Assembly: GCF_019931145.1 (NCBI RefSeq)
Contig: NZ_JAIOUV010000006.1
Span: 62,001 to 126,000 of the forward strand
Length of the DNA stretch: 64,000 nt
DNA from: Marinicella meishanensis
GTDB taxonomy: Bacteria; Pseudomonadota; Gammaproteobacteria; Xanthomonadales; Marinicellaceae
Reading direction: 5' to 3'
The notes under the pieces were generated by a model that did not search any database, was not told the origin of the DNA, and worked only from the letters and a program-made list of their open reading frames with translations. Positions 1 to 64,000 of this stretch are shown here, piece by piece. Made by a program: the position numbers and the translations under genes. Numbering within the stretch: position 1 is the stretch's first letter; every line of letters begins with the position of its first letter.

Positions 1-825
1 CATTTGGAATTGGTCGTGGTTACCCAATAAACCGCCACCGGGCAGGGGGTTGAAATTGATCGGAATGAATTTGGCGCGGTGATCATAAGACCAACGCTGG
101 CCATTGAAGTCAGGCACCAAGTCTGTCAAATCAGTGCTGTGTTCAGCCAGGTTCAGCATGGCCGCCGTGGCTTGCTGCGGTGCGTGCTGGTGATCAGGTC
201 CAGCGGTGGCCGGCAAGGTGGTGCCGGTGGACTGGAATGTGTGGCCAGGATGCGCATAGGGACGGCTTGGAAACTGGTTGGTTGGGTTGTTTACCCGGTG
301 GGGCAGCGGCTTGGCTTTGGCCACCGGGATTTCTTGTCTGACTTGTTCAATGAATGTTGCAAAGTCGATCACTTTGCGGTTGACCTGGATGATTTCACCC
401 AAACCACCCACCACTGAATTGCGGTTGTGACCAGCGCTGAACTTGCCTTGATACAAGCCCGTCACTGGACTGAACAACGGTTTGCTGTGGCTTTCCAGCA
501 TCAACAAAACCTCTTCGGCCACCGCAAATTCTGGCACATCGCTCAATGATTGACCTTCTTCAGGCAATTGCCCGCCGGCGAAAGTCAACTCCAAGGTGTC
601 TTTGGTAAAGTCTCCAAACATGACTTCATCTACGGCGAATTCGTAGTCGGTCACGATCAGGTTGCCGCGATCGTTCCACCGCGCTTGTTTGCTTAAGACT
701 TGTCCGACAAAGATCATCTCTGACCGTTGAATGACTTCTTCTCGGTCCATTTCCACCACCGCAGCCTGGCCTGGAAAGACCCATGTGCTGAAGGTGATCA
801 TCAACAATAATTTCAAATGTTTCAT
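1..825 (-). CDS. Secreted protein of unknown function (3' end outside window)
   Basis: Reading the minus strand from the ATG at 825 gives an uninterrupted frame of 275 codons that runs off the left edge, so the C-terminus is missing. The start is preceded by AGAGAACAGC, an acceptable ribosome binding site. Residues 1-21 form a signal peptide (MKHLKLLLMITFSTWVFPGQA), followed by a mostly beta region with VVEMDREEVIQRSEMIFVGQ near residue 22 and a later Pro/His-rich stretch around residues 180-225. I recognise no catalytic motif. The beta-rich N-terminal part resembles leader domains that I recall next to secreted metalloproteases in related bacteria, but that is only an impression. Probably exported; function unknown. 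Confidence 0.8.
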   Translation of the reverse strand, partial: MKHLKLLLMITFSTWVFPGQAAVVEMDREEVIQRSEMIFVGQVLSKQARWNDRGNLIVTDYEFAVDEVMFGDFTKDTLELTFAGGQLPEEGQSLSDVPEFAVAEEVLLMLESHSKPLFSPVTGLYQGKFSAGHNRNSVVGGLGEIIQVNRKVIDFATFIEQVRQEIPVAKAKPLPHRVNNPTNQFPSRPYAHPGHTFQSTGTTLPATAGPDHQHAPQQATAAMLNLAEHSTDLTDLVPDFNGQRWSYDHRAKFIPINFNPLPGGGLLGNHDQFQM

Positions 826-1094
826 GCTGTTCTCTGGTTGTTGTTCATGGCCAAGGTCTTCTCTGAATTGGTTTTTACGCCGCTTGATGTCAGCGCCTTG
901 TGCTTCATGATGCGACAATTGAACGGTGACAGCGCCGGCTTTTTTGCGTGCATTCCGGAAATCAGGCCTGGTTCACAATTTGCCGCAAAAACCGTTAAGT
1001 TTGCCGACAGATTACCGCGAATTGCTGGGGGGGAGGGGCCCTGCGGCCGCTTTGGGCTGCAGGGTGCTGGCTGTTGAAGCCTGACAGTAAACCG

Positions 1095-2456
1095 TCAGGG
1101 TTTGGGCAAAGGGGTGGCTTGGTTATTTTGTAAGCGGGTGATCAGTTTGCGGCAAGCTTGGCTGTGGTTGGCGTATTTGGGGAATTCATCCAAGGCTTGG
1201 GCCAACAGCTGCAAGGCAGCGATCAAATGTTCAAAATCTGGATGTTTTTTGTGAATGCCATGCAACAACTTGATGGTCAGGGCTGGGTTGTTGTGGGCGG
1301 CGCAGGCTTGGGCAATGACCCATTTCAATCCAGGTTCAGAGACTTGGAAGTCCGGCATTTTTAACCACAACCTTTTGAATTGGCGGCTGATCAGGTCTTC
1401 CCGGCCTGAGCGTTTTAACAGTTGGCAGTATGGGGGCAGGAAAAGGGCCAATTCCGGGGCGTTGCCGGTGGCCAGTAACAATTCAAAATGCCGGTGATTC
1501 AAGTCCAGGTCAGCGTTGTTGAGCTTGACTTGTTCGGCACTCAGTTCAGTGGCCTTTTTGAACTGGGCGGTTTTGATCAAAGCACTGAGTTTGGCTCGGG
1601 CAATGGCGCCATCACCCCGCCGTTTGTTGTTGTCACCCTGCAACCGCGCACTGTAACCCAATGCCTGTTGGTACTGAAATACCATGTAGCCCAACAAATG
1701 ATGCAGCACGATCAGATAATAGAATGTCACGGCATACAACAGCACCGTGCCGATGCTGGATGGTATCCAAAAAACCCATTGATACAACACAGCCATCGAA
1801 CCCAACATGATCATGATGAAACCCAGAATCAACCCATAGGGCAAGCCCACCGATTTGATCAATGCTAAAATATTCGTTGGATTCAAAGCATCGATCATGT
1901 CATCTGAAATGGCATAATTGATGATGATGGCTGGGAAAGACAACGTCACCAGCAGCGCCACCACGCCGCCCATGGCTGGACCTAAAAAAGTGTTGGCCAG
2001 ATTGGTGACCAGGCCGGTGACAAACAGCATGATGATCAACACCAGCATCTTGGACAAGCCCCCTTCATAGGCCTCGGTGATGTCCGGTGGGCTCATGTGA
2101 CCATCGGCGGTGTGGCTCAAACAACTCAAGCTGTATTTGAACGCCGAGCCAAACAAGGCCAGATAAAACAGCCAGGCCAAGGGCAAGTACAAGGCAAAGG
2201 AACACAGCACCGACAGGACCAAGATGAAAATCATTGACTGTTGGGCCAAAGGGTAGCGAAAGCTCTGAGGCAAACGCCGCCAAAACGGCTCTATGTGACC
2301 AGGACCAATGGATTCCAGTTCCCGACCACAGCCGAAGCAGCGCACCACCGGGTTGCGGCGCGAATCATCGACACAACGGTCACAGGCGTGGGTTTGGCAC
2401 GCAGCACAGTGGTAAGTGCCTACGGCCAAGGGGTGGTAATGACAATGTTGAACCAT
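1095..2456 (-). CDS. B-box-type zinc-finger integral membrane protein with helical C-terminal repeats
   Basis: 453 residues. The N-terminus has four metal-binding pairs: C5/H8, C17/C20, C25/C28 and C40/C43, a B-box or zinc-ribbon arrangement. Several hydrophobic segments follow between about residues 65 and 260, then a soluble helical region (about 285-440) that looks TPR-like. The start codon shares one base with the stop of the upstream rhomboid gene (TGATG), so the two are almost certainly translationally coupled and co-transcribed. The C-terminal helical part resembles that of the rhomboid protein next door. A small inverted repeat (CCTGAC/GTCAGG) spans the stop codon. The role is not known; an adaptor or partner of the rhomboid protease in the inner membrane is my inference. 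Confidence 0.85.
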   Translation of the reverse strand: MVQHCHYHPLAVGTYHCAACQTHACDRCVDDSRRNPVVRCFGCGRELESIGPGHIEPFWRRLPQSFRYPLAQQSMIFILVLSVLCSFALYLPLAWLFYLALFGSAFKYSLSCLSHTADGHMSPPDITEAYEGGLSKMLVLIIMLFVTGLVTNLANTFLGPAMGGVVALLVTLSFPAIIINYAISDDMIDALNPTNILALIKSVGLPYGLILGFIMIMLGSMAVLYQWVFWIPSSIGTVLLYAVTFYYLIVLHHLLGYMVFQYQQALGYSARLQGDNNKRRGDGAIARAKLSALIKTAQFKKATELSAEQVKLNNADLDLNHRHFELLLATGNAPELALFLPPYCQLLKRSGREDLISRQFKRLWLKMPDFQVSEPGLKWVIAQACAAHNNPALTIKLLHGIHKKHPDFEHLIAALQLLAQALDEFPKYANHSQACRKLITRLQNNQATPLPKP

Positions 2457-3877
2457 CAGCTTAACTCCTGGGCGATTTGCTTATAACGTTCACTCTCGAC
2501 CCGGTTTTCTAGTTTTTGGTAAGCAAAGGCAATTTTCTTGGCCAACAAATGCAAGGTGGGATGGCGGGGCTCTGCCTGGTACATGTGTTGAAAGAGTTTG
2601 ATGGCGTGGTCGATGTGTTCGGCGTTGGCCATGAAATTCCAGGCCAGTTTGTATTGTGTGTCCGGATCCATGGCCTGAGCCGCAGCTGGCAAGGATTGCC
2701 ATATATCCTCAATTTGGCGCATGTCCCTGAGGCTCGGGTTGGGGCGCATGATCAGGTATTGTAATTGTTGCTTGGCTTGGTCCGGATCTATGACTTGCAA
2801 CAATTTGTATTTCATCACCAACAAATCAAAACTGGCTCCAAAGTTTTTCAAGTGCAGGTTGATGGCTTGCAGCGCGCTGCTTAATTGCAATTTTTCCATG
2901 TGACGGTAAACCCCGTCCAGGCTGACTTGTGCTGGTGAGGCCGATTGGTCTTCTTCAATGTACTGTTGATTCAACATGTCGGGTTTCATCCACAGCGTCA
3001 AACCCATCAACAAAGCACCGGTGGCAAAACCACCCACGTGGGCCATGAATGCCACATTGGAATCTGGCTGGTTCCACAAGGCATACAGTTCTTTACCGAT
3101 GTAGAAGGGCAGGATGAACAAAGCCGGGGCCCGGAAATAACCCACGAACACAAATAACCAATAAAAGAACTCAATTTTTTTCAAGCGGAAGATGCCCAAA
3201 TACATGGCCATCACCCCAGAAACCGCCCCCGATGCGCCGACCATGGGCACCGAACTGTTCAGGTCCATCCAAGCCTGCGCCAAGCCGGCCCCCACACCGG
3301 TCATCAGATAAAACAACAAGAAGTTGCGATGTCCCAGCGCGGCTTCTACCGCAAAGCCGCAAACGATCAGAAAGAACATGTTGCCCACCAAGTGCATGGT
3401 GCTGCCATGTAAAAACTGATGGGTGATCAGGTTGGTGAGCTTGAGGTCATTGGCAACCAGGCCATACTCACGATAACTCACCCCGTACAACAGTTGGTGG
3501 ATGTGCTCCCGTTGAAACTGCCAGTATTGGCGGTATTCGAGATCAAAATACTCAGTGGCATGGCCCTTGAGGTGTTCGTAAAACGCCTCGTCCACCAACA
3601 CCAAGGAAGCGGTGATGTAGCGATTGGGTTGGTGTTCCAATTCTTGCAGGAGTTCCAGTTCCTCAATGGCTTGGTTTTGTCTCAGGTAGTCTTTGTAGTG
3701 AGGCAACTCCTGTTCATACAAACCGTCATTGACGTAGATGCGAATGGCTTCTTCCCATTGTTCACTGTCACCGGTTTGGTAGGCGTAAAACACCATCACA
3801 TTGATGATGACAATGGCAAACAGGACGATGGGCGCGTTGTTCCAGTCAAAACGCTTCTCTGTGGGAACAATGATCAT
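2456..3877 (-). CDS. Rhomboid-family intramembrane serine protease with C-terminal helical repeats
   Basis: 473 residues. Rhomboid proteases cut substrate proteins within or near the membrane using a Ser-His dyad. Here GASGAVSG places the nucleophile at S216, HVGGF gives the second catalytic residue at H280, and HGSTMHLVGN supplies the conserved H162 and N166. A large insert (about residues 35-145) separates the first membrane helix from the core, and residues 315-473 form a soluble helical tail resembling TPRs. AAGGAATCCGAA before the ATG at 3877 is a good ribosome binding site. It is first in a two-gene operon with the B-box membrane protein. All catalytic residues are present, so activity is expected; the substrate is unknown. 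Confidence 0.93.
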   Translation of the reverse strand: MIIVPTEKRFDWNNAPIVLFAIVIINVMVFYAYQTGDSEQWEEAIRIYVNDGLYEQELPHYKDYLRQNQAIEELELLQELEHQPNRYITASLVLVDEAFYEHLKGHATEYFDLEYRQYWQFQREHIHQLLYGVSYREYGLVANDLKLTNLITHQFLHGSTMHLVGNMFFLIVCGFAVEAALGHRNFLLFYLMTGVGAGLAQAWMDLNSSVPMVGASGAVSGVMAMYLGIFRLKKIEFFYWLFVFVGYFRAPALFILPFYIGKELYALWNQPDSNVAFMAHVGGFATGALLMGLTLWMKPDMLNQQYIEEDQSASPAQVSLDGVYRHMEKLQLSSALQAINLHLKNFGASFDLLVMKYKLLQVIDPDQAKQQLQYLIMRPNPSLRDMRQIEDIWQSLPAAAQAMDPDTQYKLAWNFMANAEHIDHAIKLFQHMYQAEPRHPTLHLLAKKIAFAYQKLENRVESERYKQIAQELS

Positions 3878-4134
3878 TTCGGATTCCTTTCGAAAGTGTG
3901 TGGTAGGCCATTGTACCTGAGCGCGGGTTCAGTGACAAATGACCCCAATGATGTCGCCTGTTGAGGCGGCCTCGAAGGGCATCATGTGTGATGTGTTGCT
4001 GCCGCTTCCTGCCGTCAAGAACGCTGGCTGATTAACGTGTCCTGAAATTGATAAATGAGTGCCTTTGATTATCACTTTTTGCGAGGGGTGGACCGTATCA
4101 TGGTTGCTTTCAACATGCTTTTTACAGGACTCTT

Positions 4135-5724
4135 ATGACCAATCAAAATAACAATCAAATGACCAGACGAATAAACTCTGAACCACACCCAAATGCGGGC
4201 GTAACCGGTTGGCACATGATGCACATCGGGATGTTCATGGTGATCGCCTGGTTGCTGGCGTCAGCCGCCAAGGCGGATTATGCTTTGAACCTCTCGGCCT
4301 TGTTGAACACCGGTGGCCTGGCTCAGGCGGTGGCGATCGGTGATGTCAACGGCGATGGTTTGCTTGATGTGGTGCTGGTCAACAACGGTTATGGCGGCCC
4401 CCACAGCAACCATGTGCAAATCTATTTGGGTCACTCGTTGGACGGGTTGTCCGCACCCATCACTTTGGCCTACAGTGAGCACCTCAGCGGTGAGCGTGGT
4501 CTGGTGTTGCTCAATGTCGATGATGACGATGCCTTGGAGGTCGTAATTGGACACCACCGCCAATTGGCGGTCATCAATCAAGACCGCAGCGATGGCTTTG
4601 TCTTGACCCAATTATCAACCGATCACCCCAATCACTTGTTGGCCGCCATGGACATCAATTTGGACGGGCGCCAAGACTTGGTGGCTGTGGCCACAATCGG
4701 ATCATACAAACCAGCGGTGTTTTATGATGTGTTGACTTGGTCCACCATCACCACCCTGGATGTGTCAGGCCAGGGTGGGCGGTTTGAGTTGGCGGTCGAG
4801 GATGTCAATGACGACGGACTGGCCGATTTGTTGTTGGCCAACAAAGGTTCCAGCACATTTGCGGATTTGAGTGTATGGCTGCATGATGGCCAAGTCGGCT
4901 TGCAACCGGTTCAAACCCACAATCTTGGTTATCAGCATGAGCTGGTCAGTGGCTTGGCCACGGGTGATTTCACCGGCGATGAACGGCCCGATGTGCTGTT
5001 GACCCAGGATTTGGGTGCAGAGGCGGCGCTGTTTCAACAAGATGCATTTGGCGACTTATTTTTGTCCAACCGGATTCCTCAACATCCCAATGCCGAGTTG
5101 GCAGAAGCCGACGACTTGAATCATGATGGTTTGTCAGACCTGGTGTTGTTGCACAATTCCTCGGTTCATTCTGCAGCTGGCTTGGGGGTCATGTTGCAAG
5201 ATGAATCGGGTCTGGTCGCTGCCCAGTGGTTTCCATTGCCAGGGCCATTGGTCTACGATTTACAGGCGGTGGCTTTGGGCGACCTCAATCACGATGGTTG
5301 TGGTGATGTGGTGCTGGCCGACCACAACCAAGGGTTGATCGTGTTTCACGGCAGTGGCTGCACAACCGGTGCGGACCTGTCCATCGCGATCAGCCAGCGG
5401 GATCAGCAATGGTTGGTGTCTGGTCAGCACCTGGCAGGTGTGCCGGTCAACAAAGCCTGGGTCGATGTGGTCATCGAGTTGCCGTACTTGATTCGCATTG
5501 AAGCCGAAGGCTGCCGCCTGCGCAGCAATGGCCGAAATCGAATTCATGGGCGCTGTGCGGTGGGTGACATGAGCCCTGGCACAGGCAAGCATTGGTTGTT
5601 CAAAGCCGATGGCTCGCAAGCCATTCAGGTGCTGCCGCCGGTTACCTTCACCGCCACCATCGGCAGTCAAATCAGTGACCCCAACCCGCTCAACAACACA
5701 GCCACAGTCCAATCAGCTCGGTGA
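4135..5724 (+). CDS. Secreted seven-repeat FG-GAP/VCBS beta-propeller protein with DUF11-like tail
   Basis: 529 residues. An unusually long N-terminus precedes the hydrophobic signal segment MMHIGMFMVIAWLLASAAKA, with likely cleavage after AKA at residue 48. Seven calcium-binding-type FG-GAP motifs follow (DVNGDGLLD, NVDDDDALE, DINLDGRQD, DVNDDGLAD, DFTGDERPD, DLNHDGLSD, DLNHDGCGD), enough for a complete seven-bladed propeller over residues 55-420. The last 110 residues end in NPLNNTATV, the typical close of DUF11/CARDB-like beta-sandwich domains. Such proteins are exported and bind ligands or surfaces; no enzyme motif is visible. It is a single gene, convergent with the LRR gene. An upstream start is excluded by the frame; a start nearer the signal segment is possible. 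Confidence 0.88.
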   Translation: MTNQNNNQMTRRINSEPHPNAGVTGWHMMHIGMFMVIAWLLASAAKADYALNLSALLNTGGLAQAVAIGDVNGDGLLDVVLVNNGYGGPHSNHVQIYLGHSLDGLSAPITLAYSEHLSGERGLVLLNVDDDDALEVVIGHHRQLAVINQDRSDGFVLTQLSTDHPNHLLAAMDINLDGRQDLVAVATIGSYKPAVFYDVLTWSTITTLDVSGQGGRFELAVEDVNDDGLADLLLANKGSSTFADLSVWLHDGQVGLQPVQTHNLGYQHELVSGLATGDFTGDERPDVLLTQDLGAEAALFQQDAFGDLFLSNRIPQHPNAELAEADDLNHDGLSDLVLLHNSSVHSAAGLGVMLQDESGLVAAQWFPLPGPLVYDLQAVALGDLNHDGCGDVVLADHNQGLIVFHGSGCTTGADLSIAISQRDQQWLVSGQHLAGVPVNKAWVDVVIELPYLIRIEAEGCRLRSNGRNRIHGRCAVGDMSPGTGKHWLFKADGSQAIQVLPPVTFTATIGSQISDPNPLNNTATVQSAR

Positions 5725-5758
5725 CTGGTTGAGCTGGGCGGGCTGACACCGTTGACAT

Positions 5759-5790
5759 CGGCACCCATGGATTCGCTTTCGTGGGTGTCG
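5759..5790. terminator. Weak stem-loop between convergent genes
   Basis: CGGCACCCA pairs with TGGGTGTCG across a short loop between the convergent FG-GAP and LRR genes. There is no T-run on either side, so its role as a terminator is only suggested by position. Confidence 0.3.
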
Positions 5791-5862
5791 GTTGTGGCCT
5801 GAAGCAGCAGACAACTGTCGGTGCTGTTTGGCCGATGCCCAGGTGTTGGGCGTGTTGTGGTC

Positions 5863-7638
5863 TCAGTCGCTGCAGGCCAAATCTGCCAGGGCAGTGAGTC
5901 GTTGTAATTCCATTTGACCGGCGGTGAAGCCACTGATGGCGTCGTCTGGTTGCCATGAAAAATCGGCTGCGTTGCAACCATTCAACGTCAAACTGCCGGA
6001 GCCCCAAAAAGTTTGCACCAAGTCATCGGTGTCAAAGGCCGGTGGGAACATGGCGCCTGAATAGATGAAAAATTCCACGTTGATGGTGTCACCCTCAATG
6101 GCTCCTGAGCCAATCAGCCAAATGGGGTTGCCATTCTGGTCATAGACATACCAATAAATCAAACCCACGCCACTGGGCAACACTTCAACTGCCAAGCCAT
6201 GACCACTTTCCTGGGCATTGAACCAAGAGCCACTGTGGCTGCCATCCAAGGCCCGATTGCCGGAGTCACCAGCACCAGCAGTGATGCGTGACAGCTGTTC
6301 CAAATTGAGCGCACCTGGACTCAACTCGCTGCCCTGTTTGGGCACCCAATGGTAACTCAAGGTGTTGTCACTGGTGATGGTGATGTTGAGGCTACCCCAA
6401 TAGGTGGTGTTCACATCACTGGAGTCAAAATCCGGTGGAAACATGGCGCCACTTGATTCAAACATGTCCACTTGGATGCTGTGACCATCATAGGGGCCGG
6501 TACCCACCAGCCACAACTGGTTGCCGGCGTCATCATACACATACCAGTACACCACGGCGCTGTCAGCGGAGAGAATTTGTACCACCAAGCCATGCCCACT
6601 TTGGTCGGCATTGAACCAGGATCCTGAGTGCACTGAACTCATGGGATGACTGAGCTGGGTGGACCGGTCACCGGCCAAATCGGTGGCTGGGCTGACGATG
6701 CGATTTTTGTTCAGGGTGTGTGGATTGGTGTAAGAGGTCAAACGGAAATGGTGTTCGGTGTCGGCAGGTAAGCCAGTCACCGTGTGAGACAACTGACCTT
6801 TGCTGAGGGTGTCATGGACCAAGCTGAACGGCCCATTGGCCGTTGCTCCCAACCAAATTTGGTAACCGCCCAATTCGCCATATTCAACCGAATCCCAGGC
6901 CAATTCAACGCTGGTCTCGGTGCTGCTTTCGATGCGGAAGTCGGTTGGGGCCTGGGTTTGGGTGTTGAGAGATGGGCAATCCACAAACACGCCATTGTTG
7001 AAGCAGCTGGTGCGGAACAAAAAGTCAAACAAGGCGGTGTCGGTGGCATACAAACCGTTGTGTTCGTATAAAAAGATCACCAATTGTTCCAAATTGATCA
7101 AGGAAGTGGGTAGTTCACCAGTCAATTGATTGGAGGTCAGCACCAGGATGTTCAAGCCCGCAATTTGGCTGATGGCAGTGGGTATGTTGCCACTCAGTTG
7201 GTTGTTGTATAAATAAAGTGCACGCAACAAGCCCAGGTTGCCGATGGAATCAGGAATGCGACCTGAGATTTGGGTGTCATGCAAAAAGATGTTGAACAAG
7301 TTGCTCAGGTTTCCAATCTCATCGGGAATGGTCCCCCGCAATGGATTCTCGCCCATGGCCAGCAAGGTCAAGTCGGTCAGCTCGCCAATGGCCGGAGGAA
7401 TTTCGCCCGACAAGTTGTTGCCACTCAGCCGCAGTTCGACCAATTTGTTGTTGGAACAAATCAAGCCAAACCATTGGTCATCGCAAGGGTCGCCATTGAG
7501 CCAGTTGAGGTTTTCGTGCCATTGATCACCTTGGGTGCTTTCATACAAAGTCACCAAGGCATCGCGTTGGTTTTGTGGAATGGCCGCCTGGGCCAAGCCA
7601 GTGGCGAATGCCAGGAGCAATATGCCTGAAATTTTCAT
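5863..7638 (-). CDS. Secreted plant-type LRR protein with FN3 domain and duplicated C-terminal domain
   Basis: 591 residues, signal peptide MKISGILLLAFATGLAQA. Residues 20-75 match the LRR N-terminal cap (QRDALVTLYESTQGDQW, then NWLNGDPCDDQWFGLIC), followed by four to five 24-residue leucine-rich repeats of the plant type (LxxNxLSGxIPxxIGxL). An FN3 domain spans about residues 230-315. Two copies of a roughly 105-residue module follow, each starting HSGSWFNA-SGHG, containing YWYVYD-GN-LW or IWL and ending SGAMFPP-FD. GGAGGGTTTTC gives a strong ribosome binding site. The architecture suggests binding of proteins or glycans outside the cell; no enzymatic motif is seen. The duplicated module is probably a beta-sandwich I cannot name. 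Confidence 0.9.
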   Translation of the reverse strand: MKISGILLLAFATGLAQAAIPQNQRDALVTLYESTQGDQWHENLNWLNGDPCDDQWFGLICSNNKLVELRLSGNNLSGEIPPAIGELTDLTLLAMGENPLRGTIPDEIGNLSNLFNIFLHDTQISGRIPDSIGNLGLLRALYLYNNQLSGNIPTAISQIAGLNILVLTSNQLTGELPTSLINLEQLVIFLYEHNGLYATDTALFDFLFRTSCFNNGVFVDCPSLNTQTQAPTDFRIESSTETSVELAWDSVEYGELGGYQIWLGATANGPFSLVHDTLSKGQLSHTVTGLPADTEHHFRLTSYTNPHTLNKNRIVSPATDLAGDRSTQLSHPMSSVHSGSWFNADQSGHGLVVQILSADSAVVYWYVYDDAGNQLWLVGTGPYDGHSIQVDMFESSGAMFPPDFDSSDVNTTYWGSLNITITSDNTLSYHWVPKQGSELSPGALNLEQLSRITAGAGDSGNRALDGSHSGSWFNAQESGHGLAVEVLPSGVGLIYWYVYDQNGNPIWLIGSGAIEGDTINVEFFIYSGAMFPPAFDTDDLVQTFWGSGSLTLNGCNAADFSWQPDDAISGFTAGQMELQRLTALADLACSD

Positions 7639-7732
7639 GAAAACCCTCCGTTTGTGAATTTATGCTGACGGCAGATTATAACAATAAGCCGGTGCCCAGT
7701 GTAGGGTGTGTACGCCGACATCTTTGACACCC

Positions 7733-7765
7733 ACAAAAAAAGCCAGCATTGCTGCTGGCTTTTGG
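7733..7765 (-). terminator. Intrinsic terminator of katG
   Basis: On the minus strand AAAAGCCAGCA and TGCTGGCTTTT form a perfect stem followed by a run of T, just after the katG stop codon. This is a textbook Rho-independent terminator. Confidence 0.88.
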
Positions 7766-7786
7766 TCAAAACGTGGGTAAGGAAGG

Positions 7787-9985
<2,199 letters not shown>

Positions 9986-10208
9986 CTAACATTGAAATCA
10001 TGTCATTGATGTGAAACCCTGCCTGTAACCGATTTCGCACCCATGAGTCCAATGGCTGTCATCATTGAAAACATGATAATACCGGACACATCAATTTGTA
10101 AAATAGAATAAATGGGTTGATGTATTCGAAAAAACAGAATGAGAGTTGAGCCGGCTTTGCGGCTTGATTGAGCCACCAATGACCGGCTTGATTGGGCGTG
10201 GAGCCGGG

Positions 10209-10234
10209 CAGGGCCTGCCGCTGGGCAGGCCCTG
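10209..10234. terminator. Strong hairpin after the metallohydrolase gene
   Basis: A perfect 11-bp GC-rich stem (CAGGGCCTGCC and its complement) with a four-base loop sits seven bases beyond the stop of the minus-strand hydrolase gene. No T-run follows, so it may stall or protect the mRNA rather than terminate by itself. The rest of the 294-bp spacer up to katG shows nothing I can name. Confidence 0.5.
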
Positions 10235-10240
10235 ATTGAG

Positions 10241-11695
10241 TCAGTCTTGCTGGGTCAATGCTTGGCCCATTTGTACCGCTTGTTTGAGCTCTTCAAGGGT
10301 GGATACCCGTGGGCTGTGGGCTGAAACGATTTTCTGGGCTTTGATGCCAAGGCGCTTCAATGCCGCGGCAAAATCTTGTGTGGCTTGATTGGCCGGTTGG
10401 ATGTTGTTGGGTGAACGCAAGCCGAAATGATCGGCTTCAAACAGCAGGCCAGCATCCGGTAAATAAGCCACCAATAAATGGCTGCTGTGATCTGTGGGCC
10501 CGACATCGATGACTTGCAGCTCGCGTTTTGGGCCTTTGAACACGCGCTTCTTGTCAACGGTTTCAAGCTGGGCATCTGCCACCGAGATGGCATTTTGAAT
10601 CACCGCTTCGTGGGCTTTGGCTGAGATCACAGTGATGCCCGACTCGGCGTACACTTGGGCCCCCAAGATGTGGTCACTGTGGTGATGGGTCATCACCCCA
10701 AAGCGAATGGGTTTGTCGGCATCAACCTCGCGGAGTAAGCGCATGCGATCGGCCAAGCCTGCGGTGCCGCCGACCGCAATGAAGTGATCACCCATGTCGA
10801 CAAACATGGCGTAGGTGCCATTGCCACCAATGAGGTAAACCCCATCGGCAATGGTTTGACGTTGCAGTGGATCGGGTTGCAGTGGATCAACGATGCGCAG
10901 GCCCTCAGGGCGCTGTAACTGCGCATCGATCGGTTGGTTGACGGTGGTATTCACATTGTGTCGAACCATGTTCTTGTCTTCATTGATGAACAGTTCGAAT
11001 TTGCGGTTAAATGGGATGCCATCAATGGTTTGGTAGTCATGAAAACGATAACCGACCAAGCCGAAGCCGACGAAAAACCGTTCACTTTGATGCAACAAGT
11101 GCGTTTCTTGATCAAAGTACAAACTGATGGCCGGTCCCACTTCCATCACCAAGCTCAACACATCATGCGGGCGACCATTTAAATCAACTTGACCCAAGTA
11201 ATGCGAGGCAAAAGACCGTTCCATCAATTGTTTCACCAACAAAGCTGGGGTGACCCGAATAAACGGCCCTGCAGTGTTGAGAAAATTCGGTTCGGCGATG
11301 GGCGTGGCGGTTTGGGCACGCCAATTGAGCTGATGGCTTTGGTCGCCATTGATGATGGTGCCGTTGTGAAAGTTTTGCGTGATGCCTTGATTTTGGGTGG
11401 CAAACTGCTGCTGACTCAAATCAATGGCGGTGCTGCCTTTTTGTTGGTTCTCATCCCAAGGCGGGCCTGGGTTTTTGCTTTGATTCACCGCAAATGTGGT
11501 GGTTTCAAAGTCAATTTTAACTTGGTTCAGGTTGGTCATGCGGTCCCTGCCACCATAGGCGGTCAAGACCTGCTCCAAAACCTCATTGACGCGGTTGGTG
11601 CTGGTCATGGTCAGGTTGTCAGTTTGGGCTGACAACACCCATGAACTGGTGGTCAAACAAAGCAATGAACTCCATTTGATGAGTTGTGATTTCAT
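10241..11695 (-). CDS. Exported metallo-beta-lactamase-fold hydrolase
   Basis: 484 residues with a signal peptide (about residues 1-23, ending VLSAQ). The N-terminal 250 residues form a beta-rich region of the lipoprotein-carrier type. The C-terminal half is a metallo-beta-lactamase domain: HHHSDH near residue 335 is the HxHxDH zinc motif, further ligands are H in TDHSSHLL, D in FEADHFG and H in VSAHSPRV. All metal ligands are therefore present. GGAGATACGC before the ATG is a good ribosome binding site. Periplasmic members of this superfamily include quinoprotein-associated hydrolases and many of unknown substrate. There is nothing to suggest beta-lactam resistance. It is a single gene, divergent from tspO. 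Confidence 0.88.
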   Translation of the reverse strand: MKSQLIKWSSLLCLTTSSWVLSAQTDNLTMTSTNRVNEVLEQVLTAYGGRDRMTNLNQVKIDFETTTFAVNQSKNPGPPWDENQQKGSTAIDLSQQQFATQNQGITQNFHNGTIINGDQSHQLNWRAQTATPIAEPNFLNTAGPFIRVTPALLVKQLMERSFASHYLGQVDLNGRPHDVLSLVMEVGPAISLYFDQETHLLHQSERFFVGFGLVGYRFHDYQTIDGIPFNRKFELFINEDKNMVRHNVNTTVNQPIDAQLQRPEGLRIVDPLQPDPLQRQTIADGVYLIGGNGTYAMFVDMGDHFIAVGGTAGLADRMRLLREVDADKPIRFGVMTHHHSDHILGAQVYAESGITVISAKAHEAVIQNAISVADAQLETVDKKRVFKGPKRELQVIDVGPTDHSSHLLVAYLPDAGLLFEADHFGLRSPNNIQPANQATQDFAAALKRLGIKAQKIVSAHSPRVSTLEELKQAVQMGQALTQQD

Positions 11696-11872
11696 GCGTA
11701 TCTCCGATTATCAGTGTGTTCATCACGATAACTGATGGGCGCTTATTGTGGGTCGGCTTTGCGATGAACGGAAAGAAATAAAGGTTCAATGCCAATATTG
11801 TTGCACTGCACCCACGAGATTTTGACAAGGTGCATGATAACTTGACGCCATCTTCAGTTTACAGGGATCAAA

Positions 11873-12361
11873 ATGAACAAAATTCAACTGATGGTGGGCT
11901 TGGTGGCGTGGTTGTTGTTGTGCTTTGCCGCTTCGTTCATCGGAGCATTGGCGGCCTTCAACGCCCCCGAAATATACGGCCAGATGACCCAGCCGGAATG
12001 GGCCCCGCCAGCTTGGTTGTTTGGCCCGGTGTGGACCACTTTGTATGCCATGATGGCGGTGGCGGCTTGGCTGGTGTGGCAGCGCGGTGGGTTCAACCAG
12101 AACCGCTTGGCTTTGGGGGTCTTCTTGCTGCAGCTGGCACTGAATGCATTGTGGAGTTGGTTGTTTTTTGCCTGGTTGCAAGGGGCTTGGTCGGTGTTGA
12201 ACATTGGTCTGTTATGGGTCATGATTGCGGTCACCATTGTTTTGTTTTGGCGGGTCAATCGCTGGGCCGGGATGTTGCTGATACCCTATTTAGTCTGGGT
12301 CAGTTTTGCCACCGCATTGAACACCGCCATGTGGCAATTGAACCCAAACATATTGGGTTAA
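11873..12361 (+). CDS. tspO: TspO/MBR family tryptophan-rich sensory protein
   Basis: 162 residues with five hydrophobic helices. The hallmark WAPPAWLFGPVWTTLYAMM lies near residues 43-61, with further tryptophans (NALWSWLFF) typical of TspO, an inner- or outer-membrane protein that binds porphyrins and is linked to oxidative stress and tetrapyrrole handling. The length is normal. AGGGATCAAA precedes the ATG. Its TAA stop is followed in the same frame by a headless beta-helix coding remnant, which suggests a deletion brought unrelated sequence up to the tspO stop. The nearby katG and hydrolase are not in an operon with it. Confidence 0.95.
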   Translation: MNKIQLMVGLVAWLLLCFAASFIGALAAFNAPEIYGQMTQPEWAPPAWLFGPVWTTLYAMMAVAAWLVWQRGGFNQNRLALGVFLLQLALNALWSWLFFAWLQGAWSVLNIGLLWVMIAVTIVLFWRVNRWAGMLLIPYLVWVSFATALNTAMWQLNPNILG

Positions 12362-13357
12362 AGATGTCACCTTTGTCGCAATTTGAACTTGCTGGATTCC
12401 ACCATCAACGACAATTATTCCGGTGGGGTGGCGGATTTGATTTCAACCAACTCTTCGGTGATCAATTCAACCATTGATGGCAACCAACAAGTCATCGGCC
12501 AATTCTCTGACAACTGCGGGGTTTTGAATTCCATCCGCAGTTTGGGCTTTGAAATGAGAAACTCCTCCATCAGCAACAACAACCTGCCCGTGCGGGCTGC
12601 CGTTGATCTGTGGGTGACCAATATGGCCACCATAGAAAACAGCGCCATTTCTGGCAACACAGCGCAAGCCGCCGGTGGCATGATCATCTATGACTATAAC
12701 CGCAAATTGCTCAATCAAATTTCACATACCACCGTTAACAACAACGAAGGCTATGGGTCTGGTGGGGTGTATGTCACAGCGCAACAATCCGGCGTGTTGG
12801 CAATCAGCCACACCATCACCTCTGGCAACACCCAGTTGGTACCATCACCCGGTCCATCATTAAATCCCAGTGTGGTGAGCGGACAGTTGTTGTCGCAGCA
12901 GGATTTCAGTGAAGTGGGTCAAGGCGCCATCGTCAATGTCGGCGGTGCCACACCGAATGACCTGTATGGCACAGCCTATGTGCCAATGGACTCATTCAAG
13001 GTCATCGATCAAAACGGCGATGGCGACACCGCTGGTGGTGTGTTGTTGGGTCCTGGTGACACCATTCCACCAGGGGCGACCAGCACGGTGATTGACGGGC
13101 TGGCCGACAACGGTGGCGACAGCCAAACCCACATGCCGGTCGAAGGCGGCTTGGCGGTGGATGGCGGTACGCCGTTCAATTATTTGCCACATGAAGACCA
13201 AAATTATCGCATCCGACCCTGGGATGGCGATGGTGACACCACAGAGGTTTGTGATGTCGGCGCGGTTGAGTTCCGCTCAGTCACTGAAAGCGATTTGATT
13301 TTCAAAGATGGGTTCCAAGCCACCATCTTGATCCGGCGAACTCTGGTCAAAAACTGA
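12362..13357 (+). pseudogene. 5'-truncated parallel beta-helix (polymorphic-repeat) secreted protein
   Basis: The open frame starts directly after the tspO stop and could only begin at a TTG (12383), giving 324 residues without a signal peptide or ribosome binding site. The sequence consists of beta-helix rungs (DSTINDNYSGG, NSTIDGN, NSSISNNNL, NSAISGNTA, HTTVNNNEGYGSGGVYV) that normally follow a long N-terminal part. The C-terminus contains ESDLIFKDGF, the terminal motif seen in other secreted proteins here, but it reads on for 14 more residues because the usual FE-stop has changed to FQ. Truncation at the 5' end and a decayed tail both argue for a remnant. A leaderless protein fused by read-through cannot be wholly excluded. 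Confidence 0.75.
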
Positions 13358-13378
13358 TTCATTGAGTTGAATCCATCA

Positions 13379-13406
13379 AAAGGCATGCCCCGGCATGCCT
13401 TTTTTT
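13379..13406 (+). terminator. Intrinsic terminator after the beta-helix remnant
   Basis: AGGCATGCC and GGCATGCCT form a perfect nine-base stem with a two-base spacer, followed by a run of T. It follows the plus-strand stop at 13357. Confidence 0.9.
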
Positions 13407-13423
13407 GTGCCCTGAAACAGCCC

Positions 13424-13462
13424 AAAAAAAACGCCTGCTGCTCTATTGAGACAACAGGCGTC
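13424..13462 (-). terminator. Intrinsic terminator of the FN3 protein gene
   Basis: On the minus strand ACGCCTGTTGTCTC and GAGCAGCAGGCGT form a stem with a short AATA loop and are followed by eight T residues, 21 bases after the stop of the FN3 gene. Confidence 0.88.
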
Positions 13463-13482
13463 CAACGGGGAGAATGGATTGT

Positions 13483-14919
13483 TTATTCGAAGCGGCCGCG
13501 GAAAATGCGATCGCCTTTCCAGCCATAGACGGTGGGTGACTGGGTGCCACAACCGGTGGCCGCCGAACAACTGGACACGCTGTACCACCAAATGTCCCAG
13601 ATCTGACCGGGGGCAAAATGGGTGTAGCTGTTGCCAGTCACGTTGATGTTGTAAGGCAAACCGGTGGTGGGGATGATGGTCACGTTGTATGAGGTGGCAC
13701 CTGCCACGGCACTCCAATTCACCACAATGCGGTCATCGAAGGTGCCTTGGGTGGCGGTGACGGTGCTGGGTGGTTGCAATGCGGTGTTGGCGGCAAAACC
13801 AGTATCCAGTGCGCTGTGATTGCCACAACCCCATTGGTTACAAGCCCGCACCGAGTATTCGTAAGACAGACCAGGAATGGCTGCGGTGTCATCGGAGGTG
13901 GTGCCTTGGATGTTGGTGTTCCAAGGCGTCCAGCTGCTTTGGCCTGGATCGCGACGATACAAGGCATAAGATGAGGCATCCGAAACCGCCGACCAGGTAA
14001 CCCGCACGCGATCAGTGAAGGTGCCGTCAGTGGCACTGACGTTGGTCGGGGTGGCTGGTGGGTTACCTGATTCCACATAGGTTTCGTCTATGCTGAAAGC
14101 CCGGGTGGCACCTGGCATGCTGGTGGTGTTGAAACCGCTGGCTGTGAAATAACTGCTCACGCTGGTCAAACTGTCCAAATCCAGTATCCGAATGCTGCTG
14201 TCGGTGGCGGCATAGTACAGGTAATGTTGACCGGCAGGCCATCTGACGATGTCAAAGTAACGCTCTTGACCTGGGTTGCCACCAAATTGGACACTGAACG
14301 GGATTTGCACGCCGGTGTAGCCCATGTTGGATTGGCTGGGGTTGAATTGGCGGAATGAACCGTCGGCAGCGGCGTACCACAAATAGCCATAGTCATCCAC
14401 GGCCAAGTGACGGCGGTTGCCGGGATTGGGTTCGCTGGTGCCCCACACGGTGAAGGGGATGGTGTACATGAAGCTGTTGCTCACCAAGTTGTAGACTTTG
14501 ACATCACCTTGTGAGGTGGCGATGTACAAGCGGCGGTTGTTTTCGTCCACCGCCAAGGTTCTGATGGCACCATAAAAACCGTCGTTGATGTCATTGATGA
14601 TGGGGCCGGCACTGCCCGATGCCCAGTCGATCGAATGCACGTGGTTGTCTGATGCGGCATACCACATCAAGCCAGCCACGCGGTCATAAGCGATGTTGCG
14701 TGATGTGGCTGAAAGCGGTGGGGTGCCAAAGAAAGCAAATGGTCCCAGTTGTGGACCAGTGTAAGGGCCAACGGTCATGTTACGCCCCATCAAGCTGCCA
14801 TCTTCCAAGGAATAAAAGATCACACCCAAGGCTTGGGCTTGGGTTAAAGCGGTCAATAAAAACAGCGTTAAGCCCAAAGTGAATCGTTTAAAAATGTTGT
14901 TTACTTGTTGGTTTTTCAT
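13483..14919 (-). CDS. Secreted beta-propeller/FN3 protein ending in an IFxxxFE motif
   Basis: 478 residues. A signal peptide (hydrophobic LGLTLFLLTALTQAQA, cleaved near residue 31) is followed by a propeller-like region to about residue 290 and then two FN3 domains (PPATPTNVSATDGTF and LQPPSTVTATQGTF mark their starts). The protein ends exactly with GDRIFRGRFE, matching the terminal motif of the beta-helix protein at 22-24 kb. AGGAGATACC precedes the ATG. Cysteine pairs (CNQWGCG, CSAATGCG) in the FN3 domains suggest an oxidising, extracytoplasmic location. Function unknown; a surface or matrix binding role is inferred. Single gene with its own terminator. Confidence 0.88.
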   Translation of the reverse strand: MKNQQVNNIFKRFTLGLTLFLLTALTQAQALGVIFYSLEDGSLMGRNMTVGPYTGPQLGPFAFFGTPPLSATSRNIAYDRVAGLMWYAASDNHVHSIDWASGSAGPIINDINDGFYGAIRTLAVDENNRRLYIATSQGDVKVYNLVSNSFMYTIPFTVWGTSEPNPGNRRHLAVDDYGYLWYAAADGSFRQFNPSQSNMGYTGVQIPFSVQFGGNPGQERYFDIVRWPAGQHYLYYAATDSSIRILDLDSLTSVSSYFTASGFNTTSMPGATRAFSIDETYVESGNPPATPTNVSATDGTFTDRVRVTWSAVSDASSYALYRRDPGQSSWTPWNTNIQGTTSDDTAAIPGLSYEYSVRACNQWGCGNHSALDTGFAANTALQPPSTVTATQGTFDDRIVVNWSAVAGATSYNVTIIPTTGLPYNINVTGNSYTHFAPGQIWDIWWYSVSSCSAATGCGTQSPTVYGWKGDRIFRGRFE

Positions 14920-15262
14920 GGTATCTCCTGTTTGGTTTCGGCCCGTTTTTTGTGGGGGATGAAACTGGTTGTGCGTTCATAGATATATGCGACGTGAAGA
15001 AATAAGGTGCGCCAAAATTAACCGTGACACAGTTCTCAGAAAAATAAGAAAATCGCTGTTTTTCGGGTGCTTTGCTCATTTTTTTCAAGAAAAATGGCGT
15101 GGTTGTGTGCTGCTTGGACGGGTTTTGCATCAACAAACAGGCCATGCCGGCTGGTCAGATTTAAACCATTTCGGTGAAACGATGGGTTTTTGCGATGAAT
15201 TGAAGGAACTAATGTGATCAAACTGTTTATACTGGGGATGATGAATCAAATGCCATCACTTT
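14920..15262. other. Intergenic region between divergent genes
   Basis: 343 bases separate the divergent FN3 and LytS-type genes, so both promoters should lie here. I see no repeat of the families found elsewhere, no convincing ORF and no promoter I can place with confidence. Confidence 0.6.
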
Positions 15263-16330
15263 ATGCTCAAAGAGAAACTTCTGAATAACAAAAACTATCA
15301 ATTTTTTGCCCTCAACACAGCTGGCTGGGTGGGTTATTGTCTGACCTCTTATGTGGGTTTGTATTACTGGGACAAGCCAGCCAAGTATTACTACATGTTG
15401 CTGCTGGGTTCAGTGATGGGTTTTGTGATCACCATATTCTTGCGCTTGATTTACCGCCGAATATGGCATTTTTCCATTGTAAACATTGTATTGATGGTGT
15501 TATTCATCAGCTACATCTCTTCCTTGATTTGGGTGGTGCCCTACAACATTGCCTTTTATGAGTGGTTCAAAGGCGGCTGGAAGCCGGAGAGCTGGACCAA
15601 CTACTTTATGGGCGGCCCCAATATTTTTTATATCTTGTTGTGCTGGAGTTGTTTGTATTTTGGCATCAAGTTTTATCAAGGCATGCAACAAGCCAGCCAG
15701 AAAGCACTCAAAGCCAACGCCTTGGCCCACCAAGCCCAATTGAAAATGCTGCGCTACCAATTGAACCCGCATTTTTTGTTCAACACTTTGAACGCCATTT
15801 CTACCTTGATACTGGACAACAGCACCAAAAGGGCGAATGAAATGGTGATTCGCTTGTCCAACTTCCTGCGCCATTCCTTGGACAACGATCCCATGCAAAA
15901 AGTGACATTGGAACAAGAGGTGATGACTTTGGAGTTGTACTTGGGCATTGAGAAGGTGCGCTTTGAAGACCACCTGAAGTTGGATTTCCAAATCGAAGAA
16001 GCGGCGAAAATGGCTTTGATTCCCAGTTTGATTTTGCAACCTTTGGTTGAAAATTCAATCAAATACGCCATCACCCAGTCCGAATCCGGTGGCACCATCA
16101 GCTTTCAAGCCAAGGTGTTTGGCAATGAACTGCTGATGGAGCTGAAGGATGATGGGCCTGGGGTCGAGTTGATCAATGGCGATTTGCCCTGTGGTCGTGG
16201 GGTGGGTGTCCGCAACACCCGTGAACGGTTGGTGCAGCTGTATGCCGAGGGCCATGGCTTCACCATCAGCAACGCCGAACCCCATGGTTTACAAATCAAC
16301 ATCAGGTTGCCTTATGAAAGAGAACAATGA
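15263..16330 (+). CDS. LytS/YehU-type membrane sensor histidine kinase
   Basis: 355 residues. Four hydrophobic segments lie between residues 12 and 135 with no large periplasmic domain. A short coiled linker leads to the His_kinase (PF06580-type) motif LRYQLNPHFLFNTLNAIS with the phosphoacceptor histidine, then the ATPase motifs PLVENSIKYAI (N box), DDGPGV (G1) and GRGVGVRNTRERL (G2). Kinases of this group pair with LytTR response regulators; the next gene encodes one and overlaps this gene by 17 bases. No clear ribosome binding site precedes the ATG. The RND pump genes follow downstream and may be a target, which is inference. Confidence 0.93.
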   Translation: MLKEKLLNNKNYQFFALNTAGWVGYCLTSYVGLYYWDKPAKYYYMLLLGSVMGFVITIFLRLIYRRIWHFSIVNIVLMVLFISYISSLIWVVPYNIAFYEWFKGGWKPESWTNYFMGGPNIFYILLCWSCLYFGIKFYQGMQQASQKALKANALAHQAQLKMLRYQLNPHFLFNTLNAISTLILDNSTKRANEMVIRLSNFLRHSLDNDPMQKVTLEQEVMTLELYLGIEKVRFEDHLKLDFQIEEAAKMALIPSLILQPLVENSIKYAITQSESGGTISFQAKVFGNELLMELKDDGPGVELINGDLPCGRGVGVRNTRERLVQLYAEGHGFTISNAEPHGLQINIRLPYEREQ

Positions 16331-17159
16331 CACACAGCCCCATGAGGGCAAAACCATTCGCACCATGATCGTCGATGATGAGCTGTTGGCCCGTCGCGGC
16401 CTGTCCCTGCGTTTGGATCATTATGCCGACATTGAGTTGGTCGCCGAATGTGCCAATGGCCGCGAAGCCTTGGCAAAAATTGCCGAATTGTCGCCGGACT
16501 TGGTCTTTCTGGACATTCAAATGCCAGGCATCAATGGCTTTGATGTGGTGGAACAAATGCAATCTGATGACATGCCTTTGGTGGTGTTTGTCACCGCGTT
16601 TGATAAGTATGCGGTGGAAGCGTTTGAAGTCCATGCGGTTGATTATGTGCTCAAGCCGATCGAAGATTGCCGGTTGGAAACTGCCATCAATCGGGTGCGC
16701 CAACAAATGCAACAGTCTGATGTCAACAACCAAAAGCAACGCTTGATGGATTTGATCACCAACATCACCGGCAAAGATCCGGCCCAAATCGATCAGTTGC
16801 TACAAAATGGTCATGATTTGAGTGGCCAGTACCCGGAAAAATTGTCGATCAAAGACTCTGGCCGCACCACCTTGATCCCAGTCAAGGACATTACCTGGAT
16901 CGAAGCGGCCGGGGATTACATGTGCATCCACAGCAACAACCCCAAACAAGTCAATGTGTTGCGCAGCACCATGAAAGAATTGGAAAGCAAGCTCAATCCA
17001 GCTTTGTTTCAACGCGTGCACCGCTCCACCATGGTTAACATTGACTGCATCCAGAAAATCTGTTCACACATCAACGGCGAGTACTTTTTGATCTTGGATG
17101 ACGAGTCCAAAATCAAAATGAGCCGATCCTACCGCAGCAAAATCAAACACATCATTTGA
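16314..17159 (+). CDS. LytTR-family response regulator
   Basis: 281 residues from the ATG at 16314, chosen because the receiver domain starts just after it; a longer frame upstream would be out-of-frame kinase sequence. The receiver has the acidic pair in IVDDE (D21, D22), phosphoacceptor D67 in LVFLDIQMPG, and a conserved Lys in VLKPIED. A C-terminal LytTR DNA-binding domain (about residues 180-281) contains IPVKDITWIEAAGDYMCIH and FQRVHRSTMVNI. It overlaps the kinase gene, so the two are made together. LytTR regulators bind paired direct repeats in target promoters. The target is unknown, but the next genes downstream on the same strand encode an RND efflux pump. Confidence 0.95.
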   Translation: MKENNDTQPHEGKTIRTMIVDDELLARRGLSLRLDHYADIELVAECANGREALAKIAELSPDLVFLDIQMPGINGFDVVEQMQSDDMPLVVFVTAFDKYAVEAFEVHAVDYVLKPIEDCRLETAINRVRQQMQQSDVNNQKQRLMDLITNITGKDPAQIDQLLQNGHDLSGQYPEKLSIKDSGRTTLIPVKDITWIEAAGDYMCIHSNNPKQVNVLRSTMKELESKLNPALFQRVHRSTMVNIDCIQKICSHINGEYFLILDDESKIKMSRSYRSKIKHII

Positions 17160-17178
17160 CCATTTAGATGATTTAATA

Positions 17179-17400
17179 TGGTCATCCCGAGCGGAGTCGG
17201 TCGCTTCCGCTTCCATGCTCAGGCGACACACCTATTTCCATGTAGGCGCCGGTCTCTGATCCAGTCTCGACTCAAGCACTGACATCCATGTAGGCGCCGG
17301 TCTCTGATCCTGTCTCGACTCAAGCACCGACATCCATGTAGGCGCCGGTCTCTGATCCAGTCTCGACTCAAGCACTGACATCCATGTAGGCGAGTGGGGA
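17179..17400. repeat. Composite repeat element A (three 48-bp units, decayed ends)
   Basis: Begins with GTCATCCCGAGCGGAGTCGG and contains three adjacent, almost identical 48-bp units at 17247-17294, 17295-17342 and 17343-17390 (each starts CGCCGGTCTCTGATCC and ends CATCCATGTAGG). They are the reverse complement of the units in elements D, E and F. The right-hand terminal repeat is not recognisable, so this copy seems decayed. It lies in the 438-bp spacer between the response regulator and the RND permease; the rest of that spacer shows nothing else I can name. Confidence 0.85.
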
Positions 17401-17597
17401 CTGAGGGGGGTGTTTGAGGGCCAAAGGACCTTCACTGTGCGGCATGATTGTTGGCTACATACCCTGCCAGAAGTCATGTATGCCGTCGTTTGCGAGGTAT
17501 TTCATCGCAAATTCAATGCGCTTGATCGCAAGCGGCTGTCATCAGTCCCACAAAAAATGGATGATGGAATCATCTTTTTATATGGTGGGCAAGCAGC

Positions 17598-20500
17598 ATG
17601 AAATTGACGGCATTTGCACTGAAGAACCCCGCGGCCATCGGCATTGGTTTGATTTTCATCGTGATCGTCGGTGTGATCAGTTTGTTTAAACTGCCGGTGC
17701 AACTGTTTCCGGATATTGAACGCCCCAGGATTTCAATCCAAACCAATTGGCGTTCTGCTTCCCCCCAAGAAGTCGAATCTGAACTGGTTGAGCCTCAGGA
17801 ACAAATCCTGCGAGGCATTCCTGGCTTGGCCTCAATGAGTGCATTCGCCAATCGCGGTAATTCCTGGATCAATCTGGAATTCGGCGTCGACACCAACATG
17901 GAACAAACGCTGATCGAAGTGATCAGCCGCATGACCCGGTTACCACCACTGCCCGCAGATGCCACCCCTCCTCGAATCATGCTCGGTGGCTTTGGCGGTG
18001 GTGGTCCGGCCTTAACTTGGTTCTTTTTGCAAACCTTGCCAGGCAACGAACAACCGGTTTATGACTACTTCGAATACGTCAATTCAACCATCCGGCCACG
18101 ACTGGAAAGCATTCCTGGGGTGTCCAGTGTACAAACTTTTGATAACAACAATGCCGAAGAAATTCACATTCGGTTTGATCCAGTCAAGGCCATTGAATAT
18201 GGCATCCAAATTCCGCAACTGGTCAATGCCGTTTCACTGAGCAATGATGTCACCGGCGGATTTGTCGATGTGGGAAAGCGACAATATACCTTACGCTTCA
18301 GTGGTAAGTACCCCATCGAACAACTCAGCGAGCTGACTTTGGCAGCCGTTGATGGCAGCCGCATCCGTTTAGGTGACATCGCCGTGGTCGAGCGTTATCG
18401 CAACGACCGCTTCAATCGCGCCATCCAGAATGGCAACCCGGCATTCAGCATCCGCATCGACAAAGCCAATGGCGCCAATGTGTTGGCCACCCTGGAACGG
18501 GTCAAAGCCGAAGTCGACGCCATCAATGAAGACATCCTGGCCGACGAACAGTTGGTCATGGTGCAGTCATTTGATGCTTCGGTGTTCATTTATCGGGCCA
18601 TCAACCTGGTGACCAACAACTTGTTCGCTGGGGTGGTGTTGTCCTTGTCGGTGTTGTGGTTGTTCATCCGCCGTGGGCGCCCGACTTTGATCATCGCGGT
18701 GGCCATACCGGTGTCGCTGTTGGTGACCTTTGTGGTGTTGAACGCCCTGGGGCGCTCCTTGAACGTCATTTCTTTGGCGGGTTTGGCCTTTGCCGTGGGC
18801 ATGGTGTTGGATGCGGCCATTGTGGTGTTGGAAAACATCCTGCGGCTGCGTGAAGGTGGGGATTCCAAGCACGACAGCTCCTTGTTGGGCACTTCGCAAG
18901 TTTGGGGTGCACTGTTGGCCTCTACCACCACCACGGTGGCGATCTTCTTACCCGTGTTTTTTCTGCAAGGTGTCGAAGGCCAGCTGTTCGGTGACTTGGC
19001 ATTGACCATTGCCATCGCCGTAGCGGTCTCATTGCTGGTGGCGGTGGTGCTGTTGCCCTTGCTGGCCAAAACCTGGATCAAAGAAAATCAATTGAATGAC
19101 CGCCTGGCCCACCGTTGGCAACAAATCACCGCCGGGGTGATGCGCTTGACCTCGAGCCACAAAAAACGCCTGGTGTTGGCCTTCAGCTTGATGGTGATTC
19201 CAGTGGGCATCACCTGGTATGCGGTGCCCACATTGGATTACTTGCCACCGGTGAAACGTGATGCGGTGGATGCCAATTTGCGCTTTCCACCGGGGGCCAA
19301 CATGGAAACCATCAAACGCGAAGTGGTTGACCCCATTGTGGCCAGACTGAAACCATACATGGACCATGAACAGCAGCCATACTTGAAAAACTACTACATT
19401 TTCTATGGCCCCGGTGGCGGTGGCATGGGCATTCGCGCTTTGGATCAGTCAAGGGTCAATGAGCTGTTGGATGTGGTACTCAATGAAGTGCTGGTTGACC
19501 TGCCTGACACCAATGCTTTTGCCTCTCAGGGCAACTTGTTCGGTGGCTTCAACGGCGGACGTTCGGTGTCCATGCACCTGCAGTCCAAAGATGATCGGGC
19601 GCTGTTGGAAGTGGCCCGGTCGGGCATTGAGTGGATTGAGGCGGCCATTCCAGGGGCCCAAGTGCAACCCAGTCCGGGACTGGATTTGGCCGAACCTGAA
19701 ATTCGCCTGACACCCAATGACCGAGAAATTTTTGAACAAGGCTGGACCCGCCGTGACTTGAGTGCGGTGGTGCGCACCTTGGGTGATGGTTTGTATGTGG
19801 GTGAACACTTTGATGGCAGCAAACGCATCAACATGATCCTGCGGGCCGATGGCTGGCAAGCGCCGGAAGAATTGGCTGATGTGCCGATTGTCACCGCCGC
19901 TGGCAACATCAAGCAAGTGGGGCAGTTGGTCGACATCAGCCGCACCGTGGGTCCGAGCAACTTGCGCCGCATCAATGGCGAACGCACGGTTTCACTGGAC
20001 ATCGTGCCACCGGATGGGTGGTCTTTGGAACAAACCATCGCGGAATTGGAATCGTCGGTGGAACCCCAAATGCGGGGCATTATGCCCGATGATGGCGTCA
20101 TCTTGTATGGCAACAACGTCAGTCAGTTACAGTCGACCATTCAAGTGATGAGTCAAAACTTTGCCTTTGCCTTGCTGATTCTGTTTTTACTGATGGCCGG
20201 TTTGTTCCGCTCAGCCAAAGACAGTTTGTTGGTGCTGGTGACGGTGCCATTGGCCACGGTGGGTGGGGTGTTGGCCTTGCAATTATTGAACCGCTTCGTG
20301 TTTCAACCGCTGGACTTATTGACCATGATTGGTTTTGTGATTCTGCTGGGCTTGGTGGTGAACAACGCCATTTTGTTGGTGCACCACACGCGTATGGCAG
20401 AACGGGCCGGTAAATTGCGTCAGCAAGCCGTTGAACAAGCCTTGCGGCTGCGGCTGCGGCCCATTTTTATGAGCACACTGACCAGCTTCTTTGGCATGTT

Positions 20501-20708
20501 GCCGTTGTTGTTGGTGCCTGGTGAGGGCAGTGTGATTTATCGAGGATTGGCGGCCGTGATTGTGGGAGGTCTTGGCGTCAGTACTTTATTCACCATCGTG
20601 TTGTTGCCTTGTTTACTGCAACTCCAACGCAGCGACTTCGGTGTGTTGACCCAGAGAGAAAAGCGCTTCACTTCAACCTCAGCTGAACCCCATGGAGAAG
20701 CCTTATGA
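17598..20708 (+). CDS. RND-family efflux transporter permease
   Basis: 1036 residues, the normal length for AcrB-like inner-membrane permeases, which export small molecules using the proton gradient as part of a tripartite complex. Twelve membrane helices in the usual 1+5+1+5 pattern with two large periplasmic loops are evident. FAVGMVLDAAIVVLENILR in the fourth helix carries the proton-relay region, slightly altered from the usual VDDAIVVVEN (one Asp replaced by Leu-Asp-Ala). KLPVQLFPDIERPRI near the N-terminus is typical. The stop overlaps the start of the adaptor gene by four bases (ATGA). No outer-membrane channel gene lies nearby, so a channel encoded elsewhere is expected. Substrate unknown. 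Confidence 0.95.
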   Translation: MKLTAFALKNPAAIGIGLIFIVIVGVISLFKLPVQLFPDIERPRISIQTNWRSASPQEVESELVEPQEQILRGIPGLASMSAFANRGNSWINLEFGVDTNMEQTLIEVISRMTRLPPLPADATPPRIMLGGFGGGGPALTWFFLQTLPGNEQPVYDYFEYVNSTIRPRLESIPGVSSVQTFDNNNAEEIHIRFDPVKAIEYGIQIPQLVNAVSLSNDVTGGFVDVGKRQYTLRFSGKYPIEQLSELTLAAVDGSRIRLGDIAVVERYRNDRFNRAIQNGNPAFSIRIDKANGANVLATLERVKAEVDAINEDILADEQLVMVQSFDASVFIYRAINLVTNNLFAGVVLSLSVLWLFIRRGRPTLIIAVAIPVSLLVTFVVLNALGRSLNVISLAGLAFAVGMVLDAAIVVLENILRLREGGDSKHDSSLLGTSQVWGALLASTTTTVAIFLPVFFLQGVEGQLFGDLALTIAIAVAVSLLVAVVLLPLLAKTWIKENQLNDRLAHRWQQITAGVMRLTSSHKKRLVLAFSLMVIPVGITWYAVPTLDYLPPVKRDAVDANLRFPPGANMETIKREVVDPIVARLKPYMDHEQQPYLKNYYIFYGPGGGGMGIRALDQSRVNELLDVVLNEVLVDLPDTNAFASQGNLFGGFNGGRSVSMHLQSKDDRALLEVARSGIEWIEAAIPGAQVQPSPGLDLAEPEIRLTPNDREIFEQGWTRRDLSAVVRTLGDGLYVGEHFDGSKRINMILRADGWQAPEELADVPIVTAAGNIKQVGQLVDISRTVGPSNLRRINGERTVSLDIVPPDGWSLEQTIAELESSVEPQMRGIMPDDGVILYGNNVSQLQSTIQVMSQNFAFALLILFLLMAGLFRSAKDSLLVLVTVPLATVGGVLALQLLNRFVFQPLDLLTMIGFVILLGLVVNNAILLVHHTRMAERAGKLRQQAVEQALRLRLRPIFMSTLTSFFGMLPLLLVPGEGSVIYRGLAAVIVGGLGVSTLFTIVLLPCLLQLQRSDFGVLTQREKRFTSTSAEPHGEAL

Positions 20709-21805
20709 AAACTTTAAAAAACCTGATTATCTTGTTGAGTCTGTTCCATTATCTGTCGCCTGTATACTGTCAGGAAAACGAGGACAATGCCCAATTGGTC
20801 AGCATTGCCAGTGCCAAAACCGAACAAGTCCAGGCCAGTGCCTGGTTACCTGGCAATGTGGTCAGTCGTTTGGATTCGTCCATCGCGGCCCAACAATCCG
20901 GGCAGCTGTTGTCAATCATGGACATCGGCTCAGCGGTCACCAAAGACACCGTGATTGCCCGCCTGGATGACCAAGCCTTGCAGCTGGAATTGAGTCAACT
21001 GCAAGCGCAGCAACGGCAATTGCTGGCCAATGTGGAATACCTTCAAACCCAGCAACAGCGGATGGAGAAACTGGTACAAAATTACAGCACCTCAGTCAGT
21101 GAAATCGACCGCAATAAACGCGACTTACAGGTGGCCAAAGAGCAAATGGCTGCCATGGCCATTCAGATCAAACGGGTGCAGCTGAGCATTGACCAAACTG
21201 CCATCAAAGCCCCGTTCAGTGGCACCATCAACGAACACTTTGTCAGCCTCGGTGAATTGATCAATGTCGGCACGCCTTTGATGCAATTGGTCGACGGTGA
21301 GAATTTAGACATCACGGTGGCCACGCCATTGAATTTGTCACCCTACATCCAACAAGTCAAACAGGTGCAAGTGAAATGGGCCGATCAATTGGTCGAGTTA
21401 CCGGTCAGGACCTGGGGTACCGCCGGCAACCAACAGTCCCGCACCTTTGAATTGCGGGTGGATGCCAAAGGTTTGAATTTGTTTGCTGGCAGCGCCGTAC
21501 AAGTGGCCTTACCCAAAAGCAATCAACTGACCGGCATCACCGTGCCCCGTGATGGTTTGATTTTACGCGAAAATGAAAGCTATGTGTTTAAAGTGGATGA
21601 CCAGTTGGTGGCCCACAAAGTGCCGGTCAAAATTGGCTTGGGTGTTGCCGATTGGGTGGTGGTTGATGGCGACGTGATGGCCGGTGATGACATTGTGGTT
21701 CGCGGCGGTGAGCGATTGGCCGATGGTCAAGCCGTGCGCATCAACCCCAGCATGGCAGACACCAACCCAAGCGATGATGTTCAGGTGGTGGCCGACGCCG
21801 GGTAG
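20705..21805 (+). CDS. RND efflux periplasmic adaptor (membrane fusion protein)
   Basis: 366 residues with a signal peptide (about residues 1-23, YCQ). The adaptor architecture is clear: a lipoyl half (GNVVSRLDSSIAAQQSGQLL and the mate TAIKAPFSGTINEHFVSLGE), a coiled-coil hairpin between them rich in Gln and Leu (about residues 85-155), a beta-barrel and a membrane-proximal domain (ITVPRDGLILRENESYVF). GGAGAAGCCTT precedes the ATG. Made together with the permease from overlapping genes; note the permease-first order, the opposite of acrAB. It should link the permease to an outer-membrane channel. A perfect 11-bp hairpin lies 25 bases after the stop. Confidence 0.94.
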   Translation: MKTLKNLIILLSLFHYLSPVYCQENEDNAQLVSIASAKTEQVQASAWLPGNVVSRLDSSIAAQQSGQLLSIMDIGSAVTKDTVIARLDDQALQLELSQLQAQQRQLLANVEYLQTQQQRMEKLVQNYSTSVSEIDRNKRDLQVAKEQMAAMAIQIKRVQLSIDQTAIKAPFSGTINEHFVSLGELINVGTPLMQLVDGENLDITVATPLNLSPYIQQVKQVQVKWADQLVELPVRTWGTAGNQQSRTFELRVDAKGLNLFAGSAVQVALPKSNQLTGITVPRDGLILRENESYVFKVDDQLVAHKVPVKIGLGVADWVVVDGDVMAGDDIVVRGGERLADGQAVRINPSMADTNPSDDVQVVADAG

Positions 21806-21829
21806 GGGTTAGCATGAACCAGCTGCGTT

Positions 21830-21854
21830 CAACAGGGTCCATGGGACCCTGTTG
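21830..21854 (+). terminator. Hairpin after the RND operon
   Basis: CAACAGGGTCC and GGACCCTGTTG form a perfect 11-bp stem around a three-base loop just after the adaptor stop. No T-run follows, so termination may be partial. Confidence 0.6.
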
Positions 21855-21990
21855 TCGTTGGGGAAAAATGTCTCAGTTTTTGTCAGAATTTAAGCCGAGT
21901 GCGGTCTGCTTATTGTGGACGGAAAAAATGTGCACCATTTCACATTTGATTCACAGGGTTCAATAATAATGGAAGCATCAACTGGCGAAA

Positions 21991-22338
21991 TTGAAACTGA
22001 CAAACATGTACCCATTCAACAAGAAACAGCACCGTATTTCACAAGTGAAGATCTCAGCCGATCATGTGATTCGCTGTTACAAAGGGCGTTGTTTGATCGA
22101 GTCATATGACCACAAAATTGCCATTTGGCTGGATCACCAAGAGGTCAACCACTGTGGTGATTACATCGATTTCACCATCGACCATGACAAAGCCTATTTC
22201 GTCTCGGCTTTGAATCGCCTGTTGCGCGACAACGACTATCACATGAATGGCGGCCGCTTCACCGGCCAAAAATTGATGTCGGTGTTTGCCCCCAAACAAT
22301 TGGACGCCCTGGAACCACAAGCCCACAGTCTGCATTGA
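21991..22338 (+). CDS. Small hypothetical protein
   Basis: 115 residues from a TTG at 21991, or 110 from the ATG at 22006; neither has a convincing ribosome binding site, so the start is uncertain. Codon use and the mixed alpha/beta sequence (VIRCYKGRCLIESYDHKIAIWL, then DKAYFVSALNRLLRDNDYHMNG) look like a real, soluble protein. I do not recognise a family. No signal peptide or membrane segment. It ends 13 bases before the end of the convergent beta-helix gene. Confidence 0.6.
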   Translation: MKLTNMYPFNKKQHRISQVKISADHVIRCYKGRCLIESYDHKIAIWLDHQEVNHCGDYIDFTIDHDKAYFVSALNRLLRDNDYHMNGGRFTGQKLMSVFAPKQLDALEPQAHSLH

Positions 22339-22351
22339 GCAGCCAGCCCAT

Positions 22352-24037
22352 TCACTCGAAATCATCGGCGTAAATCAAATCAGCCAACAAGGGCCTGGGT
22401 CCGTAATGTGGGGTACCTTGACCCACTTCCAATGCGCCCAAGTCTGGTGCACTGCCCTGATGGATTTCATTGATGTTGGCCAAGTGTTGTCCGGCATTGA
22501 CTGCAGGACACGCGGGATCCAAAGTCAAGTGTTGTAAAACCATGGGCGCCGGGGGTGGGTTGGGGATGTTGAATTGATTGAAACAACTGAGGTGGTCTAT
22601 GTCCACGGCGTTCATTTCTTGACCGGTCATGGCTTGAAACGCCGGGATGTCGACCAATCTGATGTCGCCCCATTTGAAGGCATAGGGGTAGTTACCCCAA
22701 TCAAAACCATCATAATCCAAATCGGTTTTCCAATTGTTGCTGCCATCGCCACCGTTTTCCCACACATAACGGTCTTCGATGGAAATCCACAGGTTGTTGC
22801 GGGATTTGAAATTGCGCAACAAATCCGATCCTGAAGAAACCGGTCCATTCCAGGCCACCAACGTGTTGTGGGCCAGCAGCACCCGATCACTGCGGGAGCG
22901 CAACTTGAGGGCGTCTTCATTGGGCGCCGCCACTTGGTTGTACAGCACATACCAAGGCGCCCCATCCATCGGCTGAAAGCTGATGCCATTGTTGTGTACA
23001 TTGGAAATGCGGTTGCGCCAGATGCGCACATTGCTGTGACCGTAATCTCCCTCTATACCGTCGTCGGTGGTGTCGAGGATGTCATTGCCAAAGATGTCGA
23101 CATTGCGGTGTGGGTAGGAAATGCCATCGGCCACATCTGAGATCCGATTGTAAGCCACGGTATGGCCTGAGGTGTGTTGCAATTCAATGCCTTCACCGGC
23201 AAAGTCTGAACCGGCACTGATGTCCCGGTCACCGATGATGGTGTTGTCGGCAATGTACCAATCATCACCGCCGTCATTCAGAAAGATGCAATAGTGACAA
23301 TTTTCAAAATGGTTGCGGGTCAGCACGATGTTTTGTGGGGCCGGTGGTGACGTGCGTAAACCGTATTGGCCATTTTGTGCGTTGTAGATGAAATTCAATC
23401 CATGCAGCCAGATGTAATTGGCTTCAATTCGCACTTGGTTGAAAGTCACCGGTCCGTCACCGGCATCACGCCACAGGATGTGGTTGTCGATGGCGCCCGA
23501 GGCGGTGAAGTTGACCTGACCGCCGGTGCCATAGTCACCGGCATGCAACAAAAACGTGTCACCGGGCTGGGCCACGACCTGGGCTGCGGCCACGCCTTGA
23601 AATGGGTTGCCTGCGGTGCCGCTGCCACCGCCATTGCCGGGTATCACGTGATAAGTTTGGCCCAAGGTCGGAAAGGTCGGTATTTTTTGGGTGCGCACCA
23701 AGCGGGTTTGGGTGCTGTTGCCACCGTCCACATCAGATAAGGTCAAGCGCAGCTCATATTCGGTGTCAGGGACCAAAAACAAGACGCTGCCTGCCAGCAT
23801 GTCGTAGCCTTCAAAATCGACCCGAAACAAGGGCTGGGCATCGCGCCATAAGGCGTTGCCACTGACCCGGTATTCAACCAGGCAGGTGGCGTTGTGGTTG
23901 CCGTCGCCGCTGATGTTCCATTCCACCCCAATGGAGTGAATGGTGGCATACGTGGTCAAGGTGCCCGGCGTGGTTTGCGCCTGCAACCCCCACGAACTGA
24001 GCAACCAAGCAACCATTATTGAAATTTTGCTGTTCAT
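22352..24037 (-). CDS. Secreted right-handed parallel beta-helix protein ending in IYxxxFE
   Basis: 561 residues. Signal peptide MNSKISIMVAWLLSSWGLQA, an FN3-like domain to about residue 125, then beta-helix rungs (NIVLTRNHFENCHYCIFL, WYIADNTIIGD, VAYNRISDVADGISYPHRNVDIFGNDI, VRIWRNRISNVHNNGISF) typical of the pectate-lyase or NosD-like fold. It ends in ADLIYADDFE, the same kind of C-terminal motif as the FN3 protein at 13.5-14.9 kb. Such folds often bind or cleave polysaccharides, but no lyase catalytic residues can be assigned by eye. Single gene, divergent from the gene at 24.2 kb. Confidence 0.88.
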   Translation of the reverse strand: MNSKISIMVAWLLSSWGLQAQTTPGTLTTYATIHSIGVEWNISGDGNHNATCLVEYRVSGNALWRDAQPLFRVDFEGYDMLAGSVLFLVPDTEYELRLTLSDVDGGNSTQTRLVRTQKIPTFPTLGQTYHVIPGNGGGSGTAGNPFQGVAAAQVVAQPGDTFLLHAGDYGTGGQVNFTASGAIDNHILWRDAGDGPVTFNQVRIEANYIWLHGLNFIYNAQNGQYGLRTSPPAPQNIVLTRNHFENCHYCIFLNDGGDDWYIADNTIIGDRDISAGSDFAGEGIELQHTSGHTVAYNRISDVADGISYPHRNVDIFGNDILDTTDDGIEGDYGHSNVRIWRNRISNVHNNGISFQPMDGAPWYVLYNQVAAPNEDALKLRSRSDRVLLAHNTLVAWNGPVSSGSDLLRNFKSRNNLWISIEDRYVWENGGDGSNNWKTDLDYDGFDWGNYPYAFKWGDIRLVDIPAFQAMTGQEMNAVDIDHLSCFNQFNIPNPPPAPMVLQHLTLDPACPAVNAGQHLANINEIHQGSAPDLGALEVGQGTPHYGPRPLLADLIYADDFE

Positions 24038-24180
24038 GACCCCAGTATGCCTCAGATCCAGGCTTTGGGACTGTGATTCCGATCAATAATACAGAAGTTG
24101 TACCGAGTCAGTATCTGTGAATTTTGGCACATGATAGAATACATGAATGTGCTAAGGTAATGATTTTGAAAGGAACTCTC

Positions 24181-25335
24181 ATGAACATATTGAAATGTAT
24201 CCCCCTGATGTTGTTGTCCCTTCCACTCTGGTCTATGGAAACCTGTGATGCGGTGAATGAACAGGACGCCGCTGCTTATGTCGAAGACGAAGCGCTTGTC
24301 GAGGAATGGAACCATGCCCGTGAACTAACCGCAGCTGACTGCTGGTTCATTGAATTGTCTCAGCACCTGATGCAACATGAAGACAGCAACATCAAAATGC
24401 TGGGCGCTGGTCAAATGCATTTCCACAACGATGACACCATGTACAGCAATTTGGCAGAACCGTTGATATCCAAGCAAGAACTGTCAGCGGTGATTACTGA
24501 TTTGCTGCATGATCCCAATGCTTCGCTGGACAGTTTGCTGCTGGCCCAATATGTGTGTGACGATGCCGAACTGAGCTGTTCCCTCACCACCATCAATGAA
24601 GCCACGCAAATTCGACAACCGAACAACATGGTGGTTTATTTAAGCGACCTGGAAATGGCGGTGGCACAACAGGACCTTGAATGGGCCGGTGCCATCTTGC
24701 AACGCATGGGTCAAACCGATCAACACCGCATGTTTCATCCGTTGCCACTGCAGTTAACCGACGCCATTGAAACTTATCTGCGTTCGCAGCCGCTGTCTGA
24801 TCAAGCCCGGGACGTGTTGGTACAAAATTTTTCGCCAGAACCCGATGCGTCAATCGATGATTTGGCTCGCAATCATTTTCTGCTGCAAGCAGACATGATG
24901 AAATTCTTGTTCCTTCAGGCATATGCGCCCTTGTTTGAGGCCTGTGAATACTCACCCAAACGGGCGGATGTCTGTCTGACCATTGGGCAAATCATGATCG
25001 AAAACAGCGACAGCTCTTTGGCCAAGCTACTGGGTCATGGCTTACAATCCAAAGTCCACCAAATGTTGGGCGATGAGAAAGCCGAAGCCACCTCAAAAGC
25101 CAACAGCAAAGCCCTCAGTGATCGTCTACAATGTTTGGTGGCGAATCACCATTTGCTGAATGAAAGCATTTTTTACTCCGACGCATCAACCCACATCATG
25201 TTAAATGCCAACAGCGAATTTGAGCGTCTGGAGAAAATGGCGGTGCTGTATCATGACACCCTTCGAGAGCAAGGTGTGACCGACTTGGTTGATCCGGTCA
25301 GTTGTGAGTTGGCTTATGTCGAAAGAAAACCTTAA
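24181..25335 (+). CDS. Exported all-helical protein of unknown function (paralogue of the gene at 43.2 kb)
   Basis: 384 residues from the ATG at 24181, chosen because AAAGGAACTCTC precedes it and a signal peptide (MNILKCIPLMLLSLPLWSME) starts there; an in-frame ATG further upstream would bury the signal. The mature protein is acidic and predicted helical. The segment LFEACEYSPKRADVCLTIGQ matches LFDTCASVLYEESCLAFADT in the 43.2-kb protein, with the same cysteine spacing and a following GHGLQSKV/GYGIKLKI, so the two are paralogues. The next gene starts four bases after the stop. No family recognised; periplasmic location inferred. Confidence 0.82.
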   Translation: MNILKCIPLMLLSLPLWSMETCDAVNEQDAAAYVEDEALVEEWNHARELTAADCWFIELSQHLMQHEDSNIKMLGAGQMHFHNDDTMYSNLAEPLISKQELSAVITDLLHDPNASLDSLLLAQYVCDDAELSCSLTTINEATQIRQPNNMVVYLSDLEMAVAQQDLEWAGAILQRMGQTDQHRMFHPLPLQLTDAIETYLRSQPLSDQARDVLVQNFSPEPDASIDDLARNHFLLQADMMKFLFLQAYAPLFEACEYSPKRADVCLTIGQIMIENSDSSLAKLLGHGLQSKVHQMLGDEKAEATSKANSKALSDRLQCLVANHHLLNESIFYSDASTHIMLNANSEFERLEKMAVLYHDTLREQGVTDLVDPVSCELAYVERKP

Positions 25336-25339
25336 TCCT

Positions 25340-26236
25340 ATGCACATCAGATCCTTGTTTTTGATGTTTTTATTGGCTTCTACCCAAAGCCTGGCTCACC
25401 CCGGTTGGGGTCTTGAAGTCAGTGAAACCGGAACGGTGTATTTCACCGATTTGGTGCATGTGTGGCGCATTGATGCCGATGGCCAAAGCCGCATCCATGT
25501 GGCCAATGTCCACAGCCATGATTTGCAATTGACCACCGAGGGGCAGTTGTATGGCAGTCATGAGTGGTACGATGCCGCCAAACAACAATTTCGCCGCAGT
25601 TTTTGGCGGGCTGATGCGCAAGGCAAACAAACCACAATCAGTGCCGCTGACGCGGTGCGGGTCTTGGGGGTGCCTGTGGGCGATCGGTATTTGATGCCAC
25701 ATTCGGATTTGCACCAACAGTACACCGCCTTTGTGCATGAATCTGATGCCAACACATCAACAGAACTGTATCAACAGCCGATGGGGCAGGTCGATGCCCT
25801 TCTGCCCCAAGCCCAATGGGGCGTGTTTGCCGATTGGGTGGTGCAAGGTGGTGTCACATATATCAGCAGTGGCGGCCAAATCAGAAGTTTGGATCAACAA
25901 CTGCAAGTCAACACCGTGTTGGGAGCAGTGGATGGATTGCCCTACAGCGCCGATGCTTTTTCTGCCATCTTGGGCTTGGATGTGGGGACTGCCAAACAAC
26001 TTTATTTGGCCCATTATGAGGGCCGGGAATTCCTCACCTACGATGGACAAAAGCTGTCAGTCTTGGCCGAGTCGGACTGGTCTTGGTCTGCCACCGGCAT
26101 CAAGCAGCACCAAGGTCATGTGTACCTGATGGAATACAACCGTTGGCCTTGGAGTGATGCCGTGCAAGTCAGAATCATCAATCCCCAAGGCCAGATTCGC
26201 ATCCTCGGTCGGAACCAGGTCAGTGATGGTCAGTGA
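25340..26236 (+). CDS. Secreted beta-propeller-like protein
   Basis: 298 residues from the ATG at 25340, where a signal peptide starts (MHIRSLFLMFLLASTQSLA) and which lies four bases after the stop of the previous gene. The mature part begins HPGWGLEVSETGTVYFTDLVHVWRIDADG, an NHL- or SMP30-like opening, and has further strand-rich repeats. No catalytic residues can be assigned. There is no ribosome binding site of its own, so translation probably depends on coupling with the upstream helical protein. It converges with the large sensor gene. Confidence 0.82.
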   Translation: MHIRSLFLMFLLASTQSLAHPGWGLEVSETGTVYFTDLVHVWRIDADGQSRIHVANVHSHDLQLTTEGQLYGSHEWYDAAKQQFRRSFWRADAQGKQTTISAADAVRVLGVPVGDRYLMPHSDLHQQYTAFVHESDANTSTELYQQPMGQVDALLPQAQWGVFADWVVQGGVTYISSGGQIRSLDQQLQVNTVLGAVDGLPYSADAFSAILGLDVGTAKQLYLAHYEGREFLTYDGQKLSVLAESDWSWSATGIKQHQGHVYLMEYNRWPWSDAVQVRIINPQGQIRILGRNQVSDGQ

Positions 26237-26258
26237 ATCCATGACCAACTGTCTTTGA

Positions 26259-29200
26259 TCAACTGGATGAACCGGCATTCAGTTGGTTGATGCCTGGGTC
26301 ATTGATGATGCTGGTGATGGTTTGGCCACTGGTCAAAAACGCGGTGGCACCCCGGGCGTCATCGGGTTTGCTCAACAAAAAACCCTGGATTTCTTCGATT
26401 TGATAGGATTTCAACAACTCCAGTTGGCCCATGGTCTCAACCCCTTCAGCCACCACCTCAATGGATAAATTGTGCGCCAGGGTGATGATCGATTGCACCA
26501 TGCTGGCATCGTGGTGATCGGTTTCGATGTCTTGAATGAAGGTGCGATCAATCTTCAAGGCATGGATGGGGAACTGTTTCAGGTAGTTCAGCGATGAAAA
26601 ACCGGTGCCAAAATCGTCCAACGACAGTTTCACGCCCAGATCCCTCAGTTCATTGAGGGTTTTGATGGTGTATTGGAAATTGTCGATCAAAGTGCTTTCG
26701 GTGATTTCCAACTCCAGGGACTCGGCTTTCAAGTCATACTTCCGCAGTTTGTTGCTGATCAGCTTAACCAGGTTTTTATCCATGAATTGCACGGCGGAAA
26801 GGTTGATGGCGATGTGGATGTCGGTGTGGCCCTGTTGGTGCCACAGACTGAGTTGGCGACAAGCGCGATCCAGCACGAATTTACCGATGGAAGCAATCAA
26901 GCCGGTTTCTTCGGCAATCGGGATGAAGTCATCCGGCGGAATCAGGTCATTGTTTTCACTCTGCCATCGGATCAAGGCCTCAAAGCCAGCCAGGCGTCCG
27001 GATTTGACGTTGAATTTGGGTTGAAAATGCAGCACCAACTCTTTGTTTTTCAATGCTTTTCGCAAACGCATTTCCACATCCACCCGGTTCAACACGGCTT
27101 CATTCATGAACTCGGTGAAAAATTGGAAGTTGTTGCGACCAGATTCCTTGGCGTGGTACATGGCGGTGTCGGCTTGCATCAACAAAGTCTCGACATCGGT
27201 GTTATCCTGGTTGTATGTGGCGATGCCAATGCTGGGGGTGATGATCAACTCATGATTGGTCAATTGAAACGGTTTGCTCATTTTCTTCAACACCTTCTCG
27301 GCCACCCTGATCACATCGCTGATGCTGGCATAATCGATGATGCCAATGGTGAATTCATCCCCGCCAATGCGGGCCACCATGTCAGATTTGCGGACACACT
27401 GTTCCAATCGTTTGGCCGCCGCCACCAACAATTCATCACCGATGCTGTGACCCAGGCTGTCGTTGATGTTTTTGAAATGGTCCAGGTCCACAAACATCAC
27501 CGCCATGTGGCTGTCATTGTGTTGGGCCCGTTGTAGAAATTGCTGCAAACGGATCATCATCCATGAGCGATTGGGCAGGCCGGTCAGGGCGTCGTAGTTG
27601 GCCAATTGTTTCAATTCTTCTTCGGTGTTTTTGCGGTACGTGATGTCGGTCAGGGTGGCGATGTAATGGCTGGGTATTTTCTTTTCGTTGTAGATGCAAT
27701 TAACCCGCAAATCGACCGGAATTTGGTGGCCATCTGCGGTGTCCATCATCACTTCACCATGGTAAGAACCGCCTTTGAGCACCACATCAGCAATCATTTG
27801 AAACAGTTCGCTGGATGGCATGTCGGACGTCGATAAGGGGCCATTGCGCCACGGCATGTATTTGTTGAGCAGGCGCTCATCGAAACCGGTGATGGCAGTG
27901 AAGGCGGCATTGATCGAGATGATTTTGAAATCCGCATCCAGCACGATGGCCCCGTCCGAGCTGCTTTGAAAGGCAGAAGTGATCAACAAACTGCGCTCTT
28001 CGTTTTCTTTGATCGAACTGATGTTGCGGCTGATGCCGTTGATCACCCGGGGCAGACCGGCATCGTTTTTGGCCGTGACTTTGGCCCGATCTTGAAGCCA
28101 AACCCATTCACCCGATTTCTTTTGTTGCCGGTAAATGGCATCAAACTCGTCGGTTTTGCCTTCCAGGATGTCGTTGATTTTGCGCTGTAAGTTGTCCAAA
28201 TCATCCTCATGGATGTTCAGGGTGTTGTCGGCAAAAGAGCCGGAAAAAGACCGGGTTCTGTGGTCATCCAATTCGGCACTGTTCATGCGGGTGATGGTTT
28301 GCTGTTTGATGTCCCATTCCCACAACTCATCGCCACTGCCCCAGATGGCTTGTGACAATTGGGTCTCGCGATGGGCCAAGGCATACTGGGTCAGCAGCCG
28401 GGTCTGGTACAAGCGAAAAATGGTTAAGCCGATGCCCAGTATGGCCGTGGCATAGAGTAATTTGGCCCACCAAGTCAGCCAAGGTTTGGGCCGCACTTCA
28501 AACTGCAATGCCGCCAGTTCTTCTCCCCATTGCAGGCCGGCGTTGGTGGCCTTGACTTGTAATTGGTAATTGCCAGGCGCCAAATTGGTCAAGGTCAATT
28601 CATTGTTGTTGCGCAAATCAATCCACTGGTCATTCAATTCAGGTATGCGGTAGGCATAATGCAAATGGGCAGCATTGAGGTAATCCAAAGCGGCAAATTG
28701 AAAGGAAAAGATGCGATCAGAATGCGGAAAGGTGAATGCTTGCAGCCGATGGATCGGCTGTTCCAAAGTCAACAACTGGGTGTTTTGTTGGGGGATGGCC
28801 GGGGGATCTGGATTGAGTCGATTGGCGATGAAGGTACTGTCGCTGTTGATGCCGGTGAAATACAACGGCAAAGGCTGATTGTTGGGGTTGAGCTTGGACA
28901 AGTCAAATTCAATGGCGCCGCGGTTACTGCCCATGTACATCCGGCCATTGCTGGCAATGAATTGTGAGTTTTCATGAAACGCGATGTTGGGATCAAAGTA
29001 ACTGCTGCCATAGTTGGTGATTTTCTTGGAGTCATAATCCAAATGGTACAGGTTGCGTTTGCCAGTGAACCAGACCTCGTGTTCATTCACCACCAAAATC
29101 ACATGGATGCTGCGATCGCTGATGTTCGGGTGGTTTTGGTCAAATTGCAGCAGTTTCTCAATGGAGCCATCGGCATTGATCTGAATCAGGCTCAGCCCGC

Positions 29201-30986
29201 CAAATTGACTGGAAACCCAGTATTGATTCTGCCAAAACTGTTCCACCGAATAGATCCAATCCTGATCAAACATCGGTGCTCCGGTCAGGCTGCGGGCCAG
29301 TTCAATGCGTTTTTGTGCGGTGTCAAAGAAAAACAAGCCACGGGTGGTGCCAAGCCATAAATTGTCGCCATCTTCCAGGATGTGGGTGAACTCGATGTTG
29401 TCATACTGTGCCAGAGTGGCTTTGATCAAGGGTGTGTGATCGGTCACCACCTCCAATTGTTCGTTCAAGGCATACAAGGAAGAACCGTTGGTGCCCACCC
29501 ACACATGTCCTGATTGGCTGTTGCTGAGGTACCACACCGGTTGCTGCAATTGCTTTTTGAGTGCCTCGTCTGTGGTGACCAAACTGTGGGCATATCGCAA
29601 GCTGTGGTCTTCGGTATTGAACAGGGCCGGTCCGCCGTCAGTGCCCAACCACATGAGCTGTTCATTGGCTTCGCGCATGACCCACACCGAGACATGGTCA
29701 TTGGCTTGTCGTTCCAGACCGGCAAACAAGGGTTGGATGGACTGGTCAGATTTGTCCAGGCGGTTGAGGCCTTCTGAGGTGCCGATCCAAATCGCTTCAT
29801 GGGTTTCCAGGAAAGACCACACCATGTCACTGCTGAGTGATTGGGTTTGGCCGGCAATGGGGCGCAGGATGTTGAATGGGTTGTGTGGCTGGTGCATCAC
29901 CACACCATGGGCGGTGGCCACCCAAATCAGGCCCGTTTGGTCCTGAAAAACGTCTGTAGTCATGTTACTCGGAATGCTGTGGTCATTGCCGCGGATGTGT
30001 TGGTGTCTGATGACCTGACCATCGGTGGTGATTTGATTGATGCCTTCGCCCCAGGTGGTGATCCAAACTTGTTGTTCAACATCGATCATCAGGCTCCACA
30101 ATTCGTCGCTGCTGAGGCTGTTCGGGTTGTTGGGATCATGGCGGTGGAGGGTGATTGCTTCGCTTATCGGATCCCAATAAAAAGCCCCGTGATATGCCGT
30201 GACCACCCACAGTCCGCCTTGTTGGTCAGTAGCCAGGTCATACACCTCCAATTCTTCGGCCTGCGGGTGGTTGATGACAAACGGGGTGAACTCACCCGTG
30301 GGAATGTCAAACAAGTGTAAACCGTCTTCGTTGCCAACCCACAGCGTGTTGGCATCCCGTTGACCAACGACATTGATGTGGTTTTTTTCGGACACCATGG
30401 GGGTTTGGGTGATGTGGTGATTGTGAAACCCATTGCTGGCTGGCAGGTACTGGCTCAAGCCCCGCTCGGTTGCGATCCACAGGCGCTGTTGGGCATCTTC
30501 AAACAGGTGCAAGACGTTGTTACCAGACAAGCTATGTGGGTCACTGGGAGAATTGATGTAAGTTTCAAAGCCAATGCCATTGACCGCTAACCGGGTCAAA
30601 CCCCCAGCCGTGGCTGCCCACAAGCGCTGCTGGTGATCTTCCAACAAATAACTGACCCATGGATTGGGCAGACTGGCGGGGTTGTCCCGAATGACTTCGT
30701 GGTTGATGAAGTTTTTGCCATCATAGCGGCTGATGCCATCGGTGGTGGCCATCCAGATGAAGCCATCATCGCGTTGGATGATGTGGTTGACATAACTGGT
30801 GGTCAGGTTTTCAGCACCGGGAATGGGCTGGTATTGGGTGGCCAGCGAGAATTGGCTCATTCCTGACAACAAGCAAAGCCCAATTGCCGGCCGTTTCAGA
30901 CCGATTGCCTGAATCACTTTCCAGACAAAAAGAAACGAACCTTTTTGCTTCACACACGCCTTCACCACCCATTCATATTGCGGCAA
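26259..30986 (-). CDS. Membrane sensor: two-component-type propeller, Y_Y_Y, PAS, GGDEF and EAL domains
   Basis: 1575 residues. After a signal segment (IGLKRPAIGLCLLSGMSQFSLA) come about 12-14 Reg_prop repeats (GFIWMATTDGISRYDG, RLWAATAGGLTRL and so on; two propellers, residues 50-745), a Y_Y_Y domain (770-850) and a membrane helix near 850. Inside are two PAS-like domains, a GGDEF domain (GGDEF near 1207, with an RxxD inhibitory site five residues before it in RKSDMVARIGGDEF) and an EAL domain (EALIRW near 1337, ELEITES, DDFGTGFSSL, AEGVET). Both active sites look intact, so it could make and break c-di-GMP. The start is a TTG at 30986; GTG starts a few codons later are equally possible. The ligand is unknown. 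Confidence 0.95.
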   Translation of the reverse strand: MPQYEWVVKACVKQKGSFLFVWKVIQAIGLKRPAIGLCLLSGMSQFSLATQYQPIPGAENLTTSYVNHIIQRDDGFIWMATTDGISRYDGKNFINHEVIRDNPASLPNPWVSYLLEDHQQRLWAATAGGLTRLAVNGIGFETYINSPSDPHSLSGNNVLHLFEDAQQRLWIATERGLSQYLPASNGFHNHHITQTPMVSEKNHINVVGQRDANTLWVGNEDGLHLFDIPTGEFTPFVINHPQAEELEVYDLATDQQGGLWVVTAYHGAFYWDPISEAITLHRHDPNNPNSLSSDELWSLMIDVEQQVWITTWGEGINQITTDGQVIRHQHIRGNDHSIPSNMTTDVFQDQTGLIWVATAHGVVMHQPHNPFNILRPIAGQTQSLSSDMVWSFLETHEAIWIGTSEGLNRLDKSDQSIQPLFAGLERQANDHVSVWVMREANEQLMWLGTDGGPALFNTEDHSLRYAHSLVTTDEALKKQLQQPVWYLSNSQSGHVWVGTNGSSLYALNEQLEVVTDHTPLIKATLAQYDNIEFTHILEDGDNLWLGTTRGLFFFDTAQKRIELARSLTGAPMFDQDWIYSVEQFWQNQYWVSSQFGGLSLIQINADGSIEKLLQFDQNHPNISDRSIHVILVVNEHEVWFTGKRNLYHLDYDSKKITNYGSSYFDPNIAFHENSQFIASNGRMYMGSNRGAIEFDLSKLNPNNQPLPLYFTGINSDSTFIANRLNPDPPAIPQQNTQLLTLEQPIHRLQAFTFPHSDRIFSFQFAALDYLNAAHLHYAYRIPELNDQWIDLRNNNELTLTNLAPGNYQLQVKATNAGLQWGEELAALQFEVRPKPWLTWWAKLLYATAILGIGLTIFRLYQTRLLTQYALAHRETQLSQAIWGSGDELWEWDIKQQTITRMNSAELDDHRTRSFSGSFADNTLNIHEDDLDNLQRKINDILEGKTDEFDAIYRQQKKSGEWVWLQDRAKVTAKNDAGLPRVINGISRNISSIKENEERSLLITSAFQSSSDGAIVLDADFKIISINAAFTAITGFDERLLNKYMPWRNGPLSTSDMPSSELFQMIADVVLKGGSYHGEVMMDTADGHQIPVDLRVNCIYNEKKIPSHYIATLTDITYRKNTEEELKQLANYDALTGLPNRSWMMIRLQQFLQRAQHNDSHMAVMFVDLDHFKNINDSLGHSIGDELLVAAAKRLEQCVRKSDMVARIGGDEFTIGIIDYASISDVIRVAEKVLKKMSKPFQLTNHELIITPSIGIATYNQDNTDVETLLMQADTAMYHAKESGRNNFQFFTEFMNEAVLNRVDVEMRLRKALKNKELVLHFQPKFNVKSGRLAGFEALIRWQSENNDLIPPDDFIPIAEETGLIASIGKFVLDRACRQLSLWHQQGHTDIHIAINLSAVQFMDKNLVKLISNKLRKYDLKAESLELEITESTLIDNFQYTIKTLNELRDLGVKLSLDDFGTGFSSLNYLKQFPIHALKIDRTFIQDIETDHHDASMVQSIITLAHNLSIEVVAEGVETMGQLELLKSYQIEEIQGFLLSKPDDARGATAFLTSGQTITSIINDPGINQLNAGSSS

Positions 30987-31247
30987 AAACAGATGGAAAT
31001 CAAGGCATTATGGGGCTGTCTACAGGCAAAACAGCCGGTTTTTGAGCGGTTGTTGGGTGGTTTGAGGTCAATCAGGTCACCAAGGTCACCCAATTGTCTC
31101 AATTGGTCCACAATACCAGGATTCAGCTCAGCAGAAAAATTCTGGCGAGAAATGATCCAAAGCATCGCTCCGTGATCAAAATCAGGGTTAGATCATGTTA
31201 CTTCGGTTTTGATCAAGGGTTGGTTGCTTTATCGCGTGGGTTTGGGC

Positions 31248-32060
31248 TCACCACTTTTTGCGTGGTTTGAAATGTTTGTGTTGCTCGGCATCATGGGTTT
31301 GGTTGTGAGTTTTGATGGCGCGGTTTTTGCCAAACAGCACCCGCAGTTGATACCAGGTTTCACGCATCAGCACCGAGCCACGGCCGCCAAACCAACTTTT
31401 GTTGTAGAGTTTTTTCACCGCCGCCAGTGAGTCGGGCGATTGGGCCACCAATTCATTGGCCAAGGCTTCGGCCTGGGCCATGGGGTCGTCACTGATGTGG
31501 GTCACCAAACCGGCTGTTTGGGCTGTTTGGGCATCGATCACCCGCGCGGTCATGGTCAATTCTTTGGCCACGTCCATGCGACAGTGCTGGCGCAAGGCCA
31601 ACAAGCCGCCCATGTCCGGAATCATGCCCCAACGGCCTTCCATGATCGACAAGGAGGCATCGGGGGTGGCGATGCGGATGTCGGCTCCCAAGGCAATGTG
31701 CAAACCACCACCCCAACAGCGGCCGTGGATCACGGTGATCACCGGAGCCCCGACTTTTTGCCAATGGGTGGACACCTTTTGTGCGGTGTTGGAACGCCAA
31801 GGGTTGAGTTTGAACAGCAGTTTCAAGGGGCTTTTGGCCGATTGCATCATCGATTTCACATCCAAACCGGTGCAAAAGTCCGGACCTTCGCCAGAGACAA
31901 TCACCGCCCGAATGCCCCGATTGCGGCGCAAGGCTTTGGCCGCATTCACAATCGCTTCGAACATCGGCATGTCCAGGGCATTGTGCTTTTTGGGGCGGGC
32001 CAGGGTCACATAGGCCACACTGTGTTTGATCTCGACTTCAACTCTCTTGGGTTTGTTCAT
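31248..32060 (-). CDS. Crotonase-family protein (enoyl-CoA hydratase/isomerase)
   Basis: 270 residues, the normal size. The crotonase fold handles acyl-CoA thioesters; its oxyanion-hole segments are GPDFCTGLDVKSM (about residue 60) and HGRCWGGGLHIALGADIRIA (about residue 112). MEGRWGMIPDMGG sits where catalytic acids are found: the first Glu is present, while the second position is Asp, the pattern of some isomerases rather than hydratases. The exact reaction therefore cannot be assigned. The tail is unusually basic and His-rich (KTHNQTHDAEQHKHFKPRKKW). Cytoplasmic; single gene. Confidence 0.9.
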   Translation of the reverse strand: MNKPKRVEVEIKHSVAYVTLARPKKHNALDMPMFEAIVNAAKALRRNRGIRAVIVSGEGPDFCTGLDVKSMMQSAKSPLKLLFKLNPWRSNTAQKVSTHWQKVGAPVITVIHGRCWGGGLHIALGADIRIATPDASLSIMEGRWGMIPDMGGLLALRQHCRMDVAKELTMTARVIDAQTAQTAGLVTHISDDPMAQAEALANELVAQSPDSLAAVKKLYNKSWFGGRGSVLMRETWYQLRVLFGKNRAIKTHNQTHDAEQHKHFKPRKKW

Positions 32061-32191
32061 TGGGTGATGGTTTCTGCTGCTGGGTCACAGTAACTTTAAC
32101 CAAAGTGGCAGAAGGTGTCCACACCTCGCCATCAATATCGAAAAATTTCGAGTTTCCTGTCTGAGGTCATTCAAATCCAGTGGATGAAAAG

Positions 32192-33640
32192 CTAAAAATG
32201 CGGCTGTGCCAAGATCGTTTGCAGCATGCTGATCACGGCATCCTGGTTGGGACTGACCAAGATCACCCGCACCGCACCCGCCGGAGTTTTGACCACCACC
32301 GCTTCCTCATGCGGTGGTGTGGTGGGCAAGCCAGGCAAGTTTAACTTGGTCACCTGGTCCCATGACTCGGCGACGATGACCGCGTCCATCCGTGCATAGC
32401 GGTGCAATACAAAATCTGGATCTTGCACATCGCTGCCGTGGTTGATGTGGGCCGAAGAGGGTCGGATCATACCGAACAGCTCATTGATCAAGGCATCCTG
32501 GTCATCGCCCAGGATCACCATGCCGACATGCCGCAAGCGCTCACTGGGGCTGTCCCTGAGGTCCTTCAATGACGTCCCCCAAATGGCATCCAAACGTTGC
32601 AAAAACTCGGTATCCACCGCGCGGTTTTGCTTGAGGTATTCGGTGACCAAGTCCAACGCGGCTTTGCTGGCGGTGTCGATGCCTGCGTTGGCATAAAAAG
32701 ACAGCGGGTAAGCCAGGTATTTGGCGAAATATTCTGGGCTGCTCAAGCGCTGCTCCAAGTAGCCGTTGCCGATGGCCGAAGCCATTGCCTCATTGAACAG
32801 GTAATAACCCACCAATCCGGTGGGCGATTCGGCTTGGCTGAAATGGTTCATGGTTTTCAGGTGATGGTCGAGTGTGGCCCGTTCATGGTAAAAATGGGCA
32901 ATTTCATGCACCACCACCGCCAACCGCTGGGCGGCTTTTTCACCTTGCAACACCTCGATCAGGCTGTGTTGCCCGAAAACCAAACCCGAGGTCGGCGCCT
33001 GGACCTGGGGGTGGGCGATCAGATGCACCGGCAACACCAACTCAGAGGGCAATTGAGCGCGGTAAAAAGTGCGCATGGCGCTGAGCAACTGATCCAGCTG
33101 CACCTGCTCGGACAAGGTTTCGGCCTCGGTAACGAAGCTTTGCAGTCCCGCTTGTTGTTGGTTGAACCAAGACGCAAAGCGCGGCCAAAAGTGTTGCAAG
33201 ATGGCTTGTTCTGCTTGCACATGGCTGGGGGACAACAGCAGCCCGGAAAGGCGTTGATATTCAGTCAATGTGGGCGCTTCGAACGCCATGATCCGCACCT
33301 TCTCCAACACATTCAACACCTGTGCGGCATTGATGGGAAAATTGGGGCTGGTGACCATCGCCACCGCTGGCTGCTCCTCCAACTCGATGGTTTCATCCAA
33401 TTGGCTGCGCAGCACTTGCCACTGTTGCAACATCGCCGCATCGGCCTCATCGGCTTGGATCTCACCCTGCCACAAAGCCTGAAAGTCACTTTGGCTGCAG
33501 CGAAAACGCGCCACCTGCGCCTTGCAATCCAATTGATAAACCAAATTTCCCACGGGTGAGACCCGGTATTCAATGGTGTGAGAGGCCATGACCCAAGAGG
33601 TGTACAGCAACAGTGACAGTCCGAGTGAAAGGTGTTTCAT
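32192..33640 (-). CDS. Secreted gluzincin-like metallopeptidase
   Basis: 482 residues with a signal peptide (MKHLSLGLSLLLYTSWVMA). VVHEIAHFYHERA near residue 247 gives the zinc-binding HExxH, and FNEAMASAIGN about 35 residues later gives the third ligand in the NExxA form, as in gluzincins such as thermolysin relatives. The first 200 residues are helical, and the C-terminal part has no recognisable domain. GGAGCCTCAC precedes the ATG. It probably acts in the periplasm or outside the cell; the substrate is unknown. Overall similarity to a named peptidase family is not visible, so the function rests on the zinc motif. Confidence 0.8.
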   Translation of the reverse strand: MKHLSLGLSLLLYTSWVMASHTIEYRVSPVGNLVYQLDCKAQVARFRCSQSDFQALWQGEIQADEADAAMLQQWQVLRSQLDETIELEEQPAVAMVTSPNFPINAAQVLNVLEKVRIMAFEAPTLTEYQRLSGLLLSPSHVQAEQAILQHFWPRFASWFNQQQAGLQSFVTEAETLSEQVQLDQLLSAMRTFYRAQLPSELVLPVHLIAHPQVQAPTSGLVFGQHSLIEVLQGEKAAQRLAVVVHEIAHFYHERATLDHHLKTMNHFSQAESPTGLVGYYLFNEAMASAIGNGYLEQRLSSPEYFAKYLAYPLSFYANAGIDTASKAALDLVTEYLKQNRAVDTEFLQRLDAIWGTSLKDLRDSPSERLRHVGMVILGDDQDALINELFGMIRPSSAHINHGSDVQDPDFVLHRYARMDAVIVAESWDQVTKLNLPGLPTTPPHEEAVVVKTPAGAVRVILVSPNQDAVISMLQTILAQPHF

Positions 33641-33713
33641 GTGAGGCTCCTTGTTTGGGTTTTATTGAGTAGACGACAGTAACACGAATAGGGTCGCAAA
33701 ATGTTTCAGATCT

Positions 33714-33840
33714 TGCCCAGTTCACTGAGCTGGTCGAAGTGTCTGATTGGAGAAAGGGAAGTTGGGCTTCGACAGGCTCAGCCACCCTATGTAACACATC
33801 GTACCAAGATCAGTGGGCTGATCGAAGTGACTGGCAGGAG
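33714..33840. repeat. Dispersed inverted-repeat element
   Basis: GTTCACTGAGCTGGTCGAAG and, inverted 35 bases later, GGCTTCGACAGGCTCAGCC can pair to form a long hairpin; a third related piece (GTGGGCTGATCGAAGTG) follows at 33815. This resembles the TCGACAGGCTCAG-type extragenic repeat that I recall from many bacterial genomes. It fills part of the 380-bp spacer before the small ORFs; the rest shows nothing definite. Confidence 0.65.
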
Positions 33841-34020
33841 GAGAGGACGCTTGGCACCCATTGGCTTTGCACAACAGTGGTCAAAGTGTTGGTTGTATGA
33901 GAATGGTGTTTTGGAAAAGTGCAATTGCATTGAACGGTGAAATATTTTTTTACCCATTCTCAAGTTTTGCGAATCGCTGATGAGATCATGACCCCATCAA
34001 CGAAATCAGCGGAGAAAACC

Positions 34021-34233
34021 ATGCAACAACTTGTGATCAAACTGAGCCCCGAGGCCACGGCTGACTATCTGAAAATTGCCAACGGGGCGCATCAACCACA
34101 CAGCAACACCCAACTGGCGATCAATTTGGCCATGGTCTCAGGCCTGTGTTTTGCCGACATCGGCGTCAACGGCCAACGCATTCAGGCGGATACAGACCAT
34201 GATGACCTTGAGGTCCAACTGGTCAGCCTCTGA
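34021..34233 (+). CDS. Small hypothetical protein (70 aa)
   Basis: The ATG at 34021 follows GGAGAAAACC, a strong ribosome binding site, so I prefer it over an in-frame start 84 bases upstream. The product MQQLVIKLSPEATADYLK... is 70 residues, soluble, mixed alpha/beta, ending in an acidic stretch (ADTDHDDLEVQLVSL). No family recognised. It is first in a row of three small ORFs on the same strand. Confidence 0.7.
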   Translation: MQQLVIKLSPEATADYLKIANGAHQPHSNTQLAINLAMVSGLCFADIGVNGQRIQADTDHDDLEVQLVSL

Positions 34234-34311
34234 ACCGACTCCACACCCTGGTGTATGGATGCGCCATGGGGGACCGACAGGTCCGTTTGAGTGCTCGGAG
34301 GTCCCACAGGT

Positions 34312-34392
34312 ATGCCCAAGGGCAACCCCACGTTCGAGCCCGATCTTGAAGCAGCCCGGGATGGACTGTTTCAGGGTCAACCCATCAATTGA
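34312..34392 (+). CDS. Possible 26-residue micro-ORF
   Basis: GGAGGT lies nine bases before an ATG that opens 26 codons (MPKGNPTFEPDLEAARDGLF, then QGQPIN). The strong Shine-Dalgarno sequence and position between two small genes, 78 bases after one and 15 before the other, suggest it may be translated. It is too short to judge by composition. It has no signal or membrane segment. Confidence 0.4.
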   Translation: MPKGNPTFEPDLEAARDGLFQGQPIN

Positions 34393-34407
34393 AGCCTGGA
34401 GCACACC

Positions 34408-34707
34408 ATGAAACCCAACACGAAACCCGATTTGAACACCATACCCAACGACCCCGCCGCCACCATTTTGTTCCAACAAGCCGGGGTGTTTGACGACATC
34501 CCCGCCTGTTACCAAACCTGGCAATACGATGGCATCCGCGGCGAAAGCATCGTGTTTTTGAAAAAAGACCTCAAAGGCCGCAAAGACACGGACCTGATTC
34601 AAAAAGTCAAAGCCTCCCAACTGGTTCGTCAGGACAGCCAAATCACCTTCAGCCGCAACCCGCCCGAATACCTGTTCATCAACTTCAACATCCAGTTGGA
34701 TGGATGA
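34408..34707 (+). CDS. Small hypothetical protein (99 aa)
   Basis: Ninety-nine residues starting MKPNTKPDLNTIPNDPAATI, with GGAG eleven bases before the ATG. Proline- and Asn-rich at the start, then a basic helical segment (FLKKDLKGRKDTDLIQKVKA) and a strand-rich end (ITFSRNPPEYLFINFNIQL). I do not recognise it. It follows the 70-residue and 26-residue ORFs and may share their transcript. Confidence 0.65.
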   Translation: MKPNTKPDLNTIPNDPAATILFQQAGVFDDIPACYQTWQYDGIRGESIVFLKKDLKGRKDTDLIQKVKASQLVRQDSQITFSRNPPEYLFINFNIQLDG

Positions 34708-34829
34708 CTCCATCGCACCAGACCTCCAAAGCCCCACAAGGATGTGGCGGTGCGAGGCTTGGACACCAGCAAGAGGTCTTACCCCGTGAGCGACAACTTC
34801 AATCGCTGTATCAAAATTAAAAAAATCAC

Positions 34830-35010
34830 TGTCATCCCGACCGAGAGAAACGAGTGGGCCGCTACCGCATCCTGCTCACGCGGCACACCTACATCCATGT
34901 AGGCTCCGGTCTCTGATCCCGTCTCGACTCAAGCACCTACATCCATGTAGGCGAGGGATCTCGCAAAGTTCACGAGATACTTCCACTCACTGCGTTCGGT
35001 CGGTATGACA
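34830..35010. repeat. Composite repeat element B (one full 48-bp unit, inverted)
   Basis: 181 bp. The ends are TGTCATCCCGACCGAGAG and GTTCGGTCGGTATGACA, near-perfect inverted repeats. The core has one full unit read as CTCCGGTCTCTGATCC and flanking CACACCTACATCCATGTAGG hairpin halves; the whole element is in the opposite orientation to D, E and F. It lies in the 329-bp spacer between the small ORFs and the PDZ-hydrolase gene. Confidence 0.85.
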
Positions 35011-35036
35011 ATTACATGTTAAGCAAACCATTGCGT

Positions 35037-36389
35037 TTAAAATTCCGCCAACCAATCCAAAATCACGCCACTGACGGCGGGGTCGGATTCGCCCGGTTTG
35101 CCGTTGAAGGAGTTTTTGGGTGATTCGTGGATGGTTTGCCAATGGTCGAGACCGGGGTGTTTGTACAGCACGTGGTCTTGGTGTCCGGCGGCTTGCAGGA
35201 TCTCGATGATCAGGTCGTTGTCGGCTTCACTCATGATCCAATCGTGGGTGCCCCAGCGGATGCGGGCGGGGACTTGCAGTTGGGCCCAGGCACCGGCCAC
35301 ATCGAATTGTTGCAGCTGTTGATAAAAAGCCATGGGGCGGCCGTACATGTGGGCAGGGGCGTGGTAATTGTCTGCAGCAATTGCAGGATAGGCGTCGATC
35401 ACCTGCTGATAACTTTGACGACCGATCAACATGCCGTGGTACAGCGGAATAAAGACCTGATTCATTTTCTGGGTGATTTCGCTTTGGCTGTGGCCCTTGA
35501 AGGCGAGGATGCGGCGCTCGATTTCCAACATGTGCTCATACCAGGTTTTCACATAGGTACCATCGGACACCACCGCAGCGAATCCAAAGCGGTTGGCAAA
35601 ATGCGGGGCCAGGGCCGAGCCCATGGAATTGCCATAAACCACGATCCGCTCTGGATCGACGTAGGGCAGGGACTTGAGGTATGCAGCGGCGGTGTGGTAT
35701 CCATTCAATTCGGTGTTGAAGTCGGTTTCTGAACAGTTGCCTTCGGAATCACCCAGCCCGGGCTTTTCTACCCTGAGCAGCACTTTGTTGCTGCGGGTCA
35801 CCAGTTCCCGAATCAAGCGGGTCCAAGAATTCAAGCGGTCGGCATTGATCTCGATGCTGGAACAGCTCAAACCTTGCAACAGCAGTATGGCTGGCTGGCG
35901 TCCGATCACCCCTTTGGGTTTGGTGATGATCACCCGTTGGCGAATGCCGTAATCGCTGGTGATGTGGTCATAGATGGTGTCGATGCCTTCATGCACCTCT
36001 TTCGGCTGGGCTTTGAAGCGCACCGTCACCTGTTCGCTTTGTTGGCCGCGCTTGTAGGTCAATGCATACCGCTGTTTCGCCACCAGGGCATCGGTCACAT
36101 CGGACCAGGCTTCTGGGCGCAGGATTGGTTGGCCATTGACCGCCACGATGTGGTCGCCGACTTGTAAACCGGCTTGGGCCAAAGGTGAATCTGCTGCCAG
36201 ACTGCGGACGATGACCCCGGCGGTTTGGCTCTCAGGGAATTGGAAGCGGGCTTCCCATTGGGCCCGGCGGGGCAGGTCTTCGGCCCAGGCCAGGCCGCTG
36301 ATCAGCAGCATCAGCAGACAGGTCAATAATGGCAACGAAGTGCGCTCAAAAGGGCTGGAAATGGATAAACAATGGGGTCTGAATTTCAT
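35037..36389 (-). CDS. Exported PDZ-alpha/beta hydrolase fusion
   Basis: 450 residues with an N-terminal hydrophobic signal (LPLLTCLLMLLISGLAWA). A PDZ domain (about residues 40-115, VIVRSLAADSPLAQAGLQVGDHIVAVNG) is joined to an alpha/beta hydrolase domain: the nucleophile elbow is GNSMG near residue 255, and likely acid and His lie in GTHDWIMSEADND and HPGLDHWQ. GLSCSSIEIN upstream fits the oxyanion region. Such proteins are probably periplasmic esterases or peptidases, and the PDZ domain may recruit a substrate. No substrate can be named. Divergent from the LytTR gene. Confidence 0.87.
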   Translation of the reverse strand: MKFRPHCLSISSPFERTSLPLLTCLLMLLISGLAWAEDLPRRAQWEARFQFPESQTAGVIVRSLAADSPLAQAGLQVGDHIVAVNGQPILRPEAWSDVTDALVAKQRYALTYKRGQQSEQVTVRFKAQPKEVHEGIDTIYDHITSDYGIRQRVIITKPKGVIGRQPAILLLQGLSCSSIEINADRLNSWTRLIRELVTRSNKVLLRVEKPGLGDSEGNCSETDFNTELNGYHTAAAYLKSLPYVDPERIVVYGNSMGSALAPHFANRFGFAAVVSDGTYVKTWYEHMLEIERRILAFKGHSQSEITQKMNQVFIPLYHGMLIGRQSYQQVIDAYPAIAADNYHAPAHMYGRPMAFYQQLQQFDVAGAWAQLQVPARIRWGTHDWIMSEADNDLIIEILQAAGHQDHVLYKHPGLDHWQTIHESPKNSFNGKPGESDPAVSGVILDWLAEF

Positions 36390-36493
36390 GGCGTCATCTC
36401 GGGTTGAAAGTGGGCTATACTAAAGCGCCTGTGAGGCGAAAAACCCGAATTATGACGAAATCCACCACCCACGATGTCAACCACGGCTGATGC

Positions 36494-37291
36494 ATGATGA
36501 CCCAATCACTGTTTAAATCACTGTTCAGGCTGGATTTAAAACGAACCTACTCGAATTACTACCTGTTCAATTCCCGGATCGTGACCCACGTGGCTTTTTG
36601 GCTGGCCTATTACATCAGCTTTTCCCTGATTTGGTCAGGTCGCTATGGTTTGTATGGCTCGTTTTATTTGGAGTTCATTCTGCTGCCGATGCGCATGGCC
36701 GCGACATACCTGGTGATTTATTGGGCCATGCCGCGCTTTTTGTTGACGGCGAAATTGCTCGCATTTTTATTGAGTTTGGCCGGTATCTTGTTGATTTGTG
36801 GGCTGTTTCAACGCCTGTCGATCTATTTTTTCTATGAGGAGTTCCTGGCCATCAGCCAAACCGCTTTGTTCAACCCCCAAGCCATCTTTCGCTCCATGTT
36901 GTTGATCAACACCACCGTGATGCTGGCCATGACCATCAAATTCTATGGTCTCTACCAGGAATTGAAACAGCAGGGTGTGGCCGAGCCCGTGTCGTTGATC
37001 GAACTCAAGTCCGACCGCCGCATGCACCTGATCCACCCTGATGACATCAGCCACATCCAAGGCTTGGGTAATTACGTCACCATTCATTTGCTCGACGGCA
37101 GCGAGTTGACCAGCTATACCACCCTGAAGAACTTGATGCAGCAGCTGCCAGAACAATTCCTGCGGGTGCATAAATCCCACATCATCAACAAACAACACCT
37201 CAAGTCCTACAACAACGAAGACCTGCAAATAGGCAACAAAACCATCCCCCGTGGCAAGGACATCGAAGATGCGGATTTGAAACTGCAATGA
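36494..37291 (+). CDS. Membrane-anchored LytTR transcription regulator
   Basis: 265 residues. Four membrane helices (about 30-140) are followed by a linker and a LytTR DNA-binding domain (residues 165-265; VSLIELKSDRRMHLIHPDDI, LGNYVTIHLLDGSELTSYTTL, LRVHKSHIINKQHL). There is no receiver domain or kinase, so sensing and DNA binding seem to be combined in one membrane protein, a one-component arrangement known in some LytTR regulators. The start is either of two adjacent ATGs. It may control the G8/CEMIP-like gene that follows on the same strand; this is inference from position only. Confidence 0.9.
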   Translation: MMTQSLFKSLFRLDLKRTYSNYYLFNSRIVTHVAFWLAYYISFSLIWSGRYGLYGSFYLEFILLPMRMAATYLVIYWAMPRFLLTAKLLAFLLSLAGILLICGLFQRLSIYFFYEEFLAISQTALFNPQAIFRSMLLINTTVMLAMTIKFYGLYQELKQQGVAEPVSLIELKSDRRMHLIHPDDISHIQGLGNYVTIHLLDGSELTSYTTLKNLMQQLPEQFLRVHKSHIINKQHLKSYNNEDLQIGNKTIPRGKDIEDADLKLQ

Positions 37292-37342
37292 TCAACTTCA
37301 ACAAAACCAGTTTTCTATACCGCCCTCAACCAACACCCCAGA

Positions 37343-37378
37343 CACCCAACTAAGCATGCCCCTGTGAAAACAGGGGTC
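37343..37378. repeat. CCCCTG-CAGGGG palindrome repeat, copy 1
   Basis: CACCCAACTAAGCATG then CCCCTGTGAAAACAGGGG, a six-base stem with a six-base loop. Related copies occur at 43.01, 45.91 and 49.91 kb with the same CACCC...TAAGCCTG lead-in. Lies in the 231-bp spacer before the G8 gene. Confidence 0.75.
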
Positions 37379-37522
37379 CACGCTGCAAACGGTCTGCACA
37401 TGACCCAGTTCTCAAAATTCAGGGTGATTGACAGAATATGTGAAAAAATTCCCCGGTTTTGACGAATGATTAATAAGATGAAACAAATAAAAGGGTGATC
37501 TAACGCCCTGTAGAGGTGAACA

Positions 37523-40240
37523 ATGAACAGCACAAAGGGGTTAATGGTGTTGCTGGTGGGCTTGATTGCACTGCCGCAACAAGCCCATGCAGAATTGATC
37601 TTTGGTAATGGCTTTGAGCCGTTTCAACTGTGGTCGGATCCGAACACTTGGGGTGGTGCGGTGCCGGGGGCCGATGACGATGTGGTGATTGACGCCGACA
37701 TGAATGTGTTGCTGGACATCGACACCGCCGCCTTGTCGAGCTTGACCATTCATGGCAGCTTGCGGTTTGCGCCTCAAGATTTGTCATTGACCAGTGACTG
37801 GATCATGCTGCATGGTGCCCTGGACATCGGCCACCCGGGCCAACCGCACCAACACCAAGCCATCATCACCTTGACCGGTGATGACCCAGGCAGTAACCCC
37901 ACCACCCGGGGCTTGATGGTGATGGGAGGCCAATTGCGTTTGCATGGGGCGTCACCGGCCAGCACTTGGACCCAAATCAACCAACACATCCAAGCCAACG
38001 ACTCGACCATATCGGTGCTGGACAGCAGCGGCTGGCAAGTCGGTGATCAAATCGCCATCGCCCCGACTGATTTTTACGGCGTCAGTGAAACCGAACTGAT
38101 GGTCATTGATCAAGTCAATGGTCAAAACGTCCAACTGACCTCTCCGGTGGCTGATTTTCGTTGGGGGCTGATGCAATACGCCAGTCCCAGTGGCATGAGT
38201 TTGGATGACAGCACCCTGGTGACGCCGCCGGCCACCGATGGCAACACGCCGCTGGCCCTGGATGAGCGGGCCGAAGTGGGTCATTTAACCCGCAACATCG
38301 TGATCCAGGCGCCGGATGACCCGGCCTGGCAAAACGATGGCCTTGGGGCCCACGTCATGATCATGTCCTTGGATTCCATGTTCCAGGTGGATGGGGTTGA
38401 GTTTCGCCGGGTGGGGCAGGCCGGTCGTCTGGGCCGGTACCCGGTGCACTGGCATGTCTTGAGTTATCTGCCTGATGGCACCGAGATTGGCGATGCAGCG
38501 GGTCATTACCTGCGCAACAGCAGCATCCATGAATCATCCAACCGCTGCGTCACCATTCATGGCACCAATGGCGTTGAGGTGTCCAACAACGTGTGTTTCA
38601 ATGTTTTGGGCCACGCCATCTTTTTTGAGGACGCGGTCGAACGCCGCAACCTGGTCACCAGGAACCTGGTGATGCACGTGCGGTTCCCAGTGCCCGAAAA
38701 CGCCTTAAAACTGCACGACATCAATGTCCAGGCTGGCATCATCACCGGCTCCAGTGGCATCTGGGCCACCAATCCAGACAACACCGTGACCCACAACCAC
38801 GTGGCCGATGCCGAAGGATTTGGCCTGTGGATGGCGTTTCCCGCTGGCCCCTTGGGGATCAACCCCAATGTGCCCATCTTTCCATACCGCATGGAATTCG
38901 GAGTGTTCGATGACAACACCTTGCATTCCAATCAATTCCGTGGGGTGATGTTCGACAACGTGGAAATCGATGACCTCGGTAATGTCGCGGCCTTGCAATA
39001 CGGCTCCACCGCCGATGGCCAGCCAACATTTGACTTCTTGCAACGCTTCACCATCCGTGGCTGGACCCTGTACAAAAACGGCAACGGCAACTTCTGGGAC
39101 CGGGTCATCTGGCCCACCTTTGAAGAGTTTGTCTCGGCCGACAGCGCTGGCAAGTACTTTTCTGGCTCTGGCGCCGAAGGCTTGATCACCCGTTCCTTGT
39201 TGGTGGGCAGCAGTTTGAATGATTTTTCACCGCGGCCCCACCCCTGGATGGGACCACCGACGGCCTTGGCCACTTACCACAGCGCTTTCGACATGCGGGA
39301 AAACATCATTGTTAATTTTCCCTTCGCCGAAGGCCAGACCAGCGGCGCCTTCGCCACCGATGACTACTACATCCGACCGGTCGACAAAGGGCAAGTCCGC
39401 AATGACAACAACCTGCTGGTCAACTCGCACCCGGGTTACCGCAGTGATGCCGCGGTGGATGAAAACATCGCCTTTAATTTCGCCCAAGGCTACACCCATT
39501 ATGTGTTTGCCGGTGCGTTGTGGGACCCGCATGGCATGTGGGGCACCGCCGGCAATTACAGTGTTTATGACCAAACCTTTTTCACCCATGGGGCGACCTG
39601 TGCCACCATCATGCCAGCCAGTCAAAACGCCGCCAGCTGTGATGGTGAGTATTTCGGGGTGGATCAATTCATCATTGATCAAGTGAATTTGCCGTGGGAC
39701 GACCTGATGGAAATCGACATCGACCGCCTGGATGAAGCCAATCCGAATGTGGTGGTGGGGAACTGGCAGGTGGACGCGGCCAACGTCGGTGACCAATTGG
39801 CCCACATGCGCCATTTCGCAGCCCGCGCCAATGGCTTGTTCCGGGTCGACTTCCCCTCCTTGTCGACCTTGCCGGTGGATGTGGCGATGTCCTTGTCCAA
39901 CATGCACGCCGCCAATGATTTCCTGGTGTTGGGCATCACCTTCGATGGCAGCTTAACCGCCCAGGTGTTCGCTTCAACCCATCCCTACAACCACTACATC
40001 ACCGATGCCCATGCCGGCGCCGGCAGTTGGGCCAACAAACACGACTACCTGGCCTTGAATTCACGCCAGGCGGTGATCGATTCAGCCGGCGAAGCTTTCT
40101 GGCAAGACCACGCCAACAACGTGGTTTGGGTTAAAGTCAATTACGCCAACCTGGAACAATGGGAACCACCCGACGGCGAACCCTTTTCCGACAGCACCCT
40201 GTACAACCAATACCACCTGCGCATTTGGGCCGACGACTGA
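37523..40240 (+). CDS. Secreted G8-domain, CEMIP/TMEM2-like parallel beta-helix protein
   Basis: 905 residues, signal peptide MNSTKGLMVLLVGLIALPQQAHA. The mature protein starts ELIFGNGFEPFQLW, an IFxxxFE-type motif placed at the N-terminus. A G8 domain follows (residues 37-150; WGGAVPGADDDVVIDADMNV), then a beta-helix with GQAGRLGRYPVHWHVL and NSSIHESSNRCVTIHGTNG, strongly like the core of animal CEMIP and TMEM2, which act on hyaluronan. The C-terminal 250 residues are unassigned. GAGGTGA precedes the ATG. I infer an extracellular polysaccharide-binding or -cleaving protein; activity is not proven by the motifs. Confidence 0.88.
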   Translation: MNSTKGLMVLLVGLIALPQQAHAELIFGNGFEPFQLWSDPNTWGGAVPGADDDVVIDADMNVLLDIDTAALSSLTIHGSLRFAPQDLSLTSDWIMLHGALDIGHPGQPHQHQAIITLTGDDPGSNPTTRGLMVMGGQLRLHGASPASTWTQINQHIQANDSTISVLDSSGWQVGDQIAIAPTDFYGVSETELMVIDQVNGQNVQLTSPVADFRWGLMQYASPSGMSLDDSTLVTPPATDGNTPLALDERAEVGHLTRNIVIQAPDDPAWQNDGLGAHVMIMSLDSMFQVDGVEFRRVGQAGRLGRYPVHWHVLSYLPDGTEIGDAAGHYLRNSSIHESSNRCVTIHGTNGVEVSNNVCFNVLGHAIFFEDAVERRNLVTRNLVMHVRFPVPENALKLHDINVQAGIITGSSGIWATNPDNTVTHNHVADAEGFGLWMAFPAGPLGINPNVPIFPYRMEFGVFDDNTLHSNQFRGVMFDNVEIDDLGNVAALQYGSTADGQPTFDFLQRFTIRGWTLYKNGNGNFWDRVIWPTFEEFVSADSAGKYFSGSGAEGLITRSLLVGSSLNDFSPRPHPWMGPPTALATYHSAFDMRENIIVNFPFAEGQTSGAFATDDYYIRPVDKGQVRNDNNLLVNSHPGYRSDAAVDENIAFNFAQGYTHYVFAGALWDPHGMWGTAGNYSVYDQTFFTHGATCATIMPASQNAASCDGEYFGVDQFIIDQVNLPWDDLMEIDIDRLDEANPNVVVGNWQVDAANVGDQLAHMRHFAARANGLFRVDFPSLSTLPVDVAMSLSNMHAANDFLVLGITFDGSLTAQVFASTHPYNHYITDAHAGAGSWANKHDYLALNSRQAVIDSAGEAFWQDHANNVVWVKVNYANLEQWEPPDGEPFSDSTLYNQYHLRIWADD

Positions 40241-40294
40241 AATCCTGACTGAAGTGACGACTGCAGTCGTCGACAAATGATCTGCCCTGTATCA

Positions 40295-40426
40295 GTCATC
40301 CCGACCAAGTGAAAAGCGTGGAGGGATCTCATGACAATAACGAGATTCCTCGCCTACATGGAAGTAGGTTTGCCGCGTTAGCAGGATGCGGTAGCGGCCC
40401 ACTCACTGTGTTCGGTCGGTATGACA
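40295..40426. repeat. Composite repeat element C (no complete 48-bp unit)
   Basis: 132 bp from GTCATCCCGACCAAGTG to TTCGGTCGGTATGACA. It has the GGGATCTC/GAGATTCC stem and a single CCTACATGGAAGTAGG hairpin but no complete 48-bp unit, so it represents the minimal form of the family. It lies between the convergent G8 and beta-helix genes. Confidence 0.85.
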
Positions 40427-40474
40427 AGGCCAGTGATAGTTCGGTGCAGTGCAGAGCCACGCCAATGAGGCCCG

Positions 40475-41857
40475 TCAATCCCTCAAACCCACCAGCGTCA
40501 CATCGGGGCCCATGTCGCGGCCGTCGTTGCCGGCTTGGTAGCCCAACGAGCCGGGCAGCAAGCGGTAATCGGCGATTTCGATCAAGGCAGGATCGGTGAA
40601 CGTGGGTGAACCACTGAGTGAGGCGGCGTCCTGGCCATGGTGACTTTGCCATTGGGGCAGGGCATAGGCCTGGTTGTGCTCAAAAATGTCGGCCACATAC
40701 AGGTTGTGATCCATGGTGGTTTCGTGCGGTGTGGCCTCCCACGGGTGCAAGAAAAAGCGGCTGACGATGAGGTTGTTGGCCAAGGTGTTTTGAAAAGCCC
40801 CTTGGTCGGTGGTGCCATCGGAACAGCCGTTGAATCCCAAAGCATGGAAATAGTTGTTGGTCAGCACGTTGTAATCCCCACCTTCACCAGTCACCCCAGA
40901 GCAGTGATTCAAGGAAAACGAACCAGCCGTGGCGGTGCTGATGTTGTTGTGAATCCAGGTGTGGCGGGTGTTCAGGCGCGCCGCAATCGACACATCACGG
41001 ATGTAATTGTTGGCAATCACCGAGCCGGTGTCACCGATCGATGGAAAATGGTCGTGTTTGTAATGGATGCCGGTGCGGTGGTTGGAAATTTCATTGTTCA
41101 GTATGCGAATGTGGCGGTCATGGGTGTAGTAAATCCCGGCCGAATTCATGGAGCCGACTTGGGCCCCCGGGCCATCGAGCCAATTGTTTTGCACCACCGC
41201 ATCCACCGCATGGCGGAACACCGTGACGTTGCCGCCGTTGTCATTGACGAAATGGTTGCCTGTGAAGTGGTTGTCTTCGACCAACACCGCCACCACATCC
41301 TCGGTGATGCGGTTTTCACCCACGTTCACCCCAGTTTTGCAATCCTGAAAGGTTAGCCCCCGGATCGTCACAAAACCCTGGTCCACATAAAAACACTGGG
41401 CGCCGATGTTGTTGTTCAAATCATACTGTCCATCAATGACCACCGAGGCGCCGGGATAGGCGGTGATGGTGACCCGGTTCCATGGACCTGGTTGTGGGGT
41501 TTGAAAGACATGGGTTCGGCCGAACGCCATGATCATTTCATAATCGCCATAAGCTCCCTCGGTGAACAGAAAACTGTCATTGTAAGTGCCAGCCAACAAA
41601 TACAGCACATCACCGCCACCCAACAGCGCCTGCGCTGTGCGCAAAGCACAAGGATCGCCGTGGGTACAACTGGCAGTTGTTGAGGCCCCGGGTGCGGCAT
41701 AAAAACAATCATCTTTGGCCCCACAATGCACCGCTTCAAAATCGGACCTGTGCACCATGTCACCATAAACCACCCATGGCTCAGCACCCGCAGCGTCCAA
41801 CCAGGCCAACAGGCCCAATGACATGGTCTTCAACAATTTCAATAGTTTCTTTATCAT
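40475..41857 (-). CDS. Secreted right-handed parallel beta-helix protein
   Basis: 460 residues with an N-terminal signal (MIKKLLKLLKTMSLGLLAW). The N-terminal segment DCFYAAPGASTTASCTHGDP, then ALLGGGDVLYLLAGTYNDS, is the typical opening of PL6/NosD-like beta-helix proteins. Rungs follow (VTIRGLTFQDCKTGVNVGEN, AVLVEDNHFTGNHF, IRILNNEISNHRTGIHY, SVIANNYIRD). Cysteine pairs fit an extracytoplasmic protein. Polysaccharide binding or lysis is plausible, but no catalytic residue can be named. It lacks the C-terminal IFxxxFE motif. It converges on the G8 gene. Confidence 0.85.
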   Translation of the reverse strand: MIKKLLKLLKTMSLGLLAWLDAAGAEPWVVYGDMVHRSDFEAVHCGAKDDCFYAAPGASTTASCTHGDPCALRTAQALLGGGDVLYLLAGTYNDSFLFTEGAYGDYEMIMAFGRTHVFQTPQPGPWNRVTITAYPGASVVIDGQYDLNNNIGAQCFYVDQGFVTIRGLTFQDCKTGVNVGENRITEDVVAVLVEDNHFTGNHFVNDNGGNVTVFRHAVDAVVQNNWLDGPGAQVGSMNSAGIYYTHDRHIRILNNEISNHRTGIHYKHDHFPSIGDTGSVIANNYIRDVSIAARLNTRHTWIHNNISTATAGSFSLNHCSGVTGEGGDYNVLTNNYFHALGFNGCSDGTTDQGAFQNTLANNLIVSRFFLHPWEATPHETTMDHNLYVADIFEHNQAYALPQWQSHHGQDAASLSGSPTFTDPALIEIADYRLLPGSLGYQAGNDGRDMGPDVTLVGLRD

Positions 41858-41960
41858 TAACTCATCTGCCCAATTTAAAGCGAACCCTCAGTATCCAAAA
41901 TCAGGTCCAAGCATTCTGTGACCCACATCAAACAAAGCATTCAATGGCCACCAACAGGCC

Positions 41961-42866
41961 TCAGTCACTGTCCAATAAATAGACCCTCTTGGTCACCACA
42001 TAGCCAGCAAACACCACGACCATCAAGCCCCAAATGACCAAAGTCAATAACAGCTTGTGTGCGGTGGTGAAGACCTCTGGGCCAGAATTCAAGAGGATGG
42101 TCACATCTTGAATGCCCAACTCGGGATGTTGGGTTTTCACTGCCTTGACCAGCTCGCTTTTGTTCACGGCATAACTGGCGGTTTTGAAGTGCCGAGTGTT
42201 TGGATCGGTCATGCGATGGGCTTGATCCAGCACCTCATCTTGGAAGGCCAGGAACAATTCATCATTGGGATCTCTGTAGGTGCCGCGGTGGCGCTGACTG
42301 AAACTTCTGCCCCACCAAACCGTGCGGCTGGTGCCCAACACTTCATACACCAAAAATCCGCGGAAAGTGGTGCCTGACATGCCACCACCGCGGGCTCTGT
42401 GCAAATTGACTTTTTTCTCAAAGTACCAACCGAAGTCATATTTCTTGATCTTGAACTGGCGCTGATCAATCAAAAAAGTCCGTGAACCCAGGTGCTTGCG
42501 CACATCGGCCGGATGCTCAACCGCCTGTTGGTGGTTCATCAACAAATCACCCAATATGAACTGGCTGAACACCTGACCCACACCCATGAACAACAACACC
42601 GCAAACTTCAAATCATCAAACTGTTCTGGATTGAATGGATACCTGATCAACAACCGCCGACTCAAGGCAGCCCGAACCAGCCACGCCAAAAGAAGCGGCA
42701 TGATCACAATAAACACCCAATCAAAATCATACCAAGGAAACTCAACCCACTGAATCAAAGCAGCCCGCACCAATCCAAAGCCCAGCACCAAACCCAACAA
42801 CACCAGGATCAAGACCCCCAAAGGTCGAGCAAGGCCATTAAGAATCATATGCAACCCCCAGCGCAT
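41961..42866 (-). CDS. Integral membrane protein of unknown function
   Basis: 301 residues. Hydrophobic segments lie at about 12-36, 46-66, 85-108 and 270-292, with a soluble basic domain (about 115-265; QFKIKKYDFGWYFEKKVNLH, GTSRTVWWGRSFSQRHRGTY) between the third and fourth. The ATG at 42866 or the one six codons later can serve; GGGGGTT favours the later one. I do not recognise the family. The topology suggests a soluble domain held by flanking membrane helices. Confidence 0.78.
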   Translation of the reverse strand: MRWGLHMILNGLARPLGVLILVLLGLVLGFGLVRAALIQWVEFPWYDFDWVFIVIMPLLLAWLVRAALSRRLLIRYPFNPEQFDDLKFAVLLFMGVGQVFSQFILGDLLMNHQQAVEHPADVRKHLGSRTFLIDQRQFKIKKYDFGWYFEKKVNLHRARGGGMSGTTFRGFLVYEVLGTSRTVWWGRSFSQRHRGTYRDPNDELFLAFQDEVLDQAHRMTDPNTRHFKTASYAVNKSELVKAVKTQHPELGIQDVTILLNSGPEVFTTAHKLLLTLVIWGLMVVVFAGYVVTKRVYLLDSD

Positions 42867-43009
42867 CTAATCGCCCAGAAATAAGTCGCCCAAAAATAAA
42901 TCGACCAGAAAATTGATTCAAACTGTCCAAAGCATCCATCGCATTGATTGTATCCATTGATGAGGTCCATTATAACCAATTACCAAGTATCGAGCCGCCC
43001 AATCCCACT

Positions 43010-43058
43010 ACGCAACACAGGCACCCAGCTTAGCCTGCCCCAGTCAAAACAGGGGCCC
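43010..43058. repeat. CCCC-GGGG palindrome repeat, copy 2
   Basis: GCACCCAGCTTAGCCTG then CCCCAGTCAAAACAGGGG, a diverged copy of the element at 37.34 kb. It is the only recognisable feature in the 336-bp spacer before the helical-protein gene. Confidence 0.7.
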
Positions 43059-43202
43059 ATGTCAATCAATCAGTCCAGAACGACGTCATACCGACTGAGC
43101 ACAGTGATGGTCACGATGACCAATGGGGTTGAATTGATACACACCCATAAAATGACCCTTGGCACAGACTCAGATGTACCTGTTTGTGATAACATTGAAT
43201 TC

Positions 43203-44390
43203 ATGAAAAGGATCATTTTGTTATGGGCCTTGAGTTTGGCCATCCCCGCAATTGGAACTGAAACCAATACTTTTGACGATTTACCGCAGGACTTCAAGGC
43301 ATATCAAGCCTGGATGTTAAAGCTGGATTTGCACTTACTGAAGCAGGATGACGTCGTGGTTCAGTTGGCTGCCATTGAAAGCCAGGCTGCTAAAGTCGGC
43401 TACCAAAACCCCCCAAGTCCGCCATTCATGCAGGCCCTGGATGCCATCTTGGACAAAAAAAACACCCTGACCAAACAAGAACTGCATAAACTCTACCAAA
43501 CATGCTGGTTCAATAATCTCAAAGCTTCCTGTGACCGGCATGATTTGATCCAGCCTTTGGCCACAGCCGATCCGCAAAACTTCTTCAGCCACATGCCCAA
43601 CTTCAGCCAAGCCTTGCTGGCCAACGATGAACAACAACTGACCGCAGCGGTTGAGGCCATGGCCAACAGTCAATTTGCCAAAAAGTATTATGGCAATGGC
43701 ATCGCAACCATCAAACCATTGGTGGATGATTTCATCCGCAACAACCCCATCGAATCCAGGGATGAGGCGGCTTTGGCAGAACAAATTGATGCTTTGATTC
43801 GTGAGCACAAGTACCCAAGTCAGCTCGAGTCTTTGTTTGAACAAAATGCCCACCACAACCAAGTCAATGCCACAGCCTGGAATTACCTGTTCAGTAATTA
43901 CAATTTGCCTGCTCTCAGGCCGTTGTTCGATACCTGTGCCAGCGTTTTGTATGAAGAGTCCTGCCTGGCCTTCGCCGACACTATGATCGGTGCATCTGAT
44001 ACCATTGACATGCAACAAATTGGGTATGGTATTAAACTCAAAATCCTGGCCAACAACAACGATCCCACCCTCACCGAGACTGTCTTCACCAAAGCCAAAA
44101 ACGAACGCTCAATGCGGTGTGTTTTTTCCAGTGTATCAACGGTTTCTACCATGTTCTTTCCAATTTACTTCGACCAATTTTTCCACCACTTGGAAGCCAA
44201 CGGTGAGGCACAAGCCTTTGCCGTAGCCACACAAGCACTGACCAAGCAATTGCTGGAACTGGAAGTCATCAATGAGTCAAAACTGGACCGCTGCCACGAC
44301 ATCAGTCGCATGAATAACGACGATTACCTGCTGCATTATGGAGACGATGACCACATCATCCAAAAATGGCTGATCAAAAAAGATTTTTGA
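43203..44390 (+). CDS. Exported all-helical protein of unknown function (paralogue of the gene at 24.2 kb)
   Basis: 395 residues from the ATG at 43203, where a signal peptide begins (MKRIILLWALSLAIPAIGTE); the frame stays open 255 bases upstream but that part looks non-coding and includes a palindrome repeat. The mature protein is acidic and helical. LFDTCASVLYEESCLAFADT aligns with the 24.2-kb protein, including cysteine positions. The order of segments is the same along the whole length. There is no good ribosome binding site. No family recognised; probably periplasmic. Confidence 0.8.
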   Translation: MKRIILLWALSLAIPAIGTETNTFDDLPQDFKAYQAWMLKLDLHLLKQDDVVVQLAAIESQAAKVGYQNPPSPPFMQALDAILDKKNTLTKQELHKLYQTCWFNNLKASCDRHDLIQPLATADPQNFFSHMPNFSQALLANDEQQLTAAVEAMANSQFAKKYYGNGIATIKPLVDDFIRNNPIESRDEAALAEQIDALIREHKYPSQLESLFEQNAHHNQVNATAWNYLFSNYNLPALRPLFDTCASVLYEESCLAFADTMIGASDTIDMQQIGYGIKLKILANNNDPTLTETVFTKAKNERSMRCVFSSVSTVSTMFFPIYFDQFFHHLEANGEAQAFAVATQALTKQLLELEVINESKLDRCHDISRMNNDDYLLHYGDDDHIIQKWLIKKDF

Positions 44391-44513
44391 TCCAATCCCA
44401 CCCAGCACCCATTGCCAGAACATTCTCCCCTGGAGCCTCGACTGCAGACGAAGTCAATTCACGGGTCAGTGGTTGATGCTGTAAGAGAGTGCTTGATGCC
44501 GCAAGCGGTTGGA

Positions 44514-45413
44514 TTAAGCAGCCTTGGGCAGAACCGGGAACAGGTGCAACAAACAACCTTTGCCGGCAAAGGTCAGCTGGTACTGTGGTTCAGGGTCGGC
44601 GGTTTTTTCCAGCACGCCTTTGGCCACCAAATAATCCAGCAGGGTGGTGGACAGCTGTTGGGCCTTGAGGCGGGCGGCGATGTCGAGCCGGGAAACCAGG
44701 CCCTTGGCCACATACACGGTGTGCAAAATGCGGGCATCGAACTCCGTCAGTTCGGGCAAGGGACCGGTGTATTCTGGATACTGTAATTCAGGGTATTTGC
44801 CTTGGATCTTTTTGTAGGACTCCTGAATGGCGCGGATGTCGTCAGCTTGATCATCGGTTAATTGGTAGCTGTGAAACACCCCCGATTCTTTGGTGCGGAA
44901 ATCCACTTTGGCCAAAAAGATCGGCAGGCCGGTGCCTTTGGCCAGGTGATAAAACCCGGTTTTCCATTGGTCGACTTTGCCACGGGTCCCTTCGGCGGTG
45001 AACAAAAAGAAAATGCGTTGGTCCTTGTGGCGATCCACAAAGCGGGTGATCTTGGCGATTTGGCCTTGTTTGCCGCCCTCACGGGAGATTGGGATGGCAC
45101 CCAGCCACATCATGATGCGGCCTATCACTGGTTTGCGACACCAGCTGTCCTTGATCGAAAAATAAATCTTGATGTCCAATAAAATCGCCGCACCCATGGC
45201 ATACACCACATCCCAATTCGAGGTGTGTGGTGCGGCAATGGTGATGCCGGCCCCGGTTTGATTGGCCCCAATGGCTTTCCAACCGGCCAGCTTAAACCAG
45301 ACCCAAAAAATGCCTTTCAAAAAGTACTTGCCGATCACCCCATCAAAAATGGTGTGGTCGCGGATTTCCAACGATGGTTTGTTCATGTCAAACTGCGGTA
45401 TAAGTTCTGTCAT
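44514..45413 (-). CDS. PlsC-like lysophospholipid acyltransferase with C-terminal extension
   Basis: 299 residues. The acyltransferase motif HTSNWD (H63-D68) and the substrate motif FTAEGTRGK (about residue 142) identify the PlsC/AGPAT superfamily, which transfers acyl groups to lysophospholipids or related acceptors at the inner membrane. IMMWLGAIPISREGG fits the motif between them. Residues 215-299 (ARILHTVYVAKGLVSRLDIA, then LLDYLVAKGVLEK) look like a small winged-helix domain, which is unusual. A second start at residue 10 (MNKPSLEIRD) is possible. Single gene; exact acceptor unknown. Confidence 0.88.
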   Translation of the reverse strand: MTELIPQFDMNKPSLEIRDHTIFDGVIGKYFLKGIFWVWFKLAGWKAIGANQTGAGITIAAPHTSNWDVVYAMGAAILLDIKIYFSIKDSWCRKPVIGRIMMWLGAIPISREGGKQGQIAKITRFVDRHKDQRIFFLFTAEGTRGKVDQWKTGFYHLAKGTGLPIFLAKVDFRTKESGVFHSYQLTDDQADDIRAIQESYKKIQGKYPELQYPEYTGPLPELTEFDARILHTVYVAKGLVSRLDIAARLKAQQLSTTLLDYLVAKGVLEKTADPEPQYQLTFAGKGCLLHLFPVLPKAA

Positions 45414-45492
45414 CCATTATATGGTCACCCAAGACCAATAAAAGTGAAAAAGTGTGCCAAGATTGCCTGAGTTCATGCCCCACAAAACCTGA

Positions 45493-45765
45493 TGTCATCC
45501 CCACCGAGTGAAACGAGTGGAGGGATCTCACAAAAGTTACGAGATTCCTCTCCCACAAGGATGTAGGTGCATGAGTCGAGACGGGATCGGAGACCGGCGC
45601 CTACAAGGATGTAGGTGCATGAGTCGCTACTGGATCGGAGACCGGCGCCTACAAGGATGTTGGTGCATGAGTCGAGACTGGATCGGAGATCGGCGCCTAC
45701 ATGGATGTAGGTGTGTCGCGTAAGCAGGATGCGGAAGCGGCCAGCTGCGTTCGGTCGGTATGACA
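45493..45765. repeat. Composite repeat element D (three 48-bp units)
   Basis: 273 bp with terminal inverted repeats TGTCATCCCCACCGAG and TTCGGTCGGTATGACA. Three 48-bp units lie head to tail at 45552-45599, 45600-45647 and 45648-45695, each with a CCTACA-AGGA-TGTAGG hairpin and ending in a GAGACCGGCG-type end, followed by a partial fourth. It has the same orientation as E and F on the other side of the RTX gene. Confidence 0.9.
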
Positions 45766-45813
45766 ACAAATAAGGGGATCGTGGGGTGTGTAAAACCTGC
45801 TGACATCTTAAAT

Positions 45814-46034
45814 CGTGGACTGAAGTCCACGTTCCAATAAACACCTCCGGAGCGTCGACTTCAGTCGACGTCAAATCGATCGGCATTGAATCAAAACCAA
45901 TAAAAGACATCACCCAAACACCAATTAGAGACTCCCCGGAAAGCCTGCTTCCGTGAAAACAGGGGATCAGGGACCTGATGGCTTGAAATTAAATAACATT
46001 TTCCATATTTAGATTCCCGATCGGGTTCGGGAAT
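45814..46034. repeat. Cluster of short palindromic repeats
   Basis: Four different stem-loops lie close together: CGTGGACTGAAGTCCACG (45814), CGTCGACTTCAGTCGACG (45853), a diverged copy of the CCCC-GGGG palindrome with CACCCAAAC lead-in (45911-45966), and ATTCCCGA/TCGGGAAT (46013). The first three recur beside elements E and F. Together with element D they account for most of the 683-bp spacer upstream of the terminator. Confidence 0.75.
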
Positions 46035-46045
46035 GACGATGTCCA

Positions 46046-46081
46046 CTAAAAAGCCACAACCCGAAAGTTGTGGCTTCTTTT
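46046..46081 (-). terminator. Intrinsic terminator of the RTX gene
   Basis: On the minus strand AAGCCACAAC and GTTGTGGCTT pair around TTTCGG and are followed by TTTTT, 16 bases beyond the RTX stop. Confidence 0.9.
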
Positions 46082-46096
46082 GCAACTGCCAAAAAA

Positions 46097-49000
46097 TTAC
46101 TGACAACCCGGTGGATTCCAGGTGGCATTAAACTCAGCTGCGGACACCCAGGTGGTGTTCCAGGCTTTGTTGTCGCTGCCTGATCCACCCGAGCGGATGT
46201 CCCTTTGTGAATTCTGGTTGCCGGTCAAGTCATCGCTGTGTTGGTTGCCGAACAAGAAGTCGCGGGCATCCCAGCCACTGGCCCAATAGCCATCCAGGAC
46301 GTCATCATGCTTGTTGCCAAAGGCGAAATTCTGACCTTCCACTGCGCGCAAACGGTCATTGCCGTCACCCCCAAAGGTGAAGTCGGTGTCATTACCGGAG
46401 TTCAACCGGTCATTGCCGCCGTTACCAAACAGGAAGTCATTGCCGCCGGCACCAACCATGGTGTCGTTGTTGTCGCCACCAAAGGCCATGTCGCCGTTGT
46501 TACCGCCATTGATGAAATCCGCGCCACCATTGCCAAACATCAGGTCGTTGCCGTTGCCTCCAACCATGAAGTCATTGCCGCCGCCAGCGAACATCACATC
46601 GATCTGATCACCACCATCCAGGCGATCGCGGTCGTCGTTACCGAACAACAAATCAGCCCCTTGTTGACCAAACACCTCATCCAGACCGTTGTTACCAAAC
46701 AGCAGGTCAGAGGCCGCCCCCCCTTCCAGGCGGTCGTTGTTGTCGTTGCCAAACATCAAATCCGGATCGTTGCCACCGTTCATCAAGTCACAACCGGCGC
46801 CACCAAAGGCCGCATCGGTGCCACCATCGCCGAGGATCTGGTCGTCGCCGTCATTACCGAACAACAAATCGCTGCCGGCATTGCCATTGATCACATCGTC
46901 ACCGCCGTTACCAAAGACCAAGTCAGCCCCGTCACCGCCGAAGATTTCGTCGTTGTCGGCATTGCCGAAGATCAAATCCAAACCGGCTTCACCGAAGATC
47001 TGCTCGCGGCCGGCGTTACCAAACAACAGGTCCACCCCGCCGCCGCCATTGATCAGCTCAATGCCATCGGCGTCATTGGCGTTGCCAAAGATCAGGTCAG
47101 CCCCGTCGTTACCAAACAATTGGTCGGTGCCACGGTTACCAAACATCATGTCCCAGCCATTGTTGCCAGACATGTTGTCGCCATCGGCATTGCCAAACAT
47201 CAAGTCCCAGCCGTCCTGGCCCAACATCACGTCTTGACCGGGTCCACCGAACATCAGGTCAGCGAAATCACCGCCCAATACCGTGTCATTACCGGCGTTG
47301 CCAAAGGTCAGGTCATAACCACCATCGCCTTGCACGCGGTCGTTGCCGTCGTTTCCAAACACCAGGTCCAAGCCATTGCCACCAGCGACGTTGTCATTAC
47401 CCAAGCCGCCGAAGAGCAAATCAATGCCGTCGCCGCCATTCAGGTTGTCGTCACCGCGGCTGCCAAACACATAGTCGTTACCAGGACCGGCGGTGCCATT
47501 GTCATTGCCATCGGCACCAAAGATGAAATCGCGTCCGGCGTTGCCATTGAAACTGTCGTTGCCAGCTGCCCCAAAGATGAAATCACCCAGCGGGCTGAGC
47601 AGGTTGGTGTTGCTGCCGGTGATGGTGTCATCGCCGTCATTGCCAAAGAAATAGCTGCCGAACTCGGTGTCGATGCTGGCAATGGTGATCACCCCGGCAC
47701 CCAGATTCATCAAGGTGTCGTTGCCACGTTGGCCAAAGATGAAGTCAATGCCCATTTCTCCGTCCACGAAATCATTACCGCTGTCTTGACCAAACAACAA
47801 GGTGTCGCCCAAGATGATGTCGGTGAAACCGTTGGGCTCAATCACCCCGTTTTCACCGCGATCGGCTGCGGTTTCTCCGCCAAATAAGAAGTCGTCATCG
47901 GCGCCGCCCATGATCAGGTTGCCCAAGTCCACTTCAAACTCGACGTTTTGAATGGTGAAGGAATAAGAATTACCGGCACTGCCGTGAATTTCGTCCATGC
48001 CCCAACCACCGTGCGCGATGTCGTGGTGATCACCCAAGAAAATACGGTCCCTTCCAGGCATGCCCAACACCAAGTCCACCCCACCATGGGATTCCACACA
48101 GTCGTTGCCCGGCAAAGCCAGGATCAGGTTCGGCTCATTGCCGGTGATGATTTGGTCGTCCCACCAGGTGCCGATGACCACACCGACCACGCCGATGTTG
48201 AAGCTGATGTTGAAGGTTTCTTCTTCACACAATTGGTCCTGACCTTTGAGGCTCATGCGTTCCAGCCAAGCCAGATCGGCCTCGTCAGCGGCGGCTTTGC
48301 TCAGGTTTTTTTGTTGCGGTGAAGACACAAACCCATCCTGATTCAAGTAAGTGGGGCTGATCCAGTTGTCGAACCGGTGTTCAAACGACTCGGTTTTTGC
48401 CACCAACACATCGGTGTCCACTTGCCACATCAGTTGTTCGGGTAGGGGGGCGATGTGGTTTTGCCAATCGGCGGCATCGGCCTCCAATTGTTGCTGCAAA
48501 TTTTCCGCCCGGGCCGCGATGGCCTCATAAGTCAGCGGATCGACCACCCCCGAAGGGTCTGCTTGTTCCAGCGCGCCGGCCCCAGCACCACAGGCATTCA
48601 TGGCCAGTTCCAGTTGTGCGGCCAAAGTGTCCGAAGTGTTGATGGCATCTTCCAGTTTCGGGTCTTCTTCGAATTCCCGCTCACGGCTGCTGATGTTGCG
48701 GCCCAGTTGATCGAGGTTTTGTTCCAGCTTGCTGCGGTGTTGCTCCAGACAAGGCAGCAGTTGCTTGTGGTAAGCCGTGAACTCAATGCTCACCTGTTCA
48801 GCCAGGTCGGCACTGAGTTGTTCAAAGGCCGCCACATCGGCTTGTATTTGTTGGGCAAAGTCCTGGTTCAATTGCGCCTGCTCAGCCTCGGCATGGGCCG
48901 ATAACTGATCGCCCACCGCCGCTTCGGCCAACAAAGTCGCGCGGTTGCTCAACACCTGATCAGCCATGATTTGGGTGCTGGCTTCACTCAGTATCAGCGC

Positions 49001-49624
49001 ATCCGCCACGGCCGCATCGGCTGCTTGGTAAATGTCCAATTGCTGTGACAAGGCATCCAACAGTTCTGGGGTGTTGCCATCGATGGTCACCGTGTCGTTG
49101 ACCATGGGTGCGGCATCAAACAAAGGCAAGAACGCCTCCTTGCCCAGTGGAATGGCGATTTTACCGGCCGACAGTTGTCCTTGAAATCGGAAACTGTGCT
49201 GCACATCCGTCACCAGGTCATCGGCGTAAAACACCCCTTCGGTGCTCGGCGCCAGGTTCAAAGTCAACGCTTGCGGTGTGCTCATGTCCAAGATCACGTG
49301 ATCCAACAGGGTCAACTGGTCACCGGCCGCATTGATCGACCAGAAATAAAAGCCATCATCCAGTCGAAACACATAAATGCCACCCCCCTGGGTCAGGAAC
49401 ACCTGGGTTTGGGTGGCGGCCTTGGTATTGGTCTCATGGCTCAGCTCAATGCCGACCGCCGCTTGGCTGGTCGCTTCAAGGGTGGACGAGCTGTCATACC
49501 CGCCCGCACCGGCGGTCACACAAGTCATCAAACCACCCATCGCCAGGGCCTGATAAATGGCCCGACGTCGGGGTCTGTGTCCAAGCTTTTGGGTCTTGGA
49601 ATTTTGGGTTGCGTTCAAATTCAT
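46097..49624 (-). CDS. RTX calcium-binding repeat protein with helical N-terminal half
   Basis: 1175 residues from the ATG at 49624, selected because GAGGAGATAAAGAAT precedes it; an open extension upstream has no ribosome binding site. The N-terminus has RRRAIYQALAMGGLMTCVTAG, resembling a Tat or lipoprotein signal. Residues 150-330 are Gln/Ala/Leu-rich and probably coiled coil. From about residue 560 to the end there are more than 20 tandem 18-residue repeats of the form D-L-x-FGN-x-G-x-D-x-(I/L)-x-G-G-x-G, a variant of the RTX calcium-binding beta-roll. No type I secretion genes are nearby. Probably exported or surface-bound; no enzyme domain seen. It is flanked by direct copies of repeat elements. 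Confidence 0.9.
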   Translation of the reverse strand: MNLNATQNSKTQKLGHRPRRRAIYQALAMGGLMTCVTAGAGGYDSSSTLEATSQAAVGIELSHETNTKAATQTQVFLTQGGGIYVFRLDDGFYFWSINAAGDQLTLLDHVILDMSTPQALTLNLAPSTEGVFYADDLVTDVQHSFRFQGQLSAGKIAIPLGKEAFLPLFDAAPMVNDTVTIDGNTPELLDALSQQLDIYQAADAAVADALILSEASTQIMADQVLSNRATLLAEAAVGDQLSAHAEAEQAQLNQDFAQQIQADVAAFEQLSADLAEQVSIEFTAYHKQLLPCLEQHRSKLEQNLDQLGRNISSREREFEEDPKLEDAINTSDTLAAQLELAMNACGAGAGALEQADPSGVVDPLTYEAIAARAENLQQQLEADAADWQNHIAPLPEQLMWQVDTDVLVAKTESFEHRFDNWISPTYLNQDGFVSSPQQKNLSKAAADEADLAWLERMSLKGQDQLCEEETFNISFNIGVVGVVIGTWWDDQIITGNEPNLILALPGNDCVESHGGVDLVLGMPGRDRIFLGDHHDIAHGGWGMDEIHGSAGNSYSFTIQNVEFEVDLGNLIMGGADDDFLFGGETAADRGENGVIEPNGFTDIILGDTLLFGQDSGNDFVDGEMGIDFIFGQRGNDTLMNLGAGVITIASIDTEFGSYFFGNDGDDTITGSNTNLLSPLGDFIFGAAGNDSFNGNAGRDFIFGADGNDNGTAGPGNDYVFGSRGDDNLNGGDGIDLLFGGLGNDNVAGGNGLDLVFGNDGNDRVQGDGGYDLTFGNAGNDTVLGGDFADLMFGGPGQDVMLGQDGWDLMFGNADGDNMSGNNGWDMMFGNRGTDQLFGNDGADLIFGNANDADGIELINGGGGVDLLFGNAGREQIFGEAGLDLIFGNADNDEIFGGDGADLVFGNGGDDVINGNAGSDLLFGNDGDDQILGDGGTDAAFGGAGCDLMNGGNDPDLMFGNDNNDRLEGGAASDLLFGNNGLDEVFGQQGADLLFGNDDRDRLDGGDQIDVMFAGGGNDFMVGGNGNDLMFGNGGADFINGGNNGDMAFGGDNNDTMVGAGGNDFLFGNGGNDRLNSGNDTDFTFGGDGNDRLRAVEGQNFAFGNKHDDVLDGYWASGWDARDFLFGNQHSDDLTGNQNSQRDIRSGGSGSDNKAWNTTWVSAAEFNATWNPPGCQ

Positions 49625-49910
49625 ATTCTTTATCTCCTCTGTTATCAAAATGCAGTCACCACTCAGGCAATCGCTGCTGCTCAGCGAGGTGACCAACCAT
49701 GGATCATTGTCAGAAAACGCCCATGGACTTGCACCCAAAAGCACAGGCATAACTGGTAAGCCTCTGGAAAAGACTGGAAAATAAAAAATGTAAATGATTG
49801 AAAACAATAAGAAAAAGACGATCAGGCCAAAAAAACACCCCTTAACCAAACCCTAACCAAGCCTTCACAGAAGCTTAACGAAACACACACACCCAGCAAT
49901 CCCTACAACC

Positions 49911-50010
49911 CACCCAACGACTCCCCGGACTAAGCCTGCCCCGTGAAAACAGGGGATCCGAGGCGCCCTTTTTATGGCTCATTCGTGTAGATTCCTGCGT
50001 CCGCAGGAAT
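49911..50010. repeat. CCCC-GGGG palindrome and ATTCCTGCG hairpin
   Basis: A copy of the CACCC...TAAGCCTGCCCCGTGAAAACAGGGG palindrome at 49911-49958 and, at 49991-50010, a perfect hairpin of ATTCCTGCG with CGCAGGAAT. Both lie in the 1.2-kb spacer upstream of the RTX gene, which also contains elements E and F and probably the RTX promoter. Confidence 0.75.
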
Positions 50011-50148
50011 GACGCCATTTTTTTTATGAAGTCAGTCATAGAGACAATCTTCACATTTTCGGAGCGTCGATTTCAGTCGACGTCAAATCGATCAGTATTG
50101 AATCAAAACCAATTAAAGCCATCACCCAAACCCTTACACCAACAAACA

Positions 50149-50377
50149 TGTCATCCCGACCGAGTGAAACGAGTGGAGGGATCTCACAAAATTTACGAGA
50201 TACCTCGCCTACAAGGATGTAGGTGCATGAGTCGAGACGGGATCGGAGACCGGCGCCTATAAGGATGTAGGTGCATGAGTCGAGACGGGATCAGAGACCG
50301 GCGCCTACAAGGATGTAGGTGTGCCGCGAGAGCAGGATGCGGTAGCGGTCCATTCACTGCGTTCGGTCGGCATGACA
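50149..50377. repeat. Composite repeat element E (two 48-bp units)
   Basis: 229 bp with terminal inverted repeats TGTCATCCCGACCGAG and TTCGGTCGGCATGACA. Full units at 50208-50255 and 50256-50303, then a partial unit ending in the GCAGGATGCGGTAGCGG end block. Confidence 0.92.
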
Positions 50378-50468
50378 AAAGGAGCGTCGACTTCAGTCGA
50401 CGTCAAATCGATCAGTATTGAATCAAAACCAATTAAAGCCATCACCCAAACCCTTACACCAATAAACA

Positions 50469-50697
50469 TGTCATCCCGACCGAGTGAAACGAGTGGAAGG
50501 ATCTCACAAAAGTTACGAGATACCTCGCCTACAAGGATGTAGGTGCATGAGTCGAGACGGGATCGGAGACCGGCGCCTATAAGGATGTAGGTGCATGAGT
50601 CGAGACGGGATCGGAGACCGGCGCCTACATGGATGTAGGTGTGCCGCGAGAGCAGGATGTGGTAGCGGTCCACTCACTGCGTTCGGTCGGTATGACA
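50469..50697. repeat. Composite repeat element F (two 48-bp units)
   Basis: 229 bp, nearly identical to E and exactly 320 bp from it. Full units at 50528-50575 and 50576-50623, then a partial unit. The flank after it (ACAACAAATAAGGGGATCG) is shared with element D. Confidence 0.92.
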
Positions 50698-50729
50698 ACA
50701 AATAAGGGGATCGAGGGGTGTGTCTACTA

Positions 50730-50807
50730 ATCCTCCCCTCTTGAGAGGGGAACGAGGGGTGTGTAAAACCTTGTGGCATCTTAAATCGTGGACTGTAGTC
50801 CACGCTC
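50730..50807. repeat. CCCCTC-GAGGGG hairpin and GTGGACT palindrome
   Basis: CCCCTCTTGAGAGGGG (about 50735) followed by AACGAGGGGTGTGTAAAACC, and CGTGGACTGTAGTCCACG near 50788. The first recurs at 55.87 kb, the second beside element D. They lie just beyond the stop of the histidine kinase gene. Confidence 0.75.
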
Positions 50808-50821
50808 CAATAAACTCCTAA

Positions 50822-52105
50822 TTACCCAATGGTGGGAAAGTTCTGGATGCTGATGGTGGTGCCTTGGTCGGTGCTGGTGATGATCAGGGGCAGGTTGTGG
50901 TGTTCGCAGAGTCTGGACACCAGGGACAAACCGATGCCGAACCCTGGGCTGTCTGAGCCTTTGGTCAATGTTTCGGTGATTTGATCCTGAATGGCGGCTT
51001 CAATGCCTGAGCCGGTGTCCGTGACGGTCAATTCATTGGCCTGAAACCGAATGCGCACGGTGCCTTGGGTGGTGTATTGGAAGGCGTTGCCAATCAAGTT
51101 CGATAACAGGATCAACAACTCGGCTTCCTGCATCAATAACTGTTCATCCTCGGCCACCTCAATGACCACTTCAACGGCCTTGTCGTGCAGCAATTTGCCC
51201 TGTTGCAGGACGGTCTTTTCCACCAGTGGCAACAGCTTGATGGCGGGCGTGGGTTGTTGGCTTTTTTCCCGGGCCAGGGACAACAAGGTCACCACGGTTT
51301 GTTCCATTTGCACACAGGCAAAATCAATCTGTTGCAGGGTGGTGAGGTGCGCTCTGGGCAGTTGTTCGGTGTGTTGTAACAAGACTTCGGCCGAGCTTTT
51401 GATCACTGAAATGGGGGTTCTGAGTTCATGACTGACATCGCGGGTGAAGTGCTGTTCCCGGCGAATGAACTGGTTGACCCGCTTAATCAATTGATCAATG
51501 GCAGCCGCCAATTCCCTGACCTCGTCTTCGGCCTGATCGACGTTGAAGTCCTCTGGCAGTGCATTGGGCTTCAGCCGGCCCACGGCAGCAGCCAGTTGGC
51601 TCATGGGCCTGGCGGTTCTGTTGGCCAGTTTAAAGGCAAAGAAAACCGCCAACATAGTCACCACAACCGCGATGAACGACAAAATCGTCAGAATAAAGCG
51701 GGTGTGTGATCGCACCAACAGCATGTCACTGACTTCTGAAACCAGGTAGGGACCTTGGTTATCCTTGAACCGATGGAGGTGGAAGTGACGCCCTTCGGTA
51801 CCAGCCAACTCAACCCGGTTGGGCTCCGCAGCCAGCACGGCACTGATTGCAGGTGGCAAAGCCTCAAAAGACGGATAAAAACTCATGTATTCAAAGCGGG
51901 GTTCAGGCCAGCTGCCTTGGGCGGCGTGGTGTTCGCTCATGTAATCTGCCTCGGATTGCAGGTGCAGATTGAAATACTTGTCTTCAATGACGTAGGTGAT
52001 CAGAAAGTTCACCGCACTGAATACCACCGCACTGAACACCGCGAAGGCCATGAAATTGCGGATGATGAGGCGCCGCAGGCTGCGGGTTTTTGGGTTTTGG
52101 CTCAT
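50822..52105 (-). CDS. Two-component sensor histidine kinase (HAMP, HisKA, HATPase)
   Basis: 427 residues. Two membrane helices (about 12-35 and 142-165) enclose a periplasmic domain of about 105 residues; a HAMP domain, the phosphoacceptor motif FTRDVSHELRTPIS (His near residue 224) and ATPase motifs LIGNAFQYT, DTGSGIE and GFGIGLSLV follow. All catalytic blocks are intact. The start overlaps the stop of the response regulator gene by four bases (ATGA). The regulator belongs to the OmpR family, and the pair faces away from the DJ-1/amidohydrolase genes, which are a plausible target. Confidence 0.94.
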   Translation of the reverse strand: MSQNPKTRSLRRLIIRNFMAFAVFSAVVFSAVNFLITYVIEDKYFNLHLQSEADYMSEHHAAQGSWPEPRFEYMSFYPSFEALPPAISAVLAAEPNRVELAGTEGRHFHLHRFKDNQGPYLVSEVSDMLLVRSHTRFILTILSFIAVVVTMLAVFFAFKLANRTARPMSQLAAAVGRLKPNALPEDFNVDQAEDEVRELAAAIDQLIKRVNQFIRREQHFTRDVSHELRTPISVIKSSAEVLLQHTEQLPRAHLTTLQQIDFACVQMEQTVVTLLSLAREKSQQPTPAIKLLPLVEKTVLQQGKLLHDKAVEVVIEVAEDEQLLMQEAELLILLSNLIGNAFQYTTQGTVRIRFQANELTVTDTGSGIEAAIQDQITETLTKGSDSPGFGIGLSLVSRLCEHHNLPLIITSTDQGTTISIQNFPTIG

Positions 52106-52794
52106 GGGTCTGCCTGCAGGGAAAAGCCCACGCCGTGGTGGGTTTTGATCATGGCTGATTGGAATGGCTTGTCCACCACCGACCGCAGTTGATAGATGTG
52201 GCTGCGTATGGCATCAGATTCCGTCGGTTCATCTCCCCACAGTTTTTGCCTGATTTCGGAACGGGTCACTTCTCGCGGGTGCGCTTCGGCCAACAACGCC
52301 AACAGTTTGAAGCCCATGGTGTTCAGTTCAAGCAAGGTGTCCCCACGGTGGGCCTGTTGTTGTTTCAAGTCCACCGACAAGTCGCCAATGGTGATCACGC
52401 TGCTTTTATTGAAGCCCTTGCGTTTGGCCAGGGCCTGACAACGCAAGTGCAATTCTTGTAACTCAAAGGGCTTGGTCAGGTAATCATCGGCGCCACTTTC
52501 AAAGCCCTGAACTTTGTCATCCAGGGTGTCCCTGGCGGTGAGCATGATGATGGGGATGTGGCGTTTGGACTTTTGCCGAATCACTGAACACACCATCAAA
52601 CCATCCAAACCCGGCAACATGACATCCAAAATGATCACATCGTAAAAATTTTCCAGCGCCAGGTTCAGGCCTTGGGTGCCGGTGTAGGCAAAATCCAGCA
52701 GGTAGCCCAGCGGCTCAAAGTATCGGCTGATGTTGTGGGCCAGCTCTCTTTGGTCCTCAATGACCAGAATAGATAATTGGTTTTCTTCGCGCAT
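52102..52794 (-). CDS. OmpR-family response regulator
   Basis: 230 residues. Receiver domain with phosphoacceptor D57 in DVIILDVMLPG, acidic pocket in VIEDQRE and conserved Lys in YLTKPFE. The C-terminal winged-helix DNA-binding domain (about 135-228) contains the OmpR-type signature LLALLAEAHPREVTRSEIRQ and the recognition end DAIRSHIYQLR. It is the first gene of the two-gene operon; the upstream spacer (224 bp) is shared with the divergent DJ-1 gene, so one intergenic region may serve both and include its binding site. Confidence 0.94.
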   Translation of the reverse strand: MREENQLSILVIEDQRELAHNISRYFEPLGYLLDFAYTGTQGLNLALENFYDVIILDVMLPGLDGLMVCSVIRQKSKRHIPIIMLTARDTLDDKVQGFESGADDYLTKPFELQELHLRCQALAKRKGFNKSSVITIGDLSVDLKQQQAHRGDTLLELNTMGFKLLALLAEAHPREVTRSEIRQKLWGDEPTESDAIRSHIYQLRSVVDKPFQSAMIKTHHGVGFSLQADP

Positions 52795-53018
52795 CTGCTT
52801 TCAGTGGTGTCGGCCCATGTTGGTGATCTTCGGATCTGGTGTCAAAGGAATCAAAGCCCATGATTATAACCGCTGTCGATTGGAATCCAGGCCCAAACCT
52901 TCGTGCAGGCCACGCCTTGCAGTACACAACCAAATTTGTGAAATGAATGTGAAATCGACCTGACAGTCATTTCACAAATGGCGACATAAATTAATGGTTT
53001 TTACTGTGGAGCACACCC

Positions 53019-54173
53019 ATGACATCTCGTTTCAAAAATATCCAAAGCCAACATTTCAGCCTGTGGTTGTTGTTGGCCCTGCTCAGTTCATTTCAGGTCA
53101 TCGCTGGGTCCACCAGCGAACAAACCAATCCGCAACCTCAAAAATTTCTGATGGTGGTCAGTGGCCATGGCGAAAACCAGGGCAAAGACCAACCGGGTTA
53201 TGAATTCGACGAATTGGCCAAAGCCTATCTGACGTTTCGTGACAATGGGGTCCTGGTCGACATCGCCAGCCCGCAGGGTGGGGCGGTTGAAGCCGATCAA
53301 TACGATCCAGAGAAGCCTTACAACCAGGATTTCATGGCCGATCAGCAGGCCATGAGCCAACTGGCCGACACCAAGGCCTTGAAAGATCTCGACAGTGCCG
53401 ACTATGCGGCGGTGTTCATTGTCGGTGGCAAGGGCGCCATGTTCGATCTGCCGCAAGACCCCAGCCTGCAGCAGATCATCGCCCAAGTCTATCAGGCCGG
53501 TGGGGCCGTGGGCGCCGTGTGTCATGGCCCGGCAGCGCTGGTGGACGTGAAGCTGGATGACGGCAGTTACCTGGTGGCTGGCAAAAAGGTCAATGCTTTC
53601 ACCAACATCGAAGAAAAGCTGTTTGGCAAGAAGTGGATCAACAGCTATGACTTTCTGTTGGAAGACAAGCTCAAAGATCGACAGGCCCAATTCCAAAGCA
53701 GCCCAATGATGCTCAGTCATGTGGCCATTGATCAACGTCTGGTCACCGGCCAAAACCCCACCTCAACGGTCGACACTGCACAGGCCTTGTTGCAATCGAT
53801 CGGCATCACCCCGAAACCAGGCAATCAGTACAGTGATGATCTGACCTTGAAACTGGTGGCCGAGATTCTGCAGGGCCACGAGCAGGCGATCCAGAAGTAT
53901 CAGGAACACAAAGCCAACTATGAGCCCATGTTGGTGGGCATGTACGGTTACATGTACTTCGAGACCGCGGACACCCGCCAAGGCTACCAACAGGCCTTGA
54001 CTTTGATGGAATTGACCCAACAAGACTTGAACCACCCCAAACTCAACCTACAAATCGCCAAAGCCCACATAAAGCTGGAACAAACCAGCCAGGCCAAAGC
54101 CTTGCTCACAGAACTCAGCAGCAGCCACCCTGAGTTGGCCGAAGCCCAGGAACTGCTGGCGCAATTGAAATAA
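53019..54173 (+). CDS. Exported DJ-1/PfpI-family protein with C-terminal helical repeats
   Basis: 384 residues. A signal peptide (LWLLLALLSSFQVIAG) is followed by a DJ-1/PfpI glutamine-amidotransferase-like domain (residues 40-260). The nucleophile elbow GAVCHGPAAL places Cys168-His169; the Glu partner probably lies near GYEFDELAKAY. The domain resembles the glyoxalase/deglycase or chaperone Hsp31 group. The last 110 residues are helical, TPR-like. GGAG precedes the ATG. An exported DJ-1 protein is less common than cytoplasmic ones. It lies divergent from an OmpR-type regulator and 80 bp before an amidohydrolase gene. Confidence 0.88.
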   Translation: MTSRFKNIQSQHFSLWLLLALLSSFQVIAGSTSEQTNPQPQKFLMVVSGHGENQGKDQPGYEFDELAKAYLTFRDNGVLVDIASPQGGAVEADQYDPEKPYNQDFMADQQAMSQLADTKALKDLDSADYAAVFIVGGKGAMFDLPQDPSLQQIIAQVYQAGGAVGAVCHGPAALVDVKLDDGSYLVAGKKVNAFTNIEEKLFGKKWINSYDFLLEDKLKDRQAQFQSSPMMLSHVAIDQRLVTGQNPTSTVDTAQALLQSIGITPKPGNQYSDDLTLKLVAEILQGHEQAIQKYQEHKANYEPMLVGMYGYMYFETADTRQGYQQALTLMELTQQDLNHPKLNLQIAKAHIKLEQTSQAKALLTELSSSHPELAEAQELLAQLK

Positions 54174-54253
54174 TACAGACACGGCAAGACCGGTGTGCAG
54201 GCGACATCCCAAGCCTGCACACCACACCCTGACATTCGAACCAACAAACCGCC

Positions 54254-55816
54254 ATGATCAAATCATTGAAATTTCTGGGCCTGTTCATTCTCGCTGCAGT
54301 GCTGCTGCTCATTGCTTTGGCCTATCTGTTATACGAACTGCCGCTCAAAGGACCGGATGTGCGACCAGCCAAGGGCGACCTGTTCATCGCCAACATCCAC
54401 GTGGTGGACGTGGCCAATGAACGCATCAGGCGCGATCAAAACGTGGTCATCACCGATGGGCGGATCGCCGCCATTGATGGCGCGCTGAGGCACGCCGATT
54501 TCAGTGGTCACCGGCTGCTCGATGGCCGTGATCAATATCTGATGCCTGGCTTGTGGGACATGCACACCCACAGTTTAAAGATGTCGCCGCACATCCATCA
54601 TCCCTTGTTCATCCGCTATGGGGTGACTTCGGTGCGGGACATGTCCGGTTGTTTGGATCATGATGATGCCTATTGGGCCTGTCCTGCCGACAGAAAACGC
54701 TGGACAGCGCAGGCCGATGCCGGCGAGGTGGTGTCACCGGCCTACCACCAACAAAGCAGCTACCAGACCAATGGCGGCAATGAAGTGCCAGACGGCTATC
54801 CGGCCCACTTCAAGCTCAACAGCCTACAGCAGGCCACACAATTGGTGGATTTTTACGCCACACAGGGTGCCGATTTCATCAAAACCTACAGCGAACTCAG
54901 CCCCGAACAATTCAGCTGGTTGGCTGAAGCAGCAGCGGAGCAGGGCATGACCCTGGCCGGACACAAGCCCCTCAAAGTCCCCTTGCGTGACGCCTTGAAC
55001 AGTCAGATGACCAGCATCGAGCATGGCCGCTTGTTCGCCTTTGAGTGTTATGCAAAGATCGACGAATTCAGGTCACTGCCCGATCCCATCGCCGCCTACG
55101 ACGCAGCCCTGATCCGAGACATCATCGACCACCAAGACCAGCAGCAATGCGAGCAGTTGATGCAAACCATGGGCCACAGCCAAACCGCCTGGGTTCCAAC
55201 CCTGACCACCCTGCAAATGAGTGCCCAATCAAGGACAGTGAATTGGGCCAATGAAGCTAACTTGCGATACATCCCGTGGGTGGTGCAAAGACTCCTGTGG
55301 CAACCCGACATCAACCGCGCCGCCCGTGGCCTCGACCCTGAAGGCCGCTTCGTGCACCAGGATTACTACGACCTGGTCAAAACCCACATCCAACAAGCCC
55401 ACCAACACCAGATCAGGATCCTGGTCGGTACCGACAACATCGACACCCTGGTATACAGCGGTCTCAGTGTCCACCACGAACTGCAAAACCTGGTCGCCGC
55501 CGGCCTGCCCACCACCCAAGCCCTCAAAGCCGCCACCCTGTGGCCCGCCCAATTCAGCGGCGTCGACACCATCACCGGCAGCGTCGAAGTCGGCAAACGC
55601 GCCGACCTCATCCTCCTCCGCGCCAACCCACTGGCAGACATCAAAAACACACAAACCATCCAAGCCGTCCTCTTCAACGGCCATTACTACGACCCCAAAG
55701 CCATCACCGCCCTCGACCAATACACCACCGACATGGCCACCTCCACCCACCTCAACATCAAATACCTCATGCACATGCTCATGAGCCCCCTGATGCGGGT
55801 CCAGCTGGCGGATTGA
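54254..55816 (+). CDS. Membrane-anchored amidohydrolase
   Basis: 520 residues. A single N-terminal membrane helix (LKFLGLFILAAVLLLIALAY) suggests anchoring facing the periplasm. The amidohydrolase fold starts LFIANIHVVDV, with the metal-binding GLWDMHTH at H104 and H106, further His in GHKPLKVP and SIEHGRLFAFE, and the catalytic Asp in GTDNID. GVDTITGSVEVGKRADLILL is the typical end of the family (imidazolonepropionase/prolidase-like). No ribosome binding site is visible. The 3' half becomes strikingly C-rich. Substrate unknown. Confidence 0.9.
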   Translation: MIKSLKFLGLFILAAVLLLIALAYLLYELPLKGPDVRPAKGDLFIANIHVVDVANERIRRDQNVVITDGRIAAIDGALRHADFSGHRLLDGRDQYLMPGLWDMHTHSLKMSPHIHHPLFIRYGVTSVRDMSGCLDHDDAYWACPADRKRWTAQADAGEVVSPAYHQQSSYQTNGGNEVPDGYPAHFKLNSLQQATQLVDFYATQGADFIKTYSELSPEQFSWLAEAAAEQGMTLAGHKPLKVPLRDALNSQMTSIEHGRLFAFECYAKIDEFRSLPDPIAAYDAALIRDIIDHQDQQQCEQLMQTMGHSQTAWVPTLTTLQMSAQSRTVNWANEANLRYIPWVVQRLLWQPDINRAARGLDPEGRFVHQDYYDLVKTHIQQAHQHQIRILVGTDNIDTLVYSGLSVHHELQNLVAAGLPTTQALKAATLWPAQFSGVDTITGSVEVGKRADLILLRANPLADIKNTQTIQAVLFNGHYYDPKAITALDQYTTDMATSTHLNIKYLMHMLMSPLMRVQLAD

Positions 55817-55865
55817 CCAATTGCATCCGATAAATAAAAGATCGTCAGCCTTCGTGATGTCTCCA

Positions 55866-55980
55866 CCGAACCTCCCCTCTTGAGAGGGGATTAAGGGGTG
55901 TGTTTCTTTTGCCCCTCCCGCATCCTGCTCATGCGGCACACCTACATCCATGTTGGCGAAAGGGGATAGGGGTGTGTAAA
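55866..55980. repeat. CCCCTC-GAGGGG hairpin and partial composite element
   Basis: CCTCCCCTCTTGAGAGGGG near 55870 repeats the sequence at 50.73 kb. At 55918-55958 lies CCGCATCCTGCTCATGCGG and then CACACCTACATCCATG, the end block of the composite repeat family, without terminal repeats; it is a fragment. GGGGTGTGTAAAAC recurs beside it as well. Confidence 0.7.
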
Positions 55981-56016
55981 ACTAATTATCACCTCGAAAG
56001 TAGACCGAATTGTGTG

Positions 56017-56337
56017 TTACCCATCCTCCCTCGCATACCAAACCCCCAAGGCCCCGAAAATCAACCCCAATCCCGGCGCTGCCCCCATGATCACCGAAGC
56101 AAACAAAGCACCTTGCATGTCATTCGAAGACATCTCACCGTCAGCAGTGCTTGGCAAACTGGAATAGCCCAAATACAGGCACAAAGCCGAGATGATCACC
56201 GCAACCACCGAAAACACTGGCCAAGAACCACCTTGCTCAGAATGAACCATCCGATGGTGCCAAATTGTCGCCCACACGCCCAATACGGTGGCGACCAAAA
56301 AACTGATGGATCCGGCGGTGAGAAAGATAATGCCCAT
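56017..56337 (-). CDS. Small integral membrane protein
   Basis: 106 residues with three hydrophobic helices (about 3-25, 42-60 and 77-99). The start MGIIFLTAGSISFLVATVLG is at 56337, preceded by AGAATTAATCC. No family recognised. It ends in the charged tail YAREDG. It sits at the left edge of the AT-rich region and opposes the restriction enzyme gene; whether the two belong together is unclear. Confidence 0.72.
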   Translation of the reverse strand: MGIIFLTAGSISFLVATVLGVWATIWHHRMVHSEQGGSWPVFSVVAVIISALCLYLGYSSLPSTADGEMSSNDMQGALFASVIMGAAPGLGLIFGALGVWYAREDG

Positions 56338-56570
56338 GGATTAATTCTGGTTAAATTTAATGTAATTATAAAGCTCAAACACAAAAATCGTCATCTTAGT
56401 ATCTTTAAAAGATTACAACAGGACCACGTTTGAAACCTTAAAAATCAACGACTCTGGCCCCATTGGTTCAAACCTGTCTAGGTGTTCATATATGACCCTG
56501 TTGATATTATTTGCAATCTAAATCCACACAATAAAGTAGAATTAAAATGAACTAAAAAAACAGTTTGATT

Positions 56571-59500
56571 ATGACTTCACCGATAACAGTCCATCGTGCG
56601 ATCAATGCCGCTCTTAGAAAACTTAAACCTCACAGAAAGGAATTCGAATTATTCAAGAAAAACCTGACTGAGTTACTATCCGAATCTAATCGGGATGAAT
56701 CAGAGGAACATCTTAAAACCTTAATCAGTGATTTTTTAAAAAATACTTATTACTCTAACAAATTCGCGATTAATACCAAAGACCGCAATGACTTGGTGAT
56801 ACACAACGGAAAGTCAACTAAGACATCTGTCGCTGTTATCATGGAAATAAAACGCCAAACCAACATAACAGAAATGATGCGTTTAGATAGGCTTAACACA
56901 AAAGCTCTACAAGAGTTGGTTCTTTACTATTTACGAGAGAGAATAACTGAAAACAATTTTGAATTAAAACAAATAATAGGTACGAACTTAGACGAATGGT
57001 TTGTTTTTGATGCACAGGAGTTTGAACAGCTTTTTGCCCGCGACAAACAATTGGTTGAACAGTTTAAACAATTTGAAAACAAACAATTGTCAAGTACTAA
57101 TACGGACTTCTTTTATCAAGAAATAGCCTCACCTAAAATTGAGAAAGTTATCCCAAAAATAAAATTCACCCATCTAAAAATTAACGACTATAGCTCATCT
57201 CTTAAAACTCCTAATCAAAAACAAGAGAGAAAACTTATCAGGTTGTTTAGGTTTTTTTCACCAGAACATCTTTTAAAACTACCTTTTGAAAATGACAGTA
57301 ACAACCTTGACAAAGGATTTTACAGTGAACTACTGCACATCATTGGTCTTGCAGAAAACAAAAAAAAGGGTAAAAAAATCATTGAGCGTGCCAAATCCGG
57401 AACCCGGCATTCAGGGTCATTGCTTGAAAACGCAATCACTCAAATTGATAGTATGGACAAACTCAGTCGTTTACCCAATCGGCTTCAATATGGAGAACAA
57501 GAGAATCAACAGTTATTTGGTGTGGGCTTGGAACTTTGTATCACATGGATCAACCGGATCCTCTTTTTGAAACTACTAGAAGCACAGTTATTAAGTTACC
57601 ACAAAAGAGACAAAGCATACCAATTTCTGAGTTTTGATAAAATTAAAAATTACGACGACCTAGAAAAATTATTTTTTCGAGTTTTAGCAAAAAAACAGCA
57701 AGATAGAACTGAAGAGATCAACAAAATATTCAGAAATGTTCCATACTTGAATTCATCTCTATTTGAACCTGTTGAAATTGAACACCTAACCCTCTCTATC
57801 GGTAACTTAGAAGATAATCTAAGCCTGCCCATTCTATCCAATACGGTTTTAAAAGACACTAATGGAAAAAAACGTCAGGGTGCACTGAATGCAATTGAGT
57901 ACTTGTTTGAATTTTTAAATGCCTATGATTTTTCCAGTGAGGGCAGTGAGAACATCCAAGAAGACAATAAAACCTTGATCAACGCATCTGTATTGGGCTT
58001 AATTTTTGAAAAAATTAATGGTTATAAAGATGGGTCATTCTTTACCCCAGGTTACATCACCATGTACATGAGCAAAGAAGTGCTGCGCAAAGCTGTAGTG
58101 AATAAGTTTAACCAAAAAAAAGGATGGTCATGTAAAAACTTCACTGATCTGCATAACCACATCGATGACTATCCGGAGGCCAATCAAATCATTAATTCTC
58201 TGACTGTTTGTGATCCTGCGGTTGGTTCCGGCCACTTTTTGGTGTCATCTTTGAACGAAATCATAGCCATTAAAAGCGAGTTGAAGCTTCTTTGTGACCG
58301 ACATGGTCGCAGACTGAAAAATTACGATGTAAAAGTTATTAATGATGATTTGGTTGTGACCGACGAGGACAACGAATTGTTTTCATATAACCCGAACAGC
58401 GAAGAAAGCCAGCGCATTCAAGAAACCTTGTTCAATGAAAAACAAACCATCATCGAAAACTGTTTATTCGGTGTCGATATCAACCCCAATTCGGTCAAAA
58501 TATGCCGCCTGCGATTATGGATTGAGCTGTTGAAAAATGCATATTATAAAAACGCAACAGAGCTAGAAACATTGCCAAACATAGACATTAACATAAAATG
58601 TGGTAACTCATTAATCAGTCGCTTCGCACTGGATGCCGATTTGAAAAAAGCATTGAAACAAAGCAAATACGACATCATCAGTTATCGAGCAGCAGTCAGC
58701 ACCTATCGCAACGCAACCGACAAATCACAAAAACGTGCCATGCGTGAATTAATCGATGAGATTAAAAACAATTTCCAAAGCGAAATTAATAAAAATAGTA
58801 AAGATTTCAGAGATCTCAGGAAGTTTCAAGGCCAGTTAGTCGCATTGACACAACAGGTTGATGTATTTGCTGACAGTCTAGCCAAACAAAGAGACACTAA
58901 CAAAAAGATCACTGAGCTTACTCAAAAAAGTAAAAAACTGGAAGCCAAGCTGGAAGCCATTAAAAACAATGCCATTTATAGAAATGCTTTTGAGTGGCGT
59001 TTTGAGTTCCCAGAAGTACTGGATAATGCTGGTAACTACCAGGGTTTTGATGTTGTGATTGGCAATCCACCATATATGCGTGTGCAAGAAATAAAGAAAA
59101 CCCAGCCTGATGCGAAAATTTATTACGAAAAAACATACCAAAGCGCTCAAGGTGCTTATGACCTTGCCAATTTGTTTTTTGAAAAGGCTGTTATGTTGGC
59201 ACACAAGCATGCACATAATGCCTACATCATGCCGCATAAGTTTTTAAATTCCAGTTCTGCCTCAGTTTTTAGGGATTATTTAACTGAAGGCCAATACATT
59301 TCCAAAATTTCACATTTTGGAGCAAATATGATTTTTGAAGATGCCATTACTTACACTGCAATCGTTCAATTTAATAAAACTGAATCAAATGGGTTTGAGT
59401 TTTTAAGGGCGCCATTTAAGTCTAATGTGGAAGATTTCTTAAACGAACAAGCCAAATATCGTAAAGTCAGCTATCAGGAGATTCAAACTGCTGCTGAATT

Positions 59501-60401
59501 ATATGGCACAAATCAATGGATTTTATTTGAAACTCAATCTGAATCTAACGCATTCCAAAAAATTTATAACAACAGCACAAAAATAGAAAAGCTATTCGAT
59601 TCAATATTTGTAGGATTACAAACCAGCAGGGACGCATTATACATTTTGAACAAAATTGATGATGATTTGTTCGAAGTTCCTCTGACCGGGAAAACTTATA
59701 AACTTGAGACTGATTTGTTGAAACCTTTTCTGATGGGTAAAGACATCGCCAGATTTGCGAAACTCTCGACACATAAGTATGTCTTTTTCCCTTACCACAT
59801 TCATGGCCAAAAAGCTCAAATCATTCCACTGAATGAGATAGCCACAAAATACCCAATAACCCATCAATACATAAGTGATCATGAACAAGAATTCAAATCC
59901 CGAGAGAGCGAAAAATTTAAAGATAAAGAACACTGGCACGCATACATATATCCTAAAAACCTGACCCAGTTCGAGCAGCCCAAACTGACTTCGATGGAAA
60001 TATGCAGCAAATACCCTAATGTGACGATTAATACGGATAACTACTATCATGCAACCACAATATACAGTTGGGTAAAGCGTAATGACACATTAGAAAGTTA
60101 TGAATTTTTTTTAGCAATTGCCAACTCGCAGTTATTGTGGTGGTTCTTAAAAAACACAGGAGACACTTTACAAGGGGATGCCAGAAGAATGAAAACCAAT
60201 TACTTGAATACCTTTCCCGTGCCCGATGATGTAAGCGAAGAAACTGAGAATCACATTGTGGAGCAGGTCAAAGCGATTATGCAAGCGAAAAACCAAGGCA
60301 AAAACACTAGTAAAATGGAAGCAGATCTGAACTCAAGCGTTAACGAACTTTATGGGCTGAATGAGCATGAAATTATTGCTATTGAAGCATGTCAAAGTTA
60401 A
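56571..60401 (+). CDS. Type IIG restriction-modification enzyme (Eco57I-like)
   Basis: 1276 residues from the ATG at 56571; a TTG two codons upstream is also possible and neither has a clear ribosome binding site. The N-terminus has a PD-(D/E)xK nuclease signature (D74, then E92-x-K94 in VIMEIKRQ). The central methyltransferase has DPAVGSGHFL near residue 546 (SAM-binding motif I) and FDVVIGNPPYMRV near 832 (catalytic NPPY, N6-adenine type). Residues from about 1040 on should hold the target-recognition domain (TaqI-like). One polypeptide thus cuts and methylates. Recognition sequence not predictable. AT-rich, as expected for acquired defence genes; no partner genes nearby. Confidence 0.9.
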   Translation: MTSPITVHRAINAALRKLKPHRKEFELFKKNLTELLSESNRDESEEHLKTLISDFLKNTYYSNKFAINTKDRNDLVIHNGKSTKTSVAVIMEIKRQTNITEMMRLDRLNTKALQELVLYYLRERITENNFELKQIIGTNLDEWFVFDAQEFEQLFARDKQLVEQFKQFENKQLSSTNTDFFYQEIASPKIEKVIPKIKFTHLKINDYSSSLKTPNQKQERKLIRLFRFFSPEHLLKLPFENDSNNLDKGFYSELLHIIGLAENKKKGKKIIERAKSGTRHSGSLLENAITQIDSMDKLSRLPNRLQYGEQENQQLFGVGLELCITWINRILFLKLLEAQLLSYHKRDKAYQFLSFDKIKNYDDLEKLFFRVLAKKQQDRTEEINKIFRNVPYLNSSLFEPVEIEHLTLSIGNLEDNLSLPILSNTVLKDTNGKKRQGALNAIEYLFEFLNAYDFSSEGSENIQEDNKTLINASVLGLIFEKINGYKDGSFFTPGYITMYMSKEVLRKAVVNKFNQKKGWSCKNFTDLHNHIDDYPEANQIINSLTVCDPAVGSGHFLVSSLNEIIAIKSELKLLCDRHGRRLKNYDVKVINDDLVVTDEDNELFSYNPNSEESQRIQETLFNEKQTIIENCLFGVDINPNSVKICRLRLWIELLKNAYYKNATELETLPNIDINIKCGNSLISRFALDADLKKALKQSKYDIISYRAAVSTYRNATDKSQKRAMRELIDEIKNNFQSEINKNSKDFRDLRKFQGQLVALTQQVDVFADSLAKQRDTNKKITELTQKSKKLEAKLEAIKNNAIYRNAFEWRFEFPEVLDNAGNYQGFDVVIGNPPYMRVQEIKKTQPDAKIYYEKTYQSAQGAYDLANLFFEKAVMLAHKHAHNAYIMPHKFLNSSSASVFRDYLTEGQYISKISHFGANMIFEDAITYTAIVQFNKTESNGFEFLRAPFKSNVEDFLNEQAKYRKVSYQEIQTAAELYGTNQWILFETQSESNAFQKIYNNSTKIEKLFDSIFVGLQTSRDALYILNKIDDDLFEVPLTGKTYKLETDLLKPFLMGKDIARFAKLSTHKYVFFPYHIHGQKAQIIPLNEIATKYPITHQYISDHEQEFKSRESEKFKDKEHWHAYIYPKNLTQFEQPKLTSMEICSKYPNVTINTDNYYHATTIYSWVKRNDTLESYEFFLAIANSQLLWWFLKNTGDTLQGDARRMKTNYLNTFPVPDDVSEETENHIVEQVKAIMQAKNQGKNTSKMEADLNSSVNELYGLNEHEIIAIEACQS

Positions 60402-60527
60402 ATATTGTTAAAGATTTAAGTATATGATGAGGCATTATGTTCCTACACCCGCAGCCGACGCTTCAGACTGGTTATTTTTTTGATTTTTTATGTCTGTGAT
60501 AATCAACTATAAAAAAACAATGCCTGG

Positions 60528-60551
60528 CGTGGTCAAGTAATTTTGACCACG
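60528..60551 (+). terminator. Hairpin downstream of the restriction-modification gene
   Basis: CGTGGTCAA and TTGACCACG form a perfect nine-base stem with a six-base loop, 127 bases after the stop. No T-run follows, so function as a terminator is uncertain. Confidence 0.45.
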
Positions 60552-60584
60552 GTTCTATAATAATGAAAGACCATAAAAATAAAC

Positions 60585-60664
60585 GGGGTCAAAGACATTG
60601 ATTTCATTTAAGGATAAGCAATCAATGGGGTCAGAGACATTGATTTGATGTAAGGGGAAAGCAA
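60585..60664 (+). repeat. Tandem GGGGTCAGAGACATTGATTT repeats
   Basis: Two head-to-tail copies of a unit of about 42 bp, starting GGGGTCAAAGACATTGATTT at 60585 and GGGGTCAGAGACATTGATTT at 60627, each ending AAGCAAT. A third copy precedes the duplicated pseudogene at 61858. Similar GGGGTCAGAG words often surround REP-associated transposase genes as I recall, but no such gene is present. Confidence 0.75.
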
Positions 60665-60701
60665 TGCCTTCTCGAGGATACCCAAAAATATAGGAATTAA
60701 C

Positions 60702-61118
60702 ATGAAACAGATATTAAAAAACGCTTCAATGTTATTGTTATTGATCACATTAACTACAGCCGAAGCCAAGTTGTCTCTTGAACAAGCGGATGACAGCAAT
60801 GATAAGGATTACCAGGCGTTGATCATTGGACGATGGGTTGAGGACAAAGACCAGCAACAACGATACGAAATGCCCGTTTATATTGAATATTTTGCAGATG
60901 GCCGTGCTGTTGCAAAAATATTCGATGAAGAGACTTGTGTCGAGCTAATGGTTTCTAATAGTTATTGGAAAATCCTCAATGGAAATCTCTATTATAAATT
61001 TGATTTTGAGACTGATTGGAGTATGGATCGCATCATAAAAATGGCAGAGTCGCATTATGTGTTGCGTTCTAAAGATCAAATGTTGTACAGGAAAAAAGGG
61101 AGTTTTTGTGATGATTGA
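60702..61118 (+). CDS. Small secreted protein (138 aa), intact member of a duplicated pair
   Basis: Signal peptide MKQILKNASMLLLLITLTTAEA, then a mixed, charged domain with IIGRWVEDKDQQQRYEMP, YIEYFADGRAVAKI and a C-terminal VLRSKDQMLYRKKGSFCDD. The form (GRW, then strands with YFADG) resembles small lipocalin-like or DUF-type domains that follow a GxW pattern, without assignment. AGGAATTAAC precedes the ATG. A broken copy lies at 61.93 kb with its upstream region, so this is the parent or sister of a tandem duplication. Confidence 0.82.
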   Translation: MKQILKNASMLLLLITLTTAEAKLSLEQADDSNDKDYQALIIGRWVEDKDQQQRYEMPVYIEYFADGRAVAKIFDEETCVELMVSNSYWKILNGNLYYKFDFETDWSMDRIIKMAESHYVLRSKDQMLYRKKGSFCDD

Positions 61119-61267
61119 TGACATCAAAGTAGAGCTGCCACTGAAACGGATTTGGTCTGTGGCGTTGACTGATGAATGGAAAAACAAACATCCTTAAGCA
61201 GCTTTTTGCTAAGTTTAATGGAATGACAGGCAGGTATTGACTATGGATGAACTGATGAGAAAAAAAG

Positions 61268-61702
61268 ATGAAGCTTAATAATAAACTCAACAAGATATAT
61301 AGTTCGCTGATAATGCTCTTCATGGGGGCAGCTTGGGCCCAAGATGGTGATGACCATGAAATTATGGACATGGAGTACAACAAAACCGTGGTTCCACTGG
61401 TCCGTGTAATAGCCAATCCACATGACTTTGATGGTAAGTTGATCACGGTGACTGGTTATTATCATTTGGAAACCCATTTAACAGCCGTGTTTTTAGACCG
61501 AGATTCTTGTCTTGGCTACAATACAGAGAGCTCGATCCTGCTGGACAAATCTCTATCGAGAGAAGAATACACTCATTGTGGCCGAATTGATGTGCAAGGT
61601 TATTTGAAGCACACACGCGATTATTACGGCATGAGGTACCAATCAGACTTGTATCTCAAGGATACAAAATTTGAAGACTTTAACAAAAAAGAGTCGGAAT
61701 AG
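61268..61702 (+). CDS. Small secreted protein (144 aa)
   Basis: Signal peptide ending GAAWAQ (residue 25), then VVPLVRVIANPHDFDGKLITVTGYYHLETH, a strand-rich OB-fold-like segment, and two cysteines (DSCLGYN, YTHCGR). GAGAAAAAAAG precedes the ATG. It sits between the two copies of the duplicated small-protein gene. I do not recognise a named family; IxxPxxFDGKxVxVxGYxH is a pattern shared by small lipoproteins I have seen annotated only as hypothetical. Confidence 0.8.
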   Translation: MKLNNKLNKIYSSLIMLFMGAAWAQDGDDHEIMDMEYNKTVVPLVRVIANPHDFDGKLITVTGYYHLETHLTAVFLDRDSCLGYNTESSILLDKSLSREEYTHCGRIDVQGYLKHTRDYYGMRYQSDLYLKDTKFEDFNKKESE

Positions 61703-61857
61703 TGGAAATCAATGTGGTCTGAGACACTGACTACTACAAAGGGTTAAATTATTATGGGTACAACAGCTTCTCATATTCATCCGTACAAATGCCATTTGTC
61801 TGATATATCTACATTTTCATAAGAATCCGCATCGAATAACAGCCATGCTAATTTTAC

Positions 61858-61900
61858 GGGATCAGAGTCATTGATTAAAAAATAAGGGGAAAGTGATGCC
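61858..61900 (+). repeat. Third copy of the GGGTCAGAG repeat
   Basis: GGGATCAGAGTCATTGATTA then AAGGGGAAAGTGATGCC matches the unit at 60627 and keeps the same distance to the gene that follows, showing that the duplication included the promoter region. Confidence 0.75.
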
Positions 61901-61934
61901 TTCTCGAGCACACCTACGAATAAAGGAATTAACA

Positions 61935-62350
61935 TGAAAGTATTAATGAAAAAAGCCCCTATCATATTGTTATTGCTCACATTAACAACAACCGAAGCCA
62001 AGCTGACAAAAGAAGAAACTGATGGTGCCAATGATGAAAAATATCAGTCGCTGATCATTGGCAGGTGGGTTGAGGACAAAGAACAGCAACAAATCATGAA
62101 TTAACCAGGCTACATTGAGTATTTTGCTGATGGTACTTCCATTGTGAAACTATTCAGAGATGAATCCTGTTCTCAGTCCCAGGAGTTCATAAGTTATTGG
62201 AAAATCATGAATGGAAATCTGTATTACAAATCTGCTGATGATGTTGAGTGGAGTCTGGATCGCATCCTTAAAATGACGGATTCCCATTATGTGGTGCGCT
62301 CAAAAGAGCAGACCTTTTACCGAAAAAAGGGTACATTTTGTGATGAGTAA
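61935..62350 (+). pseudogene. Duplicate of the 60.7-kb secreted protein gene, broken by an in-frame stop
   Basis: Begins MKVLMKKAPIILLLLTLTTT after AGGAATTAAC and follows the intact copy closely (LIIGRWVEDKEQQQ). Where the parent reads RYEMPVYIEYFADG, this copy reads IMN, stop (TAA), PGYIEYFADG with no change in length, so a single codon became a stop. The rest stays in frame to KKGTFCDE and a normal stop at 62350. A fragment from an internal start could still be made. Because both halves are so well kept, the break is recent or a sequencing error is possible. Confidence 0.85.
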
Positions 62351-62477
62351 AACACAGTATTGCTTTCATTTAATCAACGGTCTAATCACACATCCAAGAC
62401 GTGTAATTCTGCTTTGAGATTGATCAGGTTTCTTAACCCAAAGCCATCCATGGCCATCCTGTTCCTTTAATAATTAA

Positions 62478-63800
62478 TCAATTACCATCGGGTGCTGGGC
62501 ATGAAGTGGCGCCTTCGGCGGCGGCTTGTTGGCACAGCAGGGCGTTGTTGTATTGGATTTGGGTGTTGACTTGATTGATGGTTTCAAGCTGTTTGTCCAA
62601 TTCCGATTGACCCTCCAATGAGGACATGGTCGTAGACACATCTTTGGCGATGCCAGCCAATGCCCCCGTAACGGCTTCTGCCCTGGCTTCAGAATTCCAG
62701 GTGAAACTGGTTCTTTGACCAAATTTATTGAATGACATGTTTACCGTTCTGTTTTCGGCGAAAGCCACGCTGAGGCACAGTTTTTCTGGATCACTTAATT
62801 GGGGCGCCGGAATGGACTGGGTAGATTCAGTCAGTTTGTCATCATAGAGCGAGCCTTTGGGGGTAATTTGCAGGTCGATGTGGGTTAGGGGTGGAACCAA
62901 AATCGACAGTTCGCACGCTTTGAAGTCGACTGATTTGTCACTGGAAGAAATGGTGGCGTTGGTTTGACGGGATTTTTTGCCTGCCCAATTGATTCTCAGG
63001 TGCTTCTTAGCGAAGTTGTATTCGGCCGATTTTTCCTTTTCAATGCCATTGAGCTCGGATTTGATCAACCATTTTTCAAAGACATCAGCAAAATCAAATT
63101 CAAGTTCCTGTTCCAAATATTCATCTTTCGGGTCATCTAACAATGACACTTGTTCAATGGGTATGTTCTTGGAGAAAGTGAGCGACATCGGTGACGAGGT
63201 TCTGATCTTGGAGATCTCGACAGCCAGGGCATCTATGTCTTCTTGAATTTTTTTGGGCGAACTTGGAAAGTTCACAGCCCTCAATATTTGTTGTTGGTCT
63301 TTGATGTTGTCTTTGAGGTTTGCAATTGAATTCAGGTGTTTGCTGACATCAGGGTGACACTCGAATCTGATCTTATCGGCTGGAGTCGTGCTATCAGCAA
63401 GGGCAGCAACACTGAGGACTTTTGTGGCGAAACTGGCCACATTGGAGATGATGGCTGCGGTTTGGTCTTGGTTGGTTGTATTGATTCCCGCGATCAGACC
63501 AGAAGGGTGGGTCGTAACAGTCAATTGTCTTTTCGTTCTGTCCGACCCCAAGTGTTGTCCATGAATCACTCTGGCCACGCCATCGTTACTGGGGATCAGG
63601 CTGACATTTAATTTTGGCTCCACTTCAATAGTGGCATGTCCGTTGGGGTTGTTTGTACACCCTTTTAAGATCAAAGTGAGGTCTGCCTTGACAATGGTTT
63701 TGGGCAAATAGTACTTGGTGCTGGCCCCAGAACCAGGGTTGGTGGTGGCGCAACCGCTCAGCAGCAATGCAATGACCATGGCTTGTGTGATGAGTTTCAT
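62478..63800 (-). CDS. Lipoprotein of unknown function
   Basis: 440 residues from the ATG at 63800, preceded by GGAGGAAAC; an open extension of 38 codons upstream lacks such a site and would bury the signal. MKLITQAMVIALLLSGCATT has the lipobox LLSGC, so Cys16 should be acylated. The mature part is mixed with a helical segment (KDNIKDQQQIL) in the middle and a Gln/Asn-rich C-terminus predicted helical (QSELDKQLETINQVNTQIQY). No family recognised. It is anchored in the outer or inner membrane, facing the periplasm. It lies outside the AT-rich island. Confidence 0.85.
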   Translation of the reverse strand: MKLITQAMVIALLLSGCATTNPGSGASTKYYLPKTIVKADLTLILKGCTNNPNGHATIEVEPKLNVSLIPSNDGVARVIHGQHLGSDRTKRQLTVTTHPSGLIAGINTTNQDQTAAIISNVASFATKVLSVAALADSTTPADKIRFECHPDVSKHLNSIANLKDNIKDQQQILRAVNFPSSPKKIQEDIDALAVEISKIRTSSPMSLTFSKNIPIEQVSLLDDPKDEYLEQELEFDFADVFEKWLIKSELNGIEKEKSAEYNFAKKHLRINWAGKKSRQTNATISSSDKSVDFKACELSILVPPLTHIDLQITPKGSLYDDKLTESTQSIPAPQLSDPEKLCLSVAFAENRTVNMSFNKFGQRTSFTWNSEARAEAVTGALAGIAKDVSTTMSSLEGQSELDKQLETINQVNTQIQYNNALLCQQAAAEGATSCPAPDGN

Positions 63801-64000
63801 GTTTCCTCCAAATTCAATGGTGTGATGAATCGAAACACTCAGGCTGTGATTTCTAGCCTGTTGTTTCCTGTTTTTCTTCTCGCGTGTCCAGTCGAGCTGT
63901 TCACTGTTCATCAAAGTGTTCTTGGGTGGTCATTCCTCTCACTTCGATTTCAAAAAAAGTGCCATTGGCTGAATAGTTATGAATTCATGATCAGATGATT

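Follow-up and report, generated by a model that had tools for sequence, protein, structure and literature searches.

Many bacteria use type II secretion to export folded enzymes and toxins, and recent papers describe its substrates as sharing no linear signal (PMC7949064, PMC12369372). In PelI/Pel3 of Dickeya/Pectobacterium, loop 3, an exposed flexible stretch of nine residues, acts as a secretion signal: it binds GspC and GspD and decides recruitment, as one part of a composite signal belonging to a single enzyme (PMC7949064). The PDZ domain of GspC can also pick a subset of substrates: that of EpsC is required for VesB only, and the VesB determinant, which sits in an Ig fold, can be grafted onto another protein (PMC12369372).

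Other sorting systems place one element on many unrelated secreted proteins. GlyGly-CTERM, found in Vibrio and Shewanella in a type II secretion context, consists of a Gly-rich motif, a transmembrane helix and a basic tail at the C-terminus of Sec-exported proteins, and needs rhombosortase. PEP-CTERM, with exosortase, and MYXO-CTERM have the same many-to-one layout on exported proteins with choice-of-anchor domains. In type IX secretion, a C-terminal element, a folded domain some 70-100 residues long, directs the protein to the machine.

Analysis of a 64,000-nucleotide stretch of the genome of the marine bacterium Marinicella meishanensis (the window) identified a nine-residue tag, D-L-I-F-x-x-x-F-E, located at one end of the protein. 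It shares with GlyGly-CTERM its many-to-one layout and related carrier families (M36 peptidase, nuclease, choice-of-anchor homologues), but is made of only 7-9 soluble residues and may be N-terminal. Unlike PEP-CTERM and MYXO-CTERM, it has no transmembrane segment or basic cluster and is not limited to the C-terminus: the hydrophobic helix with basic cluster typical of LPXTG, PEP-CTERM, GlyGly-CTERM and MYXO-CTERM was absent, just 0-12 residues following the motif. Nor was there a folded C-terminal domain of the type IX kind (about 70-100 residues), the tag of 7-9 residues standing directly after other known domains. In contrast to loop 3 the tag is common to the termini of dozens of unrelated proteins, and in contrast to the VesB determinant it is linear. 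Nothing relevant on the motif or its relatives was found in the literature searched.

Four copies of the tag in the window

The original prediction had placed the motif in four proteins of the window, and all four copies were confirmed. Two are strictly C-terminal. An exported fn3-containing protein of 478 aa (13483..14919, minus strand), identified by translation, fn3 match and a signal-peptide test, carries an N-terminal signal peptide and ends in GDRIFRGRFE (13486..13515, minus strand; stop codon 13483-13485). An exported right-handed beta-helix protein of 561 aa (22352..24037, minus strand; Beta_helix PF13229), also with a signal peptide, ends in ADLIYADDFE (22355..22384, minus strand; stop codon 22352-22354).

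The third copy had been listed under secreted proteins, in a truncated beta-helix, and this had to be corrected. This gene (12383..13357, plus strand), adjoining a TspO-like gene (11873-12361), is a 5'-truncated remnant of a choice-of-anchor Q beta-helix protein (NF041518 at residues 239-297) without a signal peptide. Its tag, located just after the choice-of-anchor Q domain, is decayed: DLIFKDGFQ (13292..13318, plus strand), with E replaced by Q, is followed by a 12-residue tail, ATILIRRTLVKN, and the stop codon.

The fourth copy is N-terminal. In an exported G8/CEMIP-type protein of 905 aa (37523..40240, plus strand; G8 PF10162 at residues 42-152, CEMIP_beta-hel at 274-474), the 23-residue signal peptide MNSTKGLMVLLVGLIALPQQAHA (37523..37591, plus strand) is directly followed by ELIFGNGFE (37592..37618, plus strand) and then P, ahead of the G8 domain; no tag was present at the C-terminus of this protein. 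This placement had been regarded as odd; it is real but not unique, since three proteins, of three families, carry an N-terminal tag. The other two, a DUF1800 protein (L072) and a beta-lactamase-like protein (L154) from other families of the order, also have it just after the signal peptide. A free C-terminus or C-terminal carboxylate is thus not needed for recognition, such a requirement being ruled out by the N-terminal and the tailed copies.

Abundance of the tag and nature of its carriers

In the whole genome, the pattern I[FY]xxxFE followed by a stop codon gave 41 matches, and the reversed-pattern control none. Without the stop requirement 113 matches were obtained against 11 in the reversed control, and TAA or TGA stood directly after the motif in 41 of the 113, against about 3.5 expected (binomial p ~2e-32). 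The enrichment is real, a chance origin being ruled out by the reversed-pattern controls, and it extends far beyond the window.

Reading of 68 tagged genes gave the consensus D-[LVI]-I-[FY]-x-[DNTS]-[GDAS]-F-[ED], followed by 0-12 residues; the tag was the end of the protein in 45 of them. Positions outside the search pattern were conserved as well, with D at -2 in 60/68 and L, V or I at -1 in 61/68. Nine identical IFADDFE ends before the stop were encoded by nine different DNA sequences, which indicates that selection acts on the peptide; codon choice varied at each core position, and together these observations exclude a DNA-level element. Between orthologues, the tag is kept after a variable linker.

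A signal peptide was detected in 55 of 62 tagged proteins and in 132 of 355 untagged neighbours (odds ratio 13, p ~1e-14), as judged by a simple script, which is a crude test; most of the seven tagged proteins without a call were truncated, borderline or mis-started. The export route is Sec, except for one Tat carrier (L057), and a cleavable Sec or Tat signal peptide, a trait of type II substrates, is thus present in nearly all carriers. Their folds are unrelated (beta-helix, FG-GAP, LRR, subtilase, DUF1501, choice-of-anchor domains), and they include S8, M14 and M64 peptidases, Endonuclease I and an ExeM/NucH-type nuclease. Pfam and NCBIfam models matched many unrelated families and none covered the tag, ruling it out as part of a shared fold. 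Choice-of-anchor B, I, J and Q families were found among the tagged proteins, with the tag coming after these domains; in other systems such domains sit ahead of sorting signals. The AlphaFold model of a tagged subtilase was poor (mean pLDDT 51), and protrusion of the tag could not be read from it.

The proposal that the motif is a sorting or attachment signal, not part of the fold, is supported by its position outside the folds, the export bias, the choice-of-anchor context and its conservation between orthologues, although no sorting experiment is available.

Co-distribution with a second type II secretion operon

The tag is restricted to a single order, Xanthomonadales/Lysobacterales, with eight single matches among 364 genomes from the rest of the class. 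Within the order it largely tracks gspCDEF, a second type II secretion operon whose GspC bears a PDZ domain; this operon is the candidate for a protease or secretion protein co-occurring with the tag. In two families in which most species lack this operon (f2 and f12), 5/5 genomes with the gspCDEF secretin were tag-rich and 0/63 without it (p 9.6e-8, with no correction for phylogeny). Over all families, tag-rich genomes were 44/60 with the secretin and 1/79 without. The sole tag-free genome sampled in the window's own family (G019) has no GspD whatsoever. The genome of the window (G000) contains gspCDEF (C9:118617-124073) together with an Xps-like E-to-D operon. Full-length GspC with a PDZ domain was found only in gspCDEF genomes, with a partial relative in the Xcs-type genome G061; the GspC model matched structures of the EpsC PDZ, the PulC PDZ and the GspC HR. 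An orthologue of the subtilase client was present in 14/18 genomes with gspCDEF and in 0/19 without it; for a tag-swap comparison in this one client family, the tag-free genomes were found to be entirely without the orthologue.

Type II secretion in general is not sufficient, as tag-free genomes of families f2, f8 and f12 have an Xps-like system, and Xcs-type secretins do not substitute, as the f2 genomes with them (438-557 bits) are tag-free.

Exceptions of both kinds occur. Wenzhouxiangella-type genomes (f9, genus g12) have gspCDEF and only 0-5 tags; hence the machine does not require the tag. Conversely, some f8 genomes carry genuine C-terminal tags (G063, 15 matches; G097, 8; G122, 6; G171, 5), and no short GspD or GspC was detected in them. 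Tags without a detected short GspD were also seen in four drafts less than 95% complete (G048, G059, G177 and G178). Perhaps three or four independent losses underlie the strong contrasts, so that the partner could be a different gene lost together with the operon, and the partner search used sequence stretches and pattern searches, not complete gene contents.

Recruitment label or surface anchor

The label itself, its export-restricted distribution, its two positions, its conservation after variable linkers, its limitation to a single order and the way it is co-distributed with gspCDEF are shown directly. The best explanation, about as likely as not, is that the tag is a linear recruitment label for the second type II system; recognition, binding domain and secretion outcome are inferred. 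Carriers would reach the periplasm via Sec or Tat and then fold, leaving a short soluble label sticking out, usually at the C-terminus and rarely just after the signal peptide. This label would be recruited by the gspC-gspD-gspE-gspF system, most likely through the GspC PDZ domain and/or the N-domains of the GspD secretin, for which there are no binding data, and the proteins would pass to the cell surface or medium. The operon itself encodes no pseudopilins and would depend on borrowed ones. A classical PDZ ligand places a hydrophobic C-terminal residue in the groove, although internal ligands exist; the tag, in contrast, ends in E or D, tolerates tails and can be N-terminal (no binding was modelled).

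The rival that survives best, and remains possible, is a surface attachment tag: proteins would leave through a type II system by means of signals in their own structure, and the tag would then dock by beta-strand addition into a still unidentified receptor, in the outer membrane or on the surface, that holds them on the cell. Loss of the receptor would follow that of gspCDEF because clients stop arriving. In its favour, the tagged choice-of-anchor B, I, J and Q families have relatives elsewhere with anchoring signals; GlyGly-CTERM on type II substrates of V. cholerae serves surface retention, a separate secretion signal being needed (PMC13393428); and a [DN]G turn between IF and FE would fit a small beta-hairpin, by inference. 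Against it, no receptor candidate was found, freely acting nucleases and peptidases are tagged too, and at least one tagged protein (L081), lipoprotein-like as judged by sequence only, would need no second anchor. In the absence of binding or secretion data, secretion and surface attachment cannot yet be distinguished.

A dedicated sortase- or protease-like enzyme, cleaving or transferring the tag from many proteins, is unlikely. A single short motif shared by many unrelated exported proteins typifies PEP-CTERM, GlyGly-CTERM and comparable systems, and the 41 matches against none in the control would fit. However, no transmembrane helix or basic cluster follows the motif, the tag is the protein end in 45/68 genes, leaving little to cleave off, and it can stand at the mature N-terminus. 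Rhombosortase is unsupported as partner: TIGR03902 scored over cut-off in three tag-negative genomes only and in no tag-positive genome searched. Phylogenetic coincidence, with the tag serving another envelope process of this order (such as folding quality control or a periplasmic chaperone) encoded by a gene that vanished in the same lineages, is allowed by the few losses and the exceptions but improbable given the exact match inside two families (5/5 against 0/63) and the tag-free relative without GspD (G019).

Type II secretion is thought to have no linear address label, and the tag is a candidate for one. A bolder version of the recruitment reading, a little less likely than not, is that it is the first common linear type II signal: transferable, functional at either end and read by the GspC PDZ domain and/or GspD on dozens of unrelated clients. 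Even as an anchor, the tag would be a sorting label that has not been described before and has no membrane segment. If the recruitment reading is true, type II recognition would become testable via simple grafting, a short tag would be available for the export of folded enzymes from harmless laboratory bacteria, and secretomes would be readable from genomes across the whole order.

The motif in the window and in its genome

It had been predicted from sequence alone that secreted proteins of the window share an IFxxxFE motif at their ends, and all four copies were present where proposed. Window sequence shows that the motif ends the protein in the minus-strand genes at 13483 and 22352; it lies 12 residues from the end, with FQ in place of FE, in a 5'-truncated beta-helix remnant (12383-13357), and immediately follows the signal peptide in the G8 protein (gene 37523-40240). 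The signal peptide of the remnant is gone where it meets a TspO-like gene. This membrane protein gene adjoins the 5' end of the remnant (the two together occupy 11873-13357), a junction that marks a past deletion.

In the 3.99 Mb genome (G000, where the window is C12:62001-126000), I[FY]xxxFE with a stop right behind it gave 41 matches against 0 for the reversed control; without the stop requirement there were 113 against 11. A TAA or TGA directly after the motif is expected by chance only about once in 32, so the C-terminal placement in 41/113 is far above chance (p ~2e-32). Reading by gene identified 68 tagged genes with 0 to 12 residues after the tag, 45 of them with none. Although the search pattern fixed only I, F, F and E, leaving positions -2 and -1 free, D was found at -2 in 60/68 and L, V or I at -1 in 61/68, giving the full consensus D-[LVI]-I-[FY]-x-[DNTS]-[GDAS]-F-[ED]. 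Identical tag peptides use different codons; thus the peptide, not the DNA, is what is kept. One protein ends in two tandem tags (L066:4728-6083, minus strand; RIFATGFENDLIFATGFEGTAVPPTCPAF). At another locus (L092, minus strand) an internal copy, DRIFFDGFEGLFTN, lies at residue 228 in a reading frame of 928 residues. It comes before an apparent PKD-type domain, which would fit the lengthening of a once tagged protein.

Carrier proteins and position of the tag

By a simple signal-peptide script, 55/62 tagged genes looked exported, compared with 132/355 untagged neighbours (odds ratio 13, p ~1e-14); the non-exported exceptions were mostly truncated, borderline or mis-started, and one carrier is a Tat substrate (the DUF1501 protein of L057). 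Pfam and NCBIfam assigned the carriers to many unrelated families: FG-GAP, beta-helix, LRR, M14 and M64 peptidases, subtilase, Endonuclease I, ExeM/NucH-type nuclease and choice-of-anchor B, I, J and Q. None of these models on the carriers extends over the tag. Across several genera, orthologues of the subtilase have a short variable linker between the end of the catalytic domain and the tag, and in choice-of-anchor Q proteins the tag comes immediately after the domain, in the slot where relatives elsewhere have a sorting signal.

An apparent Ser/Thr kinase family, identified by eye without a profile, was seen near tagged genes of several genera at 10 loci (L032, L040, L058, L060, L064, L074, L075, L080, L081 and L087), with an ECF-type sigma factor in 5/10. 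Kinase and sigma factor might work as a pair in regulating choice-of-anchor Q proteins that are secreted.

The N-terminal placement in the G8 protein, which the original prediction called odd, is real but not unique: it recurs in a DUF1800 protein of family f6 (L072; MRVSFAFLLAWLMLAEPGGAS, then PIFASGFEPPFN) and in a beta-lactamase-like protein of family f2 (L154; ..LAGSAGAQPLFADGFEPGPIRP). Proline follows FE in all three N-terminal copies. DUF1800/DUF1501 gene pairs have one tag each, but its place varies: the C-terminus of DUF1501 (L057:3741-6924), a small protein encoded separately next to the pair (L064:1688-3545 and onward), or the N-terminus of DUF1800 (L072:12539-15716). We infer that any reader of the tag requires an exposed end and not the C-terminal carboxylate, and that reading occurs after Sec or Tat export.

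The gspCDEF operon and its association with the tag

A GspD search over 55 genomes found secretins of two types. Tag-rich genomes have an Xps-like E-to-D operon (L116:9005-19520) and a second operon, gspC-gspD-gspE-gspF, beside ftsEX (L115:12118-17574, that is C9:118617-124073). The GspC of the second operon has T2SSC and PDZ domains; its predicted model has a membrane helix along with HR and PDZ parts, and it matches the EpsC PDZ, PulC PDZ and GspC HR structures. The operon contains gspC, D, E and F only and no pseudopilin genes; it must therefore draw its pseudopilins from another source, perhaps the Xps-like operon.

Named relatives found through the secretin identified the order as Xanthomonadales/Lysobacterales, Marinicella being closest; more distant are Dokdonella, Rudaea, Tahibacter, Rehaibacterium and Wenzhouxiangella, the matching of genera to our genome handles being inferred. 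The window's genus and most of its family are rich in the tag, and its occurrence in the remaining order is patchy. A class-wide search with a GC-neutral pattern plus stop found only background outside the order (8 single matches in 364 genomes).

The short-GspD profile, built on the secretin of the second operon, tells secretin types apart cleanly: the short type scores about 560 bits or more (lower only in contig-end fragments), f2 Xcs-type secretins 438-557 and Xps-like ones below 200. Among genomes at least 95% complete, the one f2 genome with short GspD had 52 tags and 34 others 0-1; in f12, four genomes with it had 30-95 and 29 others at most 3. Across all families, at least 10 tags occurred in 44/60 genomes with the operon versus 1/79 without. 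All these comparisons leave relatedness out of account and rest on only a few independent events. The subtilase client itself was present in 14/18 genomes with the operon and in 0/19 tested without. The only tag-free member sampled from the window's family (G019, 4.7 Mb, 100% complete) had no GspD-like secretin.

Exceptions exist in both directions. Wenzhouxiangella-type genomes have the operon and hardly any tags, and four f8 genomes (G063, G097, G171 and G122) have genuine C-terminal tags, with neither short GspD nor GspC found. Short GspD is present in G156, a draft of G063's genus, so the latter cases could reflect recent operon loss with leftover tags, which is unproven. Four incomplete drafts likewise bear tags with no short GspD copy detected. 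The link between tag and type II secretion is a strong but imperfect correlation, and gspCDEF is a candidate for the co-occurring secretion protein which the original prediction proposed to look for.

Possible function of the tag

Action of a cleaving transpeptidase on the tag is unlikely, because no membrane segment accompanies the tag, N-terminal copies exist and no rhombosortase over the cut-off was found in the tag-positive genomes searched. The main rival to a secretion role is retention at the surface by the tag, for which GlyGly-CTERM proteins offer a precedent (PMC13393428).

On the most economical reading, the tag peptide would bring proteins that have folded in the periplasm to gspCDEF; that it binds there, that export relies on this machine and where the proteins end up are all inferred. 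By analogy, published cases support the idea that a short stretch can recruit: in PelI, a flexible loop of nine residues binds both GspC and GspD and governs recruitment (PMC7949064), and the EpsC PDZ domain is required for a single substrate only (PMC12369372). Both papers stress that a common linear type II signal is not known.

The motif observation held and extends to a genome-wide and order-wide system; its interpretation as a sorting signal is supported, without experimental demonstration and with the destination inferred. Five genomes (G110, G004, G016, G034 and G031) have 70-95 tags each by a relaxed pattern, above the window's genome, and their secretomes would be good material for a test.
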